A DNA stretch of 64,000 bases, from the NCBI RefSeq assembly GCF_028464065.1, contig NZ_CP116808.1:3191501-3255500 (forward strand), written 5' to 3'. Position 1 is the first letter of the stretch, and every line of letters begins with the position of its first letter. Below the pieces are notes generated by a model. It did not search any database and had not been told where the DNA came from. It saw nothing but the letters and a program-made list of their open reading frames with translations. The DNA comes from Saprospira sp. CCB-QB6 (lineage in GTDB: Bacteria > Bacteroidota > Bacteroidia > Chitinophagales > Saprospiraceae). Below, in pieces: positions 1-64,000 of the stretch. The position numbers and the translations under genes were made by a program.

Positions 1-1
1 T

Positions 2-118
2 GCCTATTATCCCTTTTCGCCCCTCAAGCACAAGCATACGCCCTATTTGGCTGTGCGCATTAAGGCGCATGGCATCACTGCAGACTTTTTTGATTTGGCT
101 ATAGGACTTGATTTTTAG
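2..118 (+). CDS. 3' end of a CDS cut by the window edge
   Basis: An open frame runs from the first bases to a TAG at 116-118 and encodes the last 38 residues of a protein ending in DFFDLAIGLDF. The frame is open from the window edge and the GC-rich repeat begins just after the stop, the usual gene/repeat arrangement in this window. A terminal Phe after alternating hydrophobic residues would suit an outer-membrane barrel, but the fragment is too short to name. Confidence 0.5.
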   Translation, partial: AYYPFSPLKHKHTPYLAVRIKAHGITADFFDLAIGLDF

Positions 119-125
119 ATCTATT

Positions 126-240
126 TGGGGCTGCCCCTCCCTACGGTCGGGTCGGGCCGTTCCGCAGCTCTGCTCGGCCCTGCGTCGCTTTGCTCCTTGG
201 TCTGCCGCCTGCGGCGGCCCTGCTCCAGCCCCTCAGCCGA
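126..240 (+). repeat. GC-rich structured repeat, subfamily B
   Basis: Starts with GGGGCTGCCCC and ends with CCCTCAGCC, the subfamily B termini. The conserved GCTCGGCCCTGCG and TTGGTCTG blocks are present. The hairpin after GGTCT has arms GCCGCC/GGCGGC with loop TGC. It fills most of the gap before the CHAT gene and gives rise to a spurious open frame. Confidence 0.8.
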
Positions 241-333
241 TGCTGTGGAGAATGCTTAAACTTAAGCAAGTTAAGCCCTATATTAAGTGTATCGCTTTAT
301 CGTTAAGTAATAATATTCATTAAAACAAAACAG

Positions 334-3300
334 ATGAAATCCCTAATCCCCCTACTGTTGTTTTGTCTACCCCTATTCGGCCAAGCCCAGACTTCTCCCC
401 AAGAACTTTATGAGCAAATACAGGAAACAGAAGAAGAGCTTTCCCCCTTAGTCGATAGTTATCTAGGCCTATCCACTTCGAGTCCTAATTATTGGGCCTA
501 TGCCGATAGTCTTTATTACCTATTGGATGCTTTAGGGGAGTTAGAGCTCACATATAACTATTGTTTGACACAGGCAGAACGAGCAGAGACATTAGCCTTA
601 AAGAGGCATTGGAAAAGTTGGAGTTGTTTGCCTTTAATTAACCAAGATAGGGCAGAGGAGGCCGCTCCTGTTATACAGATGCTTTTGGCTGATTGTCCCA
701 AAGACGCAGCAGATTATGACAATTTATTACTTATTTCAGCTAATGTTCATTACCTCTTAGAAAACTATGAGCAAGCTAAAAAGGAGTTGGTTATTGCTAG
801 AAAACTGGCAACCTTAAGTAAGGATCAAGCTAACTTATTGGAGGTACTCAATCTAGAGGGTATCATAGCTTATGATGATGGGCATTTGGCGGAGGCGGAG
901 GCCTTCTTACTAGAGGCAATAGCCCTTTCTAAGGCGCTAGAAGAAGAAAAGGATGCTAGTATATTGATGAATTTGGCCACTATTTATGAAGAAATGGGGC
1001 AAACAACTCGGGCTTTAGAACTCTATAAAGAAGTGCTGCTTATTGATGAGGTTTATTATGGTAAGGATCACTATCTCTATGCTACTGACCTTGATCTTTT
1101 AGGCGTTTTAGAGTATGGTATAGGCGACTATGCCGCTGCCGAAAAACATTTGTTGCAGGCCGAAAAAATATTGCGCAAGACTTTGGGGGAAGGGCATCGA
1201 GACTACCGTAGATGTATCAATAACTTAGCTGCTTTATCTGAAAGTATGGGGAAAGAGGCGTTGACAAAGCAGTATTATGAGCGGCTGATGCAGTTAGAGA
1301 GAAAATATGCTCAGCATATAGGAGACTATGCCTTAGTACTAAGTAATTATGCTGCTTTTTGTAAAAATGAGCAAAATTATCAGCAGGCTCGAAAGCTAAT
1401 TGTAGAGGCGACTACTTTATTGGAGGAGTCGGGCCCTTTAACCCATTTGTTTTCTGTTTATGATAACTACATACAAATCTGTTTAGGACAAAAAGACTAT
1501 GCTCAAGCTAAGGAAATAACAGCAAAGCTTTATCAGGCCAATTTAGTAAAAGATGCAGATTTTTTTGAGGGGGGCTATCCTTTGGTCAAATCAGCTATTG
1601 TTTTACTTGATGTATTTGAGTCTTATGGGCAGATATATCAACAGTTAGGAGAAGAGGAGGCTATTTACTTAGACTCTGCGGCTATGTATTTTGATTTGGC
1701 TTTGGATTACAATCGAAAAATTCGTCAGGAGCTTAGTCATGAGCAAGATAAACAGCGAAATTTATATTTGGGCCAGCGCTTAATCAATCATCAGTTTCAG
1801 GTGGCTTTGGCTCGAAAACAACCTTTGGCTAATTTACTCCAATTAGCGGAAGAACAGAAGGCTGTTTTGTTTCAGGAAGAGCAACAACTAGGGGCTTGGG
1901 GGGTACAACTGCCCGATAGCATTTTGGCCAAAAGAGCTAATTTAGAAGAGGAGTTTATGGCCCTCAAGCAACAGCAGGCACGTAGCTTGGCGGCGGCGGC
2001 CAAAAAGCAGCTAGATGTACAGATTGCTCAGAAGGAACTAGAGATAATTGCTTTAGATAAGGCGATTAAGATGAAGTTTCCAGCTTATTTTGAGCAGCAG
2101 TTGAGCAGCAAGCTTTTGGATGTGTCGGCCTTGCAACAGCAATTGGCCGAAGATGAGCTTTTGTTGGAGTACTTTTGGTCGACTCATGGACTTTATGCTT
2201 TTGCGGTGACTAGAGCGGGCATAAAACTTTATGAGTTAGAAAAAGAAGGTTTATTAGAGGATTGTATGGCTCTGCAGACGGAAATGCAGGCTTATAGTCA
2301 GGTATTGAATAAAGCAGAAAAAAGTCGGGAGCGTTATTTAAGGCTGGCCTTATCAGTTAGTGAGAAATTGATTTGGCCTATTTTGGAAGAACAGAAAGCA
2401 AGTAGGTTGACATTAGTATTGGATGGGCCTATGAGTTATTTGCCTTTTGAGGCCTTATTGAGTAAGTCGGTGCCCTTATCTACGCCATACCAATCATTAC
2501 CTTATCTCATTAAGGAGCGGGAATTGAGCTATCAGTCTTCAGCTAAATTGTATTTGGACTACAAACAGCGGCCACTTTATCCTTACAGTAAAGTCCTTGC
2601 CTTTGCTGGAAGCTATGAATCTAGTCAAGAGTATAGTGAATTGCGCAGTCCTATTTTGCAGAATCGGCGATCTGTATTGGGGCCTTTGCCTGCGGCACAG
2701 AAAGAGGTAGAGTATTTAGAGGCTTTTTTTGATGGTCGTTTTTTATATGGGCAAGCGGCTAGTGAGGCCAACTTTAAGCGAAGTCAGCAAGAAGGCTATG
2801 GTTTGATGCATTTGGCTTTGCATGGGGTATTAGAAAAGCGGCAGCCCTTTTTATCTTCTTTGGTTTTTAGTGAAACGAAAGATAGTACAGAAGACAACTT
2901 TCTGGAGGCTTGGGAGCTTGCTCAGTTAAAAGTCAAGACAAATTTATTGGTTCTTTCTGCTTGTGAAACTGGGGCGGGGGAATATCAATCTGGAGAGGGT
3001 TTATTGTCTTTGGCCAGAGCTTTTCAGTTTGCTGGAAGTTCTTCTATTTTGGCGAGTTTATGGCAGGTTAATGACCAGAGTACGGCCTATATTATGCAGC
3101 GATTTTATTTGTATTTGCAGAATGGGGCAAGTAAATCAATGGCTTTGCGTCAGGCCAAATTAGATTATCTAAATGGGATTGAGAGCCAGAGTTTGGGGCA
3201 TCCTGCTTATTGGTCGGCCTTTATTCAGATGGGGGATCCTCGCCCTATTCCCGTGGCCAAAAAGGGAAAGCTAGCGGATTATTGGCCTTATGCGGTTGGT

Positions 3301-3363
3301 GGTTTATTGGCGCTATCTATTCCGATGGGTTGGTTTGGGCGGCGGAAGCGGAAGGCGGCTTAG
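334..3363 (+). CDS. TPR-CHAT domain protein (caspase-like protease fold)
   Basis: Secreted or envelope protein of 1009 residues. A signal peptide (about residues 1-19, ending GQAQ) is followed by tetratricopeptide-type helical repeats over about 110-520, a coiled-coil-like stretch, and a C-terminal CHAT domain from about 640 to 975. CHAT domains have the caspase/separase fold; the expected catalytic pair is visible as His830 in LALHG and Cys877 in SACETGAG. A hydrophobic segment (about 985-1003) and a basic RRKRKAA tail end the protein, so it may be anchored in the membrane with most of the chain outside. TPR-CHAT proteins can be proteases activated by a partner, some in defence, but no partner gene is adjacent. 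Substrate unknown. Confidence 0.85.
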   Translation: MKSLIPLLLFCLPLFGQAQTSPQELYEQIQETEEELSPLVDSYLGLSTSSPNYWAYADSLYYLLDALGELELTYNYCLTQAERAETLALKRHWKSWSCLPLINQDRAEEAAPVIQMLLADCPKDAADYDNLLLISANVHYLLENYEQAKKELVIARKLATLSKDQANLLEVLNLEGIIAYDDGHLAEAEAFLLEAIALSKALEEEKDASILMNLATIYEEMGQTTRALELYKEVLLIDEVYYGKDHYLYATDLDLLGVLEYGIGDYAAAEKHLLQAEKILRKTLGEGHRDYRRCINNLAALSESMGKEALTKQYYERLMQLERKYAQHIGDYALVLSNYAAFCKNEQNYQQARKLIVEATTLLEESGPLTHLFSVYDNYIQICLGQKDYAQAKEITAKLYQANLVKDADFFEGGYPLVKSAIVLLDVFESYGQIYQQLGEEEAIYLDSAAMYFDLALDYNRKIRQELSHEQDKQRNLYLGQRLINHQFQVALARKQPLANLLQLAEEQKAVLFQEEQQLGAWGVQLPDSILAKRANLEEEFMALKQQQARSLAAAAKKQLDVQIAQKELEIIALDKAIKMKFPAYFEQQLSSKLLDVSALQQQLAEDELLLEYFWSTHGLYAFAVTRAGIKLYELEKEGLLEDCMALQTEMQAYSQVLNKAEKSRERYLRLALSVSEKLIWPILEEQKASRLTLVLDGPMSYLPFEALLSKSVPLSTPYQSLPYLIKERELSYQSSAKLYLDYKQRPLYPYSKVLAFAGSYESSQEYSELRSPILQNRRSVLGPLPAAQKEVEYLEAFFDGRFLYGQAASEANFKRSQQEGYGLMHLALHGVLEKRQPFLSSLVFSETKDSTEDNFLEAWELAQLKVKTNLLVLSACETGAGEYQSGEGLLSLARAFQFAGSSSILASLWQVNDQSTAYIMQRFYLYLQNGASKSMALRQAKLDYLNGIESQSLGHPAYWSAFIQMGDPRPIPVAKKGKLADYWPYAVGGLLALSIPMGWFGRRKRKAA

Positions 3364-3394
3364 CTTATTGGCTTTGAAGCGGAGCTGCTCCATT

Positions 3395-3590
3395 TGGCCT
3401 AGCGATGTGGAGCAGTGGCCCGCAGGGCCAGACCGAGCCAGCTTGCGCGAAGGGCCGAGCGAATAGCGAGCTGCGCAACGTAGCGCCTGCCGCAGGCAGG
3501 AGGCCCAAAAACAGCAGCGAGCTGCGCAACGACAACAAGGCCTTTAGGCTGCAGTTCGACGACCGAAGGGAGTAACTGCTGCGAGCTGAA
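3395..3590 (-). repeat. GC-rich structured repeat, subfamily A, with extension module
   Basis: Inverse orientation: GGCCTAGCGATGTGGAGCAG, then the TGGCCC/GGGCCA stem, GGCCGAGCGAATAGCGAGCTG, and GGAGGCCC. From 3511 a second module follows (AGCAGCGAGCTGCGCAACGA to GGGAGTAACTGC), shared almost identically with 22580-22648 and, inverted, with 29494-29554. Confidence 0.8.
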
Positions 3591-3630
3591 TGCCCTAAAA
3601 ACAGCAGTAAATAGAATGATTTAGGGACTA

Positions 3631-3667
3631 AAAAGGCCCAAGCTTTGGGGAGAAGCTTGGGCCTTTT
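3631..3667. terminator. Bidirectional terminator between convergent genes
   Basis: AAAAGGCCCAAGCTT and its exact complement flank a 7-nt loop, with A and T runs outside the arms. It lies between the plus-strand CHAT gene and the minus-strand lipoprotein and could serve both. Confidence 0.8.
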
Positions 3668-3672
3668 ATCAT

Positions 3673-4416
3673 TTAATTAGAGGAGAGGTAAGTCATTTTG
3701 AGGATATAGCCTTTTTCGGCTTTTTGTTCCCAGGGGATGCCGATACAGTTGGCGATATTTCCGTTGCATTGGGTATCTAGAATGAGTTGTTCTTTATAGA
3801 TGAGGCCATAGTTTTTGGCATAGCGTTCTAGGCTATATCGGCGTTCAATATTGTTAATTTTATCGACTTGTAGGATAGTTAGGACCGAGTCAAAGGCTTG
3901 TCCATTATAGCTATAGTTGCCATCTAATTCGATAATTTCGAACTCATCCCAATCCTTATAGATATCGATACTTCCGCCGGGGATGCTAATGACGGTATCG
4001 CGGCGGATATAGGGGATGCCATCCCAGCTTCGGCCTAGTTGGAGGGGGAAACTCAGGTTGATATAGCGTTGATTATTTTCGATTCGGTAGGCAAAGCTGC
4101 CTTCAATTTGGATGGCCCAGACTTCGGCTAGTTGCCAAGGGCTACTATCTCTTTGGTAATAGCGATTGAGGCGTTGGTAGGCTTGGTTGCGGTTGTCGGT
4201 TTCTGCGCCGCCAATTTCCTCTTTGATGAGGAGAGAGACCGTATCGACAGTACGGTCAAAATCATTGTAGTAAATGCTATCTACTTGATAGATCACGTAA
4301 TGTCCACTATCGGTAGGGAAGTAGCTCAGCTCAAAGTCGGGAAAAGTCTCTGTTTCCTTTTGGCAATTGAGTAGAAGAAGGGACAGGCTAAGCAAGAGGA
4401 AAAAAATAGGCCGCAT
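3673..4416 (-). CDS. Putative lipoprotein of unknown function
   Basis: A 247-residue protein with a lipoprotein signal peptide: hydrophobic run at about 4-17 followed by the lipobox LLNC with Cys18. The mature part is mainly predicted beta strand, rich in Tyr and Asp, with no motif I recognise. It is transcribed alone on the minus strand and ends at the bidirectional terminator at 3631-3667. Membrane anchoring at the periplasmic face of the inner or outer membrane is inferred from the lipobox. I see no function. Confidence 0.75.
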   Translation of the reverse strand: MRPIFFLLLSLSLLLLNCQKETETFPDFELSYFPTDSGHYVIYQVDSIYYNDFDRTVDTVSLLIKEEIGGAETDNRNQAYQRLNRYYQRDSSPWQLAEVWAIQIEGSFAYRIENNQRYINLSFPLQLGRSWDGIPYIRRDTVISIPGGSIDIYKDWDEFEIIELDGNYSYNGQAFDSVLTILQVDKINNIERRYSLERYAKNYGLIYKEQLILDTQCNGNIANCIGIPWEQKAEKGYILKMTYLSSN

Positions 4417-4645
4417 ATTGTTAGGAATTTGGAGAAAGCGAAGAAAAAGGGGAGTTTTTGAATCAGATCACTGTACAATGATAAATAAAAAAACTATTTT
4501 TGGGCAAAATTTGAAAGCGCTCTTTGTTGGGAGCGTTTTTAAGGGAGTGGGAATAGCATTTAAAAATGCTGCTTTAGGTCCGTTTGGGCTGATGGGCTTT
4601 GTTTTGAATGTGTTCTATTTTGATAAAACGTAAAAGCTAAAGCTT

Positions 4646-6037
4646 TTGGCACTATTAAAGTCAATTTCGGGAACTCGAGGAACAATTGGAGGGGCAGTAG
4701 GGGAGAACCTAACTGCTCAAGATTTGGTAGAAAGTACGGCGGCTTATGCCTATTGGATTAAGCAGGAAACGGGTAAAGAAGCTCCCACTGTAGTATTGGG
4801 GCGAGATGCGCGGGTATCTGGAGAATTGATTGAGCAATTGGTTTCGGCTACTTTGCGGATGATGGGGGTACATGTGTATCAGCTAGGTTTATCGACTACC
4901 CCTACCGTAGAGGTGGCTGTGATGCAGGAAGAGGCTGATGGAGGGATCATCTTGACCGCTAGCCATAACCCCAAGGAGTGGAATGCCTTGAAGTTTGTCA
5001 ATCATCGTGGAGAGTTTATTTCGGCCAAGGATGGTAGTGAGATTTTGCGTTTAATTTCTTCTGGGGAGGTAGAGTATGCTTCTGTAGATGAGTTGGGCAG
5101 TTCTCATAAAAAAGTGGGCTACATTCAGAAGCACATTGATTTGATCATGCAGCTCAAGTTGGTCCGTTCAGAATTGACCAAAGAAAAGAATTATAAAGTT
5201 GTTATTGATTGTATTAACTCTACGGGAGCTATTTCTATGGTGCCTTTGCTTGAGCAATTGGGCTGTGAGGTGATCGCGATCAATGATGAGGTTACGGGGC
5301 GTTTTACGCATAATCCAGAGCCTTTGCCCGAGAATCTTTCTGCGCTTTCTGCGGAGGTTCTCAAGCAAAAGGCCGATTTGGGCATTGCGGTAGACCCCGA
5401 TGTAGATCGTCTGGCTTTAATCTGTGAAGATGGCGAGCCTTTTGGCGAAGAATATACGCTAGTTGCTGTGGCTGATTACATCTTGGGCCAAGAAGGAGGG
5501 GGGAATACAGTTTCTAATCTGTCTTCTACTCAGGCTTTGGCCGAATTGACCAAAAAGCATGGGGGCCAATATACAGCTTCTGCCGTAGGGGAGGTCAATG
5601 TGGTGCAAATGATGAAAGAGGTGGAGGCCATTATTGGGGGGGAAGGCAATGGCGGTATTATTTATCCTGCCCTGCACTATGGACGTGATGCTATGGTGGG
5701 GATTGCGCTCTTTTTATCCTTTTTGGCGAGCAGCAATAAGCGCGCTTCGGTTTTGCGCTCTGAATATCCTAATTATGTCATTATTAAGGATAAAATTCAG
5801 CTAACGCCACAGATTGATATAGACCAATTGTTGGAGGCTTTGGAGAAAAAGTATGTTAACTATCCCAAAAATACGATTGATGGCCTCAAGATTTTCATTG
5901 ATGAAAACTGGATTCATCTCAGAAAGTCGAATACAGAGCCTATCATTCGCATTTATACAGAAAGTGCCTCTTCGGTAACTGCCCAAAATCTAGCAAACAA
6001 AATCAAGTCAGATGTTCGAGAGATCATCATGGCCTAG
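4646..6037 (+). CDS. glmM: Phosphohexomutase, probably phosphoglucosamine mutase
   Basis: A 463-residue enzyme of the alpha-D-phosphohexomutase family. The four family signatures are present: phosphoserine loop TASHNP with Ser106, metal loop DPDVDR at 250-255, sugar-binding loop GEGNGG, and phosphate-binding SNTEPIIRIY near the C terminus. Bacteroidota proteins of this type convert glucosamine-6-phosphate to glucosamine-1-phosphate for UDP-GlcNAc and peptidoglycan synthesis; phosphomannomutase or phosphoglucomutase activity is the alternative. The start is a TTG: the protein begins MALLKSISGTRGTIGG, matching the family N terminus exactly, and no ATG fits. It is monocistronic, with a hairpin downstream at 6091. 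Confidence 0.88.
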   Translation: MALLKSISGTRGTIGGAVGENLTAQDLVESTAAYAYWIKQETGKEAPTVVLGRDARVSGELIEQLVSATLRMMGVHVYQLGLSTTPTVEVAVMQEEADGGIILTASHNPKEWNALKFVNHRGEFISAKDGSEILRLISSGEVEYASVDELGSSHKKVGYIQKHIDLIMQLKLVRSELTKEKNYKVVIDCINSTGAISMVPLLEQLGCEVIAINDEVTGRFTHNPEPLPENLSALSAEVLKQKADLGIAVDPDVDRLALICEDGEPFGEEYTLVAVADYILGQEGGGNTVSNLSSTQALAELTKKHGGQYTASAVGEVNVVQMMKEVEAIIGGEGNGGIIYPALHYGRDAMVGIALFLSFLASSNKRASVLRSEYPNYVIIKDKIQLTPQIDIDQLLEALEKKYVNYPKNTIDGLKIFIDENWIHLRKSNTEPIIRIYTESASSVTAQNLANKIKSDVREIIMA

Positions 6038-6090
6038 AGGAGAATTCCTTTAGAAACAAAGTTCAGGAAAAGCTCTTTGAAAAGAATTAA

Positions 6091-6125
6091 AAAGGTTGCA
6101 CATTCTTTGGGAATGAGCAACCTTT
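6091..6125 (+). terminator. Long hairpin downstream of glmM
   Basis: AAAGGTTGC pairs with GCAACCTTT, and inside it CATTC pairs with GAATG, giving one nearly continuous 14-bp stem. Only a weak T-rich tail follows (GTTATTATT), so it is a terminator or 3' stabiliser. Confidence 0.6.
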
Positions 6126-6179
6126 GTTATTATTGATTTAGCCCTTTAGGGCAACTACAGCGAACAACAACTAGATATC

Positions 6180-7310
6180 ATGCAACGAATTTATTTTGAC
6201 AATGCCGCTACCACGGCTATCCGTGAGGAGGTCCTAACGGCTATGTTGCCTTTTTTACGGCAGCAATACGGCAATCCTTCGTCTATTCATGCCGAGGGGC
6301 GAGCGGCCCGAGCCGCCTTAGAGAAATCGCGCCGCAATATTGCAAGAGCAATTGGTGCCAAGCCCTCTGAATTGTTTTTTACTTCAGGAGGTTCCGAGGC
6401 CAATAATACCGCCATTAAAGGGGCCGTAGCTGCCTTGGGCGTAAAAACAATTATCTCTACAGAAATTGAACACGCTTGTGTGCGCAATTCAGTTGGCCAA
6501 ATGCAGAGTCAAGGAATTAATTGTATTGATTTGCCTATTGATGGTTTTGGCCGAGCCGATTTAGGGCAGTTGAGAGCCCTTTTGGCCAAAACTCAAGGCA
6601 AGGTTTTAGTCAGTCTGATGCACTCAAACAATGAGTTGGGCACCCTAAACGATATTGCGACTATTGCCGCCCTTTGCGAGGAGTTTAGTGCCTATTTTCA
6701 CACAGATACCGTCCAAACACTAGGCTATTATCCCATTTCTGTAAAAGAGATGGCCCCCATCCATTTTATGTCGGGCTCTGCCCATAAATTACATGGTCCA
6801 AAAGGTGTGGGCTTTTTGTATGTCCGCCAAGGCATTCAGATTCCCGCCCTAATTGCTGGCGGTGGTCAAGAGCGACAACTGCGATCAGGTACCGAAAATG
6901 TGGCGGGAATTGTCGGTTTTGCCAAGGCCGTAGACCTGGCTTTGGCCCAAATGCCCGAACATCAAGCACAGATCACAGGCCTCAAAACTTATCTAATTGA
7001 GCAGCTGCAAGCCAATTTTGGAGAACGGGTTTCCTTCAACGGCGACTGGCAAGGCCAAAGCCATTATAAGGTGCTTTCTGTTAATTTTCAAACCGAAGTC
7101 CCCACCGATATGCTCCTCTTTAAGCTCGATCTAGCAGGCATTAGCGCCTCTGGAGGCTCGGCCTGTAGCTCTGGCGCACTCAAGGGCTCTCGAGTGCTCG
7201 CTGCCTTGGGCCTTCCCGATGAATTGCGCAGCCTACGCCTTTCTTTTTCTTATGAAAATACCAAAGAAGAGATCGATCGCTGTATTGCAGCTTTATTGAA
7301 GATTGTCTGA
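6180..7310 (+). CDS. Cysteine desulfurase (class V aminotransferase fold)
   Basis: A 376-residue PLP enzyme of the NifS/IscS family, which removes sulfur from cysteine as a persulfide for Fe-S clusters or tRNA thiolation. It begins RIYFDNAATTAIREEV, the family N terminus. The PLP lysine is Lys203 in SAHKLHGPKGVG, HTDTVQ supplies cofactor contacts, and the catalytic Cys329 lies in the ordered loop GGSACSSG. SCSSG-type loops occur in both IscS/NifS and other branches, so I do not assign a symbol. No iscU or sufU is adjacent. Transcription is probably monocistronic; the repeat starting at 7315 begins almost at the stop codon. Confidence 0.88.
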   Translation: MQRIYFDNAATTAIREEVLTAMLPFLRQQYGNPSSIHAEGRAARAALEKSRRNIARAIGAKPSELFFTSGGSEANNTAIKGAVAALGVKTIISTEIEHACVRNSVGQMQSQGINCIDLPIDGFGRADLGQLRALLAKTQGKVLVSLMHSNNELGTLNDIATIAALCEEFSAYFHTDTVQTLGYYPISVKEMAPIHFMSGSAHKLHGPKGVGFLYVRQGIQIPALIAGGGQERQLRSGTENVAGIVGFAKAVDLALAQMPEHQAQITGLKTYLIEQLQANFGERVSFNGDWQGQSHYKVLSVNFQTEVPTDMLLFKLDLAGISASGGSACSSGALKGSRVLAALGLPDELRSLRLSFSYENTKEEIDRCIAALLKIV

Positions 7311-7314
7311 TTTT

Positions 7315-7490
7315 TGGGGCCTCCACTGCGGCCAAAGGCCTTGCGGCGCTACGTTTCGCAGCTCGCTATTCGCTCGGCCCTTCAGCGCCAAAGCGCTTCG
7401 GTCTGGCCCTTTGGGCCACTGCTACACATCGCTAGGCCTGCGGGCGCTCCGCACCCTGCATACTGCTCCTCGCTTCGTTCGTCGAAAAGA
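7315..7490 (+). repeat. GC-rich structured repeat, subfamily A
   Basis: Starts TTGGGGCCTCC five bases after the desulfurase stop. Variable hairpins are AGCGC/GCGCT before GGTCTGG and TGGCCC/GGGCCA with loop TTT after it, then CATCGCTAGGCC. It ends with the CTCCTCGCTTCGTTCGTCGAA variant of the extension module. Confidence 0.8.
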
Positions 7491-7536
7491 ATATAGCCCT
7501 TTTGATAACTAATGATTGTCCAAAAAAATAAAAACA

Positions 7537-7558
7537 CCCCCCTTTTGGGGGATTTTTT
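7537..7558 (+). terminator. Rho-independent terminator
   Basis: CCCCC/GGGGG stem with a CTTTT loop, followed directly by ATTTTTTAT. It separates the desulfurase from the LuxR/stressosome operon. Confidence 0.75.
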
Positions 7559-7617
7559 ATCTAAAAAACATTAAATCTTATAGATAAAAACCTATTTTGA
7601 AGCGCAAAGACTAGATT

Positions 7618-8337
7618 ATGAATAGCAAACAACATACAGAGCAAGAACAACTGTTATTGTTAGAGTTGCAGACTTGGTGCTTGAGTAAAGATTTAGAGCG
7701 CTTGAGTAGTTATTTTGAAGGCTTAACTGCACCTTTGTCTGTAGCCGTTATGCATGCTCGTCGGTTTGACTTTGCCTATGTTAATGATAATTTTAGGCGC
7801 TGCTATGGAGTCGGAGAGGATGAAGATTTAGTGAGCTTTGGCCGAGAACGCTTTTTAAGTTTTGTAGAGCCAAGCAGCTTAGCTCACTATCTTCGAGTAC
7901 AACGTTGGCGAGATTGGAAAAAAGAGCTGAATCCTTATCAGCTATTGGTTAAAATGACCTCTGTTTGGACCAAAGAATACCAACTTCGCCTCGCTTCTCA
8001 CCAACCCTCCAAAGATGGAGATTGGGTTTTCTCTCTTAGTCTCCCCGTAGATGAAGCAGGAGACTGGAGCCAACGACTAAAACGGCAAATTCGGATTAGC
8101 AACTTGCAATTGCGCCATTATGAAAGTTACCGCCGCTTGTCAGCTAGAGAACTAGAAGTTTTGGCTTATTGGGGCGAGGGCAAACGCACAAGAGAAATAG
8201 CCATTCTTTTGGGCTGCTCCTCAGAAACAATAAAACAACACCTGAGTAACTTAAGAGCTAAATTGCCCTTTAGCAATTTTCATGAATGGATGCGATTTAT
8301 ACAGGCATTCGAAATTTATCCTAAAAAAGTAGAATAA
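7618..8337 (+). CDS. LuxR-type regulator with PAS-like N-terminal domain
   Basis: A 239-residue protein with a C-terminal LuxR/GerE helix-turn-helix at about 178-235: LSARELEVLAYWGEGKRTRE followed by a recognition helix around SSETIKQHLSNLR. Residues about 35-150 look like a PAS-type sensor (YVNDNFRRCYGV). It is the first gene of the operon and its stop overlaps the next start in TAATG, so the two regulators are translationally coupled. Position just upstream of the partner-switching genes suggests it is an output or control element of that module, since no sigma-B gene is present. This role is inferred. No receiver domain is visible. Confidence 0.75.
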   Translation: MNSKQHTEQEQLLLLELQTWCLSKDLERLSSYFEGLTAPLSVAVMHARRFDFAYVNDNFRRCYGVGEDEDLVSFGRERFLSFVEPSSLAHYLRVQRWRDWKKELNPYQLLVKMTSVWTKEYQLRLASHQPSKDGDWVFSLSLPVDEAGDWSQRLKRQIRISNLQLRHYESYRRLSARELEVLAYWGEGKRTREIAILLGCSSETIKQHLSNLRAKLPFSNFHEWMRFIQAFEIYPKKVE

Positions 8338-8861
8338 TGGAAAAAAAGCAACATCACTATTGCTTATTTGCACCATTAGTCTGTGGACAACAGCCCTTTC
8401 TTTGTCGTCTGCAAAAGGGAACTAAAGAAGGCCCATGGGGAGGTGTTTGTTTACCTGTATTTAACCAAGAAGAAGAAGACAATCATTGGCAGTTTTGTCA
8501 ACGAAAAACGGCAGGAAATTGGCAGCTCGATTTGGCACACTATCAGCCCTCAAGCCAGCAACTTTCTATTCGAGCAATTCAGTTTGGACCATTAGGAGCC
8601 TACCAGTTTTCTAAGGAAATGCTGGAACAAGAGCTAGTTGAGCAGATTGATATAGATAAATATGGGCAATTAAGTGCTAGAGAAAGAGAATTGTTACTAT
8701 ATTGGGTAGAAGGAAAAACGGCTAACGAAATTGCCAAACTTTCTACCCGTAAGGAAGCTACCGTAAAAACCCAATTGAAGCAATTACGCAAAAAATTGGG
8801 AATGACAACTAGAGCTGATCTCTGGCGCTTTGCCGATCGCTTAGGTTTGTTAGATAGCTAA
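8337..8861 (+). CDS. Second LuxR-type HTH protein
   Basis: A 174-residue protein whose C-terminal third (about 112-170) is a LuxR-type helix-turn-helix starting LSARERELLLYWVEGKTANE, similar to that of its upstream neighbour. The N-terminal 110 residues show no recognised sensor fold; they contain CLFAPLVCGQQPFLCRL and several Trp residues. The start overlaps the preceding stop by one base. The tandem arrangement suggests duplication of the HTH part with a replaced N terminus. Targets are unknown. Confidence 0.7.
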   Translation: MEKKQHHYCLFAPLVCGQQPFLCRLQKGTKEGPWGGVCLPVFNQEEEDNHWQFCQRKTAGNWQLDLAHYQPSSQQLSIRAIQFGPLGAYQFSKEMLEQELVEQIDIDKYGQLSARERELLLYWVEGKTANEIAKLSTRKEATVKTQLKQLRKKLGMTTRADLWRFADRLGLLDS

Positions 8862-8922
8862 TTACAAGCTATAAACTTAAGAAAAAGATAACCGTACATT
8901 AGATCAATAGATAATAGAAATT

Positions 8923-9255
8923 ATGCAAGTTCACGTTACCACTAAAAACGATATTTTGGTCCTTAGTTTCGAGGGCAGCCTAGATACAGGAACGGCTAGC
9001 TTCGCAGAAGCCGAAATCAACAAGCATATCAATGCACATAGCAAAGTGATTTTCAATTTGGATCAAACCAAATTTGTGAGTAGCGCAGGTCTACGCGTAT
9101 TCTTGGCTACAGCCAAGAAAATGCTGGCACTAGGCGGTGCACTCAAAATTTGTAATGCTAATGAAGTCGTTACCGAAATTCTCGACATGTCAGGCTTCAG
9201 CAGTATTATGGATGTACAGCCCGACCTAGATGCGGCGCTGGCAGCCTTTGCTTAA
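8923..9255 (+). CDS. STAS anti-sigma factor antagonist, RsbV/SpoIIAA-like
   Basis: A 110-residue single STAS domain. In this family a serine one residue before a Gly is phosphorylated by an RsbW-type kinase and dephosphorylated by a PP2C phosphatase. The corresponding motif is FVSSAGLRV, with Ser54 as the likely site. Both opposing activities are encoded together in the phosphatase/ATPase fusion at 11558-13186. It lies 61 bp after the second LuxR gene and 62 bp before the RsbR-like gene. Its binding target is not identifiable here. Confidence 0.82.
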   Translation: MQVHVTTKNDILVLSFEGSLDTGTASFAEAEINKHINAHSKVIFNLDQTKFVSSAGLRVFLATAKKMLALGGALKICNANEVVTEILDMSGFSSIMDVQPDLDAALAAFA

Positions 9256-9317
9256 AGGAGAACAAGTAAGAGTCTTTCACTCTTTCTCCATGAGCCCCGC
9301 TAACAAATCCTAAAGAA

Positions 9318-10193
9318 ATGTCACTATCCTCCACCAATTTTAAAAATCGATTTTTCATACAAGAGGAGCAACTCAGCTTATTACAAACAGCCGCTCCTAC
9401 TATAGTCAAAGAATTGCCATGTATAATCAATCAATTATATATTGATATGCAACAATTCACGCATTTTGGCGACTATTTCCATTCAGAAGATTATATACAG
9501 AAAGTCAAAGAACTACAAATAGAACATTGGCGAGCCTTCTGGGAAGATGACCTAGACGATGCCTACCTCAATAAAAGAGAACGGATTGGACAGGTGCATG
9601 CCCGCATCGGCCTCCCCCTAGATATGTACTATGATGCAGTGATGATGCTGAATAAAGCTTTTGAAGAAGAATTGGTTAAACTCGGTTTGGATACAGCCGC
9701 ATTACTGTCCGCCTTTCATCGTCGAGTATCACTAGATGTTTATATTGTAGTAGATACCTACAATAGAATAATGAAAGAGCGCTTAGAGGAACAAAATGAG
9801 GCTTTGCGTGAAATGTCAACTCCTGTTGCTCAAATTGCAGAGCATATTCTGCTTTTGCCTTTGGTTGGAATTATTGATTCTAAACGAGCACAAGAGCTAA
9901 TGGGAAATATGTTGGGACGCATTGGAGAAACAGGAGCCCAAGTCTTTATTTTGGATATTAGTGGCATCGCTGTAGTCGATACAGCAGTAGCTAATCACTT
10001 AATCAAAATGACTAAAGCGTCTCGCTTGATGGGCTGTGATTGCATTATCTCTGGAATCTCTCCTGCTGTAGCCCAAACTATTGTGGAATTAGGGGTGCAA
10101 ATAGATGAAATCATCACGGAAGGAACTATGCGGGCTGCATTAAATGAGGCCTATAAACTGACTGGCTTAGAACTTCGACAAACTAAAAAATAG
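9318..10193 (+). CDS. RsbR-like stressosome protein with globin sensor and STAS domains
   Basis: A 291-residue protein. Residues about 10-155 resemble a sensor globin (protoglobin type): the motif RIGQVHARIGLP places His94 as the probable proximal heme ligand. A short linker with PVAQIAEHILLLPLVG leads into a STAS domain (about 170-285). RsbR proteins build the stressosome with RsbS and are phosphorylated by RsbT; Thr222 in VVDTAVANHL matches the RsbR phosphothreonine of Bacillus. The second Bacillus site is not conserved (SGISPAV). Heme binding would make this an oxygen or gas sensor, which is inferred. The next gene starts directly after its stop. Confidence 0.82.
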   Translation: MSLSSTNFKNRFFIQEEQLSLLQTAAPTIVKELPCIINQLYIDMQQFTHFGDYFHSEDYIQKVKELQIEHWRAFWEDDLDDAYLNKRERIGQVHARIGLPLDMYYDAVMMLNKAFEEELVKLGLDTAALLSAFHRRVSLDVYIVVDTYNRIMKERLEEQNEALREMSTPVAQIAEHILLLPLVGIIDSKRAQELMGNMLGRIGETGAQVFILDISGIAVVDTAVANHLIKMTKASRLMGCDCIISGISPAVAQTIVELGVQIDEIITEGTMRAALNEAYKLTGLELRQTKK

Positions 10194-10553
10194 ATGGAAC
10201 AACTCCATAGAATACCAGTACAGCGCTCAGAGGACAAACTTATTGTCCCTATTCAGTACGAGCTGACGGCTCCGGCCCTAAACGCATTGAAAGAGCGCCT
10301 CTTTAATCAAATTCAAGGGCAAAACTACAAGGGAGTAGCTTTTGATTTATCAGGCTTAGAACTGATTGATGCAGAAGAATTAGAAAGCTTGTTGCAACTG
10401 ATGCGGACCCTCAAAATTGTAGGACTAATTCCAGTACTTTGTGGCCTATCTCCTGGTCTAACCGCTACAATCGTTGGTCTAGATATTTCTTTTGACGCTC
10501 TAGCTGTTGAAGCAGATCTTAAATTGGCCCTAGAATATTTATCTAAGTTATAA
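10194..10553 (+). CDS. RsbS-like STAS protein lacking the usual phosphoserine
   Basis: A 119-residue single STAS domain placed between rsbR- and rsbT-like genes, as in canonical stressosome operons. RsbS is the scaffold that holds RsbT until phosphorylated. In Bacillus the acceptor is Ser59 after an acidic residue (VDS); here the aligned segment is LELIDAEEL, with Ala60 where Ser is expected. If the alignment is right, RsbT cannot switch this protein by the standard route. It starts on the base after the previous stop and its own stop overlaps the next start (TAATG). Confidence 0.75.
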   Translation: MEQLHRIPVQRSEDKLIVPIQYELTAPALNALKERLFNQIQGQNYKGVAFDLSGLELIDAEELESLLQLMRTLKIVGLIPVLCGLSPGLTATIVGLDISFDALAVEADLKLALEYLSKL

Positions 10554-10948
10554 TGCAACTCGTTTTTAGGCAGCATATACGTTCGGAGATGGACCTGCAT
10601 CTCACGATCCACAAAACAAGCAATCTGCTCAAGGATCTTGGCTTTCCTACTATTGCAGTAGCAAAGCTGAGTACTTCTGTGTCTGAACTAGGCTATAATA
10701 TTTTAAAGTATGCCAAGGAAGGCTATTTTAATATAGAAAAGCTAACTTACCCCCGCTTAGGGGTGAGAGTGGTCGCTATAGATCAAGGCCCCGGCATTGA
10801 AGATATTGATGCAGCATTACAAGATAGTTTTAGTACCTCTGGAACCTTGGGCCTTGGCCTACCTGGCGTGCGCCGAATGATGGACGAATTTAACATCAAA
10901 AGCGAATTCGGAAAAGGAACAGAAGTTAGTATCGTAATTTATAAATAA
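10553..10948 (+). CDS. RsbT-like serine/threonine kinase (GHKL ATPase fold)
   Basis: A 131-residue protein with the GHKL ATPase elements of RsbT: N-box SVSELGYNILKYAKEG, G1 box AIDQGPGIEDI and G2 region GTLGLGLPGVRRMMDEF. RsbT phosphorylates the stressosome and on release activates an RsbU phosphatase. Here the expected target is the phosphatase at 11558. It overlaps both neighbours by one base (TAATG), indicating tight translational coupling and fixed stoichiometry. Confidence 0.83.
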   Translation: MQLVFRQHIRSEMDLHLTIHKTSNLLKDLGFPTIAVAKLSTSVSELGYNILKYAKEGYFNIEKLTYPRLGVRVVAIDQGPGIEDIDAALQDSFSTSGTLGLGLPGVRRMMDEFNIKSEFGKGTEVSIVIYK

Positions 10949-11550
10949 TGAGTTGGGTCAGAAGATATAATGATGAGTATTTTCAACTACACTACTCCTG
11001 GCGAAATTGCCAAGGAGAACAGTGCTGTGGAGATGCCGTGCTGGTCCAAAGAGAAGAAAATAGCATTTTCTTGGCCCTCATTGATAGTCTCGGACATGGA
11101 CCAAAAGCTGCAGAAATGTCCGATAAGCTTAAAGACTATCTAAAAAAATATCACTATCTTCCGCTAGATGAATTGCTCCAAAAGGCACACCGCCACTTTG
11201 AAGCCAGCCGAGGTGCAGCCCTAGCAGTCTGCCGCCTCTATGAAGATGGTCGCCTAGAGTATATCGGCCTCGGAAATGTCGTGGTCCGAATCCTCGAACA
11301 CCAACAAGAACAATTGTTGGTGTCTAAAGATGGCGTTTTGGGCCAAAGAGCCCGACAATTCCAAGTTTCACATCATCAAATGCTACCTGGCTATGCCCTG
11401 ATGATGTACTCCGACGGCATTAAAGGCCGTCCCCTCTACCGTAAGAGTTGGCCCCTAAGAGGAACGCCCGAACTCTTATCAGATATTATCGAAAACTATG
11501 GACGTAGCTATGACGACCTTTCTATAGTCTACCTTAACCTCCTGAAATAA
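10948..11550 (+). CDS. RsbX-like PP2C phosphatase
   Basis: A 200-residue minimal PP2C/SpoIIE-type phosphatase. Metal-binding motifs are visible as ALIDSLGHGPKAAEMS near 45-60 and MMYSDGIKGR near 150-160. RsbX resets the stressosome by dephosphorylating RsbR and RsbS. Its length is typical of RsbX and it lacks any sensor domain. It overlaps the rsbT-like gene by one base and is 7 bp from the next gene. Because the RsbS-like protein lacks its serine, RsbR is the more likely substrate; this is inference. Confidence 0.78.
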   Translation: MSWVRRYNDEYFQLHYSWRNCQGEQCCGDAVLVQREENSIFLALIDSLGHGPKAAEMSDKLKDYLKKYHYLPLDELLQKAHRHFEASRGAALAVCRLYEDGRLEYIGLGNVVVRILEHQQEQLLVSKDGVLGQRARQFQVSHHQMLPGYALMMYSDGIKGRPLYRKSWPLRGTPELLSDIIENYGRSYDDLSIVYLNLLK

Positions 11551-11557
11551 CCTGCTT

Positions 11558-13186
11558 ATGTTCTTGCACACTAGCCATATTCGAATACAAGCCATAGAAG
11601 ATATCTACCACTTTAGACACAAGATCTTTAGCGTGGCTGAGTTGCTGACTGTAGATGCAATTACGGTAACTACACTGAGTAATTCTATTTCTTCCTACCT
11701 CAGAAAATTACCCTACCCTCAAGAAGTAGAGGTCCAACTAAAAGGTGATGGAGAAAAAATTACTCTTAGCGTTCAGGTGCAAAGGTCTGCTAAGGAAGAA
11801 CGCCTTCTCGCAGCCTTTTTCGATGAAATTCAACCCACGAATAATAGCAGCGAACTCTTACTTGTCAAACATTTTCGCCTCAGAGAAGACTTTGAAGATA
11901 AGTTTCGCGCAGCTTCTAATATCCTCGACCTGAAAACTAAAGAGGAATTGGCCCAAGAGCTTTTAGAGTCTTCTGAAAACCTCCGTAAGGCCACTTTGGC
12001 CAAAGCACGAATGGAAAACGAGCTTAATGTAGCCCGAGATATCCAACTCAGTATGCTGCCACTTAGCTTTCCTGCTTTTCCCAATAAAGACGAAATTGAG
12101 GTTTTTGCCCAACTTATCCCCGCCCGAGAAGTAGGAGGCGATTTCTACGATTTCTACTTCCTCGATGATCGCCACCTCGCTATCGTTGTCGGAGACGTTT
12201 CAGGAAAAGGAGTACCCGCCGCCCTAATGATGGCGGTTTGTAAAACCCTTCTCAAATCAAGAGCAAGTACAGAACAATCTACTGCAAGTATTCTCACTTA
12301 TGTGAATACCGAAATGGCTAAGGATAACCCTAAGTCTATGTTCGTAACGCTCTTTATGGGGATTCTAGATGTGCAAACAGGGCAGTTTACTTACTCGAAT
12401 GCTGGACATAACCCTACCTATATCCGCCGAGCCAATGGCGAACTTGAACGCCTTAGCAAATTGCATGGTCCCGTTTTGGCCGCTATGGAAGGTCTCGTTT
12501 ATCGAGAGTCAACTATAGAACTCAAAACTGATGATCTGGTTTTTGCCTATACTGACGGAATTACAGAGGCCCATAATGAAGCCAATGAACTCTTTTCAGA
12601 CGATCGCTTACAACAGCTCCTCCAACAATATCCCGACGAACAGGCACAACCTACCGTAGAGCGAATTGTTCAAGCTACCCAAATCTTTAAAGGCGAACGC
12701 GAACAATTTGATGACATTACCGCTATTGCCCTCAGCTTCTTAGGTAAGGGCCAAGCCGTAGCCACCTACGATAAGGAGTTTTGTATCAAAAACGAAATCT
12801 CTGAGGTTCAACGAGCTATGATTATCTTTGAAGAGTTTGCCCATGAGCATCGCATTCCTATGCCAGTCATGCTCAAGGTAAACATTGTACTCGATGAGCT
12901 GTTATCTAATATTATTAAGTATGGCTTTGAGGATGAAGATCGCCTTCAACTCATCGACATCAAAATAGAGTTGCAAGCCGGTAAACTATTACTCGAAATT
13001 TCCGATCGTGGTCTCCCCTTTAATCCTTTCCAAAAAACGCCGCCCGACTTGAGCAAGTCAATTGAAGAGCGCGAAATTGGAGGATTGGGTATCCACTTGG
13101 TCCGAAAACTTATGGACGAGCACTCTTATAAACGCAAAATTGATCAGAATGTCGTACTTATGATTAAGTACAATATTTTTGAATAG
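11558..13186 (+). CDS. RsbU-like PP2C phosphatase fused to RsbW-like ATPase domain
   Basis: A 542-residue protein in three parts. Residues 1-110 resemble a degenerate GHKL-type fold (TTLSNSISSYLRKLPYP). A coiled coil (about 125-165) precedes a SpoIIE/PP2C domain (about 165-395), with metal-binding Asp195 in AREVGGDFYDF, GDVSGKGVPAALMMA and AYTDGITEA. Residues about 405-540 form a GHKL anti-sigma kinase domain with N-box Asn451 in LDELLSNIIKYGF and EISDRGLPFNPF. Phosphatase and kinase for a STAS antagonist thus lie on one chain, with the STAS partner at 8923. It ends the operon; the repeat at 13192 begins just after the stop. Confidence 0.84.
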   Translation: MFLHTSHIRIQAIEDIYHFRHKIFSVAELLTVDAITVTTLSNSISSYLRKLPYPQEVEVQLKGDGEKITLSVQVQRSAKEERLLAAFFDEIQPTNNSSELLLVKHFRLREDFEDKFRAASNILDLKTKEELAQELLESSENLRKATLAKARMENELNVARDIQLSMLPLSFPAFPNKDEIEVFAQLIPAREVGGDFYDFYFLDDRHLAIVVGDVSGKGVPAALMMAVCKTLLKSRASTEQSTASILTYVNTEMAKDNPKSMFVTLFMGILDVQTGQFTYSNAGHNPTYIRRANGELERLSKLHGPVLAAMEGLVYRESTIELKTDDLVFAYTDGITEAHNEANELFSDDRLQQLLQQYPDEQAQPTVERIVQATQIFKGEREQFDDITAIALSFLGKGQAVATYDKEFCIKNEISEVQRAMIIFEEFAHEHRIPMPVMLKVNIVLDELLSNIIKYGFEDEDRLQLIDIKIELQAGKLLLEISDRGLPFNPFQKTPPDLSKSIEEREIGGLGIHLVRKLMDEHSYKRKIDQNVVLMIKYNIFE

Positions 13187-13191
13187 TTTTT

Positions 13192-13359
13192 GGGGCCTCC
13201 GCAGCTTTGCTGCGGCGCTCCCTTGCAGGGCTCGCAGTTCTGCTCGGCCCTTCGGCGCAAAGCGCCTTGGTCTGGCCTTCGGCCACCCTTACAGGCAGCT
13301 AGGCCTGCGGGCGCTGGAGCGCCCTGCACTCGGCTCCTCCCTTCGGTCGTCGAAGGACC
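13192..13359 (+). repeat. GC-rich structured repeat, subfamily A
   Basis: GGGGCCTCC followed by stem CCGCAGC/GCTGCGG (loop TTT), GGCGC/GCGCC (loop AAA) before TTGGTCTGG, and TGGCC/GGCCA (loop TTC). Ends with the CTCCCTTCGGTCGTCGAAGG extension variant. It follows the stressosome operon. Confidence 0.8.
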
Positions 13360-13473
13360 ATAATCCCCACAAAAATGACTAACCTCCCCTAAAATGGTCA
13401 TTGCGGAAAACTCAAAAAGATCATAGTAAATAGCTGGAAATCAATTAGCTTTTGGCCGATAAGATTAGGCTAT

Positions 13474-13609
13474 TTTGGCTGAGGGATGGATAGTGGTGCG
13501 GCGCAGCCGCAGACCTAAGTTTTTTGAAGCGCAGCGAAAAAAACTGCAGGGCCGAGCGAATAGCGAGCCACGACACAGCCCGACCCGACCGCAGGGAGGG
13601 GCAGCCCCA
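13474..13609 (-). repeat. GC-rich structured repeat, subfamily B
   Basis: Inverse subfamily B copy: GGCTGAGGGATGG, stem TGCGGC/GCCGCA with loop GCA, a non-GC stem AGTTTTTT/AAAAAACT around GAAGCGCAGCGA, then the conserved GGCCGAGCGAATAGCGAGCC and GGGGCAGCCCC terminus. The AT-rich stem at the same position as GC stems in other copies is strong evidence that pairing is conserved. The 13187-13697 gap holds this and the preceding repeat and nothing else I can support. Confidence 0.8.
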
Positions 13610-13697
13610 AATAATAACCCTAGAAAAAGAAGAATAAGCAGTCTGCAACGCACAAACAGATGCAAAGACCCCATTATTCGTACTATGGAAAGCAGAT

Positions 13698-15947
13698 ATG
13701 ATAGGACAAAAATTTAGGCAAGAGTGGCGTAGCAACTGGCTGCAAGCGCAACCCTCCTGGCAAGAGGATGGGGTGGCTGCATTCAGTATGGCTATGGTAA
13801 CCATTCCGCTCTGTCTGGGTATTGCTCTAGCTTCGGGAGTTCCGCCCATGGCCGGCTTATTTTCGGCCATTATGGGGGGATTGATTGCGACGATATTTAG
13901 GAGTAGTCAATTGACCATGAATGGTCCCGCAGCTAGTTTGATTGTAGTTACGCTGAGCTGTATAGAGCTCTTGGGTGATGGCGATGCCTTGGCAGGATTT
14001 CGATATTTTTTAGCGGCCACGGTAGTAGCTGGAGGGTTTTTAATGCTCTTCGGCCTTCTTCGTTTGGGCCGTTATGGAGATATATTTTCTCGATCCGTTA
14101 TTTATGGCGTTTTAGGAGCCATTGGGCTGATCATTTTAGGTAAGCAGATGCCAGTGGCCTTGGGCGCTGAGAGCTGGGCCCTAACGCCTATGGAGAGCTT
14201 GGAAGAGATTCCAGAGCTCTTTTTGCGCCAAAACCCTATTGTCGGGCTAATTACTTTGGGCTCGGTAGCGCTTTTGGTTTTGCAAGCACATACTAAAAAC
14301 CGTTGGATACAGCTAATCCCCGGCCCTATGTGGGTGATTGGCTTTAGTATGATTATGGCTTATGTGCTCAATTTAGACGAGCCACATACGGTAGAGGCCA
14401 TGGGCCAGAGTTTCGCATTGGGACCTGATTTACTGGTTAATTTGCCTGAAAATGTTTGGGAAAATGTAGTGTATCCCGATTTTGCTAAATGGGATCACTT
14501 TTACTTTTGGCAAATTGTGGTGACTATTACGCTAATTGTCTCTATTGAAACGGTAATCTCGGCTAAGGCCATGGATAAAATTGATCCTATGGGTCGACAA
14601 ACCAATCTCAATAAGGATCTTTTTGCCTGTGGATTGAGTAGTATTTTCTCAGCTTGTATAGGAGGCTTGCCTGTGATTACAGCTGTGCCTATGTATTATG
14701 GGGCAAAAACAAAATGGGCCAATTTATTTCAGGCTTTGATGTTGCTTTTCTTTGTGCTCTTTTTGCCTGTATTTGCGAAAGGAGTGCCTTTGGCTGCATT
14801 GGCTACACTGCTTATTTTTACGGCCTATAAGCTGGCCTCTCCAAAAATATTTAAGGATACTTTTCGCCTCGGATTAGAGCAGTTTGTGGTTTTGATTTCT
14901 ACCCTGCTCATGATTCTTTTTAATGGCTTACTCTGGGGAATTGCCTTTGGTTTTGCCGTGACGATTTTCTTGCAGTATAGCCAATCTAATTTAGAGTTTA
15001 AGCAGTTTTGGCGCTATTTAGTTCGCCCAGATATTCAGGTAGAAGAACGGGCCAATGGACAAATTTATGTGGCTATTAAGGGCGTCATCAACTTTATCAA
15101 TATTTTACAGCTTAAAAATACGCTGCGTTCGGCCAATAAAAAGGACCTATTGATTTTGGATCTATCTAATACACGTTTGGTTGACTCTGCTGTATTGGAG
15201 TATCTTAATGAAGAGGTAGAACGTTATGACTTGCCCAATCTCAACTTTGATATTATTGGTTTAGATGCGCATGAAACTTCTTCGCGTCACCCTAATGCTA
15301 TGCATGTATTGCCCGAAAACAAAAAGCCTCAGTTGACAAAACGGCAGCAGGCTTTGGGTGAATTAGCAGAAGCTAAAAGTGGTCAGTTTTGGCCCGAATT
15401 GAGTTGGGAGGTAAATATGCTTAAGCAGTTTAGTTTTTTCCAAACTCGCCCTATTGAGTACAAGCTCAATATGGCTAAGGGAAATTATCAGCTTTTCTTT
15501 GAATGGGAAAGTTGTGATCTGACTTTTGCTCAGGGAGCATTGTTTAATGCGCAAGCATATCATAGTAGTATCATCCTTTTACACCTTCCCTTTAATGCTC
15601 CGCTTTTTGTTTTGGAGGCAGAAAAAGGACCCACAAAAATAGGGGCGCAGTTGTCGGTCTATAAGGATGTCAACTTTGACTCTCATCCAAAATTTTCGCA
15701 TCGCTACCTCTTGCGTGGCCCTAGCGAAAAAGATATGCGTGAATTTTTTGATGCAGATTTGCTCGACTTTTTAGAGGGGCAACCCACGCACTACATTGAA
15801 TCGAACGGAACCATGATTTTCATAATGCACCAGTTGCGCTTTGCTTCTTTACAAGAAATGCGAGAAATGCACAATTTTGCGGAAGAACTTTCTAAAAAGC
15901 TCATGTTGAGCTGGCGCAAACAAACCCAAGCACAATTAAAATCTTAG
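13698..15947 (+). CDS. SulP-family anion transporter with STAS domain and C-terminal extension
   Basis: A 749-residue membrane protein. The SulP core (about 20-430) carries about 10-12 hydrophobic segments and the family signature near GIALASGVPPMAGLFSAIMG, with GPAASLIVV. A STAS domain follows (about 450-540, containing LDLSNTRLVDSAVLEYL). About 200 further residues follow the STAS domain with no domain I recognise. SulP proteins move sulfate, bicarbonate or other anions with Na+ or H+; substrate cannot be assigned. It begins a three-gene operon with the YhhQ- and CpeT-like genes (4-bp gap to the next). Confidence 0.85.
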   Translation: MIGQKFRQEWRSNWLQAQPSWQEDGVAAFSMAMVTIPLCLGIALASGVPPMAGLFSAIMGGLIATIFRSSQLTMNGPAASLIVVTLSCIELLGDGDALAGFRYFLAATVVAGGFLMLFGLLRLGRYGDIFSRSVIYGVLGAIGLIILGKQMPVALGAESWALTPMESLEEIPELFLRQNPIVGLITLGSVALLVLQAHTKNRWIQLIPGPMWVIGFSMIMAYVLNLDEPHTVEAMGQSFALGPDLLVNLPENVWENVVYPDFAKWDHFYFWQIVVTITLIVSIETVISAKAMDKIDPMGRQTNLNKDLFACGLSSIFSACIGGLPVITAVPMYYGAKTKWANLFQALMLLFFVLFLPVFAKGVPLAALATLLIFTAYKLASPKIFKDTFRLGLEQFVVLISTLLMILFNGLLWGIAFGFAVTIFLQYSQSNLEFKQFWRYLVRPDIQVEERANGQIYVAIKGVINFINILQLKNTLRSANKKDLLILDLSNTRLVDSAVLEYLNEEVERYDLPNLNFDIIGLDAHETSSRHPNAMHVLPENKKPQLTKRQQALGELAEAKSGQFWPELSWEVNMLKQFSFFQTRPIEYKLNMAKGNYQLFFEWESCDLTFAQGALFNAQAYHSSIILLHLPFNAPLFVLEAEKGPTKIGAQLSVYKDVNFDSHPKFSHRYLLRGPSEKDMREFFDADLLDFLEGQPTHYIESNGTMIFIMHQLRFASLQEMREMHNFAEELSKKLMLSWRKQTQAQLKS

Positions 15948-15951
15948 GAAC

Positions 15952-16764
15952 ATGAATCATATTATTCAGTATAAGGCCAACCGTTTATTTTTGGTCCTAG
16001 GAGGCTTCTTTATTGCCAATGCTATTATTGCAGAATTTATTGGCGTGAAAATCTTTTCACTAGAAGCTAGTGGAGGCTTTGCCCCACTTCAATTACCTAT
16101 TTTAGGCTATGAACTCAATTTAGATCTTACGGCAGGAGTACTACTTTGGCCCGTTGTTTTCATTATGACGGATGTCATCAATGAGTATTTCGGCGCCAAA
16201 GGGGTTCGTTTTCTCTCACAGGGAGCCGTAGTCTTAATTCTTTATGCCTTTTTAATGGTCTTTTTGAGCATTGCATTGGTACCTGCAAGTTGGTGGCCAG
16301 CAAGTCGAGCCACAACAGGTGGCCCAGAAGATATGCAGCTAGCTTTTCAAGCTATTTTTGGACAAGGACTTTGGATTATTATCGGTTCTCTAGCCGCCTT
16401 TCTCGTTGGTCAAGTTGTAGATGTTCTTGTTTTTCAACGTATTAAAAGAGCAACGGGAGAGAGTAGAATCTGGATGAGAGCAACGGGCTCTACACTTGTT
16501 TCTCAACTTATTGATAGCTTTGTCGTTCTTTATATTGCATTTGGTTTAGGAGCAGATTGGACCTTCGACCGAATTATTGCAGTGGGAACGGTTAACTATA
16601 TATATAAATTTACGGTGGCCATTCTCTTGACCCCTTTACTTTATTGGATGCACCACATCATCGATAACTATTTGGGCAAAAATTTAGCCGATGAACTTAA
16701 AAACACGGCACTTGTTCCAGTAGCAAAAGAATCATCAGAAGAAGGAACTTCTTCATCTAAATAG
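15952..16764 (+). CDS. Queuosine-precursor transporter, YhhQ family
   Basis: A 270-residue inner-membrane protein with about six hydrophobic segments. Family features include IMTDVINEYFGAKGVRF and a later VGQVVDVLVFQRIK segment followed by STLVSQLIDSFVV. YhhQ/VUT proteins import preQ0, preQ1 or queuine for tRNA modification. The N terminus starts MNHIIQYKANRLFLVLGGFF, with a 4-bp gap from the SulP stop. The C-terminal 30 residues are a polar tail rich in Ser and Glu. Confidence 0.85.
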   Translation: MNHIIQYKANRLFLVLGGFFIANAIIAEFIGVKIFSLEASGGFAPLQLPILGYELNLDLTAGVLLWPVVFIMTDVINEYFGAKGVRFLSQGAVVLILYAFLMVFLSIALVPASWWPASRATTGGPEDMQLAFQAIFGQGLWIIIGSLAAFLVGQVVDVLVFQRIKRATGESRIWMRATGSTLVSQLIDSFVVLYIAFGLGADWTFDRIIAVGTVNYIYKFTVAILLTPLLYWMHHIIDNYLGKNLADELKNTALVPVAKESSEEGTSSSK

Positions 16765-16788
16765 ACCCAATAATTGATCATCAATCTT

Positions 16789-17526
16789 ATGCAGAAAAAA
16801 CAGTTATGGGCGATCTTACTTTTAGCTTTTATCTTGACCGCATGTACTGGCGGTAAAAAAGCTGGAAACTCGCTCTACGAAAAGTCAAGCAAAACCCCAG
16901 AGGAAATTTCCAAAATATTTAACAAGTTTGATCGCTTAAAATTACAGTTGGCTGGCCACTTTAGTAACCGTCAACAACTTTTAGAAGATAATAGCGCCGA
17001 ACCTCCTCAAGAGTTTGTCGTTGTTCCTATTTTTCAATACGACCGCCCTGGAGAGTTTTGGGTATACCTAGAACTATTTTCTCCAGACATGAAAGAAAGC
17101 CCACTCGATCAACGCATCGAACAGTACGTTCAAATTGATCGCGATAGCTTCCGTCAAGAGGTCTACTACCTGAAAGAACCCGAAAAATATGTCAATGCTT
17201 GGAAGAAAAGCAAATTTCCCAAAATTGATATTCGTAAGGACCTTATTAAGAACCCCGCCTGCGATTTAACTATTATCCACCAAGAACACAAAAAAGGAAC
17301 CTTTAAAACCCTGATGCCAGATGAAGTAACTTGTGAAATGCTCACATCTACCACTGCAGCTCGCTATGTAGATTTGATGTATGAAACAACGGATAAAGGC
17401 TATACTATGTGGTTCACTTTCTATGATAAAAACAAACAAAAATTAAAGGCTACAGAAGGCCCAGGCCTCTCTTTCCTTCGCCTTAATCCAGGTGATGAAG
17501 GTTATATAAAAGTCGGAAAGAATTAG
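16789..17526 (+). CDS. CpcT/CpeT-like lipoprotein
   Basis: A 245-residue lipoprotein; the ATG at 16789 gives a clean signal peptide with lipobox LTAC, while an upstream TTG would add only five residues. The body matches the CpcT/CpeT pattern: QLAGHFSNRQQ near the start, strands with Gln and Tyr, a conserved CDLTIIHQEHKKGTF-type segment with the following Cys in EVTCEML, and TMWFTFYDKNKQ. In cyanobacteria CpeT proteins handle phycobilins; in Bacteroidota there are no phycobiliproteins, so the ligand is unknown. It is the last gene of the SulP operon. Confidence 0.7.
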   Translation: MQKKQLWAILLLAFILTACTGGKKAGNSLYEKSSKTPEEISKIFNKFDRLKLQLAGHFSNRQQLLEDNSAEPPQEFVVVPIFQYDRPGEFWVYLELFSPDMKESPLDQRIEQYVQIDRDSFRQEVYYLKEPEKYVNAWKKSKFPKIDIRKDLIKNPACDLTIIHQEHKKGTFKTLMPDEVTCEMLTSTTAARYVDLMYETTDKGYTMWFTFYDKNKQKLKATEGPGLSFLRLNPGDEGYIKVGKN

Positions 17527-17597
17527 TCTGAATTCTTTGCTATTCTAGCTCCTTTTGCTTATTATTGGATAAGCACGCAGTAGATATTAACATATTT

Positions 17598-17622
17598 AAG
17601 GCCTCGCTTTGCGAGGCCTTTG
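17598..17622 (+). terminator. Terminator after the SulP operon
   Basis: AAGGCCTCGC and GCGAGGCCTT pair around a TTT loop, followed by TGCTGTTTG. It ends the SulP/YhhQ/CpeT operon. Confidence 0.75.
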
Positions 17623-17966
17623 CTGTTTGCCCTCTCTTTTTGTATGAAGTCATTGCTGGTCATCTTATTGAAGAAACAGAAAGTACTATTTATTTGACCC
17701 TATTCTCCTTTTAGTTGTTAACTCATCAATTCTTTGTTGAGTAATAGTGCTTTAACGGCTTGTCTACCTTTTTAGCTTGAACGACTTATCTTCTAATCGA
17801 ATTGCTCCAGTTTGTAGACTAGCTATTCTATTTAAGAACTCATATAAAAACAACCTTCTTTTGTGTTTGAATGCAAATTTATCCCCTTAGAAGTTCGATT
17901 TTAAATGAGTTTTTAGCAAGTAGAAGACATTTCCCCACCACCTCACCTATCACTGAAACCATTAGC
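17623..17966. other. Gene-free leader region of the MCP gene
   Basis: About 340 bp of AT-rich sequence without a GC repeat, the only large gap in this part of the window that lacks one. I see no gene. An in-frame ATG at 17871 would add 32 residues to the MCP, but these do not continue the PAS domain. I could not identify a clear promoter. Confidence 0.5.
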
Positions 17967-20240
17967 ATGAACTATCAACAAATTTATGAGCACTTGCCTA
18001 TACCCACTATTGTTCTATATGAAGACCTTCGAATTGCGGTAGTGAATCAAGCCGCAACTCAGCTTTTAGGACAAGCCGCTAGCGAGCTAGTTGGTGAGTA
18101 TAGTAGCATTTGCCTGCCTTTTGTCCCACAAGCGCTTCAAGCTTATCGCAAAGGCCAAACTCAAGCTAAATTATACGAGCTGTATGGTTTGTTTGAGGGG
18201 GTCTCACATCTGCGAGTAAGTATTCAAGAAATAACAACTACAGAAAATCAAAAAAATTATCTTCTATACCTAGAAGATCAAAGTGAGCAGGCGCAGCTCC
18301 AAGCAGGAGCCCAGGCGCTACAAACAACTATTGATAAATCCTTTGGCAGAATTGAGTTTGACCCTCTAGGTAATATTCTTTCTCTCAACGATAATTTTGC
18401 TCAACTGATGGGCTTTAACTTTGCCACAGAAGTTATTGGTAAACACCACTCTGTTTTTATAAGTCCAGCCTACAAAAACTCTATCGAATATCAACAGTTT
18501 TGGCAATCTTTAGCCATGGGCCAAACCCAACAAGGGGAGTTTAAACGCCAAAATATCCATGGCGAAGATGTCTGGATTCAAGCTGCTTATACCCCCGTCA
18601 AAAACCAAGAGGGCAAAGTCAGTAAAATTGTTAAAATTGCTCTAGATATTACCAAACAAAAGGCCATCTCGCTAAATGCTGAAGCACTAAGAGAAACTAT
18701 TGATAGCTCTTTTGGCCGCATCGAATTTGACCCCGACGGAACAGTTCTAGACGTCAATGACAACTTTGTCAAATTGATGGGCTACCATAGTAAACGCGAA
18801 TTACTCGGGCATCACCATTCTATGTTTGTGGACCCAGAATACCGAAATAGCGATAAGTATACGCAATTTTGGGCCGATCTTTCTATGGGCCAAAAACAAG
18901 AAGGCGAATTTCGCCGCATCTCAAAAACAGGCAAAGATATCTTTATCCTCGCCGCTTATACCCCCGTAGAAAATGAGTCGGGCCGAGTAACAAAAGTAGT
19001 CAAAATAGCTAATGATATTAGCCGCCAAAAAGAAGTGGTTCTCGAAGTCAACCGAGTGGTAGCCGCCGCGGGCAAAGAAGGTAACCTAGGCGCCCGCCTC
19101 AAACTCGAAAACGCTAGTGGCGACTGGCTAATGCTGGTCGACTCTGTCAATATGCTGCTAGAATCTGTCTCTACACCTATTGGACAATTAGGGAAAATCA
19201 TTAACCAATTATCTGAAGGCGACCTCACCGGCCAATTTGAAGTGGAGGTTCAAGGAGATATCCGCAACCTTAGCCAAGGAATTAACCAGGCTATTCTTAA
19301 CCTCAATGGCTTATTGACTAATACCGCCCAAATCGCAGATTTACTCGCTACAGCTTCCGAAGAAATGCTGACTAAGGGCGAAGAGATGCAAAGCACCACT
19401 AAAGAAGCCGCTTCGGCAACTCAACAAATGGCCCAAGGTGCCCAACAACAGGCCCAACAAACAGATGAAGCAAGTAAGCAAATGGATGAGCTGCTTAAAG
19501 CCGCGAATCTTATGAAGCAAAAAGCAGAACTGATTAACCAAGCCGCTCATAAAGGCCAAAGCTCTTCCTCAGAAGGTTTGGCTACCCTCAAATTGATGGT
19601 CGACAATATGGAGTCAATCCGCCAATCGGCCCAAAGTACAGCCCAATCGATCTCGGTCCTCTCTAATCGCTCCGAGGAAATTGCAAGTACACTCAGCATT
19701 ATTACCGACATTGCCTCACAAACCAATCTTTTAGCCCTAAACGCCGCAATCGAAGCCGCTAGAGCTGGAGAAGCCGGTCGAGGTTTTGCGGTGGTGGCCG
19801 AAGAAATTCGCAAACTGGCCGAAGGCTCTCGCCGATCTGCTGTCAATATCGAACGCATCATCCGAGAGGTCCAAAAAGATATCTATGCTGCCAGCCGAGC
19901 TATAGAACTGATGGAGGAAAATGTGAAAAGCGGTGGCGAAGCATCTAAGGAAGCCGAAGAGGTATTTAAGGATATCCAAGCCTCCAATAATCAGACGTTT
20001 AGCCTGTCTGAAAGTATCGTCTACTCAAGCAACCAACAAAAAGAAGCTATTGACGCTACGGTCCGAAATATCGAGAAAATTGTAGTTGTCGCCGAAGAAA
20101 CAGCCTACGGTACCGAACAAGTAGCCAACTCTACCCGAGTCCTCAGCCAAGGAATGAATGAGGTCTCTGCCACTAGTAAAGATCTAGCCGAAGTCGCTAC
20201 GCAACTCCAAGAAAATATTCTTAAATTTAAATTGAGATGA
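17967..20240 (+). CDS. Soluble methyl-accepting chemotaxis protein with three PAS domains
   Basis: A 757-residue receptor without transmembrane segments, so cytoplasmic. Start chosen at 17967 because [18 protein letters not shown] begins the first PAS domain (about 1-100). Two very similar PAS domains follow (about 110-220 and 230-345), each with SFGRIEFDP and EGEF-type motifs, evidently duplicated. A HAMP-like segment (about 390-445, ending [17 protein letters not shown]) precedes the signalling coiled coil; its tip [20 protein letters not shown] is near 595-615. Gln/Glu pairs suited to methylation flank it. CheW starts 2 bp downstream. Stimulus is likely intracellular (redox or small ligand); inferred only. 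Confidence 0.88.
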
Positions 20241-20241
20241 T

Positions 20242-20745
20242 ATGCCTAAAGAAGAAAAACAACAGGCCTATGTCTCTCTCGAAGAATTACAGCTGGCCGC
20301 TCAAAAAGAACGAAAAAAAGCCGAGGATATACAACATGGTCCCCAAATTCAACTTGTGAGCTTTGAGCTTGGAGAAAGCACTTACGCCTTGCCCATCTCA
20401 GCCGCAAAAGAGGTTTTGCCCTGCCCCCCAATGGCTAAAATTCCCAAGGCCCAAGCTCATATTCAAGGGGTGGTAAATGTTCGTGGCGAGATTTTAGCCG
20501 CCATCAACCCCTTTTATTTGCTGCAACAAGAGGAACCTACTGATAATAAGGCTGACTTTTTCCTGGTCCTCCAACAAAAGGACAAAAAACAAGGCCTACT
20601 GATCCCAAAACTGCCAGAAACGCTGAAGGTAAATGAGCAAGCGCTACAAGCTGCAGAGGGGGTCTTTCAAAATAATCCTTATATCAAAGCGCTTTTCCAA
20701 ACCGAAAAAGGAATTGCCGTCCTCTTAGATATAGATAAAATCTAA
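20242..20745 (+). CDS. cheW: CheW adaptor
   Basis: A 167-residue CheW-domain protein that couples the receptor to CheA. About 35 polar N-terminal residues precede the SH3-like fold: QLVSFELGESTYALPISAAK, then the characteristic GVVNVRGEILAAINPF. It begins 2 bp after the MCP stop. The structured repeat at 20776 separates it from cheY. Confidence 0.88.
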   Translation: MPKEEKQQAYVSLEELQLAAQKERKKAEDIQHGPQIQLVSFELGESTYALPISAAKEVLPCPPMAKIPKAQAHIQGVVNVRGEILAAINPFYLLQQEEPTDNKADFFLVLQQKDKKQGLLIPKLPETLKVNEQALQAAEGVFQNNPYIKALFQTEKGIAVLLDIDKI

Positions 20746-20775
20746 GATTACTTTCTGATCGTTTATTTTATGTTT

Positions 20776-20910
20776 TGGGGCCTCCGCCTTCGGCGGGCGC
20801 TACGGTCCGCAGCTCGCTATTCGCTCGGCCCTTCAGCGCTTTCAGCGCCTCGGTCTGGCCCTGCGGGCCACTGTTCCCCATCGCTAGGCCAATGAAAAGG
20901 CCTGCGGCCA
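20776..20910 (+). repeat. GC-rich structured repeat, subfamily A, inside the che cluster
   Basis: GGGGCCTCC, stem CCGCC/GGCGG (loop TTC), GCGC/GCGC around TTTCA, then TGGCCC/GGGCCA (loop TGC) and CATCGCTAGGCC. It lies between cheW and cheY. Confidence 0.8.
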
Positions 20911-21018
20911 CAAAACTCGCCAGGGCTCATCTCCTAATCGAGACTTGCCTAGGTGGACCAAAAATAAACGCTCCCCATTGCCTAACTTTTAATTATTTAC
21001 CCGCCTCAAAAATCCATT

Positions 21019-21402
21019 ATGAAAAAGAAAGTCCTAATTGTAGACGACTCGCTTTATATGCGTAGCCTTATTCTCAAGTCTTTTCAGGCTGCCGAAGAAG
21101 AATATGAAGTTGTGGGCCAAGCCGCTAATGGCGAACAAGCCATCGATTTGGCCATGGTTCTAGAGCCTGACCTAATCACGCTAGATAATATTCTCCCCGA
21201 TATGATTGGTAGCGATATTCTAGAAGTTTTTCAAGCCGAAGAACTACCCGCAAAAGTGATTATGATTAGCGCAGTAGGCCAAGAATCAGTCATCCAAGAT
21301 TGTCTAAAACTAGGTGCTGCCGCCTATTTAGTGAAACCTTTTACCCCCGAAGAATTACTCGAGACCGCAAACAAATGCCTGAATGATCAACCCACAGAAT
21401 AA
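21019..21402 (+). CDS. CheY-like response regulator
   Basis: A 127-residue stand-alone receiver. The acidic pair is in IVDDSLYMR, the phosphoacceptor Asp in ITLDNILPD, the Ser/Thr switch in MISAVGQ and the Lys in YLVKPFTPEEL. It has no output domain, so it acts by binding a partner, as CheY does. Its last 20 bases overlap cheB, an unusually long overlap that indicates coupling. In an organism without visible flagellar genes the output may be gliding or surface motility, which cannot be seen here. Confidence 0.85.
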   Translation: MKKKVLIVDDSLYMRSLILKSFQAAEEEYEVVGQAANGEQAIDLAMVLEPDLITLDNILPDMIGSDILEVFQAEELPAKVIMISAVGQESVIQDCLKLGAAAYLVKPFTPEELLETANKCLNDQPTE

Positions 21403-22432
21403 GCCTAAACGCATCCTTTTGGCCGAAGATTCGGCCGTTATGCGTCAGCTGATTCGTTCTTGGTTGGGAACTGCTCAGGGGTATGATATCGTGGGCCAAG
21501 CTAGTGATGGAAAAGAAGCCGCAGAAATGGCGGCCGAACTTCATCCCGATTTGGTCCTGATGGATCTTTTTATGGGCGATTATGATGGTTTGTATGGCGT
21601 AGAACAAATTATGAAATCAAACTGTCCATGCCCTATCCTTTTGCTTTCTGCAGCTAGTCAAAGTGAAGAGCTTTTACTCAAAGCTTTGGCTGCTGGAGCT
21701 ATGGAGGTAGTCCCTAAACCTTCTTTGCGAAATGGAGACTTGCAAAGTTTCGGTTTAGAGCTAGATAAAAAGATACAAACAGCGCTTTCTGCCGTAGTCA
21801 ATAAGCCCCCCAAGGCTTTTGCTAGCCAAGCTAAGCATTCGTTTTCAGAGGCTTTGCCCTATGAAATGCTCTTGCTAGGTGCCTCTACGGGTGGACCAGC
21901 AACCTTGGAGTTTATTTTGGGCCAATTGCCAGAAAACTGGCCTTTGCCTATAGTAATTGTGCAGCATATGCCACATAATTTTTTGGAGGCTTTTGCTCGT
22001 CGTCTGCAAAAACTGACTAAGCTGAAGGTAAGCATAGCTCAGAATGGAGAACGGCCCAAACCACATCATGTGTATTTGGCCCCAGGAGATCATCATTTGC
22101 TCTTAAGGGGAATTCCAGGTGATTACCTTTTTGCCTGGAGCCAAAGAACGCATCCTTCTTATAATTATCCTTCTGTAGATGCGCTTTTTGAATCTGCAGC
22201 AGAGGTTATGGGCAAACAACTTTTGGGCGTTTTGCTTACAGGTATGGGGGCAGATGGAGCCAAGGGGTTATTGGCTATCAAGGAGGCTGGAGGTTTTACG
22301 ATCAACCAAGATGAAGTTAGCTCTAGTATTTATGGAATGCCAAGAGCGGCTCAACGCATAGGGGCTAGCCGAAGAGAATTGCCACTCTCGGCCATACCGC
22401 CTTTTTTGGTCCAATTACTAGATAAGGAATAG
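21383..22432 (+). CDS. cheB: Chemotaxis protein-glutamate methylesterase CheB
   Basis: A 349-residue two-domain enzyme that demethylates or deamidates receptor glutamates. The receiver (about 1-125) has AEDSAVMRQ and phosphoacceptor Asp61 in LMDLFMGD. The methylesterase domain (about 155-345) carries the triad Ser168 (GASTGGP), His195 (VQHMP) and Asp291 (GMGADGAKG). Adaptation is paired with the CheR genes at 24853 and 25689. Expression would be tuned by phosphorylation from CheA. The repeat at 22433 begins on the base after its stop codon. Confidence 0.92.
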   Translation: MINPQNKPKRILLAEDSAVMRQLIRSWLGTAQGYDIVGQASDGKEAAEMAAELHPDLVLMDLFMGDYDGLYGVEQIMKSNCPCPILLLSAASQSEELLLKALAAGAMEVVPKPSLRNGDLQSFGLELDKKIQTALSAVVNKPPKAFASQAKHSFSEALPYEMLLLGASTGGPATLEFILGQLPENWPLPIVIVQHMPHNFLEAFARRLQKLTKLKVSIAQNGERPKPHHVYLAPGDHHLLLRGIPGDYLFAWSQRTHPSYNYPSVDALFESAAEVMGKQLLGVLLTGMGADGAKGLLAIKEAGGFTINQDEVSSSIYGMPRAAQRIGASRRELPLSAIPPFLVQLLDKE

Positions 22433-22671
22433 GCGGCGCAGCCGCCTTGGCCGAAGGCCAACTGGCCTAGCGATGTGGAGCAGTGGCCCGCAGGGCCAGA
22501 CCGAGCCAGCTTGCTGGCGAGGGCCGAGCGAAGAGCGAGCTGCGCAACGTAGCGCCCGCCTCAGGCGGGAGGCCCCAAAACAGCAGCGAGCTGCGCAACG
22601 ACAACAAGGCCTTTAGGCCGCAGTTCGACGACCCAAGGGAGTAACTGCCTACGGTAGGCAGGAGGCCCCAA
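22433..22671 (-). repeat. GC-rich structured repeat, subfamily A, with extension module
   Basis: Begins directly after the cheB TAG with GGCGGCGCAGCCGCC. The variable stem GCCAGC/GCTGGC (loop TT) lies between GACCGA and GAGGGCC. The extension module occupies 22580-22648, followed by CCTACGGTAGG and a second GGAGGCCCC end, so two boundaries flank the module. It lies between cheB and cheA. Confidence 0.82.
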
Positions 22672-22703
22672 AAAATCAGTTGAATTCATAAAAAGCCAAA
22701 AAC

Positions 22704-24368
22704 TTGGAAACAGGAGATGAGTACAAGGCGATATTTTTAGCAGAAGCAGAACAGCAGCATGCTGAACTGGAAGCCTTGTTTTTGCAGCTAGAAGCGCAGC
22801 CCGAACGCAAAGACCTTTGGGCGCCGATTTTTAGGTTGACGCACACCCTAAAGGGGAATGCTATGGGCCTAGGTTATGAGGGAATTGCTAGTTTGAGTCA
22901 TCTTTTGGAGGATTATTTTAAGGCCTTACAGGCGGGAGAGTTTCCGCTTTGGCCAGAGGATATTGTGCTTTTTTTGCGTGGAAGTGATGTACTAGCCAAT
23001 TTAATTCGGGCTGTTCGGGCAGATGAGGAAATTGCTTATAAAGGCTTTACTACTAAGCTCAAAGTAGCTTTGCGAAAGGCCAAAAAGCGGGAGGCTACTG
23101 CCGAAAATAAAGAAGTACCCAAGGTTGAAAGAGAAGAAAAAGAAGTTGTTGAACCCGTAGAACCTTTAGCAGCGCCTAGAGAAATTCGGTTTTCCGATCA
23201 TTTAAAGGTACCTGTAGAGCGTTTGACTCAACTACTAAATTTGGTGGGGGAGTTGAGCATCGAAAAGGATCGTTTGATGTTGGAAGAGCAGCAGAAAAAA
23301 GGCAATGATTATCGCTTTTTGACCTTGCACCGCTTGAGTACAGAACTACAGTATCAGATTATGCAATTGCGGATGGCTGAGCTGCAAGTTTTGTTTGCTA
23401 AATACCCTAGAATCCTGAGTGATTTATGTCGACAAACGGGCAAAAAAGCCCGCTTGGAGATTAAGGGAGGACAAACGGAGATTGACCGAAATCTCTTGCC
23501 CATTATTGCCGATGCTTTGCAGCATTTGTTGCGCAATGCCATGAGCCACGGCATAGAAACGCCTGAGCAAAGGCGTTTGTTGGGCAAAGATGAGGTGGGA
23601 ACGCTACAGTTGCGAGCAGGAACCAATAAGGACCAGGTCTTGATAGAACTGCAGGATGATGGGGCTGGTGTAGATCGCAAAAAAATTGAGCGCAAATTGC
23701 TAGAATTGGGTTGGTTGACAGCAGCTCAACTAGCTGAATTGAGCGATGAAGAATGCTTTGAATACCTCTTTAAATCGGGTTTTTCTTCTGCTGATCAATT
23801 GACGGATTTGGCGGGAAGAGGAGTTGGTTTAGATGCTGTTCGGAATTCTGTACAGCGTTTAGGGGGGAAATTGACGTTATCGACAACTTTAGGGAAGGGC
23901 AGTTTGTTTTGTTTACAAATGCCTTATTCCATGGCAATGCGAACGGTATTGCTCTTTGAGCAAGGAGGGCAAACCTTTGCCTTGCCCATCGATATGGCTG
24001 ATTTAGTATTGCGCTTAAAGAAAAAGAGTTTAGAACTCGTTGGAAAGAGTTGGATGTGTAATTATGATGCAGAGTTTTATCCTATACGCTCTTTGGGTGA
24101 TGTTTTTGGCCAAGAAAGCCAAAAGCTAGAAGATTTAGAGGAGGAGCAAGAGCTACAACTTTTGCTTTTGCATTATGCGGGGCAAAAAATGGCACTTTGG
24201 GTTGATCGTTTACAGCAGCAAAAAGAAATTTTTGAGCGAAAACTAGAGCCCCCTTTGCATCAGCATCCTTTGTTTAGACGAGCAGCAATTTTGGGCAATG
24301 GCGAAGTCTGTTTGCTATTGACCGTAGATACACTATTTGAGGATTTTAAGCGAGAACGGGATGAGTAA
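22704..24368 (+). CDS. cheA: Chemotaxis histidine kinase CheA
   Basis: A 554-residue kinase. Domains in order: Hpt (about 1-105) with phosphoacceptor His47 in LTHTLKGNAMGLG; charged linker with many Glu and Lys (about 120-160); dimerisation helices (about 165-235, VPVERLTQLLNLVGELSIEK); HATPase (about 255-410, with LLRNAMSHGIE and LAGRGVGLDAV); and a CheW-like regulatory domain (about 410-550). A separate P2 domain for CheY/CheB binding appears to be absent, explaining the shorter length than E. coli CheA (654). The start is TTG at 22704; no in-frame ATG precedes the Hpt helix. Confidence 0.9.
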   Translation: METGDEYKAIFLAEAEQQHAELEALFLQLEAQPERKDLWAPIFRLTHTLKGNAMGLGYEGIASLSHLLEDYFKALQAGEFPLWPEDIVLFLRGSDVLANLIRAVRADEEIAYKGFTTKLKVALRKAKKREATAENKEVPKVEREEKEVVEPVEPLAAPREIRFSDHLKVPVERLTQLLNLVGELSIEKDRLMLEEQQKKGNDYRFLTLHRLSTELQYQIMQLRMAELQVLFAKYPRILSDLCRQTGKKARLEIKGGQTEIDRNLLPIIADALQHLLRNAMSHGIETPEQRRLLGKDEVGTLQLRAGTNKDQVLIELQDDGAGVDRKKIERKLLELGWLTAAQLAELSDEECFEYLFKSGFSSADQLTDLAGRGVGLDAVRNSVQRLGGKLTLSTTLGKGSLFCLQMPYSMAMRTVLLFEQGGQTFALPIDMADLVLRLKKKSLELVGKSWMCNYDAEFYPIRSLGDVFGQESQKLEDLEEEQELQLLLLHYAGQKMALWVDRLQQQKEIFERKLEPPLHQHPLFRRAAILGNGEVCLLLTVDTLFEDFKRERDE

Positions 24369-24849
24369 GCAAGAAGAATTTAGTCAATTACTGCTGGCCG
24401 CAGTTCCCAAAATGCTTCAACTTTTGACTACTTATAGCGGACAAGAGGTAAAGTATTTGGGGATCGAGTGTTTGAAGCAATTGCCTCAGCAGGGAAGTTG
24501 CTGGCAAACATTGTTGAAAGGGCCAATTGTAGGGGCTTCTTTTTTGCTGATTCCTAAAGCTTGGAAACAAGTTATATTGGCCCAACAAGGCGGAGTTGTT
24601 CCCCCCGAAATGGAAGAAGCCTTTTTTTTAGAGCTAGATAATATATTATCAGGTAATTTTTTGGCCAGCTTTGCTGACCATTACGAAGGCTTAATTTATG
24701 GTTTACCTCCAGCATTTAAAGACTGGAAAGAGATAAGCGCTGAAAGTTGGTCTTTTAGACTGTCTTTTAAAGCGAAGGCTATCCCCAGCCCACTCTGTAT
24801 TTATTGGACTGTAGCCGGCGAACGGCTGCCAAAAACAAGAAGGAGATAG
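24361..24849 (+). CDS. CheC-like chemotaxis phosphatase (putative)
   Basis: A 162-residue protein starting at an ATG that overlaps the cheA stop by 8 bp. The CheC/CheX/FliY phosphatase signature is E-x2-N-x22-P; here ELDN followed by 22 residues to the second Pro of LPPAF fits, within LELDNILSGNFLASF. The acidic or Ser residue normally four positions before the Glu is Ala, so catalysis on phospho-CheY may be weakened. Only one such motif is seen, as in CheX-like or truncated CheC proteins. The basic tail KTRRR is unusual. Confidence 0.6.
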   Translation: MSKQEEFSQLLLAAVPKMLQLLTTYSGQEVKYLGIECLKQLPQQGSCWQTLLKGPIVGASFLLIPKAWKQVILAQQGGVVPPEMEEAFFLELDNILSGNFLASFADHYEGLIYGLPPAFKDWKEISAESWSFRLSFKAKAIPSPLCIYWTVAGERLPKTRRR

Positions 24850-24852
24850 GCC

Positions 24853-25692
24853 ATGAAATTTTCGACACCTGCAGCACCTAGCGATGAAGAACTCGCTGCC
24901 TTTATTTCTGCTGTAAAGCAGCGTTTTGGTATGGATTTTAGCGGATATGAGGCAAAATCCTTAAAGCGGGGACTTTCTCGCTTGATGCTGCGTTATGACT
25001 ATGTTGTGCTCACTCAGCTTTGGGGACATATTTTGAAGGACCGCCAGATGATTCAACATTATGTAGATGAATTGATGGTGAATTTAACGGCCTTCTTCAG
25101 AAATCCAGAGCTTTGGCGAGGACTAAGAGATGAACTCTTACCAGAGTTTAAATCTAGAATGTCCATGAAGGTTTGGCATGCAGGCTGTTCTTCTGGTGAA
25201 GAAGCTTATAGCATGGCCATTTTGCTCAAAGAGAGCTATTTTTTGCAGCAGGCCGAAATTTGGGCCTCTGATCTTAGTCAAAAGATGTTGGATCGGGCAA
25301 AAAAAGGTTGTTATTACAGCAATGGCCAAGGCCGATACTTTAAGAATTACGAGGAGTTTAGCTCCCGCAATCGAGCTAAAACTTACGTTACTTTAACAGA
25401 GGACCAAAAGGACTTCTGTATGCACCCTAACTTGAAGAAGAAGATTAACTTTTTCCAACACAATCTTGTCCAAGACGATTATCCCCCAGATTTCGACTTG
25501 ATTTTGTGCCGCAATGTCATGATTTACTTTGACGAGCAGCTCAAAATGAATAGCCTCAAGCGTTTTCATCAGAGCCTTAAGCCAGGAGGTTACCTCATTA
25601 TTGGCTACTATGATGTACTCCCCAAAGCTGGGCAAGATTATTTTGAACCCTATTGCTTGAGCCGTCGAATTTATAAAAAGAAAGAATTATGA
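24853..25692 (+). CDS. cheR: Chemotaxis protein methyltransferase CheR
   Basis: A 279-residue SAM-dependent methyltransferase that methylates receptor glutamates. The N-terminal helical domain (about 1-80, with FGMDFSGYEAKSLKRGLSRL) is followed by the SAM fold: motif I WHAGCSSGEEAYSMAILL, and the catalytic region LILCRNVMIYF. A real Shine-Dalgarno-like AGGAGAT (24841-24847) sits before the ATG, rare in this genome. It overlaps the next gene by 4 bp. Confidence 0.9.
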   Translation: MKFSTPAAPSDEELAAFISAVKQRFGMDFSGYEAKSLKRGLSRLMLRYDYVVLTQLWGHILKDRQMIQHYVDELMVNLTAFFRNPELWRGLRDELLPEFKSRMSMKVWHAGCSSGEEAYSMAILLKESYFLQQAEIWASDLSQKMLDRAKKGCYYSNGQGRYFKNYEEFSSRNRAKTYVTLTEDQKDFCMHPNLKKKINFFQHNLVQDDYPPDFDLILCRNVMIYFDEQLKMNSLKRFHQSLKPGGYLIIGYYDVLPKAGQDYFEPYCLSRRIYKKKEL

Positions 25693-26471
25693 TGGTAAGA
25701 ACCGAAGAAATTGACTCTCTGCTTTCTGGTTTGGCCAATAAATTTGGTGCAGACTTTAAAGGCTATTCCCCAAGCTTTTTGAATGAAAGAGTTGAACTAC
25801 TAATGGAAGAAGAGCGGATTAGCTCTATTTTCTCGCTTTGGAGCCAAATTTTGCGCAATGCAGATTTGGGCCAAAAAACAATTCGCTTTTTGCAAGCGCG
25901 GGAGAATAGCTTTTTTCATCCACTCACACAATGGAAGCATTTTAAAAAATTATTAGAACAAAGGAATATTGGCCAAGCTCGTATTCTCTATATGCAAATA
26001 GGGCAGGGTGAAGGCCTGCATAGTCTGGTTCTATTCCTAGAAGAAATGGGCATATCTGCAAAGATTGAGGCTACAGATGTAGATCCAAGCCTCTTGAAAG
26101 TGGCCAAAAGAGCAGAGTATCCCGATTTGCAAAAGCAATTGCCAATTAAATTTCGCTTGCTTTTTCCTAAAGGAGATTATAATAAGTATTTGAGTAGCTC
26201 TAGCCGTAACCGAATTAGCTCACGCTGGCAAAAGAACCTAAGCTATAGTAGCCGAAACTTTGTTAAAATGGCCCCCGATCGAAATCGCTATGATTTGATT
26301 ATTTGCTCTGAAGTAATTAAACGCTATAATGAAAGTAGCCGACTGAAAATCTTAGATCATTGCCATAAGGGCTTGAAAAAAGGAGGGTTACTTTGTTTAG
26401 GACATCAAGATACAATTTATGAAAACGTTCCTTTTGAAGCCTTAGGCATGGGCATTTTTGAAGCAAAATAA
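25689..26471 (+). CDS. Degenerate CheR-like paralogue
   Basis: A 260-residue protein aligning in outline with the upstream CheR: FGADFKGYSPSFLNERVELL mirrors the CheR N terminus, and CSEVIKRYNESSRLKILDHC mirrors CRNVMIYFDEQLKMNSLKRF. The SAM motif GCSSGEEAYS is replaced by QIGQGEGLHSL, and the NVMIYF block is lost, so methyl transfer is doubtful. It overlaps cheR by 4 bp (ATGATGG gives two possible starts, 25689 and 25692). A non-catalytic receptor-binding or CheR-regulating role is possible. It closes the che cluster. Confidence 0.75.
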   Translation: MMVRTEEIDSLLSGLANKFGADFKGYSPSFLNERVELLMEEERISSIFSLWSQILRNADLGQKTIRFLQARENSFFHPLTQWKHFKKLLEQRNIGQARILYMQIGQGEGLHSLVLFLEEMGISAKIEATDVDPSLLKVAKRAEYPDLQKQLPIKFRLLFPKGDYNKYLSSSSRNRISSRWQKNLSYSSRNFVKMAPDRNRYDLIICSEVIKRYNESSRLKILDHCHKGLKKGGLLCLGHQDTIYENVPFEALGMGIFEAK

Positions 26472-26493
26472 TACCGCCTTAGATTTTGGCAGC

Positions 26494-26528
26494 GCCGCCA
26501 AGGAAAAATTCCTTGGCGGCTTTTTTTT
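26494..26528 (+). terminator. Terminator of the che cluster
   Basis: GCCGCCAAGGAA pairs with TTCCTTGGCGGC around AAA, followed by eight T. It is the strongest terminator in the window and closes the chemotaxis genes. Confidence 0.92.
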
Positions 26529-26529
26529 G

Positions 26530-26699
26530 CTGGGCCGAGCGAAGCGAGGCCTTGCCGCGCCCAAAGGGCGCAGCCGGCCTAGGGGCCTGTAAGGGTGGCC
26601 CATAGGGCCAGACCGACTTTTGAGCAAAGCGAAAAAGGACGGGCCGAGCAAGCCTGCGAGCCCTGCAAGGGCCCGGCCGCCGAAGGCGGCAGGCCCCAA
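26530..26699 (-). repeat. GC-rich structured repeat, subfamily A variant
   Basis: Inverse copy directly after the che terminator, beginning with a partial duplicate (GGGCCGAGCGAAGCGAGGCC). The TGGCCC/GGGCCA stem has loop ATA, and the next variable stem is AT-rich (TTTTGAGC/GCGAAAA). Ends GGCAGGCCCC. Confidence 0.75.
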
Positions 26700-26821
26700 A
26701 AAATCAAAATAGAAAAAGGGACAAAGAAAAACAGTTCTGTATCTTGCGAACTAGGCCTAACACTCGTTCATACAAAGTATGTGTGTGTTATGCGCTCTTT
26801 CTTTTTGCACAAAAATAAATT

Positions 26822-29455
26822 ATGTCTCGCTTAATATTCTTTCTTTTTTTCCTGGCTTCACTTCCTTTATTGGCCCAAAAAGGTCGGCTGATTGGCCAAT
26901 TGACCGATGCGCAAACAGGAAAACCTATGCCTTATGCTTCAATTAGTGTTTATTTGAATGATGAGCTATTGATTGGGGTGGCTACAGATTCAGATGGCCG
27001 ATATGACCTTAGTTTGCCAGCTGGCCCAAGATTGAGCTTGATGGCGAGCTACTTGGGCTATCAACGTTATGAAAAGCGAGGCCTGCGCCTGCAAGAGGAG
27101 GATGTTTTACGTTTAGATATTTCCTTAAAACATTTGGAAGACGCTGTTCCTGAAGTCGTGGTAGAATCTTTTTCCGATAAGGAAGCCGATGCTTTGCGGG
27201 TGTCCAGAGAGGATATTCAGAATATTCCAACGACGACTATGAGCCTAGAATCGGTGCTTTTGTATACCGCAGTAGGGGTGGCCAACCGCAACGAATTTTC
27301 TTCTCAATATTCTGTGCGAGGGGGGAATTATGATGAAAATTTGGTCTATGTCAATGGCTTTGAGATTTATCGCCCACTGCTCATTCGCTCTGGCCAACAA
27401 GAAGGCCTGAGCTTTCCCAATCCCGATATGCTTGATGAACTGGCCTTTTCTTCGGGAGGCTTTAAGGCCGAGTATGGCGAGAAAATGTCTTCGGTTTTGG
27501 ATGTGCGTTATCGCCGCCCTAGCCGCTTTGAGGCCCGAGCTAGCGGGAGTTTATTGGGCGGATCGCTCTATTTAGGCGGCCGAACAGAGGGCAGTAAGGC
27601 CCTAACCTATACCCTGGGGGCCCGCTATAAAACAACCCAATATTTATTGTCGAGCCTAGATATTAAGGGGGAGTATGTGCCCCGCTTTTTAGATTTGCAG
27701 GCCGACTTAATCTATGATTTGGGCAAAAACTGGCAAATAGAAGCTATCGGAAATTATAATACGGCCCAATTTCAACTGATTCCAGAAGAATCGGCCAGCA
27801 CGAGCGGCTTATATAATTATGCGCTGCGCCTCAGCTCGCTCTTTGAGGGCCAAGAAATTTCAAGCTTTAATACCTATATGATGGGGACGGCCCTAGCTTA
27901 TAGCGGAGAGCTGAAGGTGAAAACGATTCCTGAAAAAAAACTCACCATTCAAGAAAATAGCCGCCACCGCATCTTATTTTCTAACTACCAATCGCAAGAA
28001 GATGAACGCATTGATGTGATCAATAATTATCGCTTGGAGGAAGTGGAAACGGGCTTAGGTTCTGATAATTTTGGCGATGTAGTGGGTACCTTGGCCTATG
28101 GCGAAACTCATCAATATGCCCGAAATTACCTGACCGCTAATGTGATTCAGGCTAAGTATGTGGGGGCTTATAGCCACGAGCGCTATAATGACTCGACTTT
28201 TACCGAAAGCAAACAGCTCCTGAAATGGGGCTTGACCTACAAAAATGAATTTATCCGTGATGATCTGAAGGAATGGACGAGCTTCGATTCTTTGGGCTAT
28301 ACGCTCCCTTTTGATACGACGACTATCCCTGTTTTTGAATACATTCGGACCGATACACAGCTGCTTTCGCATCGCTTTTCGGGCTTTCTGCAAAATACTT
28401 GGGAGTATAAGAATGAAAACCACTTTTTGCGGACTACTCTCGGCTTGCGGGCTAGCTATTGGAGCCTGAACAAAGAGTTTTTGCTGGCCCCCCGCTTCCA
28501 ACTTTATTATAGCCCACTTTCACAGCATCACGCCATGAGTGATAGCAGCCATTGGAGTAAGGATTTGACCTTTAAGTTGGCCGTAGGCGCCTATCATCAA
28601 CCGCCTTTTTATCGAGAGTTGAGGAATTTGGAGGGGGAAATCAATACTTCGGTCCGCGCACAAAAATCTGTGCACATTTTGGGAGGTATCGTCTGGGATT
28701 TTAGTTGGTATAAGCGCAAATTTAAGTTGATTTCAGAGCTCTACTATAAGCATCAATGGGACCTGATTCCCTATGATGTGGACAATGTGCGGATTCGCTA
28801 TTATGGCGATAATTTGGCCAAGGGCTATGTTACGGGCTGGGACTTCCGCCTCAATGGCGAGCTGGTCAAAGGCCTAGAATCATGGGTCAATTTCTCTTTG
28901 TTGCGTGCCCGCGAAAGCTTTGATGACGTAGAACATAAGGTTTATACCCTAGAGGGCCAAACCGTCGATACCAGCACGGTTGAGTATGTTTCTAAACCCA
29001 CCGATCAACTCTTCATTTTCTCTATGTATTTTCAAGATGAGCTGCCCGGGGCCGAGTGGTTCAAGGTCAATTTGGCTTTTACCTTGGGCAGTGGCATGCA
29101 CTATGGCGTGCCCAAAGACAATATTGTGGCCCGAAATCTCTATCGCTACTCGCCCTATCATCGCATCGATATTGGCTTTAGCCTCTCGCTTTGGGATCGC
29201 GCCAAAAAGGCCCAAGAAGCCTATAAAGACAAGAATTTATCTCTGGCCATGGCCGAACAAGCCCTCAAAAAAGATAGCAAAAATCCCTTCCGCTACCTGC
29301 GCTCGGCCTGGCTCAGCCTAGAGGTCTTCAACCTGATGGCGGTGGGCAATGTGGCCTCCAATACCTGGGTCAAGGATTTTACAAATACCAGCTATGCCAT
29401 CCCCAATTATCTCTCTTCTCGCCGAGTAAATCTGCGCTTTCGTGTAGATTTTTAA
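26822..29455 (+). CDS. TonB-dependent receptor with carboxypeptidase-regulatory-like domain
   Basis: An 877-residue outer-membrane protein. Signal peptide about 1-19 (ending LLAQ), then a CarboxypepD_reg-like beta sandwich (about 22-105: GQLTDAQTGKPMPYASISVY), a plug domain (about 115-225: LLYTAVGVANRN, QYSVRGGNYDENLVYVNG) and a beta barrel to the terminal Phe (RFRVDF). Such receptors import metal chelates, vitamins or glycans with TonB-ExbBD energy. No SusD gene follows, so it is not a classic SusCD pair. The substrate cannot be assigned. Confidence 0.88.
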   Translation: MSRLIFFLFFLASLPLLAQKGRLIGQLTDAQTGKPMPYASISVYLNDELLIGVATDSDGRYDLSLPAGPRLSLMASYLGYQRYEKRGLRLQEEDVLRLDISLKHLEDAVPEVVVESFSDKEADALRVSREDIQNIPTTTMSLESVLLYTAVGVANRNEFSSQYSVRGGNYDENLVYVNGFEIYRPLLIRSGQQEGLSFPNPDMLDELAFSSGGFKAEYGEKMSSVLDVRYRRPSRFEARASGSLLGGSLYLGGRTEGSKALTYTLGARYKTTQYLLSSLDIKGEYVPRFLDLQADLIYDLGKNWQIEAIGNYNTAQFQLIPEESASTSGLYNYALRLSSLFEGQEISSFNTYMMGTALAYSGELKVKTIPEKKLTIQENSRHRILFSNYQSQEDERIDVINNYRLEEVETGLGSDNFGDVVGTLAYGETHQYARNYLTANVIQAKYVGAYSHERYNDSTFTESKQLLKWGLTYKNEFIRDDLKEWTSFDSLGYTLPFDTTTIPVFEYIRTDTQLLSHRFSGFLQNTWEYKNENHFLRTTLGLRASYWSLNKEFLLAPRFQLYYSPLSQHHAMSDSSHWSKDLTFKLAVGAYHQPPFYRELRNLEGEINTSVRAQKSVHILGGIVWDFSWYKRKFKLISELYYKHQWDLIPYDVDNVRIRYYGDNLAKGYVTGWDFRLNGELVKGLESWVNFSLLRARESFDDVEHKVYTLEGQTVDTSTVEYVSKPTDQLFIFSMYFQDELPGAEWFKVNLAFTLGSGMHYGVPKDNIVARNLYRYSPYHRIDIGFSLSLWDRAKKAQEAYKDKNLSLAMAEQALKKDSKNPFRYLRSAWLSLEVFNLMAVGNVASNTWVKDFTNTSYAIPNYLSSRRVNLRFRVDF

Positions 29456-29463
29456 TGTGGTTT

Positions 29464-29699
29464 TGGGGCCTCCCACCTTCGGCGGGCGCTACCTTTACTC
29501 TCTTCGGTCGTCGAACTGCAGACTAAAGTCCTGGTTGTCGCAGCTCGCTGCTGTCTTGGGGCCTCCGCTGCGGCTTCGCCTTGCGGCGCTACGTTCCGCA
29601 GCTCGCTGTTCGCTCGGCCCTTCGCCGCCTAGGGCGGCTTGGTCTGGCCCTGCGGGCCACTGCTGCACATCGCTAGGCCTGCGGCCCTTCGGGCCTGCT
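29464..29699 (+). repeat. GC-rich structured repeat, subfamily A, with inverted extension module
   Basis: Two GGGGCCTCC boundaries: one at 29464 leading into the extension module (29494-29554, inverse of that at 3511), the next near 29558 leading into the standard element with stems GCCGCC/GGCGGC (loop TAG) and TGGCCC/GGGCCA (loop TGC). Ends GGCCCTTCGGGCC. It follows the TonB receptor stop by 8 bp. Confidence 0.82.
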
Positions 29700-29707
29700 A
29701 CATGGGG

Positions 29708-29922
29708 CTGTAGGTTAAAACCTACAGCAAGCAAGGTATTGCTTCGCAATATTTTTTATGGAATGCGGGTTGAAACCCGCATGGATTGAAATCTTTTGGC
29801 CTTTTATCTTTCTCACTTAGTCAATCGATCCTCTTTTAGCTATGGGCTGAAGGTTTTAACCTTCAGCCCATTTTATTGGGTCTAGTATGGCCTCCCTTCT
29901 TGCTGTGGGTTTCAACCCACAG
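29708..29922. repeat. Four short GGTT-NN-AACC hairpins
   Basis: Four perfect inverted repeats, each with a 2-nt centre in the core GGTT-NN-AACC and different outer arms: 29708-29727 (CTGTAGG arms), 29763-29782 (ATGCGGG), 29842-29871 (ATGGGCTGAAGG) and 29903-29922 (CTGTGGG). A related copy is at 35615-35630 and an imperfect one at 35565-35576. No gene is visible here. Confidence 0.8.
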
Positions 29923-30074
29923 GTCTATAGGATAGAAATTTTGCCCCTAGGGCTAAGAATAAAAACTAAAAAATACAACCCTATCCAATATTTCGCTTTT
30001 AAGCGAGCCAAGCGAATTTGTAGTAGGGTACGTCCAGAAAAAAAAGATAGAGCCTTATACCCCCTCCCCAAGCT

Positions 30075-30440
30075 AATTGTAATTTGCAGATTAGCTCTGG
30101 GAAATTCCCAAGGTCAATTGTAATTTGCAGATTAGCTCTGGGAAATTCCCAAGGTCAATTGTAATTTGCAGATTAGCTCTGGGAAATTCCCAAGGTCAAT
30201 TGTAATTTGCAGATTAGCTCTGGGAAATTCCCAAGGTCAATTGTAATCTGCAGATTAGCTCTGGGAAATTCCCAAGGTCAATTGTAATTTGCAGATTAGC
30301 TCTGGGAAATTCCCAAGGCCAATTGTAATTTGCAGATTAGCTGGGGGAAAATCCCCGCGTCAATTGTAATTTGCAGATTAGCTGGGGGAAAATCCCCGCG
30401 TCAATTGTAATCTGCAGATTAGCTGGGGGAAATCGCCAAA
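30075..30440. repeat. Nine-copy 41-bp tandem array
   Basis: Units start at 30075, 30116, 30157, 30198, 30239, 30280, 30321, 30362 and 30403; the last is shortened. Each unit holds the near-palindrome TAATYTGCAGATTA and a second inverted repeat, TGGGAA-A-TTCCCA in the early copies and GGGGA-AAA-TCCCC in the last copies, where both arms change together. There are no variable spacers, so it is not a CRISPR array. No gene lies between 29456 and 30791; the remaining bases are AT-rich. Confidence 0.93.
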
Positions 30441-30523
30441 GAGATATGGAGAAATCCAAATAATAGCGGGAATTTATTTTTTAGGGGCCGGAGCAGATTC
30501 TTAGGCTTGAAAAAGGGGGATGA

Positions 30524-30649
30524 GCGGCCTAGCGATGTGCAGCAGTGGCCGTCAGGCCAGACCAAGGCGCTGCAAGCGGCGCAGGGCCGAGCGAATAGCG
30601 AGCTGCGGAACGTAGCGCCGCAAGGCGTAGCCGCAGCGGAGGCCCCAAA
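30524..30649 (-). repeat. GC-rich structured repeat, subfamily A
   Basis: GCGGCCTAGCGATGTGCAGCAG, stem TGGCC/GGCCA with loop GTCA, GGCCGAGCGAATAGCGAGCTG and GCGGAGGCCCC. The stem between GACCAAG and CAGGGCC is imperfect in this copy (GCGCTGCAAGCGGCGC). Confidence 0.78.
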
Positions 30650-30791
30650 ACAAAAATAAAAGAAACAACAGTTGCAAAACCCCAAAATAAGGGATAACTT
30701 TATTGCGTATAAAAAACCTAAGTTTTCGCAAAAAAGAAACAGAAGGATCTGCTCCCTAGGGGCTATAAGTGCTAAAGAAGACAGATGAGCT

Positions 30792-33700
30792 ATGCAAGAA
30801 GAAATGCAACTGAAAATTATATCGGCTGGGGCGGGTAGTGGAAAAACCTATACCTTGACTCAACAAATGGCCGAACTGCTGATTCCCAAAGACGGACAGC
30901 CTGCCGAGGTGCGGGCTTCGGGGATTTTGGCCACTACTTTTACCAATAAGGCTGCGGCGGAGTTGAAAGAGCGGGTGCGGGTCAAATTATTGGAGGAGGG
31001 CATGAGCCAAGAAGCCGATGAATTGGGGCAGGCGATGATAGGGACCGTGCATGCGGTGGGGGTACAGCTGCTCAAGCGCTTTGCCTTTGAGGCGGGGCTT
31101 TCTCCCGAAATGGATATCATTGCGGAAGGGGAGCAATCGCAGATTTTTAACCAATCGCTATCGACAATTTTGACTGAAGAGCGCAGCCTGCAAATGGAAA
31201 TGCTGAGCAAGCGTTTAGGCTATGAAGAGCAGGGTTTTTCGGGCCGAGATTGGCGCAGCGATATCCTTCAACTTACGGATTTGGCCCGAAGCAACAACCT
31301 TGATGCAAGGGCTTTGGAGGAAAGTGCAAATGCTTCTGTGCGTAGTCTTTTAGCGCTTTTGCCCAGCCGAACTGCCAAGACGGCTGAGGCTTTAAATACG
31401 CAGTTGCGGAGCTATTTGGAGAATACTTTGGCGGCCGTTTTAGAGATAGAAGATGGGACCAAATCTAGACAAACCCTAATCTCAAAACTGCGGAGTTTTC
31501 AGAATAAATTGCGGGCCAGAGGCTACCTCTATTGGTCAGAATGGGTGGCCCTAGGAAAAGCTTGTGAAAAGGCCCCAAAAAAATGTAAGGAAGCGGTAGA
31601 AGAACTCAAAGAGTTGACGGATGGGCATGAGTCGCATCCTCAATTTCAGGAGGACCTCAGTCAATATATCGAGCAGCTTTTTGCCTTAGCACAGGCGGCC
31701 ATAGATGAGTATGAGACCTACAAAACGAGTCGGGGCCTAATTGATTATACGGATATGGAGGTCTATATCCTCAAACTTTTGGAGCAACCCTTAGTGCGGG
31801 AAGTACTGGAGGAAGAATTGGACCTTTTGTTAGTCGATGAGTTTCAGGATACCAATCCCATTCAGCTCAAAATCTTTTTGGACCTCAGTCGATTGGCCAA
31901 GCGTTCGATTTGGGTGGGAGACCCCAAGCAGTCGATTTATGGCTTTAGGGGGGCGGCTCCAGAGCTCATGCAGGCGGTGGTCGAACAGGCCAAAGAAATG
32001 GAGGTTTTAGGGAATTCTTGGCGCTCTCGGCAGGATTTGGTCCATTTTACCAATGGCCTTTTCTGTAAAGCTTTTCCAGATTTGGAGGAGGAGCGGGTTG
32101 CTTTAGAAGTGGCCCCTCCCTTTAAGAAAGAGTTGGAGCCAGAGGGCTTGGGCCATGCTTTAGAGCATTGGATTATTGACTTTAAGGAAGGCAAAAGACG
32201 GCCTGGAAAACCTTGGCCGCATCGGGCCTTGGCGCATGCCATTGCCCAATTATTGAAAGAGGGGCGAATGATTCGTCCAAGAGGTAAGGGCCAAATGCGA
32301 GCCCTGCAGGCGGGCGATATAGCGGTACTTTGCCGCTCCAATCAAACTTGTCAGGACTTGGCTGAGCAACTGGCCGAAGAAGGCCTAAAGGCCTCCATCG
32401 CTCGAAAAGGATTGCTCAAAACGCCAGAAGCTAGTTTGTTGCATGCCTGCTTGAAGTTTATCCTCAACCCTCAAGATAGTTTGTCGGTAGCTGAGCTCAA
32501 ACTTTTGTTAGAGGCGCAGAGCTTGGAGGAAATTGTCAAGGACCGCCTAAAGTATTTGGAGCGAGAGCAGGAACAGAAAAAATATAAACTTTGGGGGGAG
32601 TCGGGACAAATTAAGCGCTTGTTGCATTTGGCCCAGCAACTGCCGGAGATGTCCGCCACCGAAATTGTCAATCTGGTCATCGAAAAGATGAATCTTCGCA
32701 ATGTAGTGGCTCGTTGGGGCAATGCCAATCAGCGTTTTGCCAATTTGGATGCTTTGCGCAGCAAGGCTTTAGAGTATGAGGAAAACTGCAACCGTTTGCA
32801 TAATGCGGCCACCCTGGGGGGCTTTCTGTTGTGGTTAGACCATTTGGAGCGAGAGGGCTTAGATGCTCAGGCTTCTAGCCAAAGCCAAGATGCGGTGAAT
32901 GTGTTGACTTATCATAAGAGTAAGGGCTTAGAATGGCCTTTTGTGATTTGTTATGAGTTGGAGAAATCTTCTCGAGAAAATTACTTTGGCTTTCAGTTAA
33001 TTTCGACTCAGGAAGAGGTAGATCTTCAGAATCCCTTGGCCAATCGCTTGATTTCTTTTTGGCCCAATCCCTACGGCAAGCAGAGCCAGAAAACCAATTT
33101 GGTGGAGAACATCAAGGCTTTGCCACAGACGGCCTTGCAGAAAAAAGCGCAATTGCAGGAGGAATCGCGTTTGCTTTATGTGGGTGTGACTCGTGCTCGC
33201 GACTATTTGGCGATTCCCCTTTTCTTGCAACAAAAGAATTGGGGGCTCAATTGGCTCAATCGCAGCTTTCATCTGGGTGATGAGGAGATGCAAACTGTTG
33301 ATCCCGATAGCGATTTTTGTATTTGGGATTGGAAGGGCAATGCTTTGCCTGTTCAGCGGATGCAATTGGAGCTCTTTAAGGAGATTGATCCCTTGGAAGT
33401 GGAGCGAGAGGAGGAGGCCTTTCCTTATTTGCAGGCCTTTAAAGGGGAACAGGACCATTTGGCGGCTCAGCCCGAAACGGCGGAGCAACTCATGGGCGAA
33501 ATTGAAATGCCGCTTTTGGGCGAATATCCTTATGTGCCTGGCTTGCCCATAGAAGATATTAGCGAAGAGGAAGAAGAGCGCTTGGGGCAATTGTTACAGC
33601 TCTATTTGCGGGCCGATCAATTGGATTATGCATTGAGCTTGAGAGAGCAAACGGCCCAACAACTATTGGAGGATTTTGAGCTTAAACATCAGCTCAATAG

Positions 33701-34067
33701 TTTGCAATTGATGCGCTTGAGTCAGCAGTTTCATCAAAGCCTGAGGGCTTTTGGTTCCATGCAGCTACATCGGGCCAGAAGATTCCGCTTTCAGCAAGAT
33801 CGGCAGGTCTTTAGGGGGCAGGTGGATTATTACTTCTTTTCTGAGGAGGAGGAGCGGCAAATCTTAATGCTCGATGTTTTGTACACTTATGAGGGCTGGA
33901 AACAAAAAAGCCACCGCATCAGAGAAGCGGCAGCTAAATTGTATGCAGCCAAAAATGCCTTGGCCCAAGCGGGCTATAGCGCTAGCTGTTATTTACATTT
34001 TCCCCTTTCTGGTCTCTATGTAGAAGTAGCGCCCAGTTTAGTGGGAGAAGAGGAGGAGTTTTTCTAA
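30792..34067 (+). CDS. UvrD/RecB-AddA-like helicase with degenerate nuclease region
   Basis: A 1091-residue superfamily 1 helicase. Walker A is SAGAGSGKT (11-19), motif Ia TFTNKAAAELKERV, Walker B VDEFQD with Asp349, motif III GDPKQSIYGFRGA and motif V TYHKSKGLEWPFVI. Such proteins process double-strand breaks with an AddB-type partner. The C terminus has the arrangement of a RecB/AddA nuclease (RGQVDYYF then ILMLDVLY), but the Lys of the usual DYKT is absent, so nuclease activity is doubtful. No addB neighbour is present. ATG at 30792 or 30804 are both possible. Its stop overlaps the convergent gene. Confidence 0.83.
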   Translation: MQEEMQLKIISAGAGSGKTYTLTQQMAELLIPKDGQPAEVRASGILATTFTNKAAAELKERVRVKLLEEGMSQEADELGQAMIGTVHAVGVQLLKRFAFEAGLSPEMDIIAEGEQSQIFNQSLSTILTEERSLQMEMLSKRLGYEEQGFSGRDWRSDILQLTDLARSNNLDARALEESANASVRSLLALLPSRTAKTAEALNTQLRSYLENTLAAVLEIEDGTKSRQTLISKLRSFQNKLRARGYLYWSEWVALGKACEKAPKKCKEAVEELKELTDGHESHPQFQEDLSQYIEQLFALAQAAIDEYETYKTSRGLIDYTDMEVYILKLLEQPLVREVLEEELDLLLVDEFQDTNPIQLKIFLDLSRLAKRSIWVGDPKQSIYGFRGAAPELMQAVVEQAKEMEVLGNSWRSRQDLVHFTNGLFCKAFPDLEEERVALEVAPPFKKELEPEGLGHALEHWIIDFKEGKRRPGKPWPHRALAHAIAQLLKEGRMIRPRGKGQMRALQAGDIAVLCRSNQTCQDLAEQLAEEGLKASIARKGLLKTPEASLLHACLKFILNPQDSLSVAELKLLLEAQSLEEIVKDRLKYLEREQEQKKYKLWGESGQIKRLLHLAQQLPEMSATEIVNLVIEKMNLRNVVARWGNANQRFANLDALRSKALEYEENCNRLHNAATLGGFLLWLDHLEREGLDAQASSQSQDAVNVLTYHKSKGLEWPFVICYELEKSSRENYFGFQLISTQEEVDLQNPLANRLISFWPNPYGKQSQKTNLVENIKALPQTALQKKAQLQEESRLLYVGVTRARDYLAIPLFLQQKNWGLNWLNRSFHLGDEEMQTVDPDSDFCIWDWKGNALPVQRMQLELFKEIDPLEVEREEEAFPYLQAFKGEQDHLAAQPETAEQLMGEIEMPLLGEYPYVPGLPIEDISEEEEERLGQLLQLYLRADQLDYALSLREQTAQQLLEDFELKHQLNSLQLMRLSQQFHQSLRAFGSMQLHRARRFRFQQDRQVFRGQVDYYFFSEEEERQILMLDVLYTYEGWKQKSHRIREAAAKLYAAKNALAQAGYSASCYLHFPLSGLYVEVAPSLVGEEEEFF

Positions 34068-35518
34068 TCTTCTAACTCTTCAAAAGTATAAGGGCTGATT
34101 TTTCGGCCCTTATTATTTTCCATGCGAACCAAGACCCCATCTTTGAAAAAGTATTTGAAGCGCAGATAACCGACGGGATCATTTTCTACCCATTCGCCAG
34201 TTTTGGCAAAGCTGCGTTCTTTGCGGCCTGTCAAAGGATTGTACTCAATAATGAGTTTGGGCAGGTATTCCCCTTTAATATGCTCTTTGCCATTAATGTG
34301 ATATTGTACATAGTCTCCAATTCGAACACTATATTGTTTGCGGGGAACAAGTTTTTGGACGCGGAAGCTCTTGGCTAAGCCATAGCTCAAATATTCTTCC
34401 CAACGCTCTTCCAAACTATCGGCCGAAACCGAATAATCTACTTTGTCAATCCAGTTAATGGCATTGTAGTTCAGGGCCTCAAAATCTTGGTCTACCAACT
34501 TGAATTTGTATTCATAAGGAAGCTCAATCTTATAAAAAAGAGTATCCATATCTTTTTGGTCCTTCAAAATGGTATGAGCACCCTTGGCTCTAACTTCTCC
34601 ACTTTCATAATAGCTGGTAAAAAAGCCCACTTCTAGGCCATCTTCATAGGCCGTACTATATTTAGGCGTGCCATCATCGTAGTAAGTTTTAAATACCCCT
34701 TGACGTTTACCGTCATTAAAGGTCTCTTGGCGAAAAGGCTCGGCATCCAAAGTGGTTTTCCAAAGGCCTGTTCTTCGGCCTTCGCCATCATAGTAGCCGG
34801 TAGCAACTAATTCGCCTCCATTGAGGCCCCGTTTGTACTCGATCCAGCGGCCCTCTCGAAGTCCATTGAGAAAAGAGCCCGTCCCCACCAACAATTCCTC
34901 TGTTCCAAAACGAGGGTGGCGATCTACCTTGTAATACTCCATTTTGCCGCTAGCGCGCTCTAGACTAAAATCAAATTGTCCCTTGATGTGTACATTGCCC
35001 TTGTCAATATAATAGTCATATTGCCAAAGACCTGTTTTTTCGCCATTTTCATAGCGTCCTTTGGCCATGAGGCGGTCATCTTTAAACAAGAGCCATTCAT
35101 CTTGTCGGATGCCGTTGAGGTATTTACCCGCGGCCAGTTTATCATCTAGGTGGTTGTAGATAATCCATACGCCATTCATGCTATCATTGGTAAATTTGCC
35201 CTTCATTTTAACTTTAGAGCGAGAGTCTGTCAGCTCCCAACGGCCATTTTTTACTCCATTTTCATATTGGCCTACCACATCGGGTTCATCGGAGTATTGG
35301 CCAATAGGAGAGAGGTAAAAACGCCAGCGGCCTTCCTTTTCGCCATTTTCATTATAGCGGCCTTTGGCTAAGGGTTTTCCATCTCTCCCCTTAATAATCC
35401 AATAGCCAACTCTTTGGCCATCCGCATTGATTTGGTTGTATTTCGGTCGTTGTTTTTGGGCCTGCAAACTGCTCAGGCACAAAAGATAGGCTAGGGTGAA
35501 AATGGTAAATAATCGCAT
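34064..35518 (-). CDS. Secreted MORN-repeat (YwqK-like) protein
   Basis: A 484-residue protein with a signal peptide (MRLFTIFTLAYLLCLSSLQA), which sets the start at 35518; the longer frame would begin inside the GC repeat. The rest consists of about twelve MORN-like units, each with a GxWxxY or GKYxxGxRxGxW pattern (KEGRWRFY, KNGRWELT, KTGLWQYD, REGRWIEY). Such repeats are beta hairpins used in binding or envelope roles; the YwqK antitoxin label is a family name only. Its stop codon overlaps the convergent helicase stop by 3 bp, with no terminator between. Confidence 0.8.
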   Translation of the reverse strand: MRLFTIFTLAYLLCLSSLQAQKQRPKYNQINADGQRVGYWIIKGRDGKPLAKGRYNENGEKEGRWRFYLSPIGQYSDEPDVVGQYENGVKNGRWELTDSRSKVKMKGKFTNDSMNGVWIIYNHLDDKLAAGKYLNGIRQDEWLLFKDDRLMAKGRYENGEKTGLWQYDYYIDKGNVHIKGQFDFSLERASGKMEYYKVDRHPRFGTEELLVGTGSFLNGLREGRWIEYKRGLNGGELVATGYYDGEGRRTGLWKTTLDAEPFRQETFNDGKRQGVFKTYYDDGTPKYSTAYEDGLEVGFFTSYYESGEVRAKGAHTILKDQKDMDTLFYKIELPYEYKFKLVDQDFEALNYNAINWIDKVDYSVSADSLEERWEEYLSYGLAKSFRVQKLVPRKQYSVRIGDYVQYHINGKEHIKGEYLPKLIIEYNPLTGRKERSFAKTGEWVENDPVGYLRFKYFFKDGVLVRMENNKGRKISPYTFEELED

Positions 35519-35544
35519 ATATTGAATAGTTTCTTTATATATTT

Positions 35545-35742
35545 TTGGGGCTGCCCCTTCCTCTAGGTTGAAACCCAGCGCAAAGCGGCATCGCTTTGCG
35601 AAGATATACAAAATGAGGGTTGAAACCCTCCTAAATTATCGGGCGGGTCGGGCTGTGTCGCAGCTCGCAGGTCTGCTCGGCCCTTCAGCGCTGCGCGCTT
35701 TGGTCTGGCCCTGCGGGCCACTGCTGTCCATCCCTCAGCCGA
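35545..35742 (+). repeat. Subfamily B repeat interrupted by short hairpins
   Basis: The element begins GGGGCTGCCCC at 35547, is interrupted after about 17 bp, and resumes near 35640 with GGCGGGTCGGGCTGTGTCGC. The inserted 75-80 bp hold the perfect hairpin CGCAAAGCG-GCAT-CGCTTTGCG (35579-35600) and GAGGGTT-GA-AACCCTC (35615-35630). Ends CCCTCAGCC. Confidence 0.75.
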
Positions 35743-35862
35743 TATGGCTTCTGGCAAAGCGGCTAAGGCCTTGTGCGTTTTGGGCCTGCTCTTATTGAAA
35801 AAAGAAGCCGCCCGGGAACGTTTTAGGTCATTTTGCTCATTATCAGCGCAAAAAAACGAAAA

Positions 35863-36408
35863 ATGAATAGAAGAATAGTGAAAACTTCTAAGTTCCTGAG
35901 TTTAATTCTACGCCATCGGCCCGAACTATTAGGCTTAAGCTTAGAAGCTGGCGGCTGGCTCGATGTCGAGCAGCTTTTGGCAGCGGCCAAAGCCCATAAT
36001 AAGGATTTAGATAGGGAGTTGCTAGAGGAAGTGGTTTGCAAAAATAACAAAAAGCGCTTTGCTTTTAATGCAGAAAAAACCAAGATTCGAGCCAGTCAGG
36101 GCCATTCTGTAGCGATTGACTTGGGTTATACGGCCCAAATTCCCCCCAAAATATTGTATCATGGGACGGCCCAGCGATTTTTAGCCAACATTTTGAGCGA
36201 GGGCTTGTTAAAAATGAACAGGCATCAGGTCCATTTATCGGCAGATGTAGCCACTGCTGAAACTGTTGGCCGCCGACATGGCAAATTGGTCCTTTTGGTG
36301 GTGCGGGCCCAAGAGATGCAAGCCGCGGGATATGCCTTTTATCAATCGGATAATGGCGTTTGGCTAACGGAGGCCGTCCCGCCTCAATATCTTAGCTTAT
36401 TGGATTAA
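35863..36408 (+). CDS. kptA: RNA 2'-phosphotransferase, Tpt1/KptA family
   Basis: A 181-residue enzyme that moves an internal 2'-phosphate of RNA to NAD+, releasing nicotinamide. Start at ATG 35863, giving MNRRIVKTSKFLSLILRHRP, the family N terminus. The active-site set is visible: Arg/His in LRHRP, LYHGT, MNRHQVHLS and GRRHGK. Bacteria usually lack the fungal-type splicing that creates such phosphates, so its cellular role is uncertain. Substrate is inferred from the family. It lies between two GC repeats and has no clear partner. Confidence 0.88.
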   Translation: MNRRIVKTSKFLSLILRHRPELLGLSLEAGGWLDVEQLLAAAKAHNKDLDRELLEEVVCKNNKKRFAFNAEKTKIRASQGHSVAIDLGYTAQIPPKILYHGTAQRFLANILSEGLLKMNRHQVHLSADVATAETVGRRHGKLVLLVVRAQEMQAAGYAFYQSDNGVWLTEAVPPQYLSLLD

Positions 36409-36415
36409 AGGTCCT

Positions 36416-36540
36416 TGGCCTAGCGATGGGGAGCAGTGCCGCGAAGCGGCAGACCAAAGGCAGGCTTTGCCTGCCTGCAGGGCCGAGCAGACCTGCGAGC
36501 TGCGGACCGTAGCGCCCGCCGAAGCTGCGGAGGCCCCTAA
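36416..36540 (-). repeat. GC-rich structured repeat, subfamily A
   Basis: GGCCTAGCGATGGGGAGCAG, stem TGCCGC/GCGGCA (loop GAA), stem GGCAGGC/GCCTGCC (loop TTT) between GACCAAA and TGCAGGGCC, ends GCGGAGGCCCC. It starts 8 bp after the kptA stop. Confidence 0.8.
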
Positions 36541-36604
36541 AAAACAGCAGTATAGGCCCACAATATTAAAACAATCCTTATTTTTAGGCCCTAATTTCAA
36601 GATT

Positions 36605-37075
36605 ATGAAAGAAGAGAAAAAGGAAAAAGAGTTCATCAACCCGATTGATCCAGACAAAATTGCAGAAAATCCACACCTTTTGCCTTATGCGCATACGGTG
36701 GGGGGCGCTGTGATCAAGCCGATGGATAAGGGGCGGACCAAAGGGCTTTCTGTGCAGGCGATGCAAGAGCAAACCAAAATGCAGTTGTCTCAAATTGAGG
36801 AGCAGATTAAGTTGTTGGCCATGCAAGCCAAAAAATTGCAAGATCGGGTCTCTGTTTCGGAGATGATTTATGGGGCCGATATGAACTTCAAGCCTTTAAT
36901 TAACCATATTTACCACCTCTATCAGCGAGAGAATGGCGAGGCTGTTTTGTCTATGATTGGTCCAGGAGAATGGGGCCGAGCAGGACATAAGTTTCACCGC
37001 TTTTTGGCTACAGTAAAGCTTTTGGCCGACCATACTTGGGAGATCCTGAAAGAGGCCGAGCCAGAAGACCACTAA
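36605..37075 (+). CDS. DUF2452 family protein
   Basis: A 156-residue soluble protein, start at 36605 because upstream in-frame sequence lies in the repeat. The N terminus is charged (MKEEKKEKEFINPIDPDKIA), followed by a conserved LPYAHTVGGAVIKPMDKG segment, a coiled-coil stretch (about 50-85) and a C-terminal MIYGADMNFKPLINHIYHLY and LSMIGPGEWG region. This matches DUF2452 of Bacteroidota as I remember it; function is unknown. It is 2 bp from the next gene, so probably co-transcribed. Confidence 0.72.
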   Translation: MKEEKKEKEFINPIDPDKIAENPHLLPYAHTVGGAVIKPMDKGRTKGLSVQAMQEQTKMQLSQIEEQIKLLAMQAKKLQDRVSVSEMIYGADMNFKPLINHIYHLYQRENGEAVLSMIGPGEWGRAGHKFHRFLATVKLLADHTWEILKEAEPEDH

Positions 37076-37077
37076 AG

Positions 37078-37806
37078 ATGAAAACTGCTATTGTTTGCAT
37101 TCCGATTTATCGGGAGCAACCTACGGATAATGAACTGCTTGCCCTTCGGCAGGCTGTTCGTGTTTTGGGCAAGCACCCCTTTGCTTTTATTGCGGCTGAG
37201 GGTTTTGATGCGGCTCCTTATTTGGAATATGCGCCTGCGGCTACAGTAGAATATTTTGAGTCCTCTTATTTTGCCTCTGTGAAAGGCTATAATCGTTTGA
37301 TGCTCACGGCCGACTTTTATCGCCGTTTTCAAAGTCATGATTATTTGTTGATTTATCAGCTAGACGCCTTCGTTTTTCGAGATGAATTGGGCCATTGGAT
37401 GGCTCAGGATTATGACTATATTGGGGCGCCTTGGATTGAGGCCCCGCCTAGCCCAGTAGACAAACGCCCACTATTTAATTTGGCCAATATGATGAAGGGG
37501 CAGGTGGGCAATGGGGGCTTTTCGCTCCGAAAAATTGATCGTTTTATTCAGGCGGCCAAACAATGGGGCGGCCTTTTGCGGGCCACAGGCAAAAATGAAG
37601 ATTTCTTATGGGCTTGTATCTTGCCCTATTTTATGAAATTTAAGCGGCCCAAAGAAGCCGAAGCCCTGCGTTTCGCTTTTGAGCTTTCGCCAGCAAAAGC
37701 CTATGCCCAAAATGAGGCGAAATTGCCCTTTGGTTGCCATGCTTGGGAAAAATATGAGCCCGAATTTTGGGCGCCTTTTATTCAGGCCGAAAAAGATAAA
37801 TTATGA
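37078..37806 (+). CDS. DUF5672 family protein (glycosyltransferase-like)
   Basis: A 242-residue protein starting MKTAIVCIPIYREQPTDNE. The pattern YLLIYQLDAFVFRDELGHWM with YDYIGAPWIEAPP and VGNGGFSLRK resembles DUF5672, a family with a glycosyltransferase-A-like layout in which LDAFV could replace the metal-binding DxD. A sugar-nucleotide substrate is plausible but not shown. The gene is 2 bp after the DUF2452 gene and overlaps the following lipoprotein by 4 bp. Confidence 0.72.
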   Translation: MKTAIVCIPIYREQPTDNELLALRQAVRVLGKHPFAFIAAEGFDAAPYLEYAPAATVEYFESSYFASVKGYNRLMLTADFYRRFQSHDYLLIYQLDAFVFRDELGHWMAQDYDYIGAPWIEAPPSPVDKRPLFNLANMMKGQVGNGGFSLRKIDRFIQAAKQWGGLLRATGKNEDFLWACILPYFMKFKRPKEAEALRFAFELSPAKAYAQNEAKLPFGCHAWEKYEPEFWAPFIQAEKDKL

Positions 37807-38621
37807 GAATTTTAGTTGCTTTTGCCTTACTGCTTGGCCTCTTTAGTTGTGGACCAACAGTGCCCAAAGAAAGCATAGAAGCAGGGGGAGGCATTCATTA
37901 TTATGCTCGATTGAATACGGAACAGGATTTTAGCATCCAATCGGGCCAACAGACGATCATCCAACTCAGTTTGGAGGGTGGTTCTAGCAGTCTATACCTC
38001 ATTTTTAATGAGCCAGTAGCAAATTTTACCTTAGATAGTAGCTATAACTTTCCCTCAGCGCAGATTGAGGCTTTTTTAACGGGTATGGATAGCACGGGCT
38101 TTGTCATTAACCGAAATTTATCGGGTAGTTTTCTATTGAATGCACATGAGCAGTTTAAGCAATCTAGCGGCAGTATGCAGCTTAAGGTTCGTCTGGGCCT
38201 AGAAGAATATAAGGAGCTGGAGATTCCCAATTTCCAATTGAGCACGCCCTTTTTGCATGCGGCTTATTTGGGACAACCTATTCGCTATGAGGAAGTTTTT
38301 GACAGCTTAGAACAAGCCGATATTTTCCCGCTTTTGCAGGGCCAATGGCGCTTAGAGGATCATGTCTTTTTTGATGGAACCCGTCAACAATGGCGAGACT
38401 ATTTTCATTTGCCCGATAGCATCTTTTGGCAAATTAGTGATAGCCAATTAGTGGTGCCCATGCAAGCGCCCTTGTATCTAGAAGAGCGCCGCCTTTCTTT
38501 TGATAATGCGCAAGAAAAACGACAATATTTTGCCATCAATAAGCTGGATAGCCAGTCGTTTTGGCTCACCAATTTAAATGTCCGTACCAAGGACCGTTAT
38601 TTCTTTCGCCGCCAACGCTAA
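37803..38621 (+). CDS. Putative gliding-motility or envelope lipoprotein
   Basis: A 272-residue lipoprotein with lipobox LFSC (Cys16). It starts in an ATGA overlap with the DUF5672 gene and is 3 bp upstream of rlmH. The mature protein has an early beta-rich part (IQLSLEGGSSSLYLIF) and a later segment with FDGTRQQWRDYFHLPD. The layout resembles GldH-type lipoproteins of Bacteroidota, but I cannot confirm this; treat the family link as a guess. Location at the periplasmic membrane face is inferred from the lipobox. Confidence 0.6.
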   Translation: MRILVAFALLLGLFSCGPTVPKESIEAGGGIHYYARLNTEQDFSIQSGQQTIIQLSLEGGSSSLYLIFNEPVANFTLDSSYNFPSAQIEAFLTGMDSTGFVINRNLSGSFLLNAHEQFKQSSGSMQLKVRLGLEEYKELEIPNFQLSTPFLHAAYLGQPIRYEEVFDSLEQADIFPLLQGQWRLEDHVFFDGTRQQWRDYFHLPDSIFWQISDSQLVVPMQAPLYLEERRLSFDNAQEKRQYFAINKLDSQSFWLTNLNVRTKDRYFFRRQR

Positions 38622-38624
38622 TAC

Positions 38625-39098
38625 ATGAAACTGGAATTCTGGATGGTCGGGAACACCGCCTTCAACTACCTCAAAGAGGGAATGGATATTTATGAAAAAC
38701 GCCTCAAGCATTTTATTCCCTTCGAAAGTCGCATTATCCCTGATATTAAAGGGGCCAAAAATATGCGAGAGGCCCAAATTAAACAGAAAGAGGGCGAAAA
38801 GATTTTGGAAAAACTAGAGCAAGGCGATTTCCTCATGCTGCTCGATGAGCGAGGAAAACAGTTTGACTCTCTGGTTTTTGCCGATAAACTGGAACAACAG
38901 TTTCAACTGAGCCACAAACGCATCATTTATCTGATTGGTGGCGCCTATGGCTTTTCCGATGAGGTTTATGCCCGCGCCAATGGCCGATGGAGCCTTTCCA
39001 AACTCACTTTTTCCCACCAAATGGTCCGCCTTTTTGTACTCGAACAACTCTATCGGGCAATTAGCATCCAAAGAGGCTTGCCCTATCATCACGCTTAA
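38625..39098 (+). CDS. rlmH: 23S rRNA pseudouridine-1915 N3-methyltransferase
   Basis: A 157-residue SPOUT-class methyltransferase, full length for RlmH. It methylates N3 of pseudouridine 1915 in helix 69 of 23S rRNA using SAM. The trefoil-knot elements are visible: LLDERGKQFDS, IIYLIGGAYGFSDEVYARA, and the C-terminal LTFSHQMVRLFVLEQLYRA with YHH at the end. It is 3 bp after the lipoprotein and 8 bp before the rhomboid gene, the end part of a five-gene operon from 36605. Confidence 0.93.
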   Translation: MKLEFWMVGNTAFNYLKEGMDIYEKRLKHFIPFESRIIPDIKGAKNMREAQIKQKEGEKILEKLEQGDFLMLLDERGKQFDSLVFADKLEQQFQLSHKRIIYLIGGAYGFSDEVYARANGRWSLSKLTFSHQMVRLFVLEQLYRAISIQRGLPYHHA

Positions 39099-39106
39099 TC
39101 TCAACC

Positions 39107-39778
39107 ATGAATACATTGCTCTTATTCAGTAATATCTTGACCGAAATGCCCGTAAATTTGGCCATCTTAGCCATTACGGTTATCGTTTCTCTCCAAGCTT
39201 TTCAAAAGCCAGAAATTTATTCGAGACTTATTTTTAATCCAGCGGTTATTGCCCACAACAAAGATTGGTACCGCTTTTTTAGCTCGGGCCTGATCCATGC
39301 CGATGGGATGCACCTAGGCCTCAATATGTTTGTCCTTTATCAATTTGGAGGACAGGTGGAGCAGGTTTTTTCTGGTGTTTTTGGCAATATTTGGGGACAT
39401 GTTCTCTATCTTTTGCTTTATGTTTCGGCCTTGGCCGCCTCTTCTTTTTATAGCTTTGAAAAGCATAAGGACAATTATGATTATAATGCGCTAGGCGCCT
39501 CTGGGGCCGTTTCTGCCGTGCTTTTCGCCTTTGTGCTCTTTGCGCCCACTAGCACGCTTTTGCTCTTTTTAGTTATTCCCACTCCGGCCATTGTGGCGGC
39601 TTTGGGCTATTTGGCCTACTCGCATTATATGAGCAAAAATGGCAATGACAATATTGGACATGATGCCCACTTTTGGGGAGCTGTTTGGGGTGTTGTCTTT
39701 ACCCTCGTCTTCGATTTTGCTTGGACCGGAGGAGCCATTAGCTACAACTTTTATTATCAATTGGCCAATTGGTTTTAG
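39107..39778 (+). CDS. Rhomboid-family intramembrane serine protease
   Basis: A 223-residue membrane protein with about six hydrophobic segments. The catalytic dyad is Ser132 in ALGASGAVSAV and His188 in GHDAHFWGAVWG; the conserved HLGLNMF helix carries His and Asn of the oxyanion site. Rhomboids cleave membrane-spanning substrates within the bilayer. Substrate unknown. The stop codon (TAG 39776-39778) is embedded in the edge of the GC repeat (TTTTAGGGGCCTCC). Confidence 0.85.
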   Translation: MNTLLLFSNILTEMPVNLAILAITVIVSLQAFQKPEIYSRLIFNPAVIAHNKDWYRFFSSGLIHADGMHLGLNMFVLYQFGGQVEQVFSGVFGNIWGHVLYLLLYVSALAASSFYSFEKHKDNYDYNALGASGAVSAVLFAFVLFAPTSTLLLFLVIPTPAIVAALGYLAYSHYMSKNGNDNIGHDAHFWGAVWGVVFTLVFDFAWTGGAISYNFYYQLANWF

Positions 39779-39920
39779 GGGCCTCCGCAGCTTCGCTGCG
39801 GCGCTACGGTCCGCAGCTCGCAGGTCTGCTCGGCTCTGCAGGCAGGCAAAGCCTGCCTTTGGTCTGCCGCTGCGCGGCACTGCTCCCCATCGCTAGGCCA
39901 GGCGGGCTTCGCCCGCCTCT
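39776..39920 (+). repeat. GC-rich structured repeat, subfamily A, joined to a stop codon
   Basis: The GGGGCCTCC end starts within the rhomboid stop codon. Stems: CCGCAGC/GCTGCGG (loop TTC), GGCAGGC/GCCTGCC (loop AAA), TGCCGC/GCGGCA (loop TGC). Ends CATCGCTAGGCC and GGCGGGC/GCCCGCC. Confidence 0.8.
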
Positions 39921-39967
39921 AGACGCAAAAATATTTAGAGTTCAGAAAATTGAATCCGCATAAAATC

Positions 39968-40741
39968 ATGTCTACACAGAAATTAGCAGAACGCCTGGCC
40001 CAGTTGGAGGCCAGCGATTGCAGCACCAACTTGGCTGAGGCCAAAATTTACTGGACCAATAAGGAGGGCCAGGTTTTGGCTCATGCCCGCACGGCGCCAA
40101 TTATGTCTTGGGCCGCTACCAATAAATCGGCGGCTTGGGCCTTTAGCCTTGGGCAATTTATAGATGCCGAGGTAGAATGTTTTCAGCCCCAAAACAATAA
40201 ATCAGAATATATTGGCAATATTCCCGAAGACCTAGCCCAAGAAATGGCCTTTGCCGAGGCCCAAGCCGCCGATGTACCTCATTTCTATGTGGCGGCCAAT
40301 GGGGCCAATACGCTCTATTTGGCCATTTATGATTATAAAGAGGAAAGTCTGGCCCTTACTACAGAGGATTGGCAGCGCAAACGCCGCTCAAGCATCGGCT
40401 ACAATTTGCAGATGCTTATGAATATGGTAGAGATTTTAGAAATTAGAAGTCGCTATAAGGAGGCTTACGGCCTACTTTGGCAATTTACCCAAAGTCTAGA
40501 CAATCAACTGCAGCAAAAGCACATCAAAGAGGAGCTGGCTCTTTTGGAGGAGGTCCAAAAACTACGAGCTTCTGTAGATCGCTGGCTAGAGATTTTACCA
40601 CCAGAGGTGGAGGCCGAGCAAAAACATTCTTTCTTTTCTATGGCCCGCTGGAAAGCGCCAGATCGCACAGCCAGAGAAGAAGTGGGCGCCTTTATGAAGC
40701 AGGCTGCTTCTAAATGGGGCCGCTTGCTGAAACAATATTAA
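39968..40741 (+). CDS. Protein of unknown function
   Basis: A 257-residue protein, start at ATG 39968. It has no signal peptide. The N-terminal half (WTNKEGQVLAHARTAPIMSW, SLGQFIDAEVECF) is mixed alpha/beta with YVAANGANTLYLAIY; the C-terminal half (about 150-250) is helical with a coiled-coil section (LEEVQKLRASVDRWLEILPP). I do not recognise a family. It sits alone between a GC repeat and an aminotransferase gene 46 bp downstream. Confidence 0.7.
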   Translation: MSTQKLAERLAQLEASDCSTNLAEAKIYWTNKEGQVLAHARTAPIMSWAATNKSAAWAFSLGQFIDAEVECFQPQNNKSEYIGNIPEDLAQEMAFAEAQAADVPHFYVAANGANTLYLAIYDYKEESLALTTEDWQRKRRSSIGYNLQMLMNMVEILEIRSRYKEAYGLLWQFTQSLDNQLQQKHIKEELALLEEVQKLRASVDRWLEILPPEVEAEQKHSFFSMARWKAPDRTAREEVGAFMKQAASKWGRLLKQY

Positions 40742-40787
40742 CTGATTTGGCTTTGGAATTTTCCAAGGCCATTTTTTATGATTGGCT

Positions 40788-41546
40788 ATGAATAATCGCG
40801 CTTTTAAATATGGCGATGGTGCCTTTGAAACGATTCGAGTGGGGCCAAAAGGAGCCCCTTTGTTGCCTTGGCATGAGCAGCGGCTGCGCCGTAGTTTGGA
40901 CCAATTGGGGATTTTGGCTCCTAAAGATTTTCAACTGGAGCAGTTTATTCGCTTAGGAGAAACTTACCGTTTGCGGCTGACGTATTGGCGGGCAGGAGGG
41001 GGGCTGTATACGCCCGAAGAGAATGGACTGGCCTATGCGTTAGAAGAGCAGCCGCTGCAAGCGGCTGCTTTCCCTTGGCCCAAAAAGGGATTGCGTTTGG
41101 GCGTTTATGAGGAGCAGCCAATAGCGGCAGGCAGTCTGTCTTTTATTAAGTCCATAAGTGCCCAAATTTACGTGATGGCCGCTAAATATAAGCAGGAAGC
41201 AGGCTTTGACGATTGTATTTTGCTGAATGCCTGGGGGCATGTGGTGGAGACAATAGCGGCCAATTTATGGATTCGGAAAGGAGCGCAATGGGCCACGCCA
41301 GCTCTTTCGGAAGGAGCTGTTGCTGGGGTGTTTCGGGCTTATTTGCTGGATTTGTTTGCGCAGGAAGGGGTTTTTGTGGAGCAAAAAGCGCTCAGCTTGG
41401 GGGATTGTCTGGCCGCAGATGAAATTTGGCTGACGAATGCGGTGCAGGGAATTAGTTGGGTGCGAGAGCTGGAGGGGAAACGCTATGCTTGTAGCTGGGC
41501 AGAGCTTTGGCAACCTAAGCTGAATGAGATGCTTTGGGGAAAATAA
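40788..41546 (+). CDS. Class IV aminotransferase-fold enzyme
   Basis: A 252-residue PLP enzyme of the fold-type IV family, which holds branched-chain aminotransferase, D-amino-acid transaminase and aminodeoxychorismate lyase (PabC). Start at 40788 gives MNNRAFKYGDGAFETIRV, with the family GDGxFETI motif. The PLP Lys is in SFIKSISAQIY, and GHVVETIAANLWIRKG matches the cofactor loop. The length and FETIRV type favour PabC-like or D-transaminase roles; I cannot choose between them. No pabA or pabB is adjacent. Confidence 0.78.
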   Translation: MNNRAFKYGDGAFETIRVGPKGAPLLPWHEQRLRRSLDQLGILAPKDFQLEQFIRLGETYRLRLTYWRAGGGLYTPEENGLAYALEEQPLQAAAFPWPKKGLRLGVYEEQPIAAGSLSFIKSISAQIYVMAAKYKQEAGFDDCILLNAWGHVVETIAANLWIRKGAQWATPALSEGAVAGVFRAYLLDLFAQEGVFVEQKALSLGDCLAADEIWLTNAVQGISWVRELEGKRYACSWAELWQPKLNEMLWGK

Positions 41547-41669
41547 AATTTGGCCCAGACTCCCCGAAGGGATTCCTTAAGGAATCCCGTAGAGGGGAGG
41601 GTGGGCGGGGACATATTAGCGAATGAGGAGCGTAGCGACGAATGCCAATTTTGCGTTCTACAGGCCCGA

Positions 41670-41794
41670 AGGGCCGCAGGCCTAGCGATGTGAAGGGGTG
41701 GCCGAAGGCCAGACCCAGCCAGCTTGCTGGCGCAGGGCCGAGCGAGCAGCGAGCCCTGAAACGTAGCGCCGCAGCGAAGCTGCGGAGGCCCCAA
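41670..41794 (-). repeat. GC-rich structured repeat, subfamily A
   Basis: AGGCCCGAAGGGCCGCAGGCC then CTAGCGATGTG, stem TGGCC/GGCCA (loop GAA), GCCAGC/GCTGGC (loop TT), GGCCGAGCGAGCAGCGAGCC, and end GCAGC/GCTGC with GGAGGCCCC. Upstream (41560-41640) is a separate hairpin (GGGATTCCTTAAGGAATCCC, perfect palindrome) and an AGGAGCGTAGCGACGAATG variant of the extension module. Confidence 0.78.
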
Positions 41795-41883
41795 AAAACA
41801 GTTAGGAAAAGATGAAATCCTTTGATAGAAATAGGTTAAATTTGGGAATCTCTTAACAGAACGCCCATCTGAGGATGGGGCCA

Positions 41884-42552
41884 ATGAACAAAACCAAAAT
41901 GATTAGAATTTTTAGTGTACTTATTTGCTGCCTATTTCTATTTACGGCCTGTGATCAGTTGCCCAAGGGAGAGGATGTCTCTACAGCTGAAGATGAAATT
42001 GTAGATGAACAATTGCCCGAGCTAGAGGTTAAAGAATACAAAGTAGTAGAGCCCCCACAGGGTTGTCAGCTGCCCAAAACCGTAGCGGATTTGAGTAGTG
42101 GATTGAAAAAAATATTTTATCAATTTAACGATAAGAATCAGGCAAGTTTGGCCCTTTTTGGTAAATCTATGCAGTTAGGTAAAAAAGAAGTGGTCGTTAT
42201 TGTAGACTATATGCAGTATAAAGATATGGACTGTGATGAGGATAAAAGTCGTTATGGGGTTGGGGTGCGTTTATTCTTGCATATTGAAAAGGCCAATCGT
42301 AAAATAGATCTTAACAACTTGCCTCAGTTGGCGGCCAATGTGCAGCTAGGGCGTGCTTCGGTGCGTTATGTTTTTCAGACTATTGGCGTAACTGGGCCAA
42401 AAATTAATGACCTTTTGCCTAAATCGAACACCAATACCTTTGATGTAGAAGGTTATGCCAATGTAATTCATGCCGTAGATCAGGTGCAAAGCTTGATTCG
42501 CGATGGTATTGAAGGCGTAAACATTGCCCCCCAGGCAATTCCAACAAACTAA
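41884..42552 (+). CDS. Putative lipoprotein of unknown function
   Basis: A 222-residue lipoprotein with signal peptide MNKTKMIRIFSVLICCLFLF and lipobox FTAC. An ATG at 41899 would also give a functional signal. The mature N terminus is acidic (EDVSTAEDEIVDEQLPELEV). The rest is alpha/beta with KKEVVVIVDYMQYKDMDCDE and a conserved-looking GVRLFLHIEKANRKIDLNNL; no family recognised. It lies 9 bp upstream of the next gene and is probably co-transcribed with it. Confidence 0.72.
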   Translation: MNKTKMIRIFSVLICCLFLFTACDQLPKGEDVSTAEDEIVDEQLPELEVKEYKVVEPPQGCQLPKTVADLSSGLKKIFYQFNDKNQASLALFGKSMQLGKKEVVVIVDYMQYKDMDCDEDKSRYGVGVRLFLHIEKANRKIDLNNLPQLAANVQLGRASVRYVFQTIGVTGPKINDLLPKSNTNTFDVEGYANVIHAVDQVQSLIRDGIEGVNIAPQAIPTN

Positions 42553-42561
42553 AAATATTTC

Positions 42562-43152
42562 ATGCATAGCATAGAACCTCATTTTCGTTGGCGAGACGAA
42601 TATACAGCAGAGCAAGATGAGCGCTCGCCTTTTTATGGCCGAGAGTATAGCGAGTTCTTTTTTGAGAATAAGATCTATAACTACCTGATTCATCCGCAAT
42701 GGGATGAATTTGGTTCGGAGACCCTCTATCTTAAAATTCTTTTTGTGGATTATGAGCGAGGGTATGCCATCATTGAACTGATTGGGGAGTGGAACGACAC
42801 CCTTAACAACGATATGGGCTGCTTGAAAGATGAATTATTGGACCTTTTACAAGGGGAGGGGATTCGCTATTTTATGCTTATCATGGAAAACGTATTGAAT
42901 TTTCATGGCAGCGATGATTCCTATTACGAAGCCTTTGTAGAGGATTTGGATGAGGAAGAAGGTTGGTGCTGTTTTCTGAATTTGCGGCAGCATTTGAGCG
43001 ATGAAATGGAGGCTCATGATATTCATGAGCATATTTATTTTGGAGCCCCTTTTAATGAATTGAATTGGCGACCACAAAAGCCCTTGCATCTCTTTTTGCA
43101 GATAAAGGAAAAGGTTAAGGCTTTTGATGAGCCCGTTTATTTTTTGGATTAG
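42562..43152 (+). CDS. Conserved-looking protein of unknown function
   Basis: A 196-residue, acidic and aromatic-rich soluble protein, MHSIEPHFRWRDEYTAEQDE, with YSEFFFENKIYNYLIHPQWD near the start and YFMLIMENVLNFHGSDDSYY in the middle. I recognise no domain. It is 9 bp after the lipoprotein gene and is followed by a strong terminator at 43162, which separates it from the ATPase pair. Confidence 0.7.
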   Translation: MHSIEPHFRWRDEYTAEQDERSPFYGREYSEFFFENKIYNYLIHPQWDEFGSETLYLKILFVDYERGYAIIELIGEWNDTLNNDMGCLKDELLDLLQGEGIRYFMLIMENVLNFHGSDDSYYEAFVEDLDEEEGWCCFLNLRQHLSDEMEAHDIHEHIYFGAPFNELNWRPQKPLHLFLQIKEKVKAFDEPVYFLD

Positions 43153-43161
43153 GGGAGAAAA

Positions 43162-43195
43162 AGTAGCCGTAATTTTTTTACGGCTGCTTTTTTTC
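43162..43195 (+). terminator. Terminator after the 42562 gene
   Basis: AGTAGCCGTAA and TTACGGCTGCT pair with one G-T contact around a T loop, then TTTTTTT. It isolates the following ATPase/TOPRIM pair from upstream transcription. Confidence 0.85.
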
Positions 43196-43227
43196 ATTTA
43201 TTGTAGGCAATAAATAAAGTGTCAATT

Positions 43228-44352
43228 ATGCTATGTAAATTTACGGTCTCTAATTTCAAGAACTTTAAGGAACCTTTTAGTTTTTCCTTGGAAGATGCAA
43301 AGAACTACAGCTTTAATGCTTCTGCAGTAAAAGAGGGGGTAGTACAAAATGCCATTGTTTATGGATACAATGGAGTAGGCAAATCAAATTTAGGTTTGGC
43401 TCTTTTTGATATTGTTGGGCATTTGACGGATAAGCACACAGATGCAGATAATTCTTATGGGGAGAGTAGTTACTTAAATGCTTATAGTAGAACTCAATCG
43501 GCGACTTTCAAGTATGAATTTTTATTTGATAAGCATCGAGTTATCTATTCTTATGAAAAGAAGAGCTTTCGTTTATTATTAAAAGAACAACTTGTAATTA
43601 ACGATCGAATTGTGGCTGAAATAGATCGTAGTCAAACTACTATAGCAAGAATCAAGCTAGCTGGAGCAGAAAGCTTAAACAAGGATTTAAATAATCCAAA
43701 CTTATCTTTATTAAAGTATATTAAAACGAATGCAAACTTAATTGATAGCCTAGAAAATAGAGTTTTAGGATGTTTTTTTGATTTTGTAAATAAAATGCTT
43801 TTTTATCGATCCTTGTCTAGAAATCTATACTTAGGTTATGAGAATGGTGTCTGGGATATTGAGACAGATATTATAAAAAAGGGGAAATTAAAAGACTTTG
43901 AACTATTTTTAAATGAGAAGGCTAATTTAGATTGTCGCTTAGAGGCCGTAAGTACTTTTGATAAAATAATTATTGCTTTTGATTTTAATGGGGTTCATAT
44001 TCCCTTCTACGATATTGCATCTACGGGAACGCAAGCACTAGCACTTTTTTATGCTTGGAGTCTTCGTTTGCGTTCTGAGCAGCCTGTTTCTTTTTTATTT
44101 ATAGATGAATTTGATGCCTTTTATCATCATGAGTTGTCTCGAGCAATTGTAGAGCTGCTTAAAGAGTCTGAAGTTCAGTTTGTGCTCACAACTCATAATA
44201 CATCTATCATGACTAACGATTTACTGCGTCCTGATTGTTATTTTTTAATGTGGCCCAATAAAATACAATCACTAGCTGCTAGCACGGCAAAAGAGTTGAG
44301 AGAGGCGCATAACATTGAAAAAATGTATAAAGCAGGAGCCTTTTATGAGTAG
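43228..44352 (+). CDS. ABC/SMC-type AAA ATPase, RloA/OLD-like
   Basis: A 374-residue ATPase. Walker A GYNGVGKS at 46-53, a D-loop-like signature STGTQALALFYAW, Walker B FLFIDEFDAF (Asp293-Glu294) and switch His323 in LTTHNTS. The N terminus MLCKFTVSNFKNFK is the usual first strand of RecF/OLD-like ATPases; the GTG at 43219 would add three residues. The C terminus ends KMYKAGAFYE, typical of AAA_15/AAA_21 proteins coupled to a second subunit. Both this and the next gene are clearly more AT-rich than their neighbours. Its stop overlaps the next start by 8 bp. Confidence 0.8.
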   Translation: MLCKFTVSNFKNFKEPFSFSLEDAKNYSFNASAVKEGVVQNAIVYGYNGVGKSNLGLALFDIVGHLTDKHTDADNSYGESSYLNAYSRTQSATFKYEFLFDKHRVIYSYEKKSFRLLLKEQLVINDRIVAEIDRSQTTIARIKLAGAESLNKDLNNPNLSLLKYIKTNANLIDSLENRVLGCFFDFVNKMLFYRSLSRNLYLGYENGVWDIETDIIKKGKLKDFELFLNEKANLDCRLEAVSTFDKIIIAFDFNGVHIPFYDIASTGTQALALFYAWSLRLRSEQPVSFLFIDEFDAFYHHELSRAIVELLKESEVQFVLTTHNTSIMTNDLLRPDCYFLMWPNKIQSLAASTAKELREAHNIEKMYKAGAFYE

Positions 44353-45076
44353 AATTCTTTTTGTATTTGAGGGCGGTCGAGCAGAAAATCAGATTGGAGA
44401 GCGCTTAAAAGCATTGAATTTAATAGAGCAAAATACCATTTTTACAGTCTATGGGGAAAATATTTATACGTTCTATCGGCAATGCTCAGAAGATGAGTTT
44501 CTGGATACCTTTACTTTACTAAAAAACCGTCAACCTAATCAATTAGAGGGCTTTGGCCGAGATGATTTTAGTGAGTTATACTTTTTCTTTGATTATGATG
44601 GGCACGATCGTATGGCTACTGATGAACAAATAGTAGAAATGCTAGAATTCTTTACGAATGAAACAGAAGAAGGGAAGCTCTATATTAGTTATCCGATGCT
44701 TGAAGCGATTAAGCATTTAGCTGATGAGATTGATTTTAAAGAATTAGTTGTAGCGGCTAGAACAAAAATTAACTATAAAAATTTGGTGGGCAATGAAGCT
44801 AGTTCTCGTTTTCAGAATCTAAAAACTTGGGAGCTAAGTCACTGGCGAGAAGTTGCAGTAGCCCATTTAAGAAAGATGAATTATGTTGTTCATCAGAATT
44901 TCAGTTGGCCCCAAAGACTGATTGACCAATTGACTATTTTTGAATCTCAGCAAAACAATTACCTCAATAGAGCAGAAGTTGTAGCTGTTTTGAGTGGATA
45001 TCCTTTAATGCTTGCCGATTATTATGGCCTTTTAGGTTTAAGAAAAAAGTTAGCTTTTCTTGATGAGGAGCATTGA
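44345..45076 (+). CDS. TOPRIM-like partner of the ATPase (putative effector)
   Basis: A 243-residue protein starting MSRILFVFEGGRAENQIGER. Glu9 in FVFEGG followed much later by Asp83-x-Asp85 in FFFDYDGHDR is the glutamate plus DxD layout of TOPRIM nucleases such as OLD C-terminal, RloB or the DUF4435 effector of PARIS. SYPMLEAIKHL follows. I do not recognise the exact family. Translational coupling to the ATPase and the AT-rich composition suggest one acquired two-gene unit with a terminator on both sides. Alternatives are RNase M5-like or simple housekeeping use. Confidence 0.68.
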   Translation: MSRILFVFEGGRAENQIGERLKALNLIEQNTIFTVYGENIYTFYRQCSEDEFLDTFTLLKNRQPNQLEGFGRDDFSELYFFFDYDGHDRMATDEQIVEMLEFFTNETEEGKLYISYPMLEAIKHLADEIDFKELVVAARTKINYKNLVGNEASSRFQNLKTWELSHWREVAVAHLRKMNYVVHQNFSWPQRLIDQLTIFESQQNNYLNRAEVVAVLSGYPLMLADYYGLLGLRKKLAFLDEEH

Positions 45077-45113
45077 AAAGAAAAAGTCTTCTTCAATAAG
45101 TTCACCGATTACA

Positions 45114-45147
45114 AGCGCTCGCTCAAAAAAAAGCGAGCGCTTTTTTG
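45114..45147 (+). terminator. Terminator after the ATPase pair
   Basis: AGCGCTCGCT pairs with AGCGAGCGCT around CAAAAAAA, followed by TTTTTG. It ends the pair and insulates sbcD, which follows at 45181. Confidence 0.9.
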
Positions 45148-45180
45148 TTTCTTGTGAAGCAAACCAGAGGAGGAATCAAA

Positions 45181-46398
45181 ATGAAAGTATTACACACTGC
45201 CGATTGGCATTTGGGCCATAAGTTATTCAACCAAAGTAGAGAAGAGGAACATGCCGCTGTTCTTCAACAGATTTTAGATTTCATTATAAGGGAGAAGGTA
45301 GAACTACTGATTATCGCAGGGGATGTTTTTGACCAACATTTGCCGCCCAACTATGCACAGGCGCAGTACTATAACTTTCTCAAAGACCTACAACAAACCC
45401 CCTGTCATACGGCTGTAGTAGTTGCGGGTAATCATGACTCTTTCAACTTTTTGGATAGTAGTAAACAACTGCTTAATAGCCTCAATGTAAAAGTAGTGGC
45501 CAATTTGCCCACTAATTTAGAAGAGCAGTTAATCGAAATTCGGACTCCGCAAGGCGAACTACAAGCCTATGTTGCTGCAGTTCCCTTTCTACGTGAGCGA
45601 GAACTTCGACAGGGCCAAATGTTGCCTTATGAGGAGCGCATTTTAGCACTTAAGCAGGCAATTCGACAGCATTATGCCGATTTAGCGGCTCTTTTGGCTG
45701 ATAAAACGGAACTAAATATTCCTCTAATTGCCACAGGACATTTATATGTGGACCAAGGGCAGCGAGATGGCCGCAGCGATTATATCCATATTGGTCAAGC
45801 CGACCTTTTTCCTGCACAAGATTTTCCCAGCCTTTTTGATTATGTCGCTTTGGGCCATTTGCACCGCCCTCAAAAGCTAGGAGAGCAGGGCCGAATTTGC
45901 TACTCAGGCTCTATCTTACCTATGGATTTTAATGAAATCAATTATGCGCAATCTGTGCAGTTGCTTGAATTTGAAGGTCGAAAATTGCTTCAGAACAAAA
46001 CGAAACCTCTGCAGCTGCTTCGCCGTTTAATCTTTTATAAGGGAGATGAGCAAAAAATTAGAGCCAAACTAGAAAAACTCCCCGCTCTAGGCGAAAAAGT
46101 TAGTGATTTACTCAAACTAGAGCTAGAAGTACCACAGTTTTTGCCAGCTCTAGAGCAAGAGTTTCGCAAAATACTGAAAGGAAAGGCAGCAGAACTTATC
46201 TCTATGCAACAAAAATTGGAGGCTAATGCTGCCGAAAACCAGTCCAAAGGTCCCGATAAAGACCTTGCAGAATTAAGCCCCGAAGCATTATTTGATCTCT
46301 ACCTCCAAGAAAAAGGAACGGCTCCAAAAGCAATTGAAGGCTTACAAAAAAGCTTTACGGAATTACTTTCTTGGATGCAGGAACAAGATCGCGATTAA
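45181..46398 (+). CDS. sbcD: Exonuclease subunit SbcD
   Basis: A 405-residue metallophosphoesterase, the nuclease subunit of the SbcCD complex that cuts hairpins and processes DNA ends. The start at 45181 (MKVLHTADWHLGHKLF) is the family N terminus; a longer frame begins in the terminator. Metal motifs are HTADWHLG, IIAGDVFDQ, VVVAGNHDS and ATGHLYVD/VALGHLHRPQ. SbcC, normally adjacent, is not present in this window. The next gene is 10 bp downstream but unrelated. Length is typical of SbcD. Confidence 0.92.
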   Translation: MKVLHTADWHLGHKLFNQSREEEHAAVLQQILDFIIREKVELLIIAGDVFDQHLPPNYAQAQYYNFLKDLQQTPCHTAVVVAGNHDSFNFLDSSKQLLNSLNVKVVANLPTNLEEQLIEIRTPQGELQAYVAAVPFLRERELRQGQMLPYEERILALKQAIRQHYADLAALLADKTELNIPLIATGHLYVDQGQRDGRSDYIHIGQADLFPAQDFPSLFDYVALGHLHRPQKLGEQGRICYSGSILPMDFNEINYAQSVQLLEFEGRKLLQNKTKPLQLLRRLIFYKGDEQKIRAKLEKLPALGEKVSDLLKLELEVPQFLPALEQEFRKILKGKAAELISMQQKLEANAAENQSKGPDKDLAELSPEALFDLYLQEKGTAPKAIEGLQKSFTELLSWMQEQDRD

Positions 46399-46408
46399 AG
46401 CCAAAAAG

Positions 46409-46717
46409 ATGTCTAAACGAATATATTACCGATTAGGAGTCTTCTGCCTGAGCCTCTGCAGCTTTGGGGCGCTCTATTTTCTCAACTTTATGGCCAATCC
46501 CTCCGAGCGAGAATTGATGCAAGAAGGCAAACGGATTATTATCCGCGACCCACAAACTAATAAACAACGAGTAATTATTATGGCCCCACCACATCAACGA
46601 CTCGATAGTAGTAGTGGCCGAATGCTCCCCAGAGAAGAAGCCAATGGCCGCCTGCCCGATGTAGAGTTCCTAAAACTAATGCTGAAGAAAGGAAAAGATG
46701 GAACTCCCGTTTTATAA
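46409..46717 (+). CDS. Small membrane-anchored protein of unknown function
   Basis: A 102-residue protein starting MSKRIYYRLGVFCLSLCSFG at 46409. One hydrophobic segment (about 8-27) is followed by a positively charged mature region with RIIIRDPQTNKQRVIIMAPP. It could be an uncleaved anchor or signal peptide. Being 10 bp after sbcD, it may be co-transcribed. A terminator follows at 46724. Confidence 0.6.
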   Translation: MSKRIYYRLGVFCLSLCSFGALYFLNFMANPSERELMQEGKRIIIRDPQTNKQRVIIMAPPHQRLDSSSGRMLPREEANGRLPDVEFLKLMLKKGKDGTPVL

Positions 46718-46723
46718 CTCACT

Positions 46724-46757
46724 AAAAAAGCCCTGATTTATATAAATCAGGGCTTTT
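46724..46757. terminator. Bidirectional terminator
   Basis: AAAAAAGCCCTGATTTA and TAAATCAGGGCTTTT pair almost completely around a TA centre, with A and T runs outside the stem, so it can serve the small plus-strand gene and rpoN on the minus strand. Confidence 0.88.
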
Positions 46758-46760
46758 CCA

Positions 46761-48287
46761 TTAAATTTCTTTTCGTAAGCGAGCAACGGGAATATTCAAC
46801 TGCTCCCGATATTTGGCCACCGTTCGCCGAGCAATATTATAGCCCTTATCCTGTAAGCTTGTTTTTAGCTTCTCATCAGAAAGAGGTTTGCGCTTGTTTT
46901 CCGCTTCAATAATTTCTGTAAGAATCTTTTTAACTTCTAAGGTAGAGACTTCCTCTCCAGATTGAGTTTGTAGGGATTCTGAGAAAAAGCTCTTAAGCCG
47001 CTTGGTCCCAAATTCTGTTTGTACGTATTTACTATTGGCTACCCTAGAAATAGTCGAAATATCTAGGCCCGTAATTTCAGCAATATCTTTTAAGATCATG
47101 GGGCGCAACCGCTTCTCATCTCCTGTTAAGAAGAAGTCTTCTTGATAGTTCATGATGGTGTACATGGTCTTAAACATGGTGTCTTGTCGCTGTCTAATAG
47201 CATCAATAAACCAACGAGCGGCATCAATTTTTTGCTTGACAAACATAATAGCCTCTCGCTGCTTTTTATCTTTTTTGCTAGCACTATAGGCCTCTAGCAT
47301 GTTTTTATACTCCTTATTGATGCGCAATTCAGGCGCATTACGGCTATTCAATCGCAGCTCTAATTCACCATTTTTGTTTTCAATGATAAAGTCGGGCACC
47401 ACATATTTCTTAATCTTAGAAGAAGAAGCATAAACGCTGCCTGGCTTGGGATTGAGCTTCAAAATCTCATCCGTCGCCTCTTTTAGGTCCTCTCTAAAAA
47501 TATTGAGCTGTCGAATTAGCTTTTTATAGTGCTTCTTAGAAAAGGGTTCAAAGTAATCCTTAATAATGCGATGCGCCAATTTAAGGCTCTTCATCTCCTT
47601 TTCCTCATAATATTGCTGAACATCTTCAGACTGCAGTTTGCGGTCCAGTTGCAAAAGTAAACACTCTCGCAAATCTCTGGCACCAATGCCTGCTGGTTCA
47701 AAACTATGAACGACCTCTTCCAAAACACGTACAATATCTGCCTCTTTAAAGCGTATATTTTCAGCAAAGAGTAAGTCATCAGCCAAAGCAATCGGTTCGC
47801 GACGCAAGTAGCCATCATCATCCAAACTTCCCATAATTTGACGAGCAATCAACTCCTCTTTTTCTGTCAACTCACGCATGCCCAATTGCCGCTCTAACTG
47901 CTCCTGAAAACTAGACTCCACTGCTACGGGAATCGTCTTTTCTTCTTGATCTGGGGAGTAATTATTTACTTCTAACTTATAGGAGGCCTCATCATTGCCT
48001 AAGTATTCTTCTAGATAATCTTCAAAATCAGGATCATTAAGTTCCTCATCATCCTCTTCTTTTTTTTCCGATTCTTCACTCCCAATTAGGTATTCTTCCT
48101 CTAAAGGGTCCTCTTTTTCCTCCTCATCATTCTGGTGCTCATCAATTTCTAGGGCAGGGTTGCCCTCCAATTCTTGTTGCACCCTTTGTTCTAACATATC
48201 GGTAGGAACTTGCAAAAGCTTCATCAGCTGAATTTGCTGAGGCGATAGCTTTTGCATCATCTTCTGAGATTGCTGTTGCTTGAGCAT
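46761..48287 (-). CDS. rpoN: RNA polymerase sigma-54 factor
   Basis: A 508-residue sigma factor for -24/-12 promoters. The N-terminal activator region (MLKQQQSQKMMQKLSPQQIQ) is followed by an acidic region (about 50-105, many Glu/Asp), the core-binding region and the HTH DNA-binding domain. The diagnostic RpoN box ARRTVAKYRE lies near the C terminus, with the stop at 46761-46763. No enhancer-binding activator is adjacent. A candidate promoter lies at 48353-48384. Confidence 0.93.
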   Translation of the reverse strand: MLKQQQSQKMMQKLSPQQIQLMKLLQVPTDMLEQRVQQELEGNPALEIDEHQNDEEEKEDPLEEEYLIGSEESEKKEEDDEELNDPDFEDYLEEYLGNDEASYKLEVNNYSPDQEEKTIPVAVESSFQEQLERQLGMRELTEKEELIARQIMGSLDDDGYLRREPIALADDLLFAENIRFKEADIVRVLEEVVHSFEPAGIGARDLRECLLLQLDRKLQSEDVQQYYEEKEMKSLKLAHRIIKDYFEPFSKKHYKKLIRQLNIFREDLKEATDEILKLNPKPGSVYASSSKIKKYVVPDFIIENKNGELELRLNSRNAPELRINKEYKNMLEAYSASKKDKKQREAIMFVKQKIDAARWFIDAIRQRQDTMFKTMYTIMNYQEDFFLTGDEKRLRPMILKDIAEITGLDISTISRVANSKYVQTEFGTKRLKSFFSESLQTQSGEEVSTLEVKKILTEIIEAENKRKPLSDEKLKTSLQDKGYNIARRTVAKYREQLNIPVARLRKEI

Positions 48288-48352
48288 ATATTTATCGTTT
48301 AAGTAGACTGTGCGAAAAGGTTTCTAAGGGCTATATACGCCTTAGCTCTTAT

Positions 48353-48384
48353 TAAAGTTACTATTTTTAGCCCTTAAAATCAAA
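48353..48384 (-). promoter_or_regulatory. Candidate promoter of rpoN
   Basis: On the minus strand TTTG is followed after 20 bases by TAACTTTA, a near match to TTTG-N19-21-TAnnTTTG of Bacteroidota. The start codon is at 48287, giving a leader of roughly 60 bases. Confidence 0.45.
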
Positions 48385-48496
48385 TTTAAGTTTTCATTTG
48401 GTAAGATTTTTGATCAGGCGGCTGCCCTTTAGCCCAAAAAAAAGTAGCTGTCAATCATGAACAACTACTTGAGGTAGGGAGGGGATTATATTTTTT

Positions 48497-48632
48497 AGGG
48501 GCCCGCGGCCAGCAAAGCTGTCCGCCGCTATGCTGCGCCGCTCGCAGGTCTGCTCGGCCCTGCGTTTTTTTCGCTACGCTCAAAAAAACTGGGTCTGGCC
48601 TGCGGCCACGGCTGCGCAGCGCTGGGCCGCTC
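48497..48632 (+). repeat. GC-rich structured repeat, subfamily A variant
   Basis: GGGGCCCGCGGCC start. The variable stem is AT-rich here: TTTTTTTCGC and GCTCAAAAAAA around TAC, before CTGGGTCTGGCC, with TGGCC/GGCCA (loop TGC). The 3' boundary differs from other copies, so it may be partly degraded. Confidence 0.7.
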
Positions 48633-48690
48633 ATCTGCTATCGTTTAATAATCTATCTTCTCTGGCCCGTTATTTTTTTTTATGGCATCC

Positions 48691-48843
48691 TACAGGCCCG
48701 AAGGGCCGCAGGCTGAGGGATAGATAGTGGTGCGGCAAAGCCGCAGACCCAGCAAAATGAGCAAAGCGAAATTTTGCGCAGGGCCGAGCGAGCAGCGAGC
48801 CACGACATAGCCCGACCCGCCCAATTAGGGCGGGGCAGCCCCT
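48691..48843 (-). repeat. GC-rich structured repeat, subfamily B
   Basis: AGGCCCGAAGGGCCGCAGGCTGAGGGAT, stem TGCGGC/GCCGCA (loop AAA), then an AT stem GCAAAAT/ATTTTGC around GAGCAAAGCGA, GGCCGAGCGAGCAGCGAGCC, end GGGGCAGCCCC. It reaches to within 6 bp of the UbiA-like gene stop. It and 48497-48632 face each other. Confidence 0.8.
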
Positions 48844-48848
48844 AAAAT

Positions 48849-49748
48849 CTATAGAAAAATATAAATAGAAAGCAACAATAGGTAGCAGTAAAGCAGACAT
48901 TGGATGAGGTAGGTTCTGTCATCTGCTTTGGGTGTACGCAAAAACCAGAGGCGGTACATAATGTAGAAATGGCAGCTTAGAGCAGGCAAAATAAGGGCGA
49001 GGTCTAGCCAGAAAATTCCTTGTTGTAGGTGAAAGTAGACAACAGCAACACTTACTGACATAATTGCCCAAAAAGCGATTGTAATGATTCGAGCATTTTG
49101 GTCCCCAGCTACAATAGGAAGCGTTTTGCGACCAGTTTTACGGTCACCTTCTACATCTCTAAAGTCTTGAGTACAAGAAGTAAGTCCTACCCAGAAAGAG
49201 ATCAATGAGATCCAAATGACGGCAGAAGTGCTAAATGGGCCAATAATCTGCCAAGCAGCACCAAGCTGAGCAGCAGTGCCCAAGCCCATAGAGACAAAAT
49301 TCTTGGTGATCCAGTTTTTGTCTAAGCCACCCAAATTGAGAAAATAGGTTACTGCGACCCAAAGTACAGACCAATAGAAAACACCCAAAAAGGCGCCTAG
49401 GGCAAGGTAAATGGCCGTCCCCAAATAATAGCGAAAATAAGCTGCTTGCTCGTCAATCATCCCCGAAGGCAAGGGCCGAAAAGGCTTGTTGATCTTGTCT
49501 TCTTCTATAGCATCCAGTTGATTACTGATATCAAAAGGATATATATAAAAAATGAAATAGCAAAGTCCTAGGCCAAAATAGCCCAAGCTCTGAAGGTTAA
49601 CTGAGCTGGCTGAAAAAAGAGCCACCAACATAAAAATACTAGCCGATACTACTGATACTAGGAGGTCGGTCTTGGTAAATTTCCAAAGGAGTTCTACTTC
49701 TCTAAAAAAAGTAAAAAATAACTGGTGAAATGAGATTTGTTTGTCCAT
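48849..49748 (-). CDS. UbiA-family prenyltransferase-like membrane protein
   Basis: A 299-residue integral membrane protein; start at 49748 (MDKQISFHQLFFTFFREVEL). A longer frame adds 24 residues from 49820, which I consider less likely. It has about eight hydrophobic segments. The two acidic motifs for Mg-prenyl-diphosphate binding are visible: NQLDAIEEDKINKPFRPLPSG-type (first, about 85-105) and QDFRDVEGDRKTGRKTLP (second, about 190-208). UbiA enzymes prenylate quinone, heme or chlorophyll precursors; the acceptor is unknown. It is transcribed alone on the minus strand. Confidence 0.8.
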   Translation of the reverse strand: MDKQISFHQLFFTFFREVELLWKFTKTDLLVSVVSASIFMLVALFSASSVNLQSLGYFGLGLCYFIFYIYPFDISNQLDAIEEDKINKPFRPLPSGMIDEQAAYFRYYLGTAIYLALGAFLGVFYWSVLWVAVTYFLNLGGLDKNWITKNFVSMGLGTAAQLGAAWQIIGPFSTSAVIWISLISFWVGLTSCTQDFRDVEGDRKTGRKTLPIVAGDQNARIITIAFWAIMSVSVAVVYFHLQQGIFWLDLALILPALSCHFYIMYRLWFLRTPKADDRTYLIQCLLYCYLLLLSIYIFL

Positions 49749-49820
49749 AGGGCTTTGTTTTTCTTTATTATACGCAAAAAACCGCCCAAATGCAGACAAA
49801 ATTTTGTAATTAGTTTTCAA

Positions 49821-50378
49821 CTAAAAATTAAGTTCCGATAAATCTCGTCACTCTTTATTTGCTTTTTTGTGGTTTAAATCTATGTAACATTTTATAGTGT
49901 AGGTACATTTAAAATGAATTTTATATTGTAAATCGACTGAAAATCTGCGATTTATTCGGATTTAGGGGGTATTTATGAATATTTTGCTCAAAATCCTACG
50001 CTAAACATCCTGTTTTCTTTAAAATGGCTTAACATTTTTTTTGCAAACTCGAAGTCATAAAATAGCCAAAAAATATTTTTTTTGGCTATTTTGAATGTAA
50101 CTGACTGACAATCAACTACTTAATGAAAAGCCGCCTTTGCTTTAACATTTTTTTGTGCATTTGATCACATAAATGGCCAAATAAAAGAAGCGTAAGTAAA
50201 ACCTAGCCCAAATAAAAATAGCAGCAAAAAAAATGAGATGTGACAGCTTAGAAGCTTAACTTTTATTAAGGCAAATACTAGCCGATTATTTTTCTTTGCG
50301 GCTTTATGACCATAAAAAAAGCGAACTCCCTCTTCAGAGGAAGTTCGCTTTGCTTTTACTGCCGTTTATGCCTAAACC
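49821..50378. other. AT-rich gene-free region upstream of the UbiA-like gene and downstream of gyrB
   Basis: About 560 bp, the most AT-rich stretch in the window, without a GC repeat. A terminator-like hairpin is at 50059-50094 (AAAATAGCCAAAAAA and TTTTTTGGCTATTTT). I find no gene, tRNA or clustered DnaA boxes. It may contain the minus-strand promoter for the UbiA-like gene. Confidence 0.45.
50321..50348 (-). terminator. Terminator of gyrB
   Basis: GCGAACTTCCTC and GAGGGAGTTCGC pair around TGAA on the minus strand with two mismatches, followed by TTTTTTT. It lies about 30 bases after the gyrB stop. Confidence 0.85.
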
Positions 50379-52397
<2,019 letters not shown>

Positions 52398-52470
52398 TTA
52401 AAACCAAAAAAACTCCCCGTTGAGCTTCTTTTTTAGCCGCTCTATATCTCAGTTTGCTGTTTTCTTTTTT

Positions 52471-52615
52471 TGGGGCTGCCCCCTCGCTCTGCTCGGGTCG
52501 CTCCACTCCGCAGCTCGCTACTCGCTCGGCCCTGCGCGGGCTGCGCCCGCTTGGTCTGCCGCCTTCGGCGGCCCTGCTCCGGCAGCTCAGCCTGCGGCCC
52601 TTCGGGCCTGCAAAA
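52471..52615 (+). repeat. GC-rich structured repeat, subfamily B
   Basis: GGGGCTGCCCC start, stem GCGGGC/GCCCGC (loop TGC) before TTGGTCTGCC, stem GCCGCC/GGCGGC (loop TTC), then CAGCTCAGCC and GGCCCTTCGGGCC. It lies between gyrB and a histidine kinase gene, both on the minus strand. Confidence 0.82.
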
Positions 52616-52625
52616 CGCAGGCAAA

Positions 52626-53810
52626 TTAGCCCAAACTAGTCGGCAATTGAATCCTAAATATGGTCCCTTCCCCAGGTACCGACTCTTTTACATAGATCCG
52701 ACCATTGTGATACTGCTCTACAATTCGCTTAGATAAGGATAACCCTAGCCCCCAGCCCCGCTTCTTGGTCGAAAAGCCCGCCTGAAAAATCTTTTTATGC
52801 AGTTTCTTGGGGATTCCCTTGCCGCTATCCTGCACCTCTATGATGACTTGCTGCTGTACCTGATAAACTCTCAAGGCTATTTCTCCATGCCCATCCATAG
52901 CGTCTAGCGCATTCTTAAACAGGTTCTCAATGACCCAATCAAACAATAATCCATTGATTGGGGCTACTATAGGGGCCAACTCCTTGAAGTCTGGAGCCAA
53001 AAACTGCACCTTTCGAGGCGCCCGCTCCTTACTATAGGCCAACAATTTCTCTAATCGAGGCAGTAGATTCTCCTCCTTCAATTCTGCCGAAGCGCCCAAC
53101 TTAGAAAAGCGATAGGCTACCTGATTGAGCAACTCTACATCTTTGGCCATCTCATCGGCCATCATGCCCAAGTTTTCATCCTCAGGATAAAAAAGACGGA
53201 TGTTTTCTATCCAGCCCACTAACGAACTGGTCGGCGTGCCCAACTGATGCGCCGTCTCCTTGGCCATTCCCAACCAAATGCGCTCTTGCTGCAAATCTTT
53301 AAGCACCTTAATCGATAAATAGGCCATGATGATAAACGCCAACAATAAAGCAAACTGCAAATAAGGCGATACCTCTAAATAGGTAATCAATTTGGACTGC
53401 CGAAAGTAAATGTAGTTCTTCAACTGTATATCTGGAACCTCTAAGACTATAGGTTGCCCCTTCTCCCTAAGCTTGTCCAACTCTCGCTCAAAGTACTTGC
53501 GATCTGCTGGCCATGTTTTCTCCCCATAATTGCGCACATCAATGATCCGATAATCTCCATCCACTAAAATCATGGGAATATCCTGATTGTCACTAATAAT
53601 CTGACTCTGAAAACTAAGGTCGCAATCCCCTGTAGCCTTCAAGATGCTCTCCTGAGCCCTGGCCCAAGTTTGCATGCGCTGCCGCTCCGCCCCCTCTAAC
53701 TGCTTCCCAATCGTGATATTGAAATAAACGGAGCCCAGCAGGACCAATATACAGCCCAGTACTAATACAGAACGCCAACTAGTAGTTTGAAAGAATTGAT
53801 TGATATTCAT
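52626..53810 (-). CDS. Sensor histidine kinase, two transmembrane segments
   Basis: A 394-residue inner-membrane kinase. Hydrophobic segments at about 14-35 and 152-170 enclose a periplasmic sensor of about 115 residues. The H-box is GMAKETAHQLGTPTSSLVGW with phosphoacceptor His188. The HATPase domain (about 270-393) shows NLFKNALDAMDGHG, EVQDSGKGIPKKL and GWGLGLSLSKRIVEQYH. No response regulator is adjacent, so the partner is elsewhere. The stop is at the edge of a GC repeat; expression may be monocistronic. Confidence 0.87.
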   Translation of the reverse strand: MNINQFFQTTSWRSVLVLGCILVLLGSVYFNITIGKQLEGAERQRMQTWARAQESILKATGDCDLSFQSQIISDNQDIPMILVDGDYRIIDVRNYGEKTWPADRKYFERELDKLREKGQPIVLEVPDIQLKNYIYFRQSKLITYLEVSPYLQFALLLAFIIMAYLSIKVLKDLQQERIWLGMAKETAHQLGTPTSSLVGWIENIRLFYPEDENLGMMADEMAKDVELLNQVAYRFSKLGASAELKEENLLPRLEKLLAYSKERAPRKVQFLAPDFKELAPIVAPINGLLFDWVIENLFKNALDAMDGHGEIALRVYQVQQQVIIEVQDSGKGIPKKLHKKIFQAGFSTKKRGWGLGLSLSKRIVEQYHNGRIYVKESVPGEGTIFRIQLPTSLG

Positions 53811-53863
53811 AGGGCAAAAGAACAGATGAAATAGCTAACCACAAAAGCCAACCCCCCTTAGGT

Positions 53864-54007
53864 CCTACAGGCGGCGAAGCCGCCGCAGGCTGAGGGATGG
53901 AGCAGGGCCGCCGAAGGCGGCAGACCAAGGCGCTTAGCGCCGCAGGGCCGAGCGAGTAGCGAGCTGCGAGACAGCCCGACCCCGAGCAGAGCGAGGGGGC
54001 AGCCCCA
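53864..54007 (-). repeat. GC-rich structured repeat, subfamily B
   Basis: TACAGGCGGCGAAGCCGCCGCAGGCTGAGGGATGG, stem GCCGCC/GGCGGC (loop GAA), stem GGCGC/GCGCC (loop TTA) between CCAA and GCAGGGCC, GGCCGAGCGAGTAGCGAGCTG and GGGGGCAGCCCC end. It lies between the histidine kinase and the peptidase gene. Confidence 0.82.
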
Positions 54008-54045
54008 AAATAATTACTCCCTTTACAGATAAACAGCAAAAAAGC

Positions 54046-55698
54046 TTACCGCTGTGCTTGTGGACCAATCTGCTTGGGCTGCATTTCGAGCTGTTTTTTG
54101 ATAAAACGATAGGCATTCTTTGACATGATTTTCTCACTGAGCTCCTCTGGACTAAAACCCTCCATCAATTCCTCTATCTGCCGACTCGTAAACAAGCTAT
54201 TGATGTTTTCGGGTTGCCCCAAAAACTCTTGAAGGTCCTCCGCCAACTTAGCCGTATAAGAGGCATCAGGATAAGCGGTCAAAGGCTGCTTGATGTTGTC
54301 AAAATCAGAACCCAAGGCAATCATATCCCAAACGCTGCTTCTCTTAGGGTTGTAACCTGGGCTTTTAGAGACAACTTGTACTACCGTTAATATGTTGGCC
54401 ATAAAAAGCTTCAACTCAGCTTTTTTGCGTTGTAAGCTCCCCTCAGGGCTCAACCGAATTTCTTCTAGGGCCAATTGCCCCCCCAAAACCGAAGCATCTA
54501 AGGGGATGCCAATCAATCCACCCGATTTATAGATGTTCACCAAATCTTCTTCCGAAAGGTTTTGGGTCCAATGGTTCAAATAAGAGGTGTTGTTCTTACT
54601 ATCATCATCTTTGCGCTTATAATTTCGCTGTTGCCAGCTCAATCCGCTAACTGCACAGTGACTACAAACCACAGGGATCTTTTCCCCCAAGATAGAGGCT
54701 CGCTCAATCGCTTGGTAGTAATATTTTCTAAAGCGATAGCTCATGTGTTTCACATCAATCAGGATGCGTCGACCCTCTCTAGCCGTCAACTCCTCAATGA
54801 TTTCTTTGCCCAAACGACTAGGGCCATCATTCACTGCTTTTACCTTACCAAAGACGTTAATTTCATCTCTAGTCCAACTATTGGCCATTCCGCCCAGCCC
54901 ATTTTCATAGTTCTTGGCCAAGGAGATCCACAAAATAGGCGTCTGAATATACTCATCTGTGTTATCAGATATGGGCAGTAGGCCCTTTAGACGGCGAATA
55001 TTCTTACGCATTAACTCACTATACTCCTCCAAATCCGTAATGTTCTCATCTATATATATAGAGTGGCCCAAACTATGGCCTCCATCTATACTAAGGAGAA
55101 TGCCTAGGCGGTACGGACTAGCCAAAACTGAATCAAGCTGTTCCGCATTGCGAACGATTTCGTATTGATGCTTTTTGCCCTGAAAATAATAATAGCTTTT
55201 ATCGCCCTCAAAACGTTGAAGGTATTCTATGTTCCCCAGCAGGTCAGCAAAGTAATCCATTTCCCTTTGCCGCAAAAAAAGTTGATTGGCCACAATCCCC
55301 GTCATACAAGAAACTGTCGCCTTTTTGTTGCGATCATTATAAAAGCTAGACCCATTGATTAAAGGTCGCTCTACCGGAGAAAGCGCCATACAACTTAAGC
55401 GACTTCTTCCTTTGGCCAAGGCCGCAAAATGAGCTTGGGAGTACTTGGGTAAATAAGGCCCTAAAGCTTGCATCATCTGGCTAGAACGATCATAGCCACA
55501 ATCATGAAAAATAGGTTCCCAAATGGTGTAATCCATGTCGCCCGTACGAGAGTTGTAGGGCTTACTACTAGAGTTGATATGTATATCGGTATAAAACTGC
55601 CCCAAAGAAAGAGGCGCATTCGCTTGTTCTTCTTCTTCTGTTTGTGCCAAAAGAAAAAGAGGGAGAAAGAAAAGCAGAAAACCGATTGTATTTCGCAT
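54046..55698 (-). CDS. Secreted peptidase M19-like (membrane dipeptidase superfamily) protein
   Basis: A 550-residue protein with a signal peptide (MRNTIGFLLFFLPLFLLAQ). It has the M19 dipeptidase/amidohydrolase layout: TDIHINS near 37-43, LSIDGGHSLG, RRILIDVKHMSYR, PVVCSHCAVSGL and IALGSDFDNIKQP. Two metal-ligand positions differ from canonical enzymes: HxN for HxD, and Asp in SIDGG where Glu is usual. Large inserts make it longer than standard dipeptidases (about 350-400). Dipeptidase activity is therefore uncertain. It is transcribed alone. Confidence 0.72.
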   Translation of the reverse strand: MRNTIGFLLFFLPLFLLAQTEEEEQANAPLSLGQFYTDIHINSSSKPYNSRTGDMDYTIWEPIFHDCGYDRSSQMMQALGPYLPKYSQAHFAALAKGRSRLSCMALSPVERPLINGSSFYNDRNKKATVSCMTGIVANQLFLRQREMDYFADLLGNIEYLQRFEGDKSYYYFQGKKHQYEIVRNAEQLDSVLASPYRLGILLSIDGGHSLGHSIYIDENITDLEEYSELMRKNIRRLKGLLPISDNTDEYIQTPILWISLAKNYENGLGGMANSWTRDEINVFGKVKAVNDGPSRLGKEIIEELTAREGRRILIDVKHMSYRFRKYYYQAIERASILGEKIPVVCSHCAVSGLSWQQRNYKRKDDDSKNNTSYLNHWTQNLSEEDLVNIYKSGGLIGIPLDASVLGGQLALEEIRLSPEGSLQRKKAELKLFMANILTVVQVVSKSPGYNPKRSSVWDMIALGSDFDNIKQPLTAYPDASYTAKLAEDLQEFLGQPENINSLFTSRQIEELMEGFSPEELSEKIMSKNAYRFIKKQLEMQPKQIGPQAQR

Positions 55699-55860
55699 AC
55701 TGAAGCTGTATTTTGGGGCGGTCAGGCGTAAAATGGGCTGTAAATTTAGGCTTTTTTACTGAACTTACTGAAGAATTGAGATCTTGTCCCTCATCTTTTA
55801 GACTAAAGTATAGTTTTGCCCCTAATTAACGTATTCCTATATCCTCTATAAATAGAAAAG

Positions 55861-56826
55861 GTGCTCTCTTTATTTCGCAACAATCATATTATCACAGGCT
55901 TTTTCGTCTTTATTTATGGCATTTTATTGCTGTTGCCTGTTTTCTTTTTGCCCACAGCTAAATCGCTTAGCCAATTAGGCAGTCTCGCCAACTGGATCCC
56001 CGAAGAGGGAGCTGGAGCCAATTTACTTTTTCTACTTTTGGCCTTTGTCTTATCCTTTGGCCTCAATCAACTGATCAATCGCTTCCGATTGGGCCGCCAA
56101 AGTACCTATTTTGTCGCCATTAGTAGCCTGTTGATGTTGGCCTTATTCCCTGGGGCACTTACTCTATCGCCTGTCCTCCTGGCCAACCTGAGTTTGCTGC
56201 TCAGTTGCTATAATCTCTATCGCTCCTATGAGCAAAAGAATTCGGTGCTCCCCCTCTCCAATGCCGCCCTATTTATGGGCCTTAGCATAGAGCTCTATTT
56301 GCCTTTTGCCTTTTATATCCCCGCCTTTATCTTGGCTTGGATTACCATAAGGCCTGCTAGTTTTAAGGATTTTATGGTTATCCTGCTCAGCGGTAGTATC
56401 CCCGCCTTCCTTATTGGTACCCTCTATTATCTCTTCGATCAATGGTCCGTTTTTGCAGGACTACACGCTTTTTCCAACTGGCTAATCCAAGATTTCTCTA
56501 ACCTAAAAGAACCCTTTACCTTAGCCGCCTTGGGGGCTTCAGCCCTTATCCTTTTGCTCTCTTGGGCCAATTTCCAAACCCTCAAGCAAAAGACAACCAT
56601 TAAGGAACAGAAGTTTTTACAAATTATCTTTATCCTGCTCTTCTTTGCTCCCCTACAACTGCTGACCTACCAAGGTATTCCCAGCCAACTCACGGCTTTG
56701 GCTTTCCCCATGGCCCTTCTGCTTGGCCTACAATGGCAAGCTTGGAAAAATAGCCGCTGGGCAGAGCTTTGGCACTTATTGTTGCTCACAATTGCCGCCC
56801 TTAGCCAATATTATCCCCTCTTCTAA
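55861..56826 (+). CDS. DUF6427 family membrane protein
   Basis: A 321-residue membrane protein starting with GTG (MLSLFRNNHIITGFFVFIYG), the usual DUF6427 start. It has about nine hydrophobic segments. The conserved-looking signature is LFMGLSIELYLPFAFYIPAF with ITIRPASFKDF. DUF6427 is Bacteroidota-specific and uncharacterised. It has its own terminator at 56893. A role in envelope or motility is not supported by anything visible. Confidence 0.72.
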   Translation: MLSLFRNNHIITGFFVFIYGILLLLPVFFLPTAKSLSQLGSLANWIPEEGAGANLLFLLLAFVLSFGLNQLINRFRLGRQSTYFVAISSLLMLALFPGALTLSPVLLANLSLLLSCYNLYRSYEQKNSVLPLSNAALFMGLSIELYLPFAFYIPAFILAWITIRPASFKDFMVILLSGSIPAFLIGTLYYLFDQWSVFAGLHAFSNWLIQDFSNLKEPFTLAALGASALILLLSWANFQTLKQKTTIKEQKFLQIIFILLFFAPLQLLTYQGIPSQLTALAFPMALLLGLQWQAWKNSRWAELWHLLLLTIAALSQYYPLF

Positions 56827-56892
56827 AGGCCAATCTAAGGCCACTAATTCCCCAGATTAAGGCTATTGACTCCATTATATTGCCACTTTTCT

Positions 56893-56933
56893 CCCCCTTA
56901 GGGTTCATCTAGACACTAAGGGGGCTTCTTTTT
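56893..56933 (+). terminator. Terminator after the DUF6427 gene
   Basis: CCCCCTTAG and CTAAGGGGG pair around a 14-base loop, followed by CTTCTTTTT. Confidence 0.8.
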
Positions 56934-56993
56934 GCCCATAGCGCCCTATAACTATCATTATCGTAGTCATAAGATCTCTATTATAAATGATTT

Positions 56994-57134
56994 GGGGCCT
57001 CCGCTGCGGCTTCGCCTTGCGTCGCTACGCTTTGGGGCTCGCTATTCGCTCGGCCCTGCGCAGGCTAGGCCTGCTTGGTCTGGCCCGAGGGCCACCCCGC
57101 CGCATCGCTAGGCCTGCGGCCCTTCGGGCCTGCA
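56994..57134 (+). repeat. GC-rich structured repeat, subfamily A
   Basis: GGGGCCTCCGCTGCGGC, stem GCAGGC/GCCTGC (loop TAG) before TTGGTCTGG, stem TGGCCC/GGGCCA with loop GA, CATCGCTAGGCC, and GGCCCTTCGGGCC at the end. Confidence 0.82.
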
Positions 57135-57396
57135 AAACCGCAAACAGTTAGCCCTAATTTTACCCCATATCCTTGCCACAAAGCATAAACTCAAGGGGAT
57201 CGCTAATCACTCCCCAAGCCCAAGGTTTGCCCTAAATCCATACTCCTCATTCTCGAAGGCCCAAAAAGTAGATTTAAGCTAAGTCCCAAGCTTTACCCCC
57301 TCTCCATCTCCTGATTACCTTATATTTTTGGCCTTTCCCTAGCAAATTCTTCTTGCTTCTGCTTTATCAGCGCCACAGCCCAAAAGCAAAGTCCCA

Positions 57397-57427
57397 ATTT
57401 AGGGCTGTGGCTCCCACAGCCCTAAAT
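57397..57427. repeat. Long perfect inverted repeat with CCACAGCC motifs
   Basis: ATTTAGGGCTGTGG and CCACAGCCCTAAAT are perfectly complementary 14-base arms with loop CTC. Related CCACAGCC or GGCTGTGG motifs recur singly at about 57373, 57443 and 57622, so it is one of several related blocks in this gene-free stretch. Confidence 0.8.
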
Positions 57428-57467
57428 CGGAGAGCGGATTTAAGGCTGTGGCAAGGCCAAAAGATCT

Positions 57468-57616
57468 GCCAAGCTTGGCAAGCTTAATAGTTAGCTTGTT
57501 ATTGTATTTGCCAAACTTGTCGTAGCTAATAGTCAATAAGAAAATAAGCCCGCCAAACTTGTCAGTAGAAATAGTCAATTAACTATTTTATCCGCCAGTA
57601 TTGTCGTCTTTGCTGG
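57468..57616. repeat. Degenerate 42-bp tandem repeat, four units
   Basis: Units begin with GCCA-like sequence at 57468, 57510, 57552 and 57594, exactly 42 bp apart. Shared blocks are GCCAAACTTGTC and TAATAGTCAAT. The first unit starts with the perfect palindrome TGCCAAGCTTGGCA (57467-57480) and the last is partial. It differs in sequence from the 41-bp array at 30075. Confidence 0.8.
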
Positions 57617-58237
57617 ACCTCCCACAGCCCAAAAAAGAGAAGAATTTAGTCCCTCTAGCTCCCCTAAACTTAAAAGGCCCAAGGCCCAAATCTTTACTTC
57701 CTCAGTTTGCACTGCAAGCAAAGAAAGGGAAGGTCCCAAGCCCCAACCAAAAGCGAAAAAGAAGAAAAATGCCTCCTCTCTATACATCTATATACAGACA
57801 AGAATAATGATAAGTAGGGGAGGGGGAGACAACTTTTATCCTCCGCTCTTTTCCTTAGCCCTCAAGCGTCCCTTAACTCCCAAGCAGCAGAAAAGCTAAG
57901 CCCTCATCAGTTAAATCTAGCAGCCTTAGACCAAGAAGGGCCCGCTATAACCCATCAAAATTCCCCATCCAGATAAGAACTAAGGATAAGCCCAGTCATA
58001 AGTCCCTATAGCCTCTCCCAAGGCCCGAATAAAACAAACATAAGCAGCAAACAACTTCCCTTATACCTCCTCTCAAGCAGCCTTAAAGCCCCTCTGCTTG
58101 TCTAATGCCCCTAAAGTAAAATAAAGCAGAATTAAAAAGTTGAAGAGGCTAACTTGTAGACAATCATATATATAGGTCGCTTTTTTGAAGCAAGCCTAAA
58201 GAAAAAAACAAGCCTAAAGAACTAAACGGACAGGGGC
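57617..58237. other. Gene-free stretch before the NAD salvage operon
   Basis: About 620 bp with no gene I can support. The only open frames are short, one rich in Lys and Pro, with no recognisable domain. The composition is unusual for the window: many AAGCC and CCCAAGC words, and a run of TATATATA near 58170. Two direct repeats AAGCCTAAAGAA (58193-58204 and 58211-58221, second one partial) lie just before the operators. Confidence 0.5.
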
Positions 58238-58282
58238 TTAGTTTGAAAAATAAACTAACTTAGTTTGGAAAATAAACTAAGT
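58238..58282. promoter_or_regulatory. Two tandem palindromes, candidate NrtR operators
   Basis: TTAGTTT-7-AAACTAA at 58238-58258 and ACTTAGTTT-7-AAACTAAGT at 58258-58282. The centres are 22 bp apart, about two turns of DNA. They lie 35-80 bp upstream of pncB in front of an operon that encodes an NrtR-type regulator, and the second overlaps the -33 box. Binding has not been shown. Confidence 0.72.
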
Positions 58283-58294
58283 CTAATTATCTTG
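58264..58294 (+). promoter_or_regulatory. Promoter of the pncB-nrtR-pncA operon
   Basis: TTTG at 58264-58267, then 20 bases, then TATCTTG at 58288-58294, close to TTTG-N19-21-TAnnTTTG. The -33 box lies inside the second palindrome, so a protein bound there would block it. The ATG is at 58318. Confidence 0.6.
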
Positions 58295-58317
58295 CTTCAA
58301 CAAAATAGAAAATCCCT

Positions 58318-59772
58318 ATGCAAAACAGTTTAAATAAGCGTTATCGGACGAGCTTGGCCCTATTGACAGATCTCTATCAGATTACTATGGCTTATGGTTA
58401 TTGGAAGGCGGGTAGACAAGAAGAGGAGGCCGTCTTTCATTGGTTTTACAGAAAAAATCCTTTTGGGGCCAATTATGCCATTACGGCTGGCTTGGAAGAT
58501 GCGATTGCTTACCTGCAAGATTTTGCCTTCTCTGTGGATGATATACAGTATTTAGGCGGCCTTAAGGGGGCCGATGGGCGCCCCTTATTTGAGGAAGCTT
58601 TCCTGAACTACTTACAGCGCATGAAATTTAGCTGTGATATTGATGCTGTGCCAGAGGGAAGGGTCGTTTTTGCGCATGAACCACTCTTGCGGGTTAGGGG
58701 ACCACTTATACAGGCCCAGTTATTAGAAACGGCTTTGCTCAATATCCTAAACTTTCAGACCCTAATCGCCAGTAAGGCCCATCAGGTTTGCTTGGCGGCC
58801 CAAGGCGATACGGTCTTGGAGTTTGGTTTGCGTCGAGCTCAAGGTATCGACGGGGGACTATCGGCTTCTCGAGCTGCTTATATAGCTGGTGTGGCGGCAA
58901 CGAGCAATGTATTGGCTGGAAAACTCTACGACATTCCCGTGAAGGGCACGCATGCCCACAGCTGGGTCATGAGCTTTGAGGAGGAGGAGGAAGCCTTTGC
59001 CACTTATGCGCAAGCCCTACCCGCCAACTGTGTCTTTTTGGTCGATACCTATGATACGCAAAAAGGGGTAGATAAAGCGATAGCCATAGGGCAGCAACTA
59101 CGAGCCAAGGGCCAAGAATTGCTAGGCATTCGTCTAGATAGTGGAGATTTGCGGGCCCTAAGTATTTGGGCCAGAAAGCGTTTGGATGAAGCGGGTTTTG
59201 AAAACACCCAAATCATTGCTAGCGATAGCCTGAATGAAGAAAAAATCCGCGCCCTAAAGGCTGGCGGAGCAGCCATAGATAGCTGGGGGGTAGGCACTAA
59301 CCTCGTCACCGCTCAAGATCAGCCCGCTTTGGGGGGCGTATATAAGCTAGCCGCCTTGCGCAAGGATGCCCAGAGTGAATGGGCCTATAAAATTAAGCTG
59401 TCGAATACGCCAATTAAAATCTCTAATCCTGGCGCTTTGCAAGTTCGCCGCTATTACTTAACTGATGGTCGCCCCTATGGAGACATGATTTGGGATGAAC
59501 TGCAGACAAATGATTTGGGCCAACTTCAAAGCTTTGATGGCCGCACTGTCGTCTGCGATAGCCGCAGCTATGAAGATTTGTTGCAACCTATATTTAGAAA
59601 TGGGGAGTTTTGCTATAAATTACCTAGCTTAGGCGAAATACGGGCCGCAGCGCAAAGAGATTTGGCCCTATTCGAGCGGGTAGACTTTAAGCTCTATCCC
59701 CAAGGACTAGAAACGCATTTGGCCCAAAGAAAAGAAGCCTTGATCGAACAGCTTCAGAATAAGAAACAATAA
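58318..59772 (+). CDS. pncB: Nicotinate phosphoribosyltransferase
   Basis: A 484-residue enzyme of NAD salvage that makes nicotinate mononucleotide from nicotinate and PRPP with ATP. Typical elements: [20 protein letters not shown] at the N terminus, [42 protein letters not shown], and the phosphate-binding [15 protein letters not shown] and [12 protein letters not shown]. Length agrees with the long bacterial PncB form. It leads an operon with nrtR (12 bp gap) and pncA (13 bp gap) under the candidate operators at 58238-58282. Confidence 0.93.
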
Positions 59773-59784
59773 GGAATAATAAAT

Positions 59785-60507
59785 ATGGCATATACCTATG
59801 AATACCCAAGGCCAGCTGTTACCGTAGACTGTGTGGTTTTTGGCTTAGACGATAGCGCAGATTTGCGTATTTTGCTCATTGAACGAGCAGACGACCCTTT
59901 TGCTGGACATTGGGCCCTGCCTGGTGGCTTTGTCGATATGGATGAGGACTTAGATCGGGCCGCCAAAAGAGAATTAGAAGAAGAAACTGGGATTAAAGAC
60001 ATCTTTATTGAGCAGTTGTACACCTTTGGGACCCCAAATAGAGACCCTAGAGGCCGAGTGATTAGCGTGGCCTACTATGCGCTGGTCAATTTATCTGAAC
60101 ACCCCATTAAAGCCGCCTCCGATGCTCGTCAGGCTAAGTGGTTTAAGATTTCGGAGCTGCCCCCTTTGGCCTTTGACCATAATCAGGTTTTGGAGATGGC
60201 CCTAGAGCGGCTACGGGCCAAGGTTTTATATAAACCTGTAGGCTTTGAGCTCCTGCCTGATAAATTCACTTTGACGGACCTCCAAAATTTGTATGAAACT
60301 ATCTTGGGCCAGCAGCTCAACCGCCGAAATTTTAGGTCCAAAATCTTAAAAATGGGTCTGTTGGAGCAACAAGAGCGGCAACAGAATGTCCCACACCGCC
60401 CAGCCTACCTCTATAAATTTAATAAAGAAAAATATCAACGGCTATCTGAGCGCTTGGGCGAATTTATCTTTGAAATTCGCTTTCAGCCCAGAGAAACGGA
60501 AGACTAA
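59785..60507 (+). CDS. nrtR: NrtR-type Nudix-related transcriptional regulator
   Basis: A 240-residue protein with an N-terminal Nudix domain (about 10-140) and a C-terminal winged helix (about 155-235, [20 protein letters not shown] then [11 protein letters not shown]). This arrangement is NrtR, a repressor of NAD biosynthesis genes that responds to ADP-ribose. The Nudix box [20 protein letters not shown] matches G-x5-E-x7-REUxEE exactly, so ADP-ribose hydrolysis is possible, unlike many NrtR proteins. Location between pncB and pncA supports self-regulation of NAD salvage. Confidence 0.88.
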
Positions 60508-60520
60508 ATACGATTGACCT

Positions 60521-61144
60521 ATGAACGCACTTATATTAGTAGACCTACAGTACGATTTTTGTCAGCTGGGGGCCCTAGAAGTCCCCGACGGCAATGCTGT
60601 GATTCCCGTAGCCAATGCCTTAATGCCTCATTTTGAGCTGGTCTTGGCCACGCAGGATTGGCATCCCGCCAATCATAAGAGCTTTGCGGCCAATCATCTC
60701 TTTCGACAGCCAGGGCAAGTGATAGACCTCAATGGGTTGGAGCAAATTCTTTGGCCCATTCACTGTGTGCAGGAAAGTTATGGGGCCGAGTTGGTTGATG
60801 AGCTAGATCAAACAAAAATTAGTAAGATTTTTCAGAAAGGAACAGATCCAGAAATTGATAGCTATAGTGGCTTTTTTGATAATGGCCACCGAAAGGCCAC
60901 TGGTTTAGGCGATTATTTAAAGGAGAAAGGCGTAACTAGCGTTTTTGTTATGGGCTTAGCTCTAGATTATTGTGTGAAGTTTACGGCCCTAGATGCTCAG
61001 GCCTTAGGTTTCAAAACCTATTTGGTCCAAGATGGCTGTAGAGCTGTCAATATGCAGGAAACAGATGGCCAGCAGGCGATAGAAGAGCTAAAAGCAAAGG
61101 GCGTGACTATCGTTGATAGTCAAGATGTTGCCACTTTAGTATAG
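60521..61144 (+). CDS. pncA: Nicotinamidase
   Basis: A 207-residue isochorismatase-fold amidase that converts nicotinamide to nicotinate, the PncB substrate. Catalytic triad: Asp8 (LILVDLQYDFC), Lys106 (FQKGTDPEIDSYSGFF) and Cys151 (GLALDYCVKFTALDA). The metal site is in TQDWHPANHKSF. It is the third gene of the NAD salvage operon and is followed by a terminator at 61175. Together these genes recycle nicotinamide to nicotinate mononucleotide. Confidence 0.94.
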   Translation: MNALILVDLQYDFCQLGALEVPDGNAVIPVANALMPHFELVLATQDWHPANHKSFAANHLFRQPGQVIDLNGLEQILWPIHCVQESYGAELVDELDQTKISKIFQKGTDPEIDSYSGFFDNGHRKATGLGDYLKEKGVTSVFVMGLALDYCVKFTALDAQALGFKTYLVQDGCRAVNMQETDGQQAIEELKAKGVTIVDSQDVATLV

Positions 61145-61174
61145 TTTTATCGCATTTTAACAGCTGTTAAAGTT

Positions 61175-61196
61175 ACCCCCTTTGGGGGATATTTTT
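61175..61196 (+). terminator. Terminator of the NAD salvage operon
   Basis: ACCCCC and GGGGG(AT) pair around TTT, followed by ATTTTT. The palindrome TTTAACAGCTGTTAAA lies just before it (61156-61171). Confidence 0.7.
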
Positions 61197-61205
61197 AGAC
61201 TATAA

Positions 61206-61236
61206 TTTGACATTTACAATAAGAGCTGTATCTTTG
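61206..61236 (+). promoter_or_regulatory. Consensus promoter of a candidate small RNA
   Basis: TTTG at 61206-61209, exactly 19 bases, TATCTTTG at 61229-61236: a full match to the Bacteroidota promoter TTTG-N19-TAnnTTTG. No open frame of note follows on the plus strand. Confidence 0.72.
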
Positions 61237-61241
61237 AATTG

Positions 61242-61309
61242 TCTTTGTGTTTATTTGTTTGGGTTTTTAGGGGAGGCTGTCCTGAATAAGGGCAGCCTCT
61301 TTTTTTTTA
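61242..61309 (+). ncRNA. Candidate small RNA of about 70 nt
   Basis: Predicted start about six bases after the TATCTTTG box. It is U-rich at the 5' side (TTTGTGTTTATTTGTTTGGG) and ends in the stem GAGGCTG/CAGCCTC followed by nine T, a Rho-independent terminator. Promoter and terminator alone bound a unit too short for a gene, between pncA on the plus strand and the START-like gene on the minus strand. I did not identify a known family. Confidence 0.55.
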
Positions 61310-61320
61310 AGACCATAAGA

Positions 61321-61352
61321 AGGGCCCTCTAGTACAGCTACTAGAGGGCCCT
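61321..61352. terminator. Strong hairpin at the 3' side of the START-like gene
   Basis: AGGGCCCTCTAGTA and TACTAGAGGGCCCT are exact 14-base arms around CAGC. The T tail on the minus strand is short (CTTCTTATGG), so it may be an end stabiliser or weak terminator for the minus-strand gene. Confidence 0.65.
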
Positions 61353-61365
61353 TTCCCTTTTATTC

Positions 61366-61956
61366 CTACTCTAATAAAGCCCTAAACTTACGCATGGTCT
61401 TATATGGTCCTTCCACTACTGATTTTTGGGCCAACCAGTTGGGAATGCTACCACCAGGATGGGCCACCAACTGTTGTCGGACAAACAACTGCCCATTATC
61501 GAGCTCCTTAAAGTACCAATGACCTTGCATCTCTTTAATCCGAATGAAGCCCTCCTCTAGTTCTTTTTTATTTGGAGCGCTTTTAAAGTCAACACGCAAT
61601 TCCTTATCCGACAAGCGGCGAAACTCGTAATGCGTCACATTGTCTCGGTTTTCGATGGGCCAAGGCATATCCACTTGATAATACACATAAAACTCATCGG
61701 CAGAGACTTCTTGTAGGTTTTCGTTGAGCGGGGTTTCATACATCCATTTTTTGCGCAAATGGGCCTGCTTCAGTGCGTTTTCTACTTGCAATAAATTGGC
61801 AGATATTTGCATTTCGGCTCTGCTTTCTTTCATTTCCCATCCGCTCAATGCACGGCTATAAATAGAGATCCCCTCTTTATCCTTGGCCAATTCCCAAGGC
61901 TGAGCAGATAGGGGCAAAATGGCTCATAAAAGGGCAAATAATAGGAAGTTTCGCAT
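61366..61956 (-). pseudogene. START-like lipid-binding protein gene with in-frame TGA in the signal peptide
   Basis: A START/SRPBCC-type protein (WELAKDKEGISIYSRALSGW, VYYQVDMPWPIENRDNVTHY). From the ATG at 61956 the frame reads MRNFLLFALL, then TGA (61924-61926), then AILPLSAQPWELA: an obvious signal peptide interrupted after ten codons. The frame continues open to 61366 and the rest looks intact. Translation could only start at a TTG (61915-61917), giving 183 residues without a signal. Causes could be a real nonsense mutation, a sequencing error, or readthrough. The domain assignment is by pattern; a hydrophobic ligand is inferred. Confidence 0.7.
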
Positions 61957-62111
61957 AGGCTTTTGTTTAAGTACGGCTATTTTTATTGAATAGACGTTCA
62001 AAAAAGCGACTTTCCCCTATCGCTTTAAGCGGATGCTCCTATAATTTGAAATTTTTTATAGCTGATAACAAAAGACTTAGCTAGAATCTTGACTTTGCTG
62101 TTTAAAAAAGA

Positions 62112-62143
62112 TTTGGCAAAGCTAAAAAGCCGCCTTATATTTG
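62112..62143 (+). promoter_or_regulatory. Promoter of the SRP RNA gene
   Basis: TTTG at 62112-62115, 20 bases, TATATTTG at 62136-62143, followed after 4 bases by the 5' end of the SRP RNA. Matches TTTG-N19-21-TAnnTTTG. Confidence 0.8.
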
Positions 62144-62147
62144 CAGC

Positions 62148-62241
62148 GGAGCCAAGAGACACGGGCAGCTCCTACTGAACTCCCCCAGGTCGGAAACGAA
62201 GCAAGGGTAGGTGGTTGAGCGCTTGGTGTAGATCGGGCTCC
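62148..62241 (+). ncRNA. ffs: Bacterial small signal recognition particle RNA
   Basis: About 94 nt. The 5' GGAGCC pairs with the 3' GGGCTCC, and the apical domain has CCCCCAGGTCGGAAACGAAGC with the GGAA tetraloop and the asymmetric loop bound by Ffh. TTTTTT follows the 3' end. The size is typical of the Alu-less form that guides membrane protein targeting with Ffh. Position between the promoter and the T run fits exactly. Confidence 0.88.
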
Positions 62242-62273
62242 TTTTTTATGAGAATCATCAATAGACTATATAT

Positions 62274-62307
62274 AAAGCCAGTTTTCTGCAAAGAGGACTG
62301 GCTTTTT
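62274..62307 (+). terminator. Second terminator downstream of the SRP RNA
   Basis: AAAGCCAGT and ACTGGCTTT pair around a 14-base loop, followed by TTCTTTT. Reading through the SRP RNA T run would end here. Confidence 0.75.
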
Positions 62308-62365
62308 CTTTTGGGGCTATGGCGCCTAGGCCGAATTTGGTCCAATAGCCGTAGGCGGAAGAGCG

Positions 62366-62540
62366 CAGCAGGCCTAAAGGCCTGCCTTTGGGCGCCCGCA
62401 GGGCGCCTTGCATTGGCTGAGCGATGCGCAGCAGTGGCCCAAAGGGCCAGACCCAGCGGGCAAAGCCCGCGCAGGGCCGAGCGAGCAGCGAGCTGCGGAG
62501 CGTAGCGACCCTAGGCCGAAGGCCGTAGGGGCAGCCCCAA
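62366..62540 (-). repeat. GC-rich structured repeat, subfamily B variant
   Basis: GCAGGCC/GGCCTGC (loop TAAA), GGGCGCC/GGCGCC, GGCTGAGCGATGCGCAGCAG, stem TGGCCC/GGGCCA (loop AAA), stem GCGGGC/GCCCGC (loop AAA), GGCCGAGCGAGCAGCGAGCTG, GGGGCAGCCCC. Lies between the SRP RNA and the TetR gene. The rest of 61957-62616 is AT-rich. Confidence 0.78.
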
Positions 62541-62616
62541 AAAAAGAAAAATAATTGCGCAAAACTTGGTAACTTTAGGGCGGAAAAAAAGTTTTTTAGC
62601 ACCTACGCCAGAAAAT

Positions 62617-63255
62617 ATGGGACGAAAACCAGTCAAAAAAGAACGAATTGATGATCCTAGCCTAAAAGCTAGTTGGATCGAACAACTATCTACTGTTTAT
62701 TTGCGCAATGGATTGACCAAATTTACAATGGATGACATTGCCGCTAAATTGGGCATTAGCAAGGCCACCTTATACAAATATTTTGCTTCTAGGGCAGAGA
62801 TTTTGGATGCCGTTGTCCGCCTTCGGATTACGGAAATAGAAGCTTTTGAGGACCAATTGAGCGATGCGCAGATTACCTTTAGCGAGCGCTATTTTGAGGT
62901 CATTAAGAAAGCCTCGGTCATGTTGGCCGAAATGTCGAACCAATTTTTGATTGATAGCCGACAGCTGTATCCTGAGCTTTGGGCTAAAATGCGTGATTTT
63001 CAGGATCGGGCCTTATTTGTGGTAGAAGCCTTTTACCGCAAAGGTATCGAGGCAGGTATCATGAATGATATCAATCCGCGTTTGTTGGCGTTGACCGATA
63101 AGATGTTTATTCGTTCTGTAGCCGATGAAGCTTTTTTGCAAGAGTATGATATCTCTTTGCAAGAGGCCTTTGATAATTATTTTTTGATGAAAAGTCGAGG
63201 CATTTTTACGCAAAAGTATTTGCAGAAAAATGCAGAGACCGAAGAAGAACAATAA
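62617..63255 (+). CDS. TetR/AcrR-family regulator
   Basis: A 212-residue repressor; start at ATG 62617 (MGRKPVKKERIDDPSLKASW), upstream in-frame sequence lies in the repeat. HTH at about 30-65: MDDIAAKLGISKATLYKYFA. The C-terminal ligand domain is helical, with SNQFLIDSRQLYPELWAKM. TetR proteins control exporters or catabolic genes in response to a ligand. The neighbour begins 7 bp downstream, so they form an operon and the regulator may control it. Confidence 0.88.
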   Translation: MGRKPVKKERIDDPSLKASWIEQLSTVYLRNGLTKFTMDDIAAKLGISKATLYKYFASRAEILDAVVRLRITEIEAFEDQLSDAQITFSERYFEVIKKASVMLAEMSNQFLIDSRQLYPELWAKMRDFQDRALFVVEAFYRKGIEAGIMNDINPRLLALTDKMFIRSVADEAFLQEYDISLQEAFDNYFLMKSRGIFTQKYLQKNAETEEEQ

Positions 63256-63262
63256 GTCCAAT

Positions 63263-64000
63263 ATGAATGCAGCGCATCAGTTTTACACCCTTTCGGTAAA
63301 AGAAGTAGTTTCGCTTTCGGCCGATACGGTAAAGCTTGTTTTTGCAGTTCCCGAAGCGCTCAAGGAGCAGTTTAGTTATATTTCGGGCCAATATTTAACC
63401 TTGCGTTTTCAGTTGAATGGGCAAGAAGAGCGTCGAGCCTACTCGCTTTGTTCTAGTCCTGTTTTGGACCAAGATTTAGCGGTGGCAGTGAAAAGAGTGC
63501 CTCAGGGTTTGGTCTCTAATCACATCAACGATCAGGTCAAGGCGGGGGATCAGCTAGAAGTAATGCCCCCCGAAGGGCATTTTGTGGCCCAACCTCAGGC
63601 CGATGAGAAAAAAGACTATTTTTTGTTTGGCGGAGGAAGTGGATTGACGCCCTTATTATCCATCTTAAAGTCGATCATTGAGCTAGCGCCTAAAAGTCGG
63701 GTTTTCCTCTATTATCAAAATAGAACCGAAGAGAGCATCTTGTTTCGGGAGGAGCTAGATCGCTTAGAAAAACGTTATGCGGGACAGCTGTTGGTACAGC
63801 ATATCCTCAGTCAACCCAAAACGGAGAGTTCAGGCGGCTTTATGGGCTTATTTGCCAAGAAAAGCCGCAATTGGAAGGGAGAAGTTGGGCGTATAGATGC
63901 CAAAAAAGCGAGTCGATTCATCAAAGAACATCAGGCCGCTGATGGTCGCCCTGTAGAGCTTTATCTTTGTGGACCAGCGGGTTTGATGGATGCGGCCCAG
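63263..64000 (+). CDS. Ferredoxin-NADP reductase-like oxidoreductase, 3' end cut by the window
   Basis: At least 246 residues, open to the window edge. FAD domain: RRAYSLCSSP (FAD-binding RxYS), then the NAD domain with FLFGGGSGLTPLLSILKS and LYLCGPAGLMDA. Such flavoproteins carry electrons from NAD(P)H to a ferredoxin or oxygenase; a C-terminal 2Fe-2S domain as in PaaE would lie beyond the window. A KKSRNWKGEVGRIDAKKASR region is an insertion before the last motif. It is 7 bp after the TetR gene and probably co-transcribed with it. Confidence 0.85.
   Translation, partial: MNAAHQFYTLSVKEVVSLSADTVKLVFAVPEALKEQFSYISGQYLTLRFQLNGQEERRAYSLCSSPVLDQDLAVAVKRVPQGLVSNHINDQVKAGDQLEVMPPEGHFVAQPQADEKKDYFLFGGGSGLTPLLSILKSIIELAPKSRVFLYYQNRTEESILFREELDRLEKRYAGQLLVQHILSQPKTESSGGFMGLFAKKSRNWKGEVGRIDAKKASRFIKEHQAADGRPVELYLCGPAGLMDAAQ

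Follow-up and report, generated by a model that had tools for sequence, protein, structure and literature searches.

A dispersed structured DNA repeat of the Saprospiraceae, a candidate chromosome-punctuation element

In the genome of the marine predator Saprospira sp. CCB-QB6, a window of 64,000 nucleotides (the whole stretch of DNA analysed here) carries about 20 copies of an intergenic repeat, which had been predicted from the letters alone to be a mobile structured RNA or DNA element. This raises the question of what such a repeat is, a mobile element, an RNA or a DNA structure, and whether the pairing of its stems is itself maintained.

The repeat family and its architecture

A covariance model (R1) was built from 24 genome copies, some of them taken from the window, and returned 20 matches in the window (E values 7e-21 to 3e-7). 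These are the same 20 sites, in both orientations, as in the original prediction, although its start positions were shifted by as much as about 95 nt wherever the element is adjoined by a tail hairpin or an additional module. The copies are listed with strand, type of ends and R1 score.

127..238, plus: type B ends (49.2 bits)
3396..3507, minus: type A, an extra module precedes on the 5' side (100.2 bits)
7316..7438, plus: type A, exemplar for the sub-features (120.9 bits)
13192..13305, plus: type A, close inverted pair with 13477 (89.4 bits)
13477..13608, minus: type B, close inverted pair with 13192 (102.2 bits)
20777..20890, plus: type A (103.6 bits)
22464..22576, minus: type A (104.2 bits)
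26576..26697, minus: type A (79.3 bits)
29558..29679, plus: type A, preceded from 29464 by a partial element and an insert module (111.3 bits; upstream letters)
30526..30646, minus: type A (102.5 bits)
35616..35740, plus: type B 3' end (83.0 bits)
36417..36537, minus: type A (97.7 bits)
39778..39899, plus: type A (94.3 bits)
41679..41792, minus: type A, orthologous site type B in three sister genomes (103.8 bits)
48498..48628, plus: type C, close inverted pair with 48711 (92.9 bits)
48711..48842, minus: type B, close inverted pair with 48498 (96.2 bits)
52472..52592, plus: type B (69.8 bits)
53888..54006, minus: type B (81.3 bits)
56994..57114, plus: type A here, type B in three sister genomes (104.0 bits)
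62415..62538, minus: hybrid of type B ends and an A-like J1 (104.8 bits)

In the copy at 35616..35740 the letters place the GGGGCTG 5' end farther upstream (about 35547), separated by another palindromic insert.

Throughout the genome the 20-nt core has 811 matches with at most two mismatches (406+405), compared with 3 for a reversed control pattern, and extrapolation gives about 1,390 copies, that is, an estimated thousand or more. Parsing reduced 281 strict cores to 237 with a 5' end and GGTCT, to 228 with a 3' end and finally to 218 with a 3' segment of 20–22 nt. The 228 full elements are 111–142 nt long, typically about 120 nt, and 217 of the 218 parsed ones lie outside predicted genes. 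The suggestion that no described family matches has held, as none was found in the literature search. Rfam 15 gave no match at the gathering threshold in the window and, at E<=1 on 7200–7560, only three weak matches, every one in the flank and none on the element; an exact-pattern search of viral contigs likewise gave none. The family is apparently undescribed and could represent a new form of chromosome punctuation.

Its parts are given for the exemplar, all on the plus strand.

7318..7322: P1 5' arm GGCCT, pairs with 7434–7438 (covariation five6-Q19, five7-Q18; arm types)
7323..7345: V1 variable hairpin (a13-b18 and a14-b17 covary)
7346..7360: J1, 5' arms of P3 and P4 with the conserved CGCTAC block (covarying pairs J14-Q15, J18-Q11, J113-Q5, J114-Q4, J115-Q3)
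7361..7380: constant core GCTCGC-loop-CTCGGCCC (conserved in other carriers; contig search for the core, with 80 of 120 stretches listed)
7384..7397: V2 variable hairpin (a25-b29, a26-b28 and a27-b27 covary)
7405..7417: V3 variable hairpin with a triloop (a32-b35, a33-b34 and a34-b33 covary)
7419..7422: P4 3' arm CTGC, pairs with GCAG at 7358–7361 (J114-Q4 and J115-Q3 covary)
7434..7438: P1 3' arm AGGCC (covariation five6-Q19, five7-Q18; arm types)

The predicted fold would consist of a closing helix P1, a side hairpin V1, a P3–P4 stalk, a conserved core loop and the V2 and V3 hairpins. Features absent from the original prediction include the outer helices P1, P3 and P4, whose arms lie about 60–110 nt apart, and the four main paired types of element ends (GGCCT/AGGCC, GGCTG/CAGCC, GGCCC/GGGCC and GGCTT/AAGCC). 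In the flank profile a fixed T-run and then GGGG stand at the 5' side, and the 3' side has no fixed tetranucleotide. Between orthologues the 14 constant positions of the core show 99.2% identity. An inner helix P6 (CTCGGCCC with GGTCT) was dropped because it is constant and has 219 G-T and 218 other cells among 1,090.

Covariation, orthologous sites and module exchange

The structure of the element is conserved by covariation, in other carriers too. A test against a tree-based null gives 40 significant column pairs, 21 of them inside named helices, which bears out the covariation proposed for the stems; six helices contain such pairs, and none of the 40 joins different modules. The stems do stay complementary, as 15 of the 21 named pairs are paired in 93–100% of copies, compared with 42–79% expected from base composition, and the remaining six in 61–90%. 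They also vary as described, including A/T-only forms, with 157 distinct V2 and 123 distinct V1 segments in the 218 parsed elements.

The sites themselves are old, and the hairpins are swapped as paired modules. Between 20 and 38 elements in each species pair could not be resolved; of the sites seen to be occupied in both genomes, 50 of 51 have the same orientation in our genome and genome G005 (86.5% identity), and 66 of 66 in G005 and G002 (95.9% identity). For the latter pair there are also 5+1 sites without a strict match: two retain the end motifs around a replaced interior, one carries a variant of the element, at two the alignment could not be resolved, and one shows no element. A clean empty site from which a target duplication could be read was not found between the compared genomes, and the only inverted sequence at the element ends is the 5-bp P1.

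Differences in V3 between our genome and G005 are two-sided in 45 cases and one-sided in none; the respective counts are 72 and 13 for V2 and 43 and 10 for P4. For P3 (11 and 7 between our genome and G005, 0 and 10 between G002 and G001) and P1 (4 and 2 between our genome and G005, 0 and 2 between G005 and G002) the concerted pattern is not clean.

Such figures might also be produced without any selection on structure, if templated quasi-palindrome correction together with the copying of whole modules kept the hairpins perfect. This would suit the mostly two-sided, module-wide changes of V2, V3 and P4, the two-arm swaps of P4, which are accompanied by altered V2 and V3 in 20 of 20 pairs between our genome and G005, and the strict Watson-Crick pairs with hardly any wobble. 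A half-exchange should then, however, often leave the distant arms of P1 and P4 mismatched, yet J114-Q4 is paired in 95% of copies (47% expected) and five7-Q18 in 94% (49% expected). In addition, P1 differs in other carriers yet pairs: at least five perfect pairs were found in 52 of 96 elements, compared with 12.9 after swaps of 3' ends (24 groups, that is, genomes or MAGs, some of a shared genus; exact duplicates were counted once and 12 elements without a 3' motif or with a short flank were dropped). Finally, at one site both P4 arms had changed while V2, which is rare and defective there, and V3 stayed intact. We regard an origin without structural selection as quite improbable.

Recombination of a few master copies, which had been considered as an explanation of the stems, is half true. 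Most V2, V3 and P4 differences between orthologues are indeed two-sided block swaps, but the 157 V2 segments in 218 elements, the 14 P1 arms in other carriers and the pairing of the P4 arms in 93–97%, despite little mutual information among loop, V2, V3 and P4 (normalised excess at most 0.17), indicate that pairing itself is maintained.

Orientation, spacing and mobility

Neighbouring copies alternate in orientation, in 183 pairs versus 21 (p 2e-33; 37 stretches, of which L041 and L042 fall within one 275-kb block) and in 68 of 83 neighbour pairs around the window. The same is seen in three sister genomes and weakly in P. luteus (4 of 7, few loci). Facing 5' ends lie about 4 kb apart (10–90% range about 2.3–6.8 kb, long intervals being cut by the 20-kb stretches) and almost never closer than 1.5 kb. 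Parsed elements that lie close together are without exception inverted pairs with facing 3' ends (18 of 18; further counts 10, 12, 13 and 12), and a looser pattern adds a few close same-direction matches.

This alternation along the chromosome had been overlooked in the original prediction. A regional strand bias, apparent among the matches listed, was rejected as binned counts are even, and replication or transcription polarity is not supported as the cause of alternation because orientation is even per 0.6-Mb bin and per gene context.

The repeat may be mobile, selfish and non-autonomous (REPIN- or MITE-like), having moved as inverted pairs or as '+ ... -' brackets, with or without cargo genes; its copies, homogenised by gene conversion, would by now mostly be immobile relics. 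Its patchy distribution among the carriers (24 of 199 Saprospiraceae genomes), with hundreds of copies in some genera and 1–7 in others, fits such an origin, as do the close pairs with facing 3' ends, the intergenic location and the fixed T-run on the 5' side, and non-nested bracket units would yield alternation. However, at identities as low as 86.5% most of the orthologous sites that could be resolved are still occupied in the same orientation, and the near absence of 5'-facing gaps below 1.5 kb is not what random insertion would be predicted to give. A linked transposase or TnpA-REP gene, which the original prediction had suggested looking for, was not found: the nearest elements are 0.9, 1.0 and 1.6 kb from the three Y1_Tnp genes of G000, which are not flanked by repeats, and Y1_Tnp is also present in non-carrier genomes, so that a RAYT/Y1 linkage is unsupported. 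The ten neighbour proteins at six of the seven single-copy loci (G057 left out) contain no common gene or shared family that would suggest mobility. In these analyses, which were aimed at other features, nothing pointed to a retroelement either. Recent mobility is not supported, and a selfish element of this kind appears to us possible but doubtful.

DNA or RNA, and a candidate function

Mispairs are equally rare for G-T (26) and A-C (33) among 5,668 cells of the six helices. Among the loops of V1, V2 and V3, those of the GNA/GNNA class favour the bottom strand by 379:1, with 321 TNC triloops (bottom-strand GNA) versus one top-strand GNA and 58 TNNC tetraloops versus no top-strand GNNA, besides 184 further loops of 3–4 nt. 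GNA and GNNA loops are named as a class of extraordinarily stable DNA mini-hairpins (PMC4686876). The V1 loop TTGC (n=23) reads GCAA on the bottom strand, which is also a GNRA loop, and the strand bias could be partly inherited via copied modules.

With DNA parameters the whole element has the lower minimum free energy on the bottom strand in 198 elements versus 19, of 218; RNA parameters favour the same strand (156 versus 61). For V1 by itself the top strand is more often the stabler one (DNA parameters, 115 versus 94). Energetically the conserved structure is not the optimal fold: with DNA parameters it averages -11.0 kcal/mol on the top strand and -12.5 on the bottom strand, compared with a mean minimum of -29.3 (top), and free folding of single copies fails to recover it. 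The mean z of the minimum free energy is only -1.7 (40 copies, mononucleotide shuffles).

A cis-acting RNA, that is, an mRNA 3' stabiliser, processing site or terminator-like structure in transcripts from either direction, would also be consistent with a covarying multi-helix fold and with copies being fewer in divergent gaps (26 for 75 gaps of at least 150 nt) than in gaps between convergent genes (52 for 60) or tandem genes (128 for 197). The lack of G-U pairs would likewise be expected, because an RNA role in two orientations would forbid them. Unlike structured cis-regulatory RNAs, however, the element has no fixed orientation relative to tandem genes (63 versus 65) and no tolerance of G-U over A-C; neither orientation has a T-run after the structure in the flank profile, and Rfam does not match it. 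We consider such an RNA unlikely. Of the original "RNA or DNA", RNA has thus become the less likely, and rare G-T pairs, bottom-strand loops and even gene orientation favour DNA.

Our preferred reading, to which we give about an even chance, is that of a maintained intergenic family of DNA-structure-forming elements and candidate chromosome punctuation. In its working form one strand would fold into a branched set of hairpins, or a cruciform would be extruded, and the structure would act as DNA with the GNA/GNNA loops on the bottom strand. Modules would be exchanged between copies by gene conversion of short tracts whose breakpoints fall in the constant blocks, and selection would remove copies whose outer arms no longer pair. 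The elements may serve a REP/BIME-like role, for example as candidate binding sites for a protein (nucleoid, topoisomerase or repair) that recognises their shape and not their sequence. The patchy copy numbers (1–7 versus hundreds) speak against this reading, since they suit an amplifying element; a few sites are without an intact element in one species. A more specific version, tentative and rather doubtful, is that punctuation is coded by orientation, with hundreds to thousands of shape-recognised hairpin clusters, alternating in direction on the plasmid as well as the chromosome, whose 5' ends face each other across domains of about 4 kb and whose stems can be swapped while paired.

REP, BIME and REPIN sequences with their RAYT (TnpA-REP) proteins are described as single palindromes of 20–40 nt (PMC2817692, PMC3116915, PMC8266576, PMC3733652, PMC12306157), and in BIMEs the orientation of REPs alternates within one cluster (PMC2817692). 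The Saprospiraceae element resembles them in being high-copy, extragenic, palindromic and hairpin-forming with close inverted pairs. It differs in its 111–142 nt and six covarying helices, in having no GTAG/CGTC tag at the stem foot (flank profile) and no linked RAYT, in sites common to different species, and in alternating chromosome-wide over kilobases and not inside one cluster.

The bcr elements of the Bacillus cereus group are also dispersed structured repeats with many copies per genome; alternation or module exchange was not found in the descriptions consulted. In integron attC sites structure is kept while sequence varies and a folded single strand is recognised. These are, however, single hairpins in one-orientation arrays beside an integrase, whereas the present element alternates genome-wide and has a branched fold. 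Vertebrate CTCF boundaries are polar sites whose facing orientation brackets domains; the element is polar too, but on a kilobase scale and bacterial, and the analogy implies no homology.

Even if the polar alternation has no function, the family is a large natural data set on paired DNA arms that were kept paired during module exchange, in which strand symmetry and loop classes are of help in telling structure at the DNA level from structure at the RNA level. It is also relevant to the long-standing question of what purpose REP-like repeats serve. A functional polar alternation would represent a chromosome-wide, orientation-dependent punctuation in a bacterium that can be read from sequence and, if coded by orientation, a miniature counterpart of convergent boundary elements, though only in its logic.

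Copies, anatomy and covariation

The genome of Saprospira sp. CCB-QB6 (G000), which measures 4.24 Mb, has a second contig of 53,242 bp and holds the window at G000:C1:3191501-3255500, is about 83-87% identical to its sister genomes G005, G002 and G001 in aligned blocks, and its plasmid matches in part those of S. grandis at 90.7-93.1%. All 20 dispersed copies of the original prediction were confirmed by a covariance model (20/20 sites). In the whole genome, the 20-nt core with up to two mismatches was found 406 times forward and 405 times reverse (control: 3), and two patterns each gave 281 copies in 857,242 nt, which extrapolates to about 1,390 copies per genome. Both ends are present in 228 of the 281 copies and the statistics rest on 218 elements; according to our own ORF caller, 217 of these 218 lie outside predicted genes, and elements point in the same direction as tandem genes in 63 cases and in the opposite one in 65.

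The element reads 5'-TTTT-GGGG-P1-V1-P3-P4-core-V2-GGTCT-V3-P4'-P3'-P1', with P1 as closing helix, P3-P4 as stalk and V1, V2 and V3 as variable hairpins. T occupies positions -3 to -1 of the 5' flank in 87-98% of the 218 copies, and C is never the base at +1 past the 3' end (0/218). By eye, P4 (GCAG/CTGC, GTGG/CCAC, AGGG/CCCT, GGGG/CCCC) is variable like P1.

Table. Arms of the closing helix P1 in 228 elements
GGCCT/AGGCC: 107
GGCTG/CAGCC: 70
GGCCC/GGGCC: 26
GGCTT/AAGCC: 6
Other combinations, mostly mismatched: 19

It had been predicted that the stems differ in sequence and keep their pairing, and this covariation proved significant under a tree-based null. Helix pairs rank first in an APC-corrected G-test on an anchor-based alignment that was not fitted to the structure (names such as J114 or five7 denote columns of the anchor alignment). 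The null was our own: 40 alignments generated along a FastTree tree, with a separate rate for each column. Against it, 40 column pairs reached E<0.05; 21 of them are among the 28 named pairs, the remaining 19 are neighbours that share a hairpin, a helix or the core loop, and none links two modules. We infer that pairing itself is under selection.

At 33 places in 857 kb an element has, next to it or within it, an optional module that contains GTTACTCCCTTYGGTCGTCGAACTGC and a small hairpin; at some sites this module is present in one species and absent in another. In the window it lies at:
29464-29557, GTTACTCCCTTYGGTCGTCGAACTGC-type optional module
about 3540-3565 and 22610-22635 (-), GTTACTCCCTTYGGTCGTCGAACTGC-type optional module

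In some elements (window ~35560-35615) V1 gives way to, or has beside it, another palindrome, built around TGAGGGTTGAAACCCTCA, which was observed in sister genomes too. TGCGGC... stands 3' of 44/218 elements, and the tail hairpin there, of type TGCGGCCCTTCGGGCCTG (e.g. window 48691 and 53864), looks like a further optional module. By eye, positions 6-7 of J1 change together with Q12-13, J1 and Q being the segments that hold the stalk arms (CTACG mostly with CATCG, CTATG with CAGCG); this linked change sits in the internal loop of P3 and is not a plain Watson-Crick swap.

Occurrence in other genomes

A scan of the family Saprospiraceae allowing at most one mismatch in the pattern detected carriers in 24 of 199 genomes and 20 of 112 genera (control: 0), with 1 to 714 matches per carrier genome. 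The 80 listed of at least 120 matching stretches are all labelled as Saprospira grandis, Phaeodactylibacter luteus, an Aureispira MAG or Saprospiraceae MAGs. Neither viral contigs (exact pattern) nor G003 and G004, two distant genomes of the same genus label (51-60% identity in one protein), contained an element match. G004 (L318-L325, 148 kb) has a short palindrome family of its own, in which the 12-mer CCGATAGCTATC occurs 31 times and the variant CCGAAAGCTTTC, with other letters and the same symmetry, nine times.

In a second set of 62 matches from the carriers G025, G021 and G012, whose alignment was fitted to the model and is therefore biased towards it, standard pairs made up 91.4% as opposed to 69.4% after shuffling, with 279 two-sided cells versus 92. 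An alignment-free test of P1 in other carriers, with swapped 3' ends as control, gave at least 5 bp in 52/96 elements versus a mean of 12.9 (maximum 24 in 300 swaps), 26 of the 52 coming from G025 with one identical arm. With one element per group, P1 reached at least 4 bp in 16/24 versus 3.5 (maximum 10 in 500 swaps). There are 14 distinct P1 arms in these carriers, and a P1 of at least 5 bp occurs in one or more elements of 17 of the 24 carrier groups; the seven without include Aureispira (0/2) and MAG-63 (0/22), whose P1 shows, by eye, a single constant mismatch.

No description of the family was found in the open-licence literature, a coverage outside which the genome paper of S. grandis Lewin (Saw et al. 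2012) falls. The words 'repeat' and 'intergenic' are absent from the S. grandis WHT genome paper (PMC10508125), and Saprospira is not named in two REP surveys.

Strand preference and exchange of modules

Among 5,668 cells, GT mispairs (26) are no commoner than AC mispairs (33); if selection acted on the helix in a single RNA strand, G-U should be tolerated. Loops of the GNA/GNNA class in V1, V2 and V3 lie on the bottom strand in 379 cases and on the top strand in one; the rest of the 654 loops comprise 184 others of 3-4 nt (AAA, TTT, CAAG etc.), 60 longer ones and 30 that could not be called. In V3 the most frequent tetraloops are TGAC (13) and TAAC (9); on the bottom strand they read GTCA and GTTA, which are GNNA and not GNRA, and the V1 loop TTGC (23) would count as GNRA. 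Where perfect triloop hairpins lie elsewhere than in the parsed elements, 164/549 intergenic and 120/890 coding ones are GNA/TNC (strands pooled). The same tendency was seen in other carriers (T..C 59, top G..A 1, other 82). The minimum free energy of whole elements is lower on the bottom strand (198:19 with DNA, 156:61 with RNA parameters); V1 alone does not favour it with DNA parameters (bottom 94, top 115), and the conserved fold is not the minimum free energy fold. Without amounting to proof, this makes it more likely that the structure acts as DNA rather than RNA.

The sites are old. Where both genomes are occupied, orientation agrees at 50/51 sites in G000-G005, 46/46 in G000-G002, 44/44 in G000-G001, 66/66 in G005-G002, 50/50 in G005-G001 and 51/51 in G002-G001. 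Each direction of comparison leaves 1-6 sites without a strict match; those listed mostly hold a variant or interrupted element, and a few hold end motifs only or nothing recognisable. The G002 orthologue of G000 block position 259643 seems to be split by other DNA, about 1.5 kb long.

At these sites modules are exchanged, and concerted change of both helix arms is clear for V2, V3 and P4 and not for P3 and P1.

Table. Two-sided versus one-sided changes between orthologous elements (G000-G005; G005-G002)
V3: 45 vs 0; 35 vs 0
V2: 72 vs 13; 52 vs 3
P4: 43 vs 10; 29 vs 1
P3: 11 vs 7; 3 vs 5
P1: 4 vs 2; 0 vs 2

In G000-G005, V2 and V3 had changed too in all 20 of 20 two-arm swaps of P4; in G005-G001, one of ten (site 71182) kept V2 and V3, including a rare defective V2. 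Orthologous elements of G000 and G005 are 82.4% identical (99.2% at the 14 constant positions of the core, 79.4% in 60 nt of flank), and random copies within one genome 74.0%. Mutual information among the loop, V2, V3 and P4 is low (normalised excess MI at most 0.17); the J1 and Q segments holding P3 reach 0.84, and P1, V1 and J1 are also linked (0.41-0.65), in keeping with the end types. Turnover and linkage would best be accounted for by short-tract gene conversion between copies, which would exchange modules, together with purging of mismatched outer arms.

Alternating orientation and spacing

Neighbouring elements alternate in orientation in 68/83 cases in the G000 block around the window (20,000 shuffles: mean 41.8, maximum 59), and likewise in G005 (78/90), G002 (79/90) and G001 (63/83), although these four counts are not independent because the genomes share sites. 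A further 37 G000 stretches, which avoid the window and of which two fall within the 275-kb block, gave 183 alternating versus 21 non-alternating neighbours (147 versus 33 with a looser pattern). Alternation was also counted on the plasmid (16/18; shuffles: mean 9.5, maximum 17), in G117 from another genus (20/28; mean 14.1, maximum 22), in MAG-63 (9/11) and in P. luteus loci (4/7). The simplest partial account would be selection against directly repeated neighbours, which would delete the genes between them, and it fits the rarity of '++' and '--' pairs.

Such selection does not fit the difference in spacing between '+-' neighbours, whose 3' ends face each other, and '-+' neighbours, whose 5' ends do. 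The '-+' intervals have medians of 3.7-4.6 kb (CV 0.33-0.35 in four contiguous blocks) and are shorter than 1.5 kb in 0/34, 0/39, 0/39, 0/31 and 2/87 cases in five data sets, versus 22/34, 21/39, 21/40, 19/32 and 53/96 for '+-'. With the looser pattern the shortest '-+' intervals measure 1.1-1.6 kb, and single '--' pairs are closer. In G000, 34 '+-' intervals contain 32 genes (18 are empty) and 34 '-+' intervals contain 94. Both this difference and the rarity of '++' and '--' would agree with units that inserted as brackets and conferred immunity, but such units require a mobile past. In these genomes the elements may have a punctuation role.
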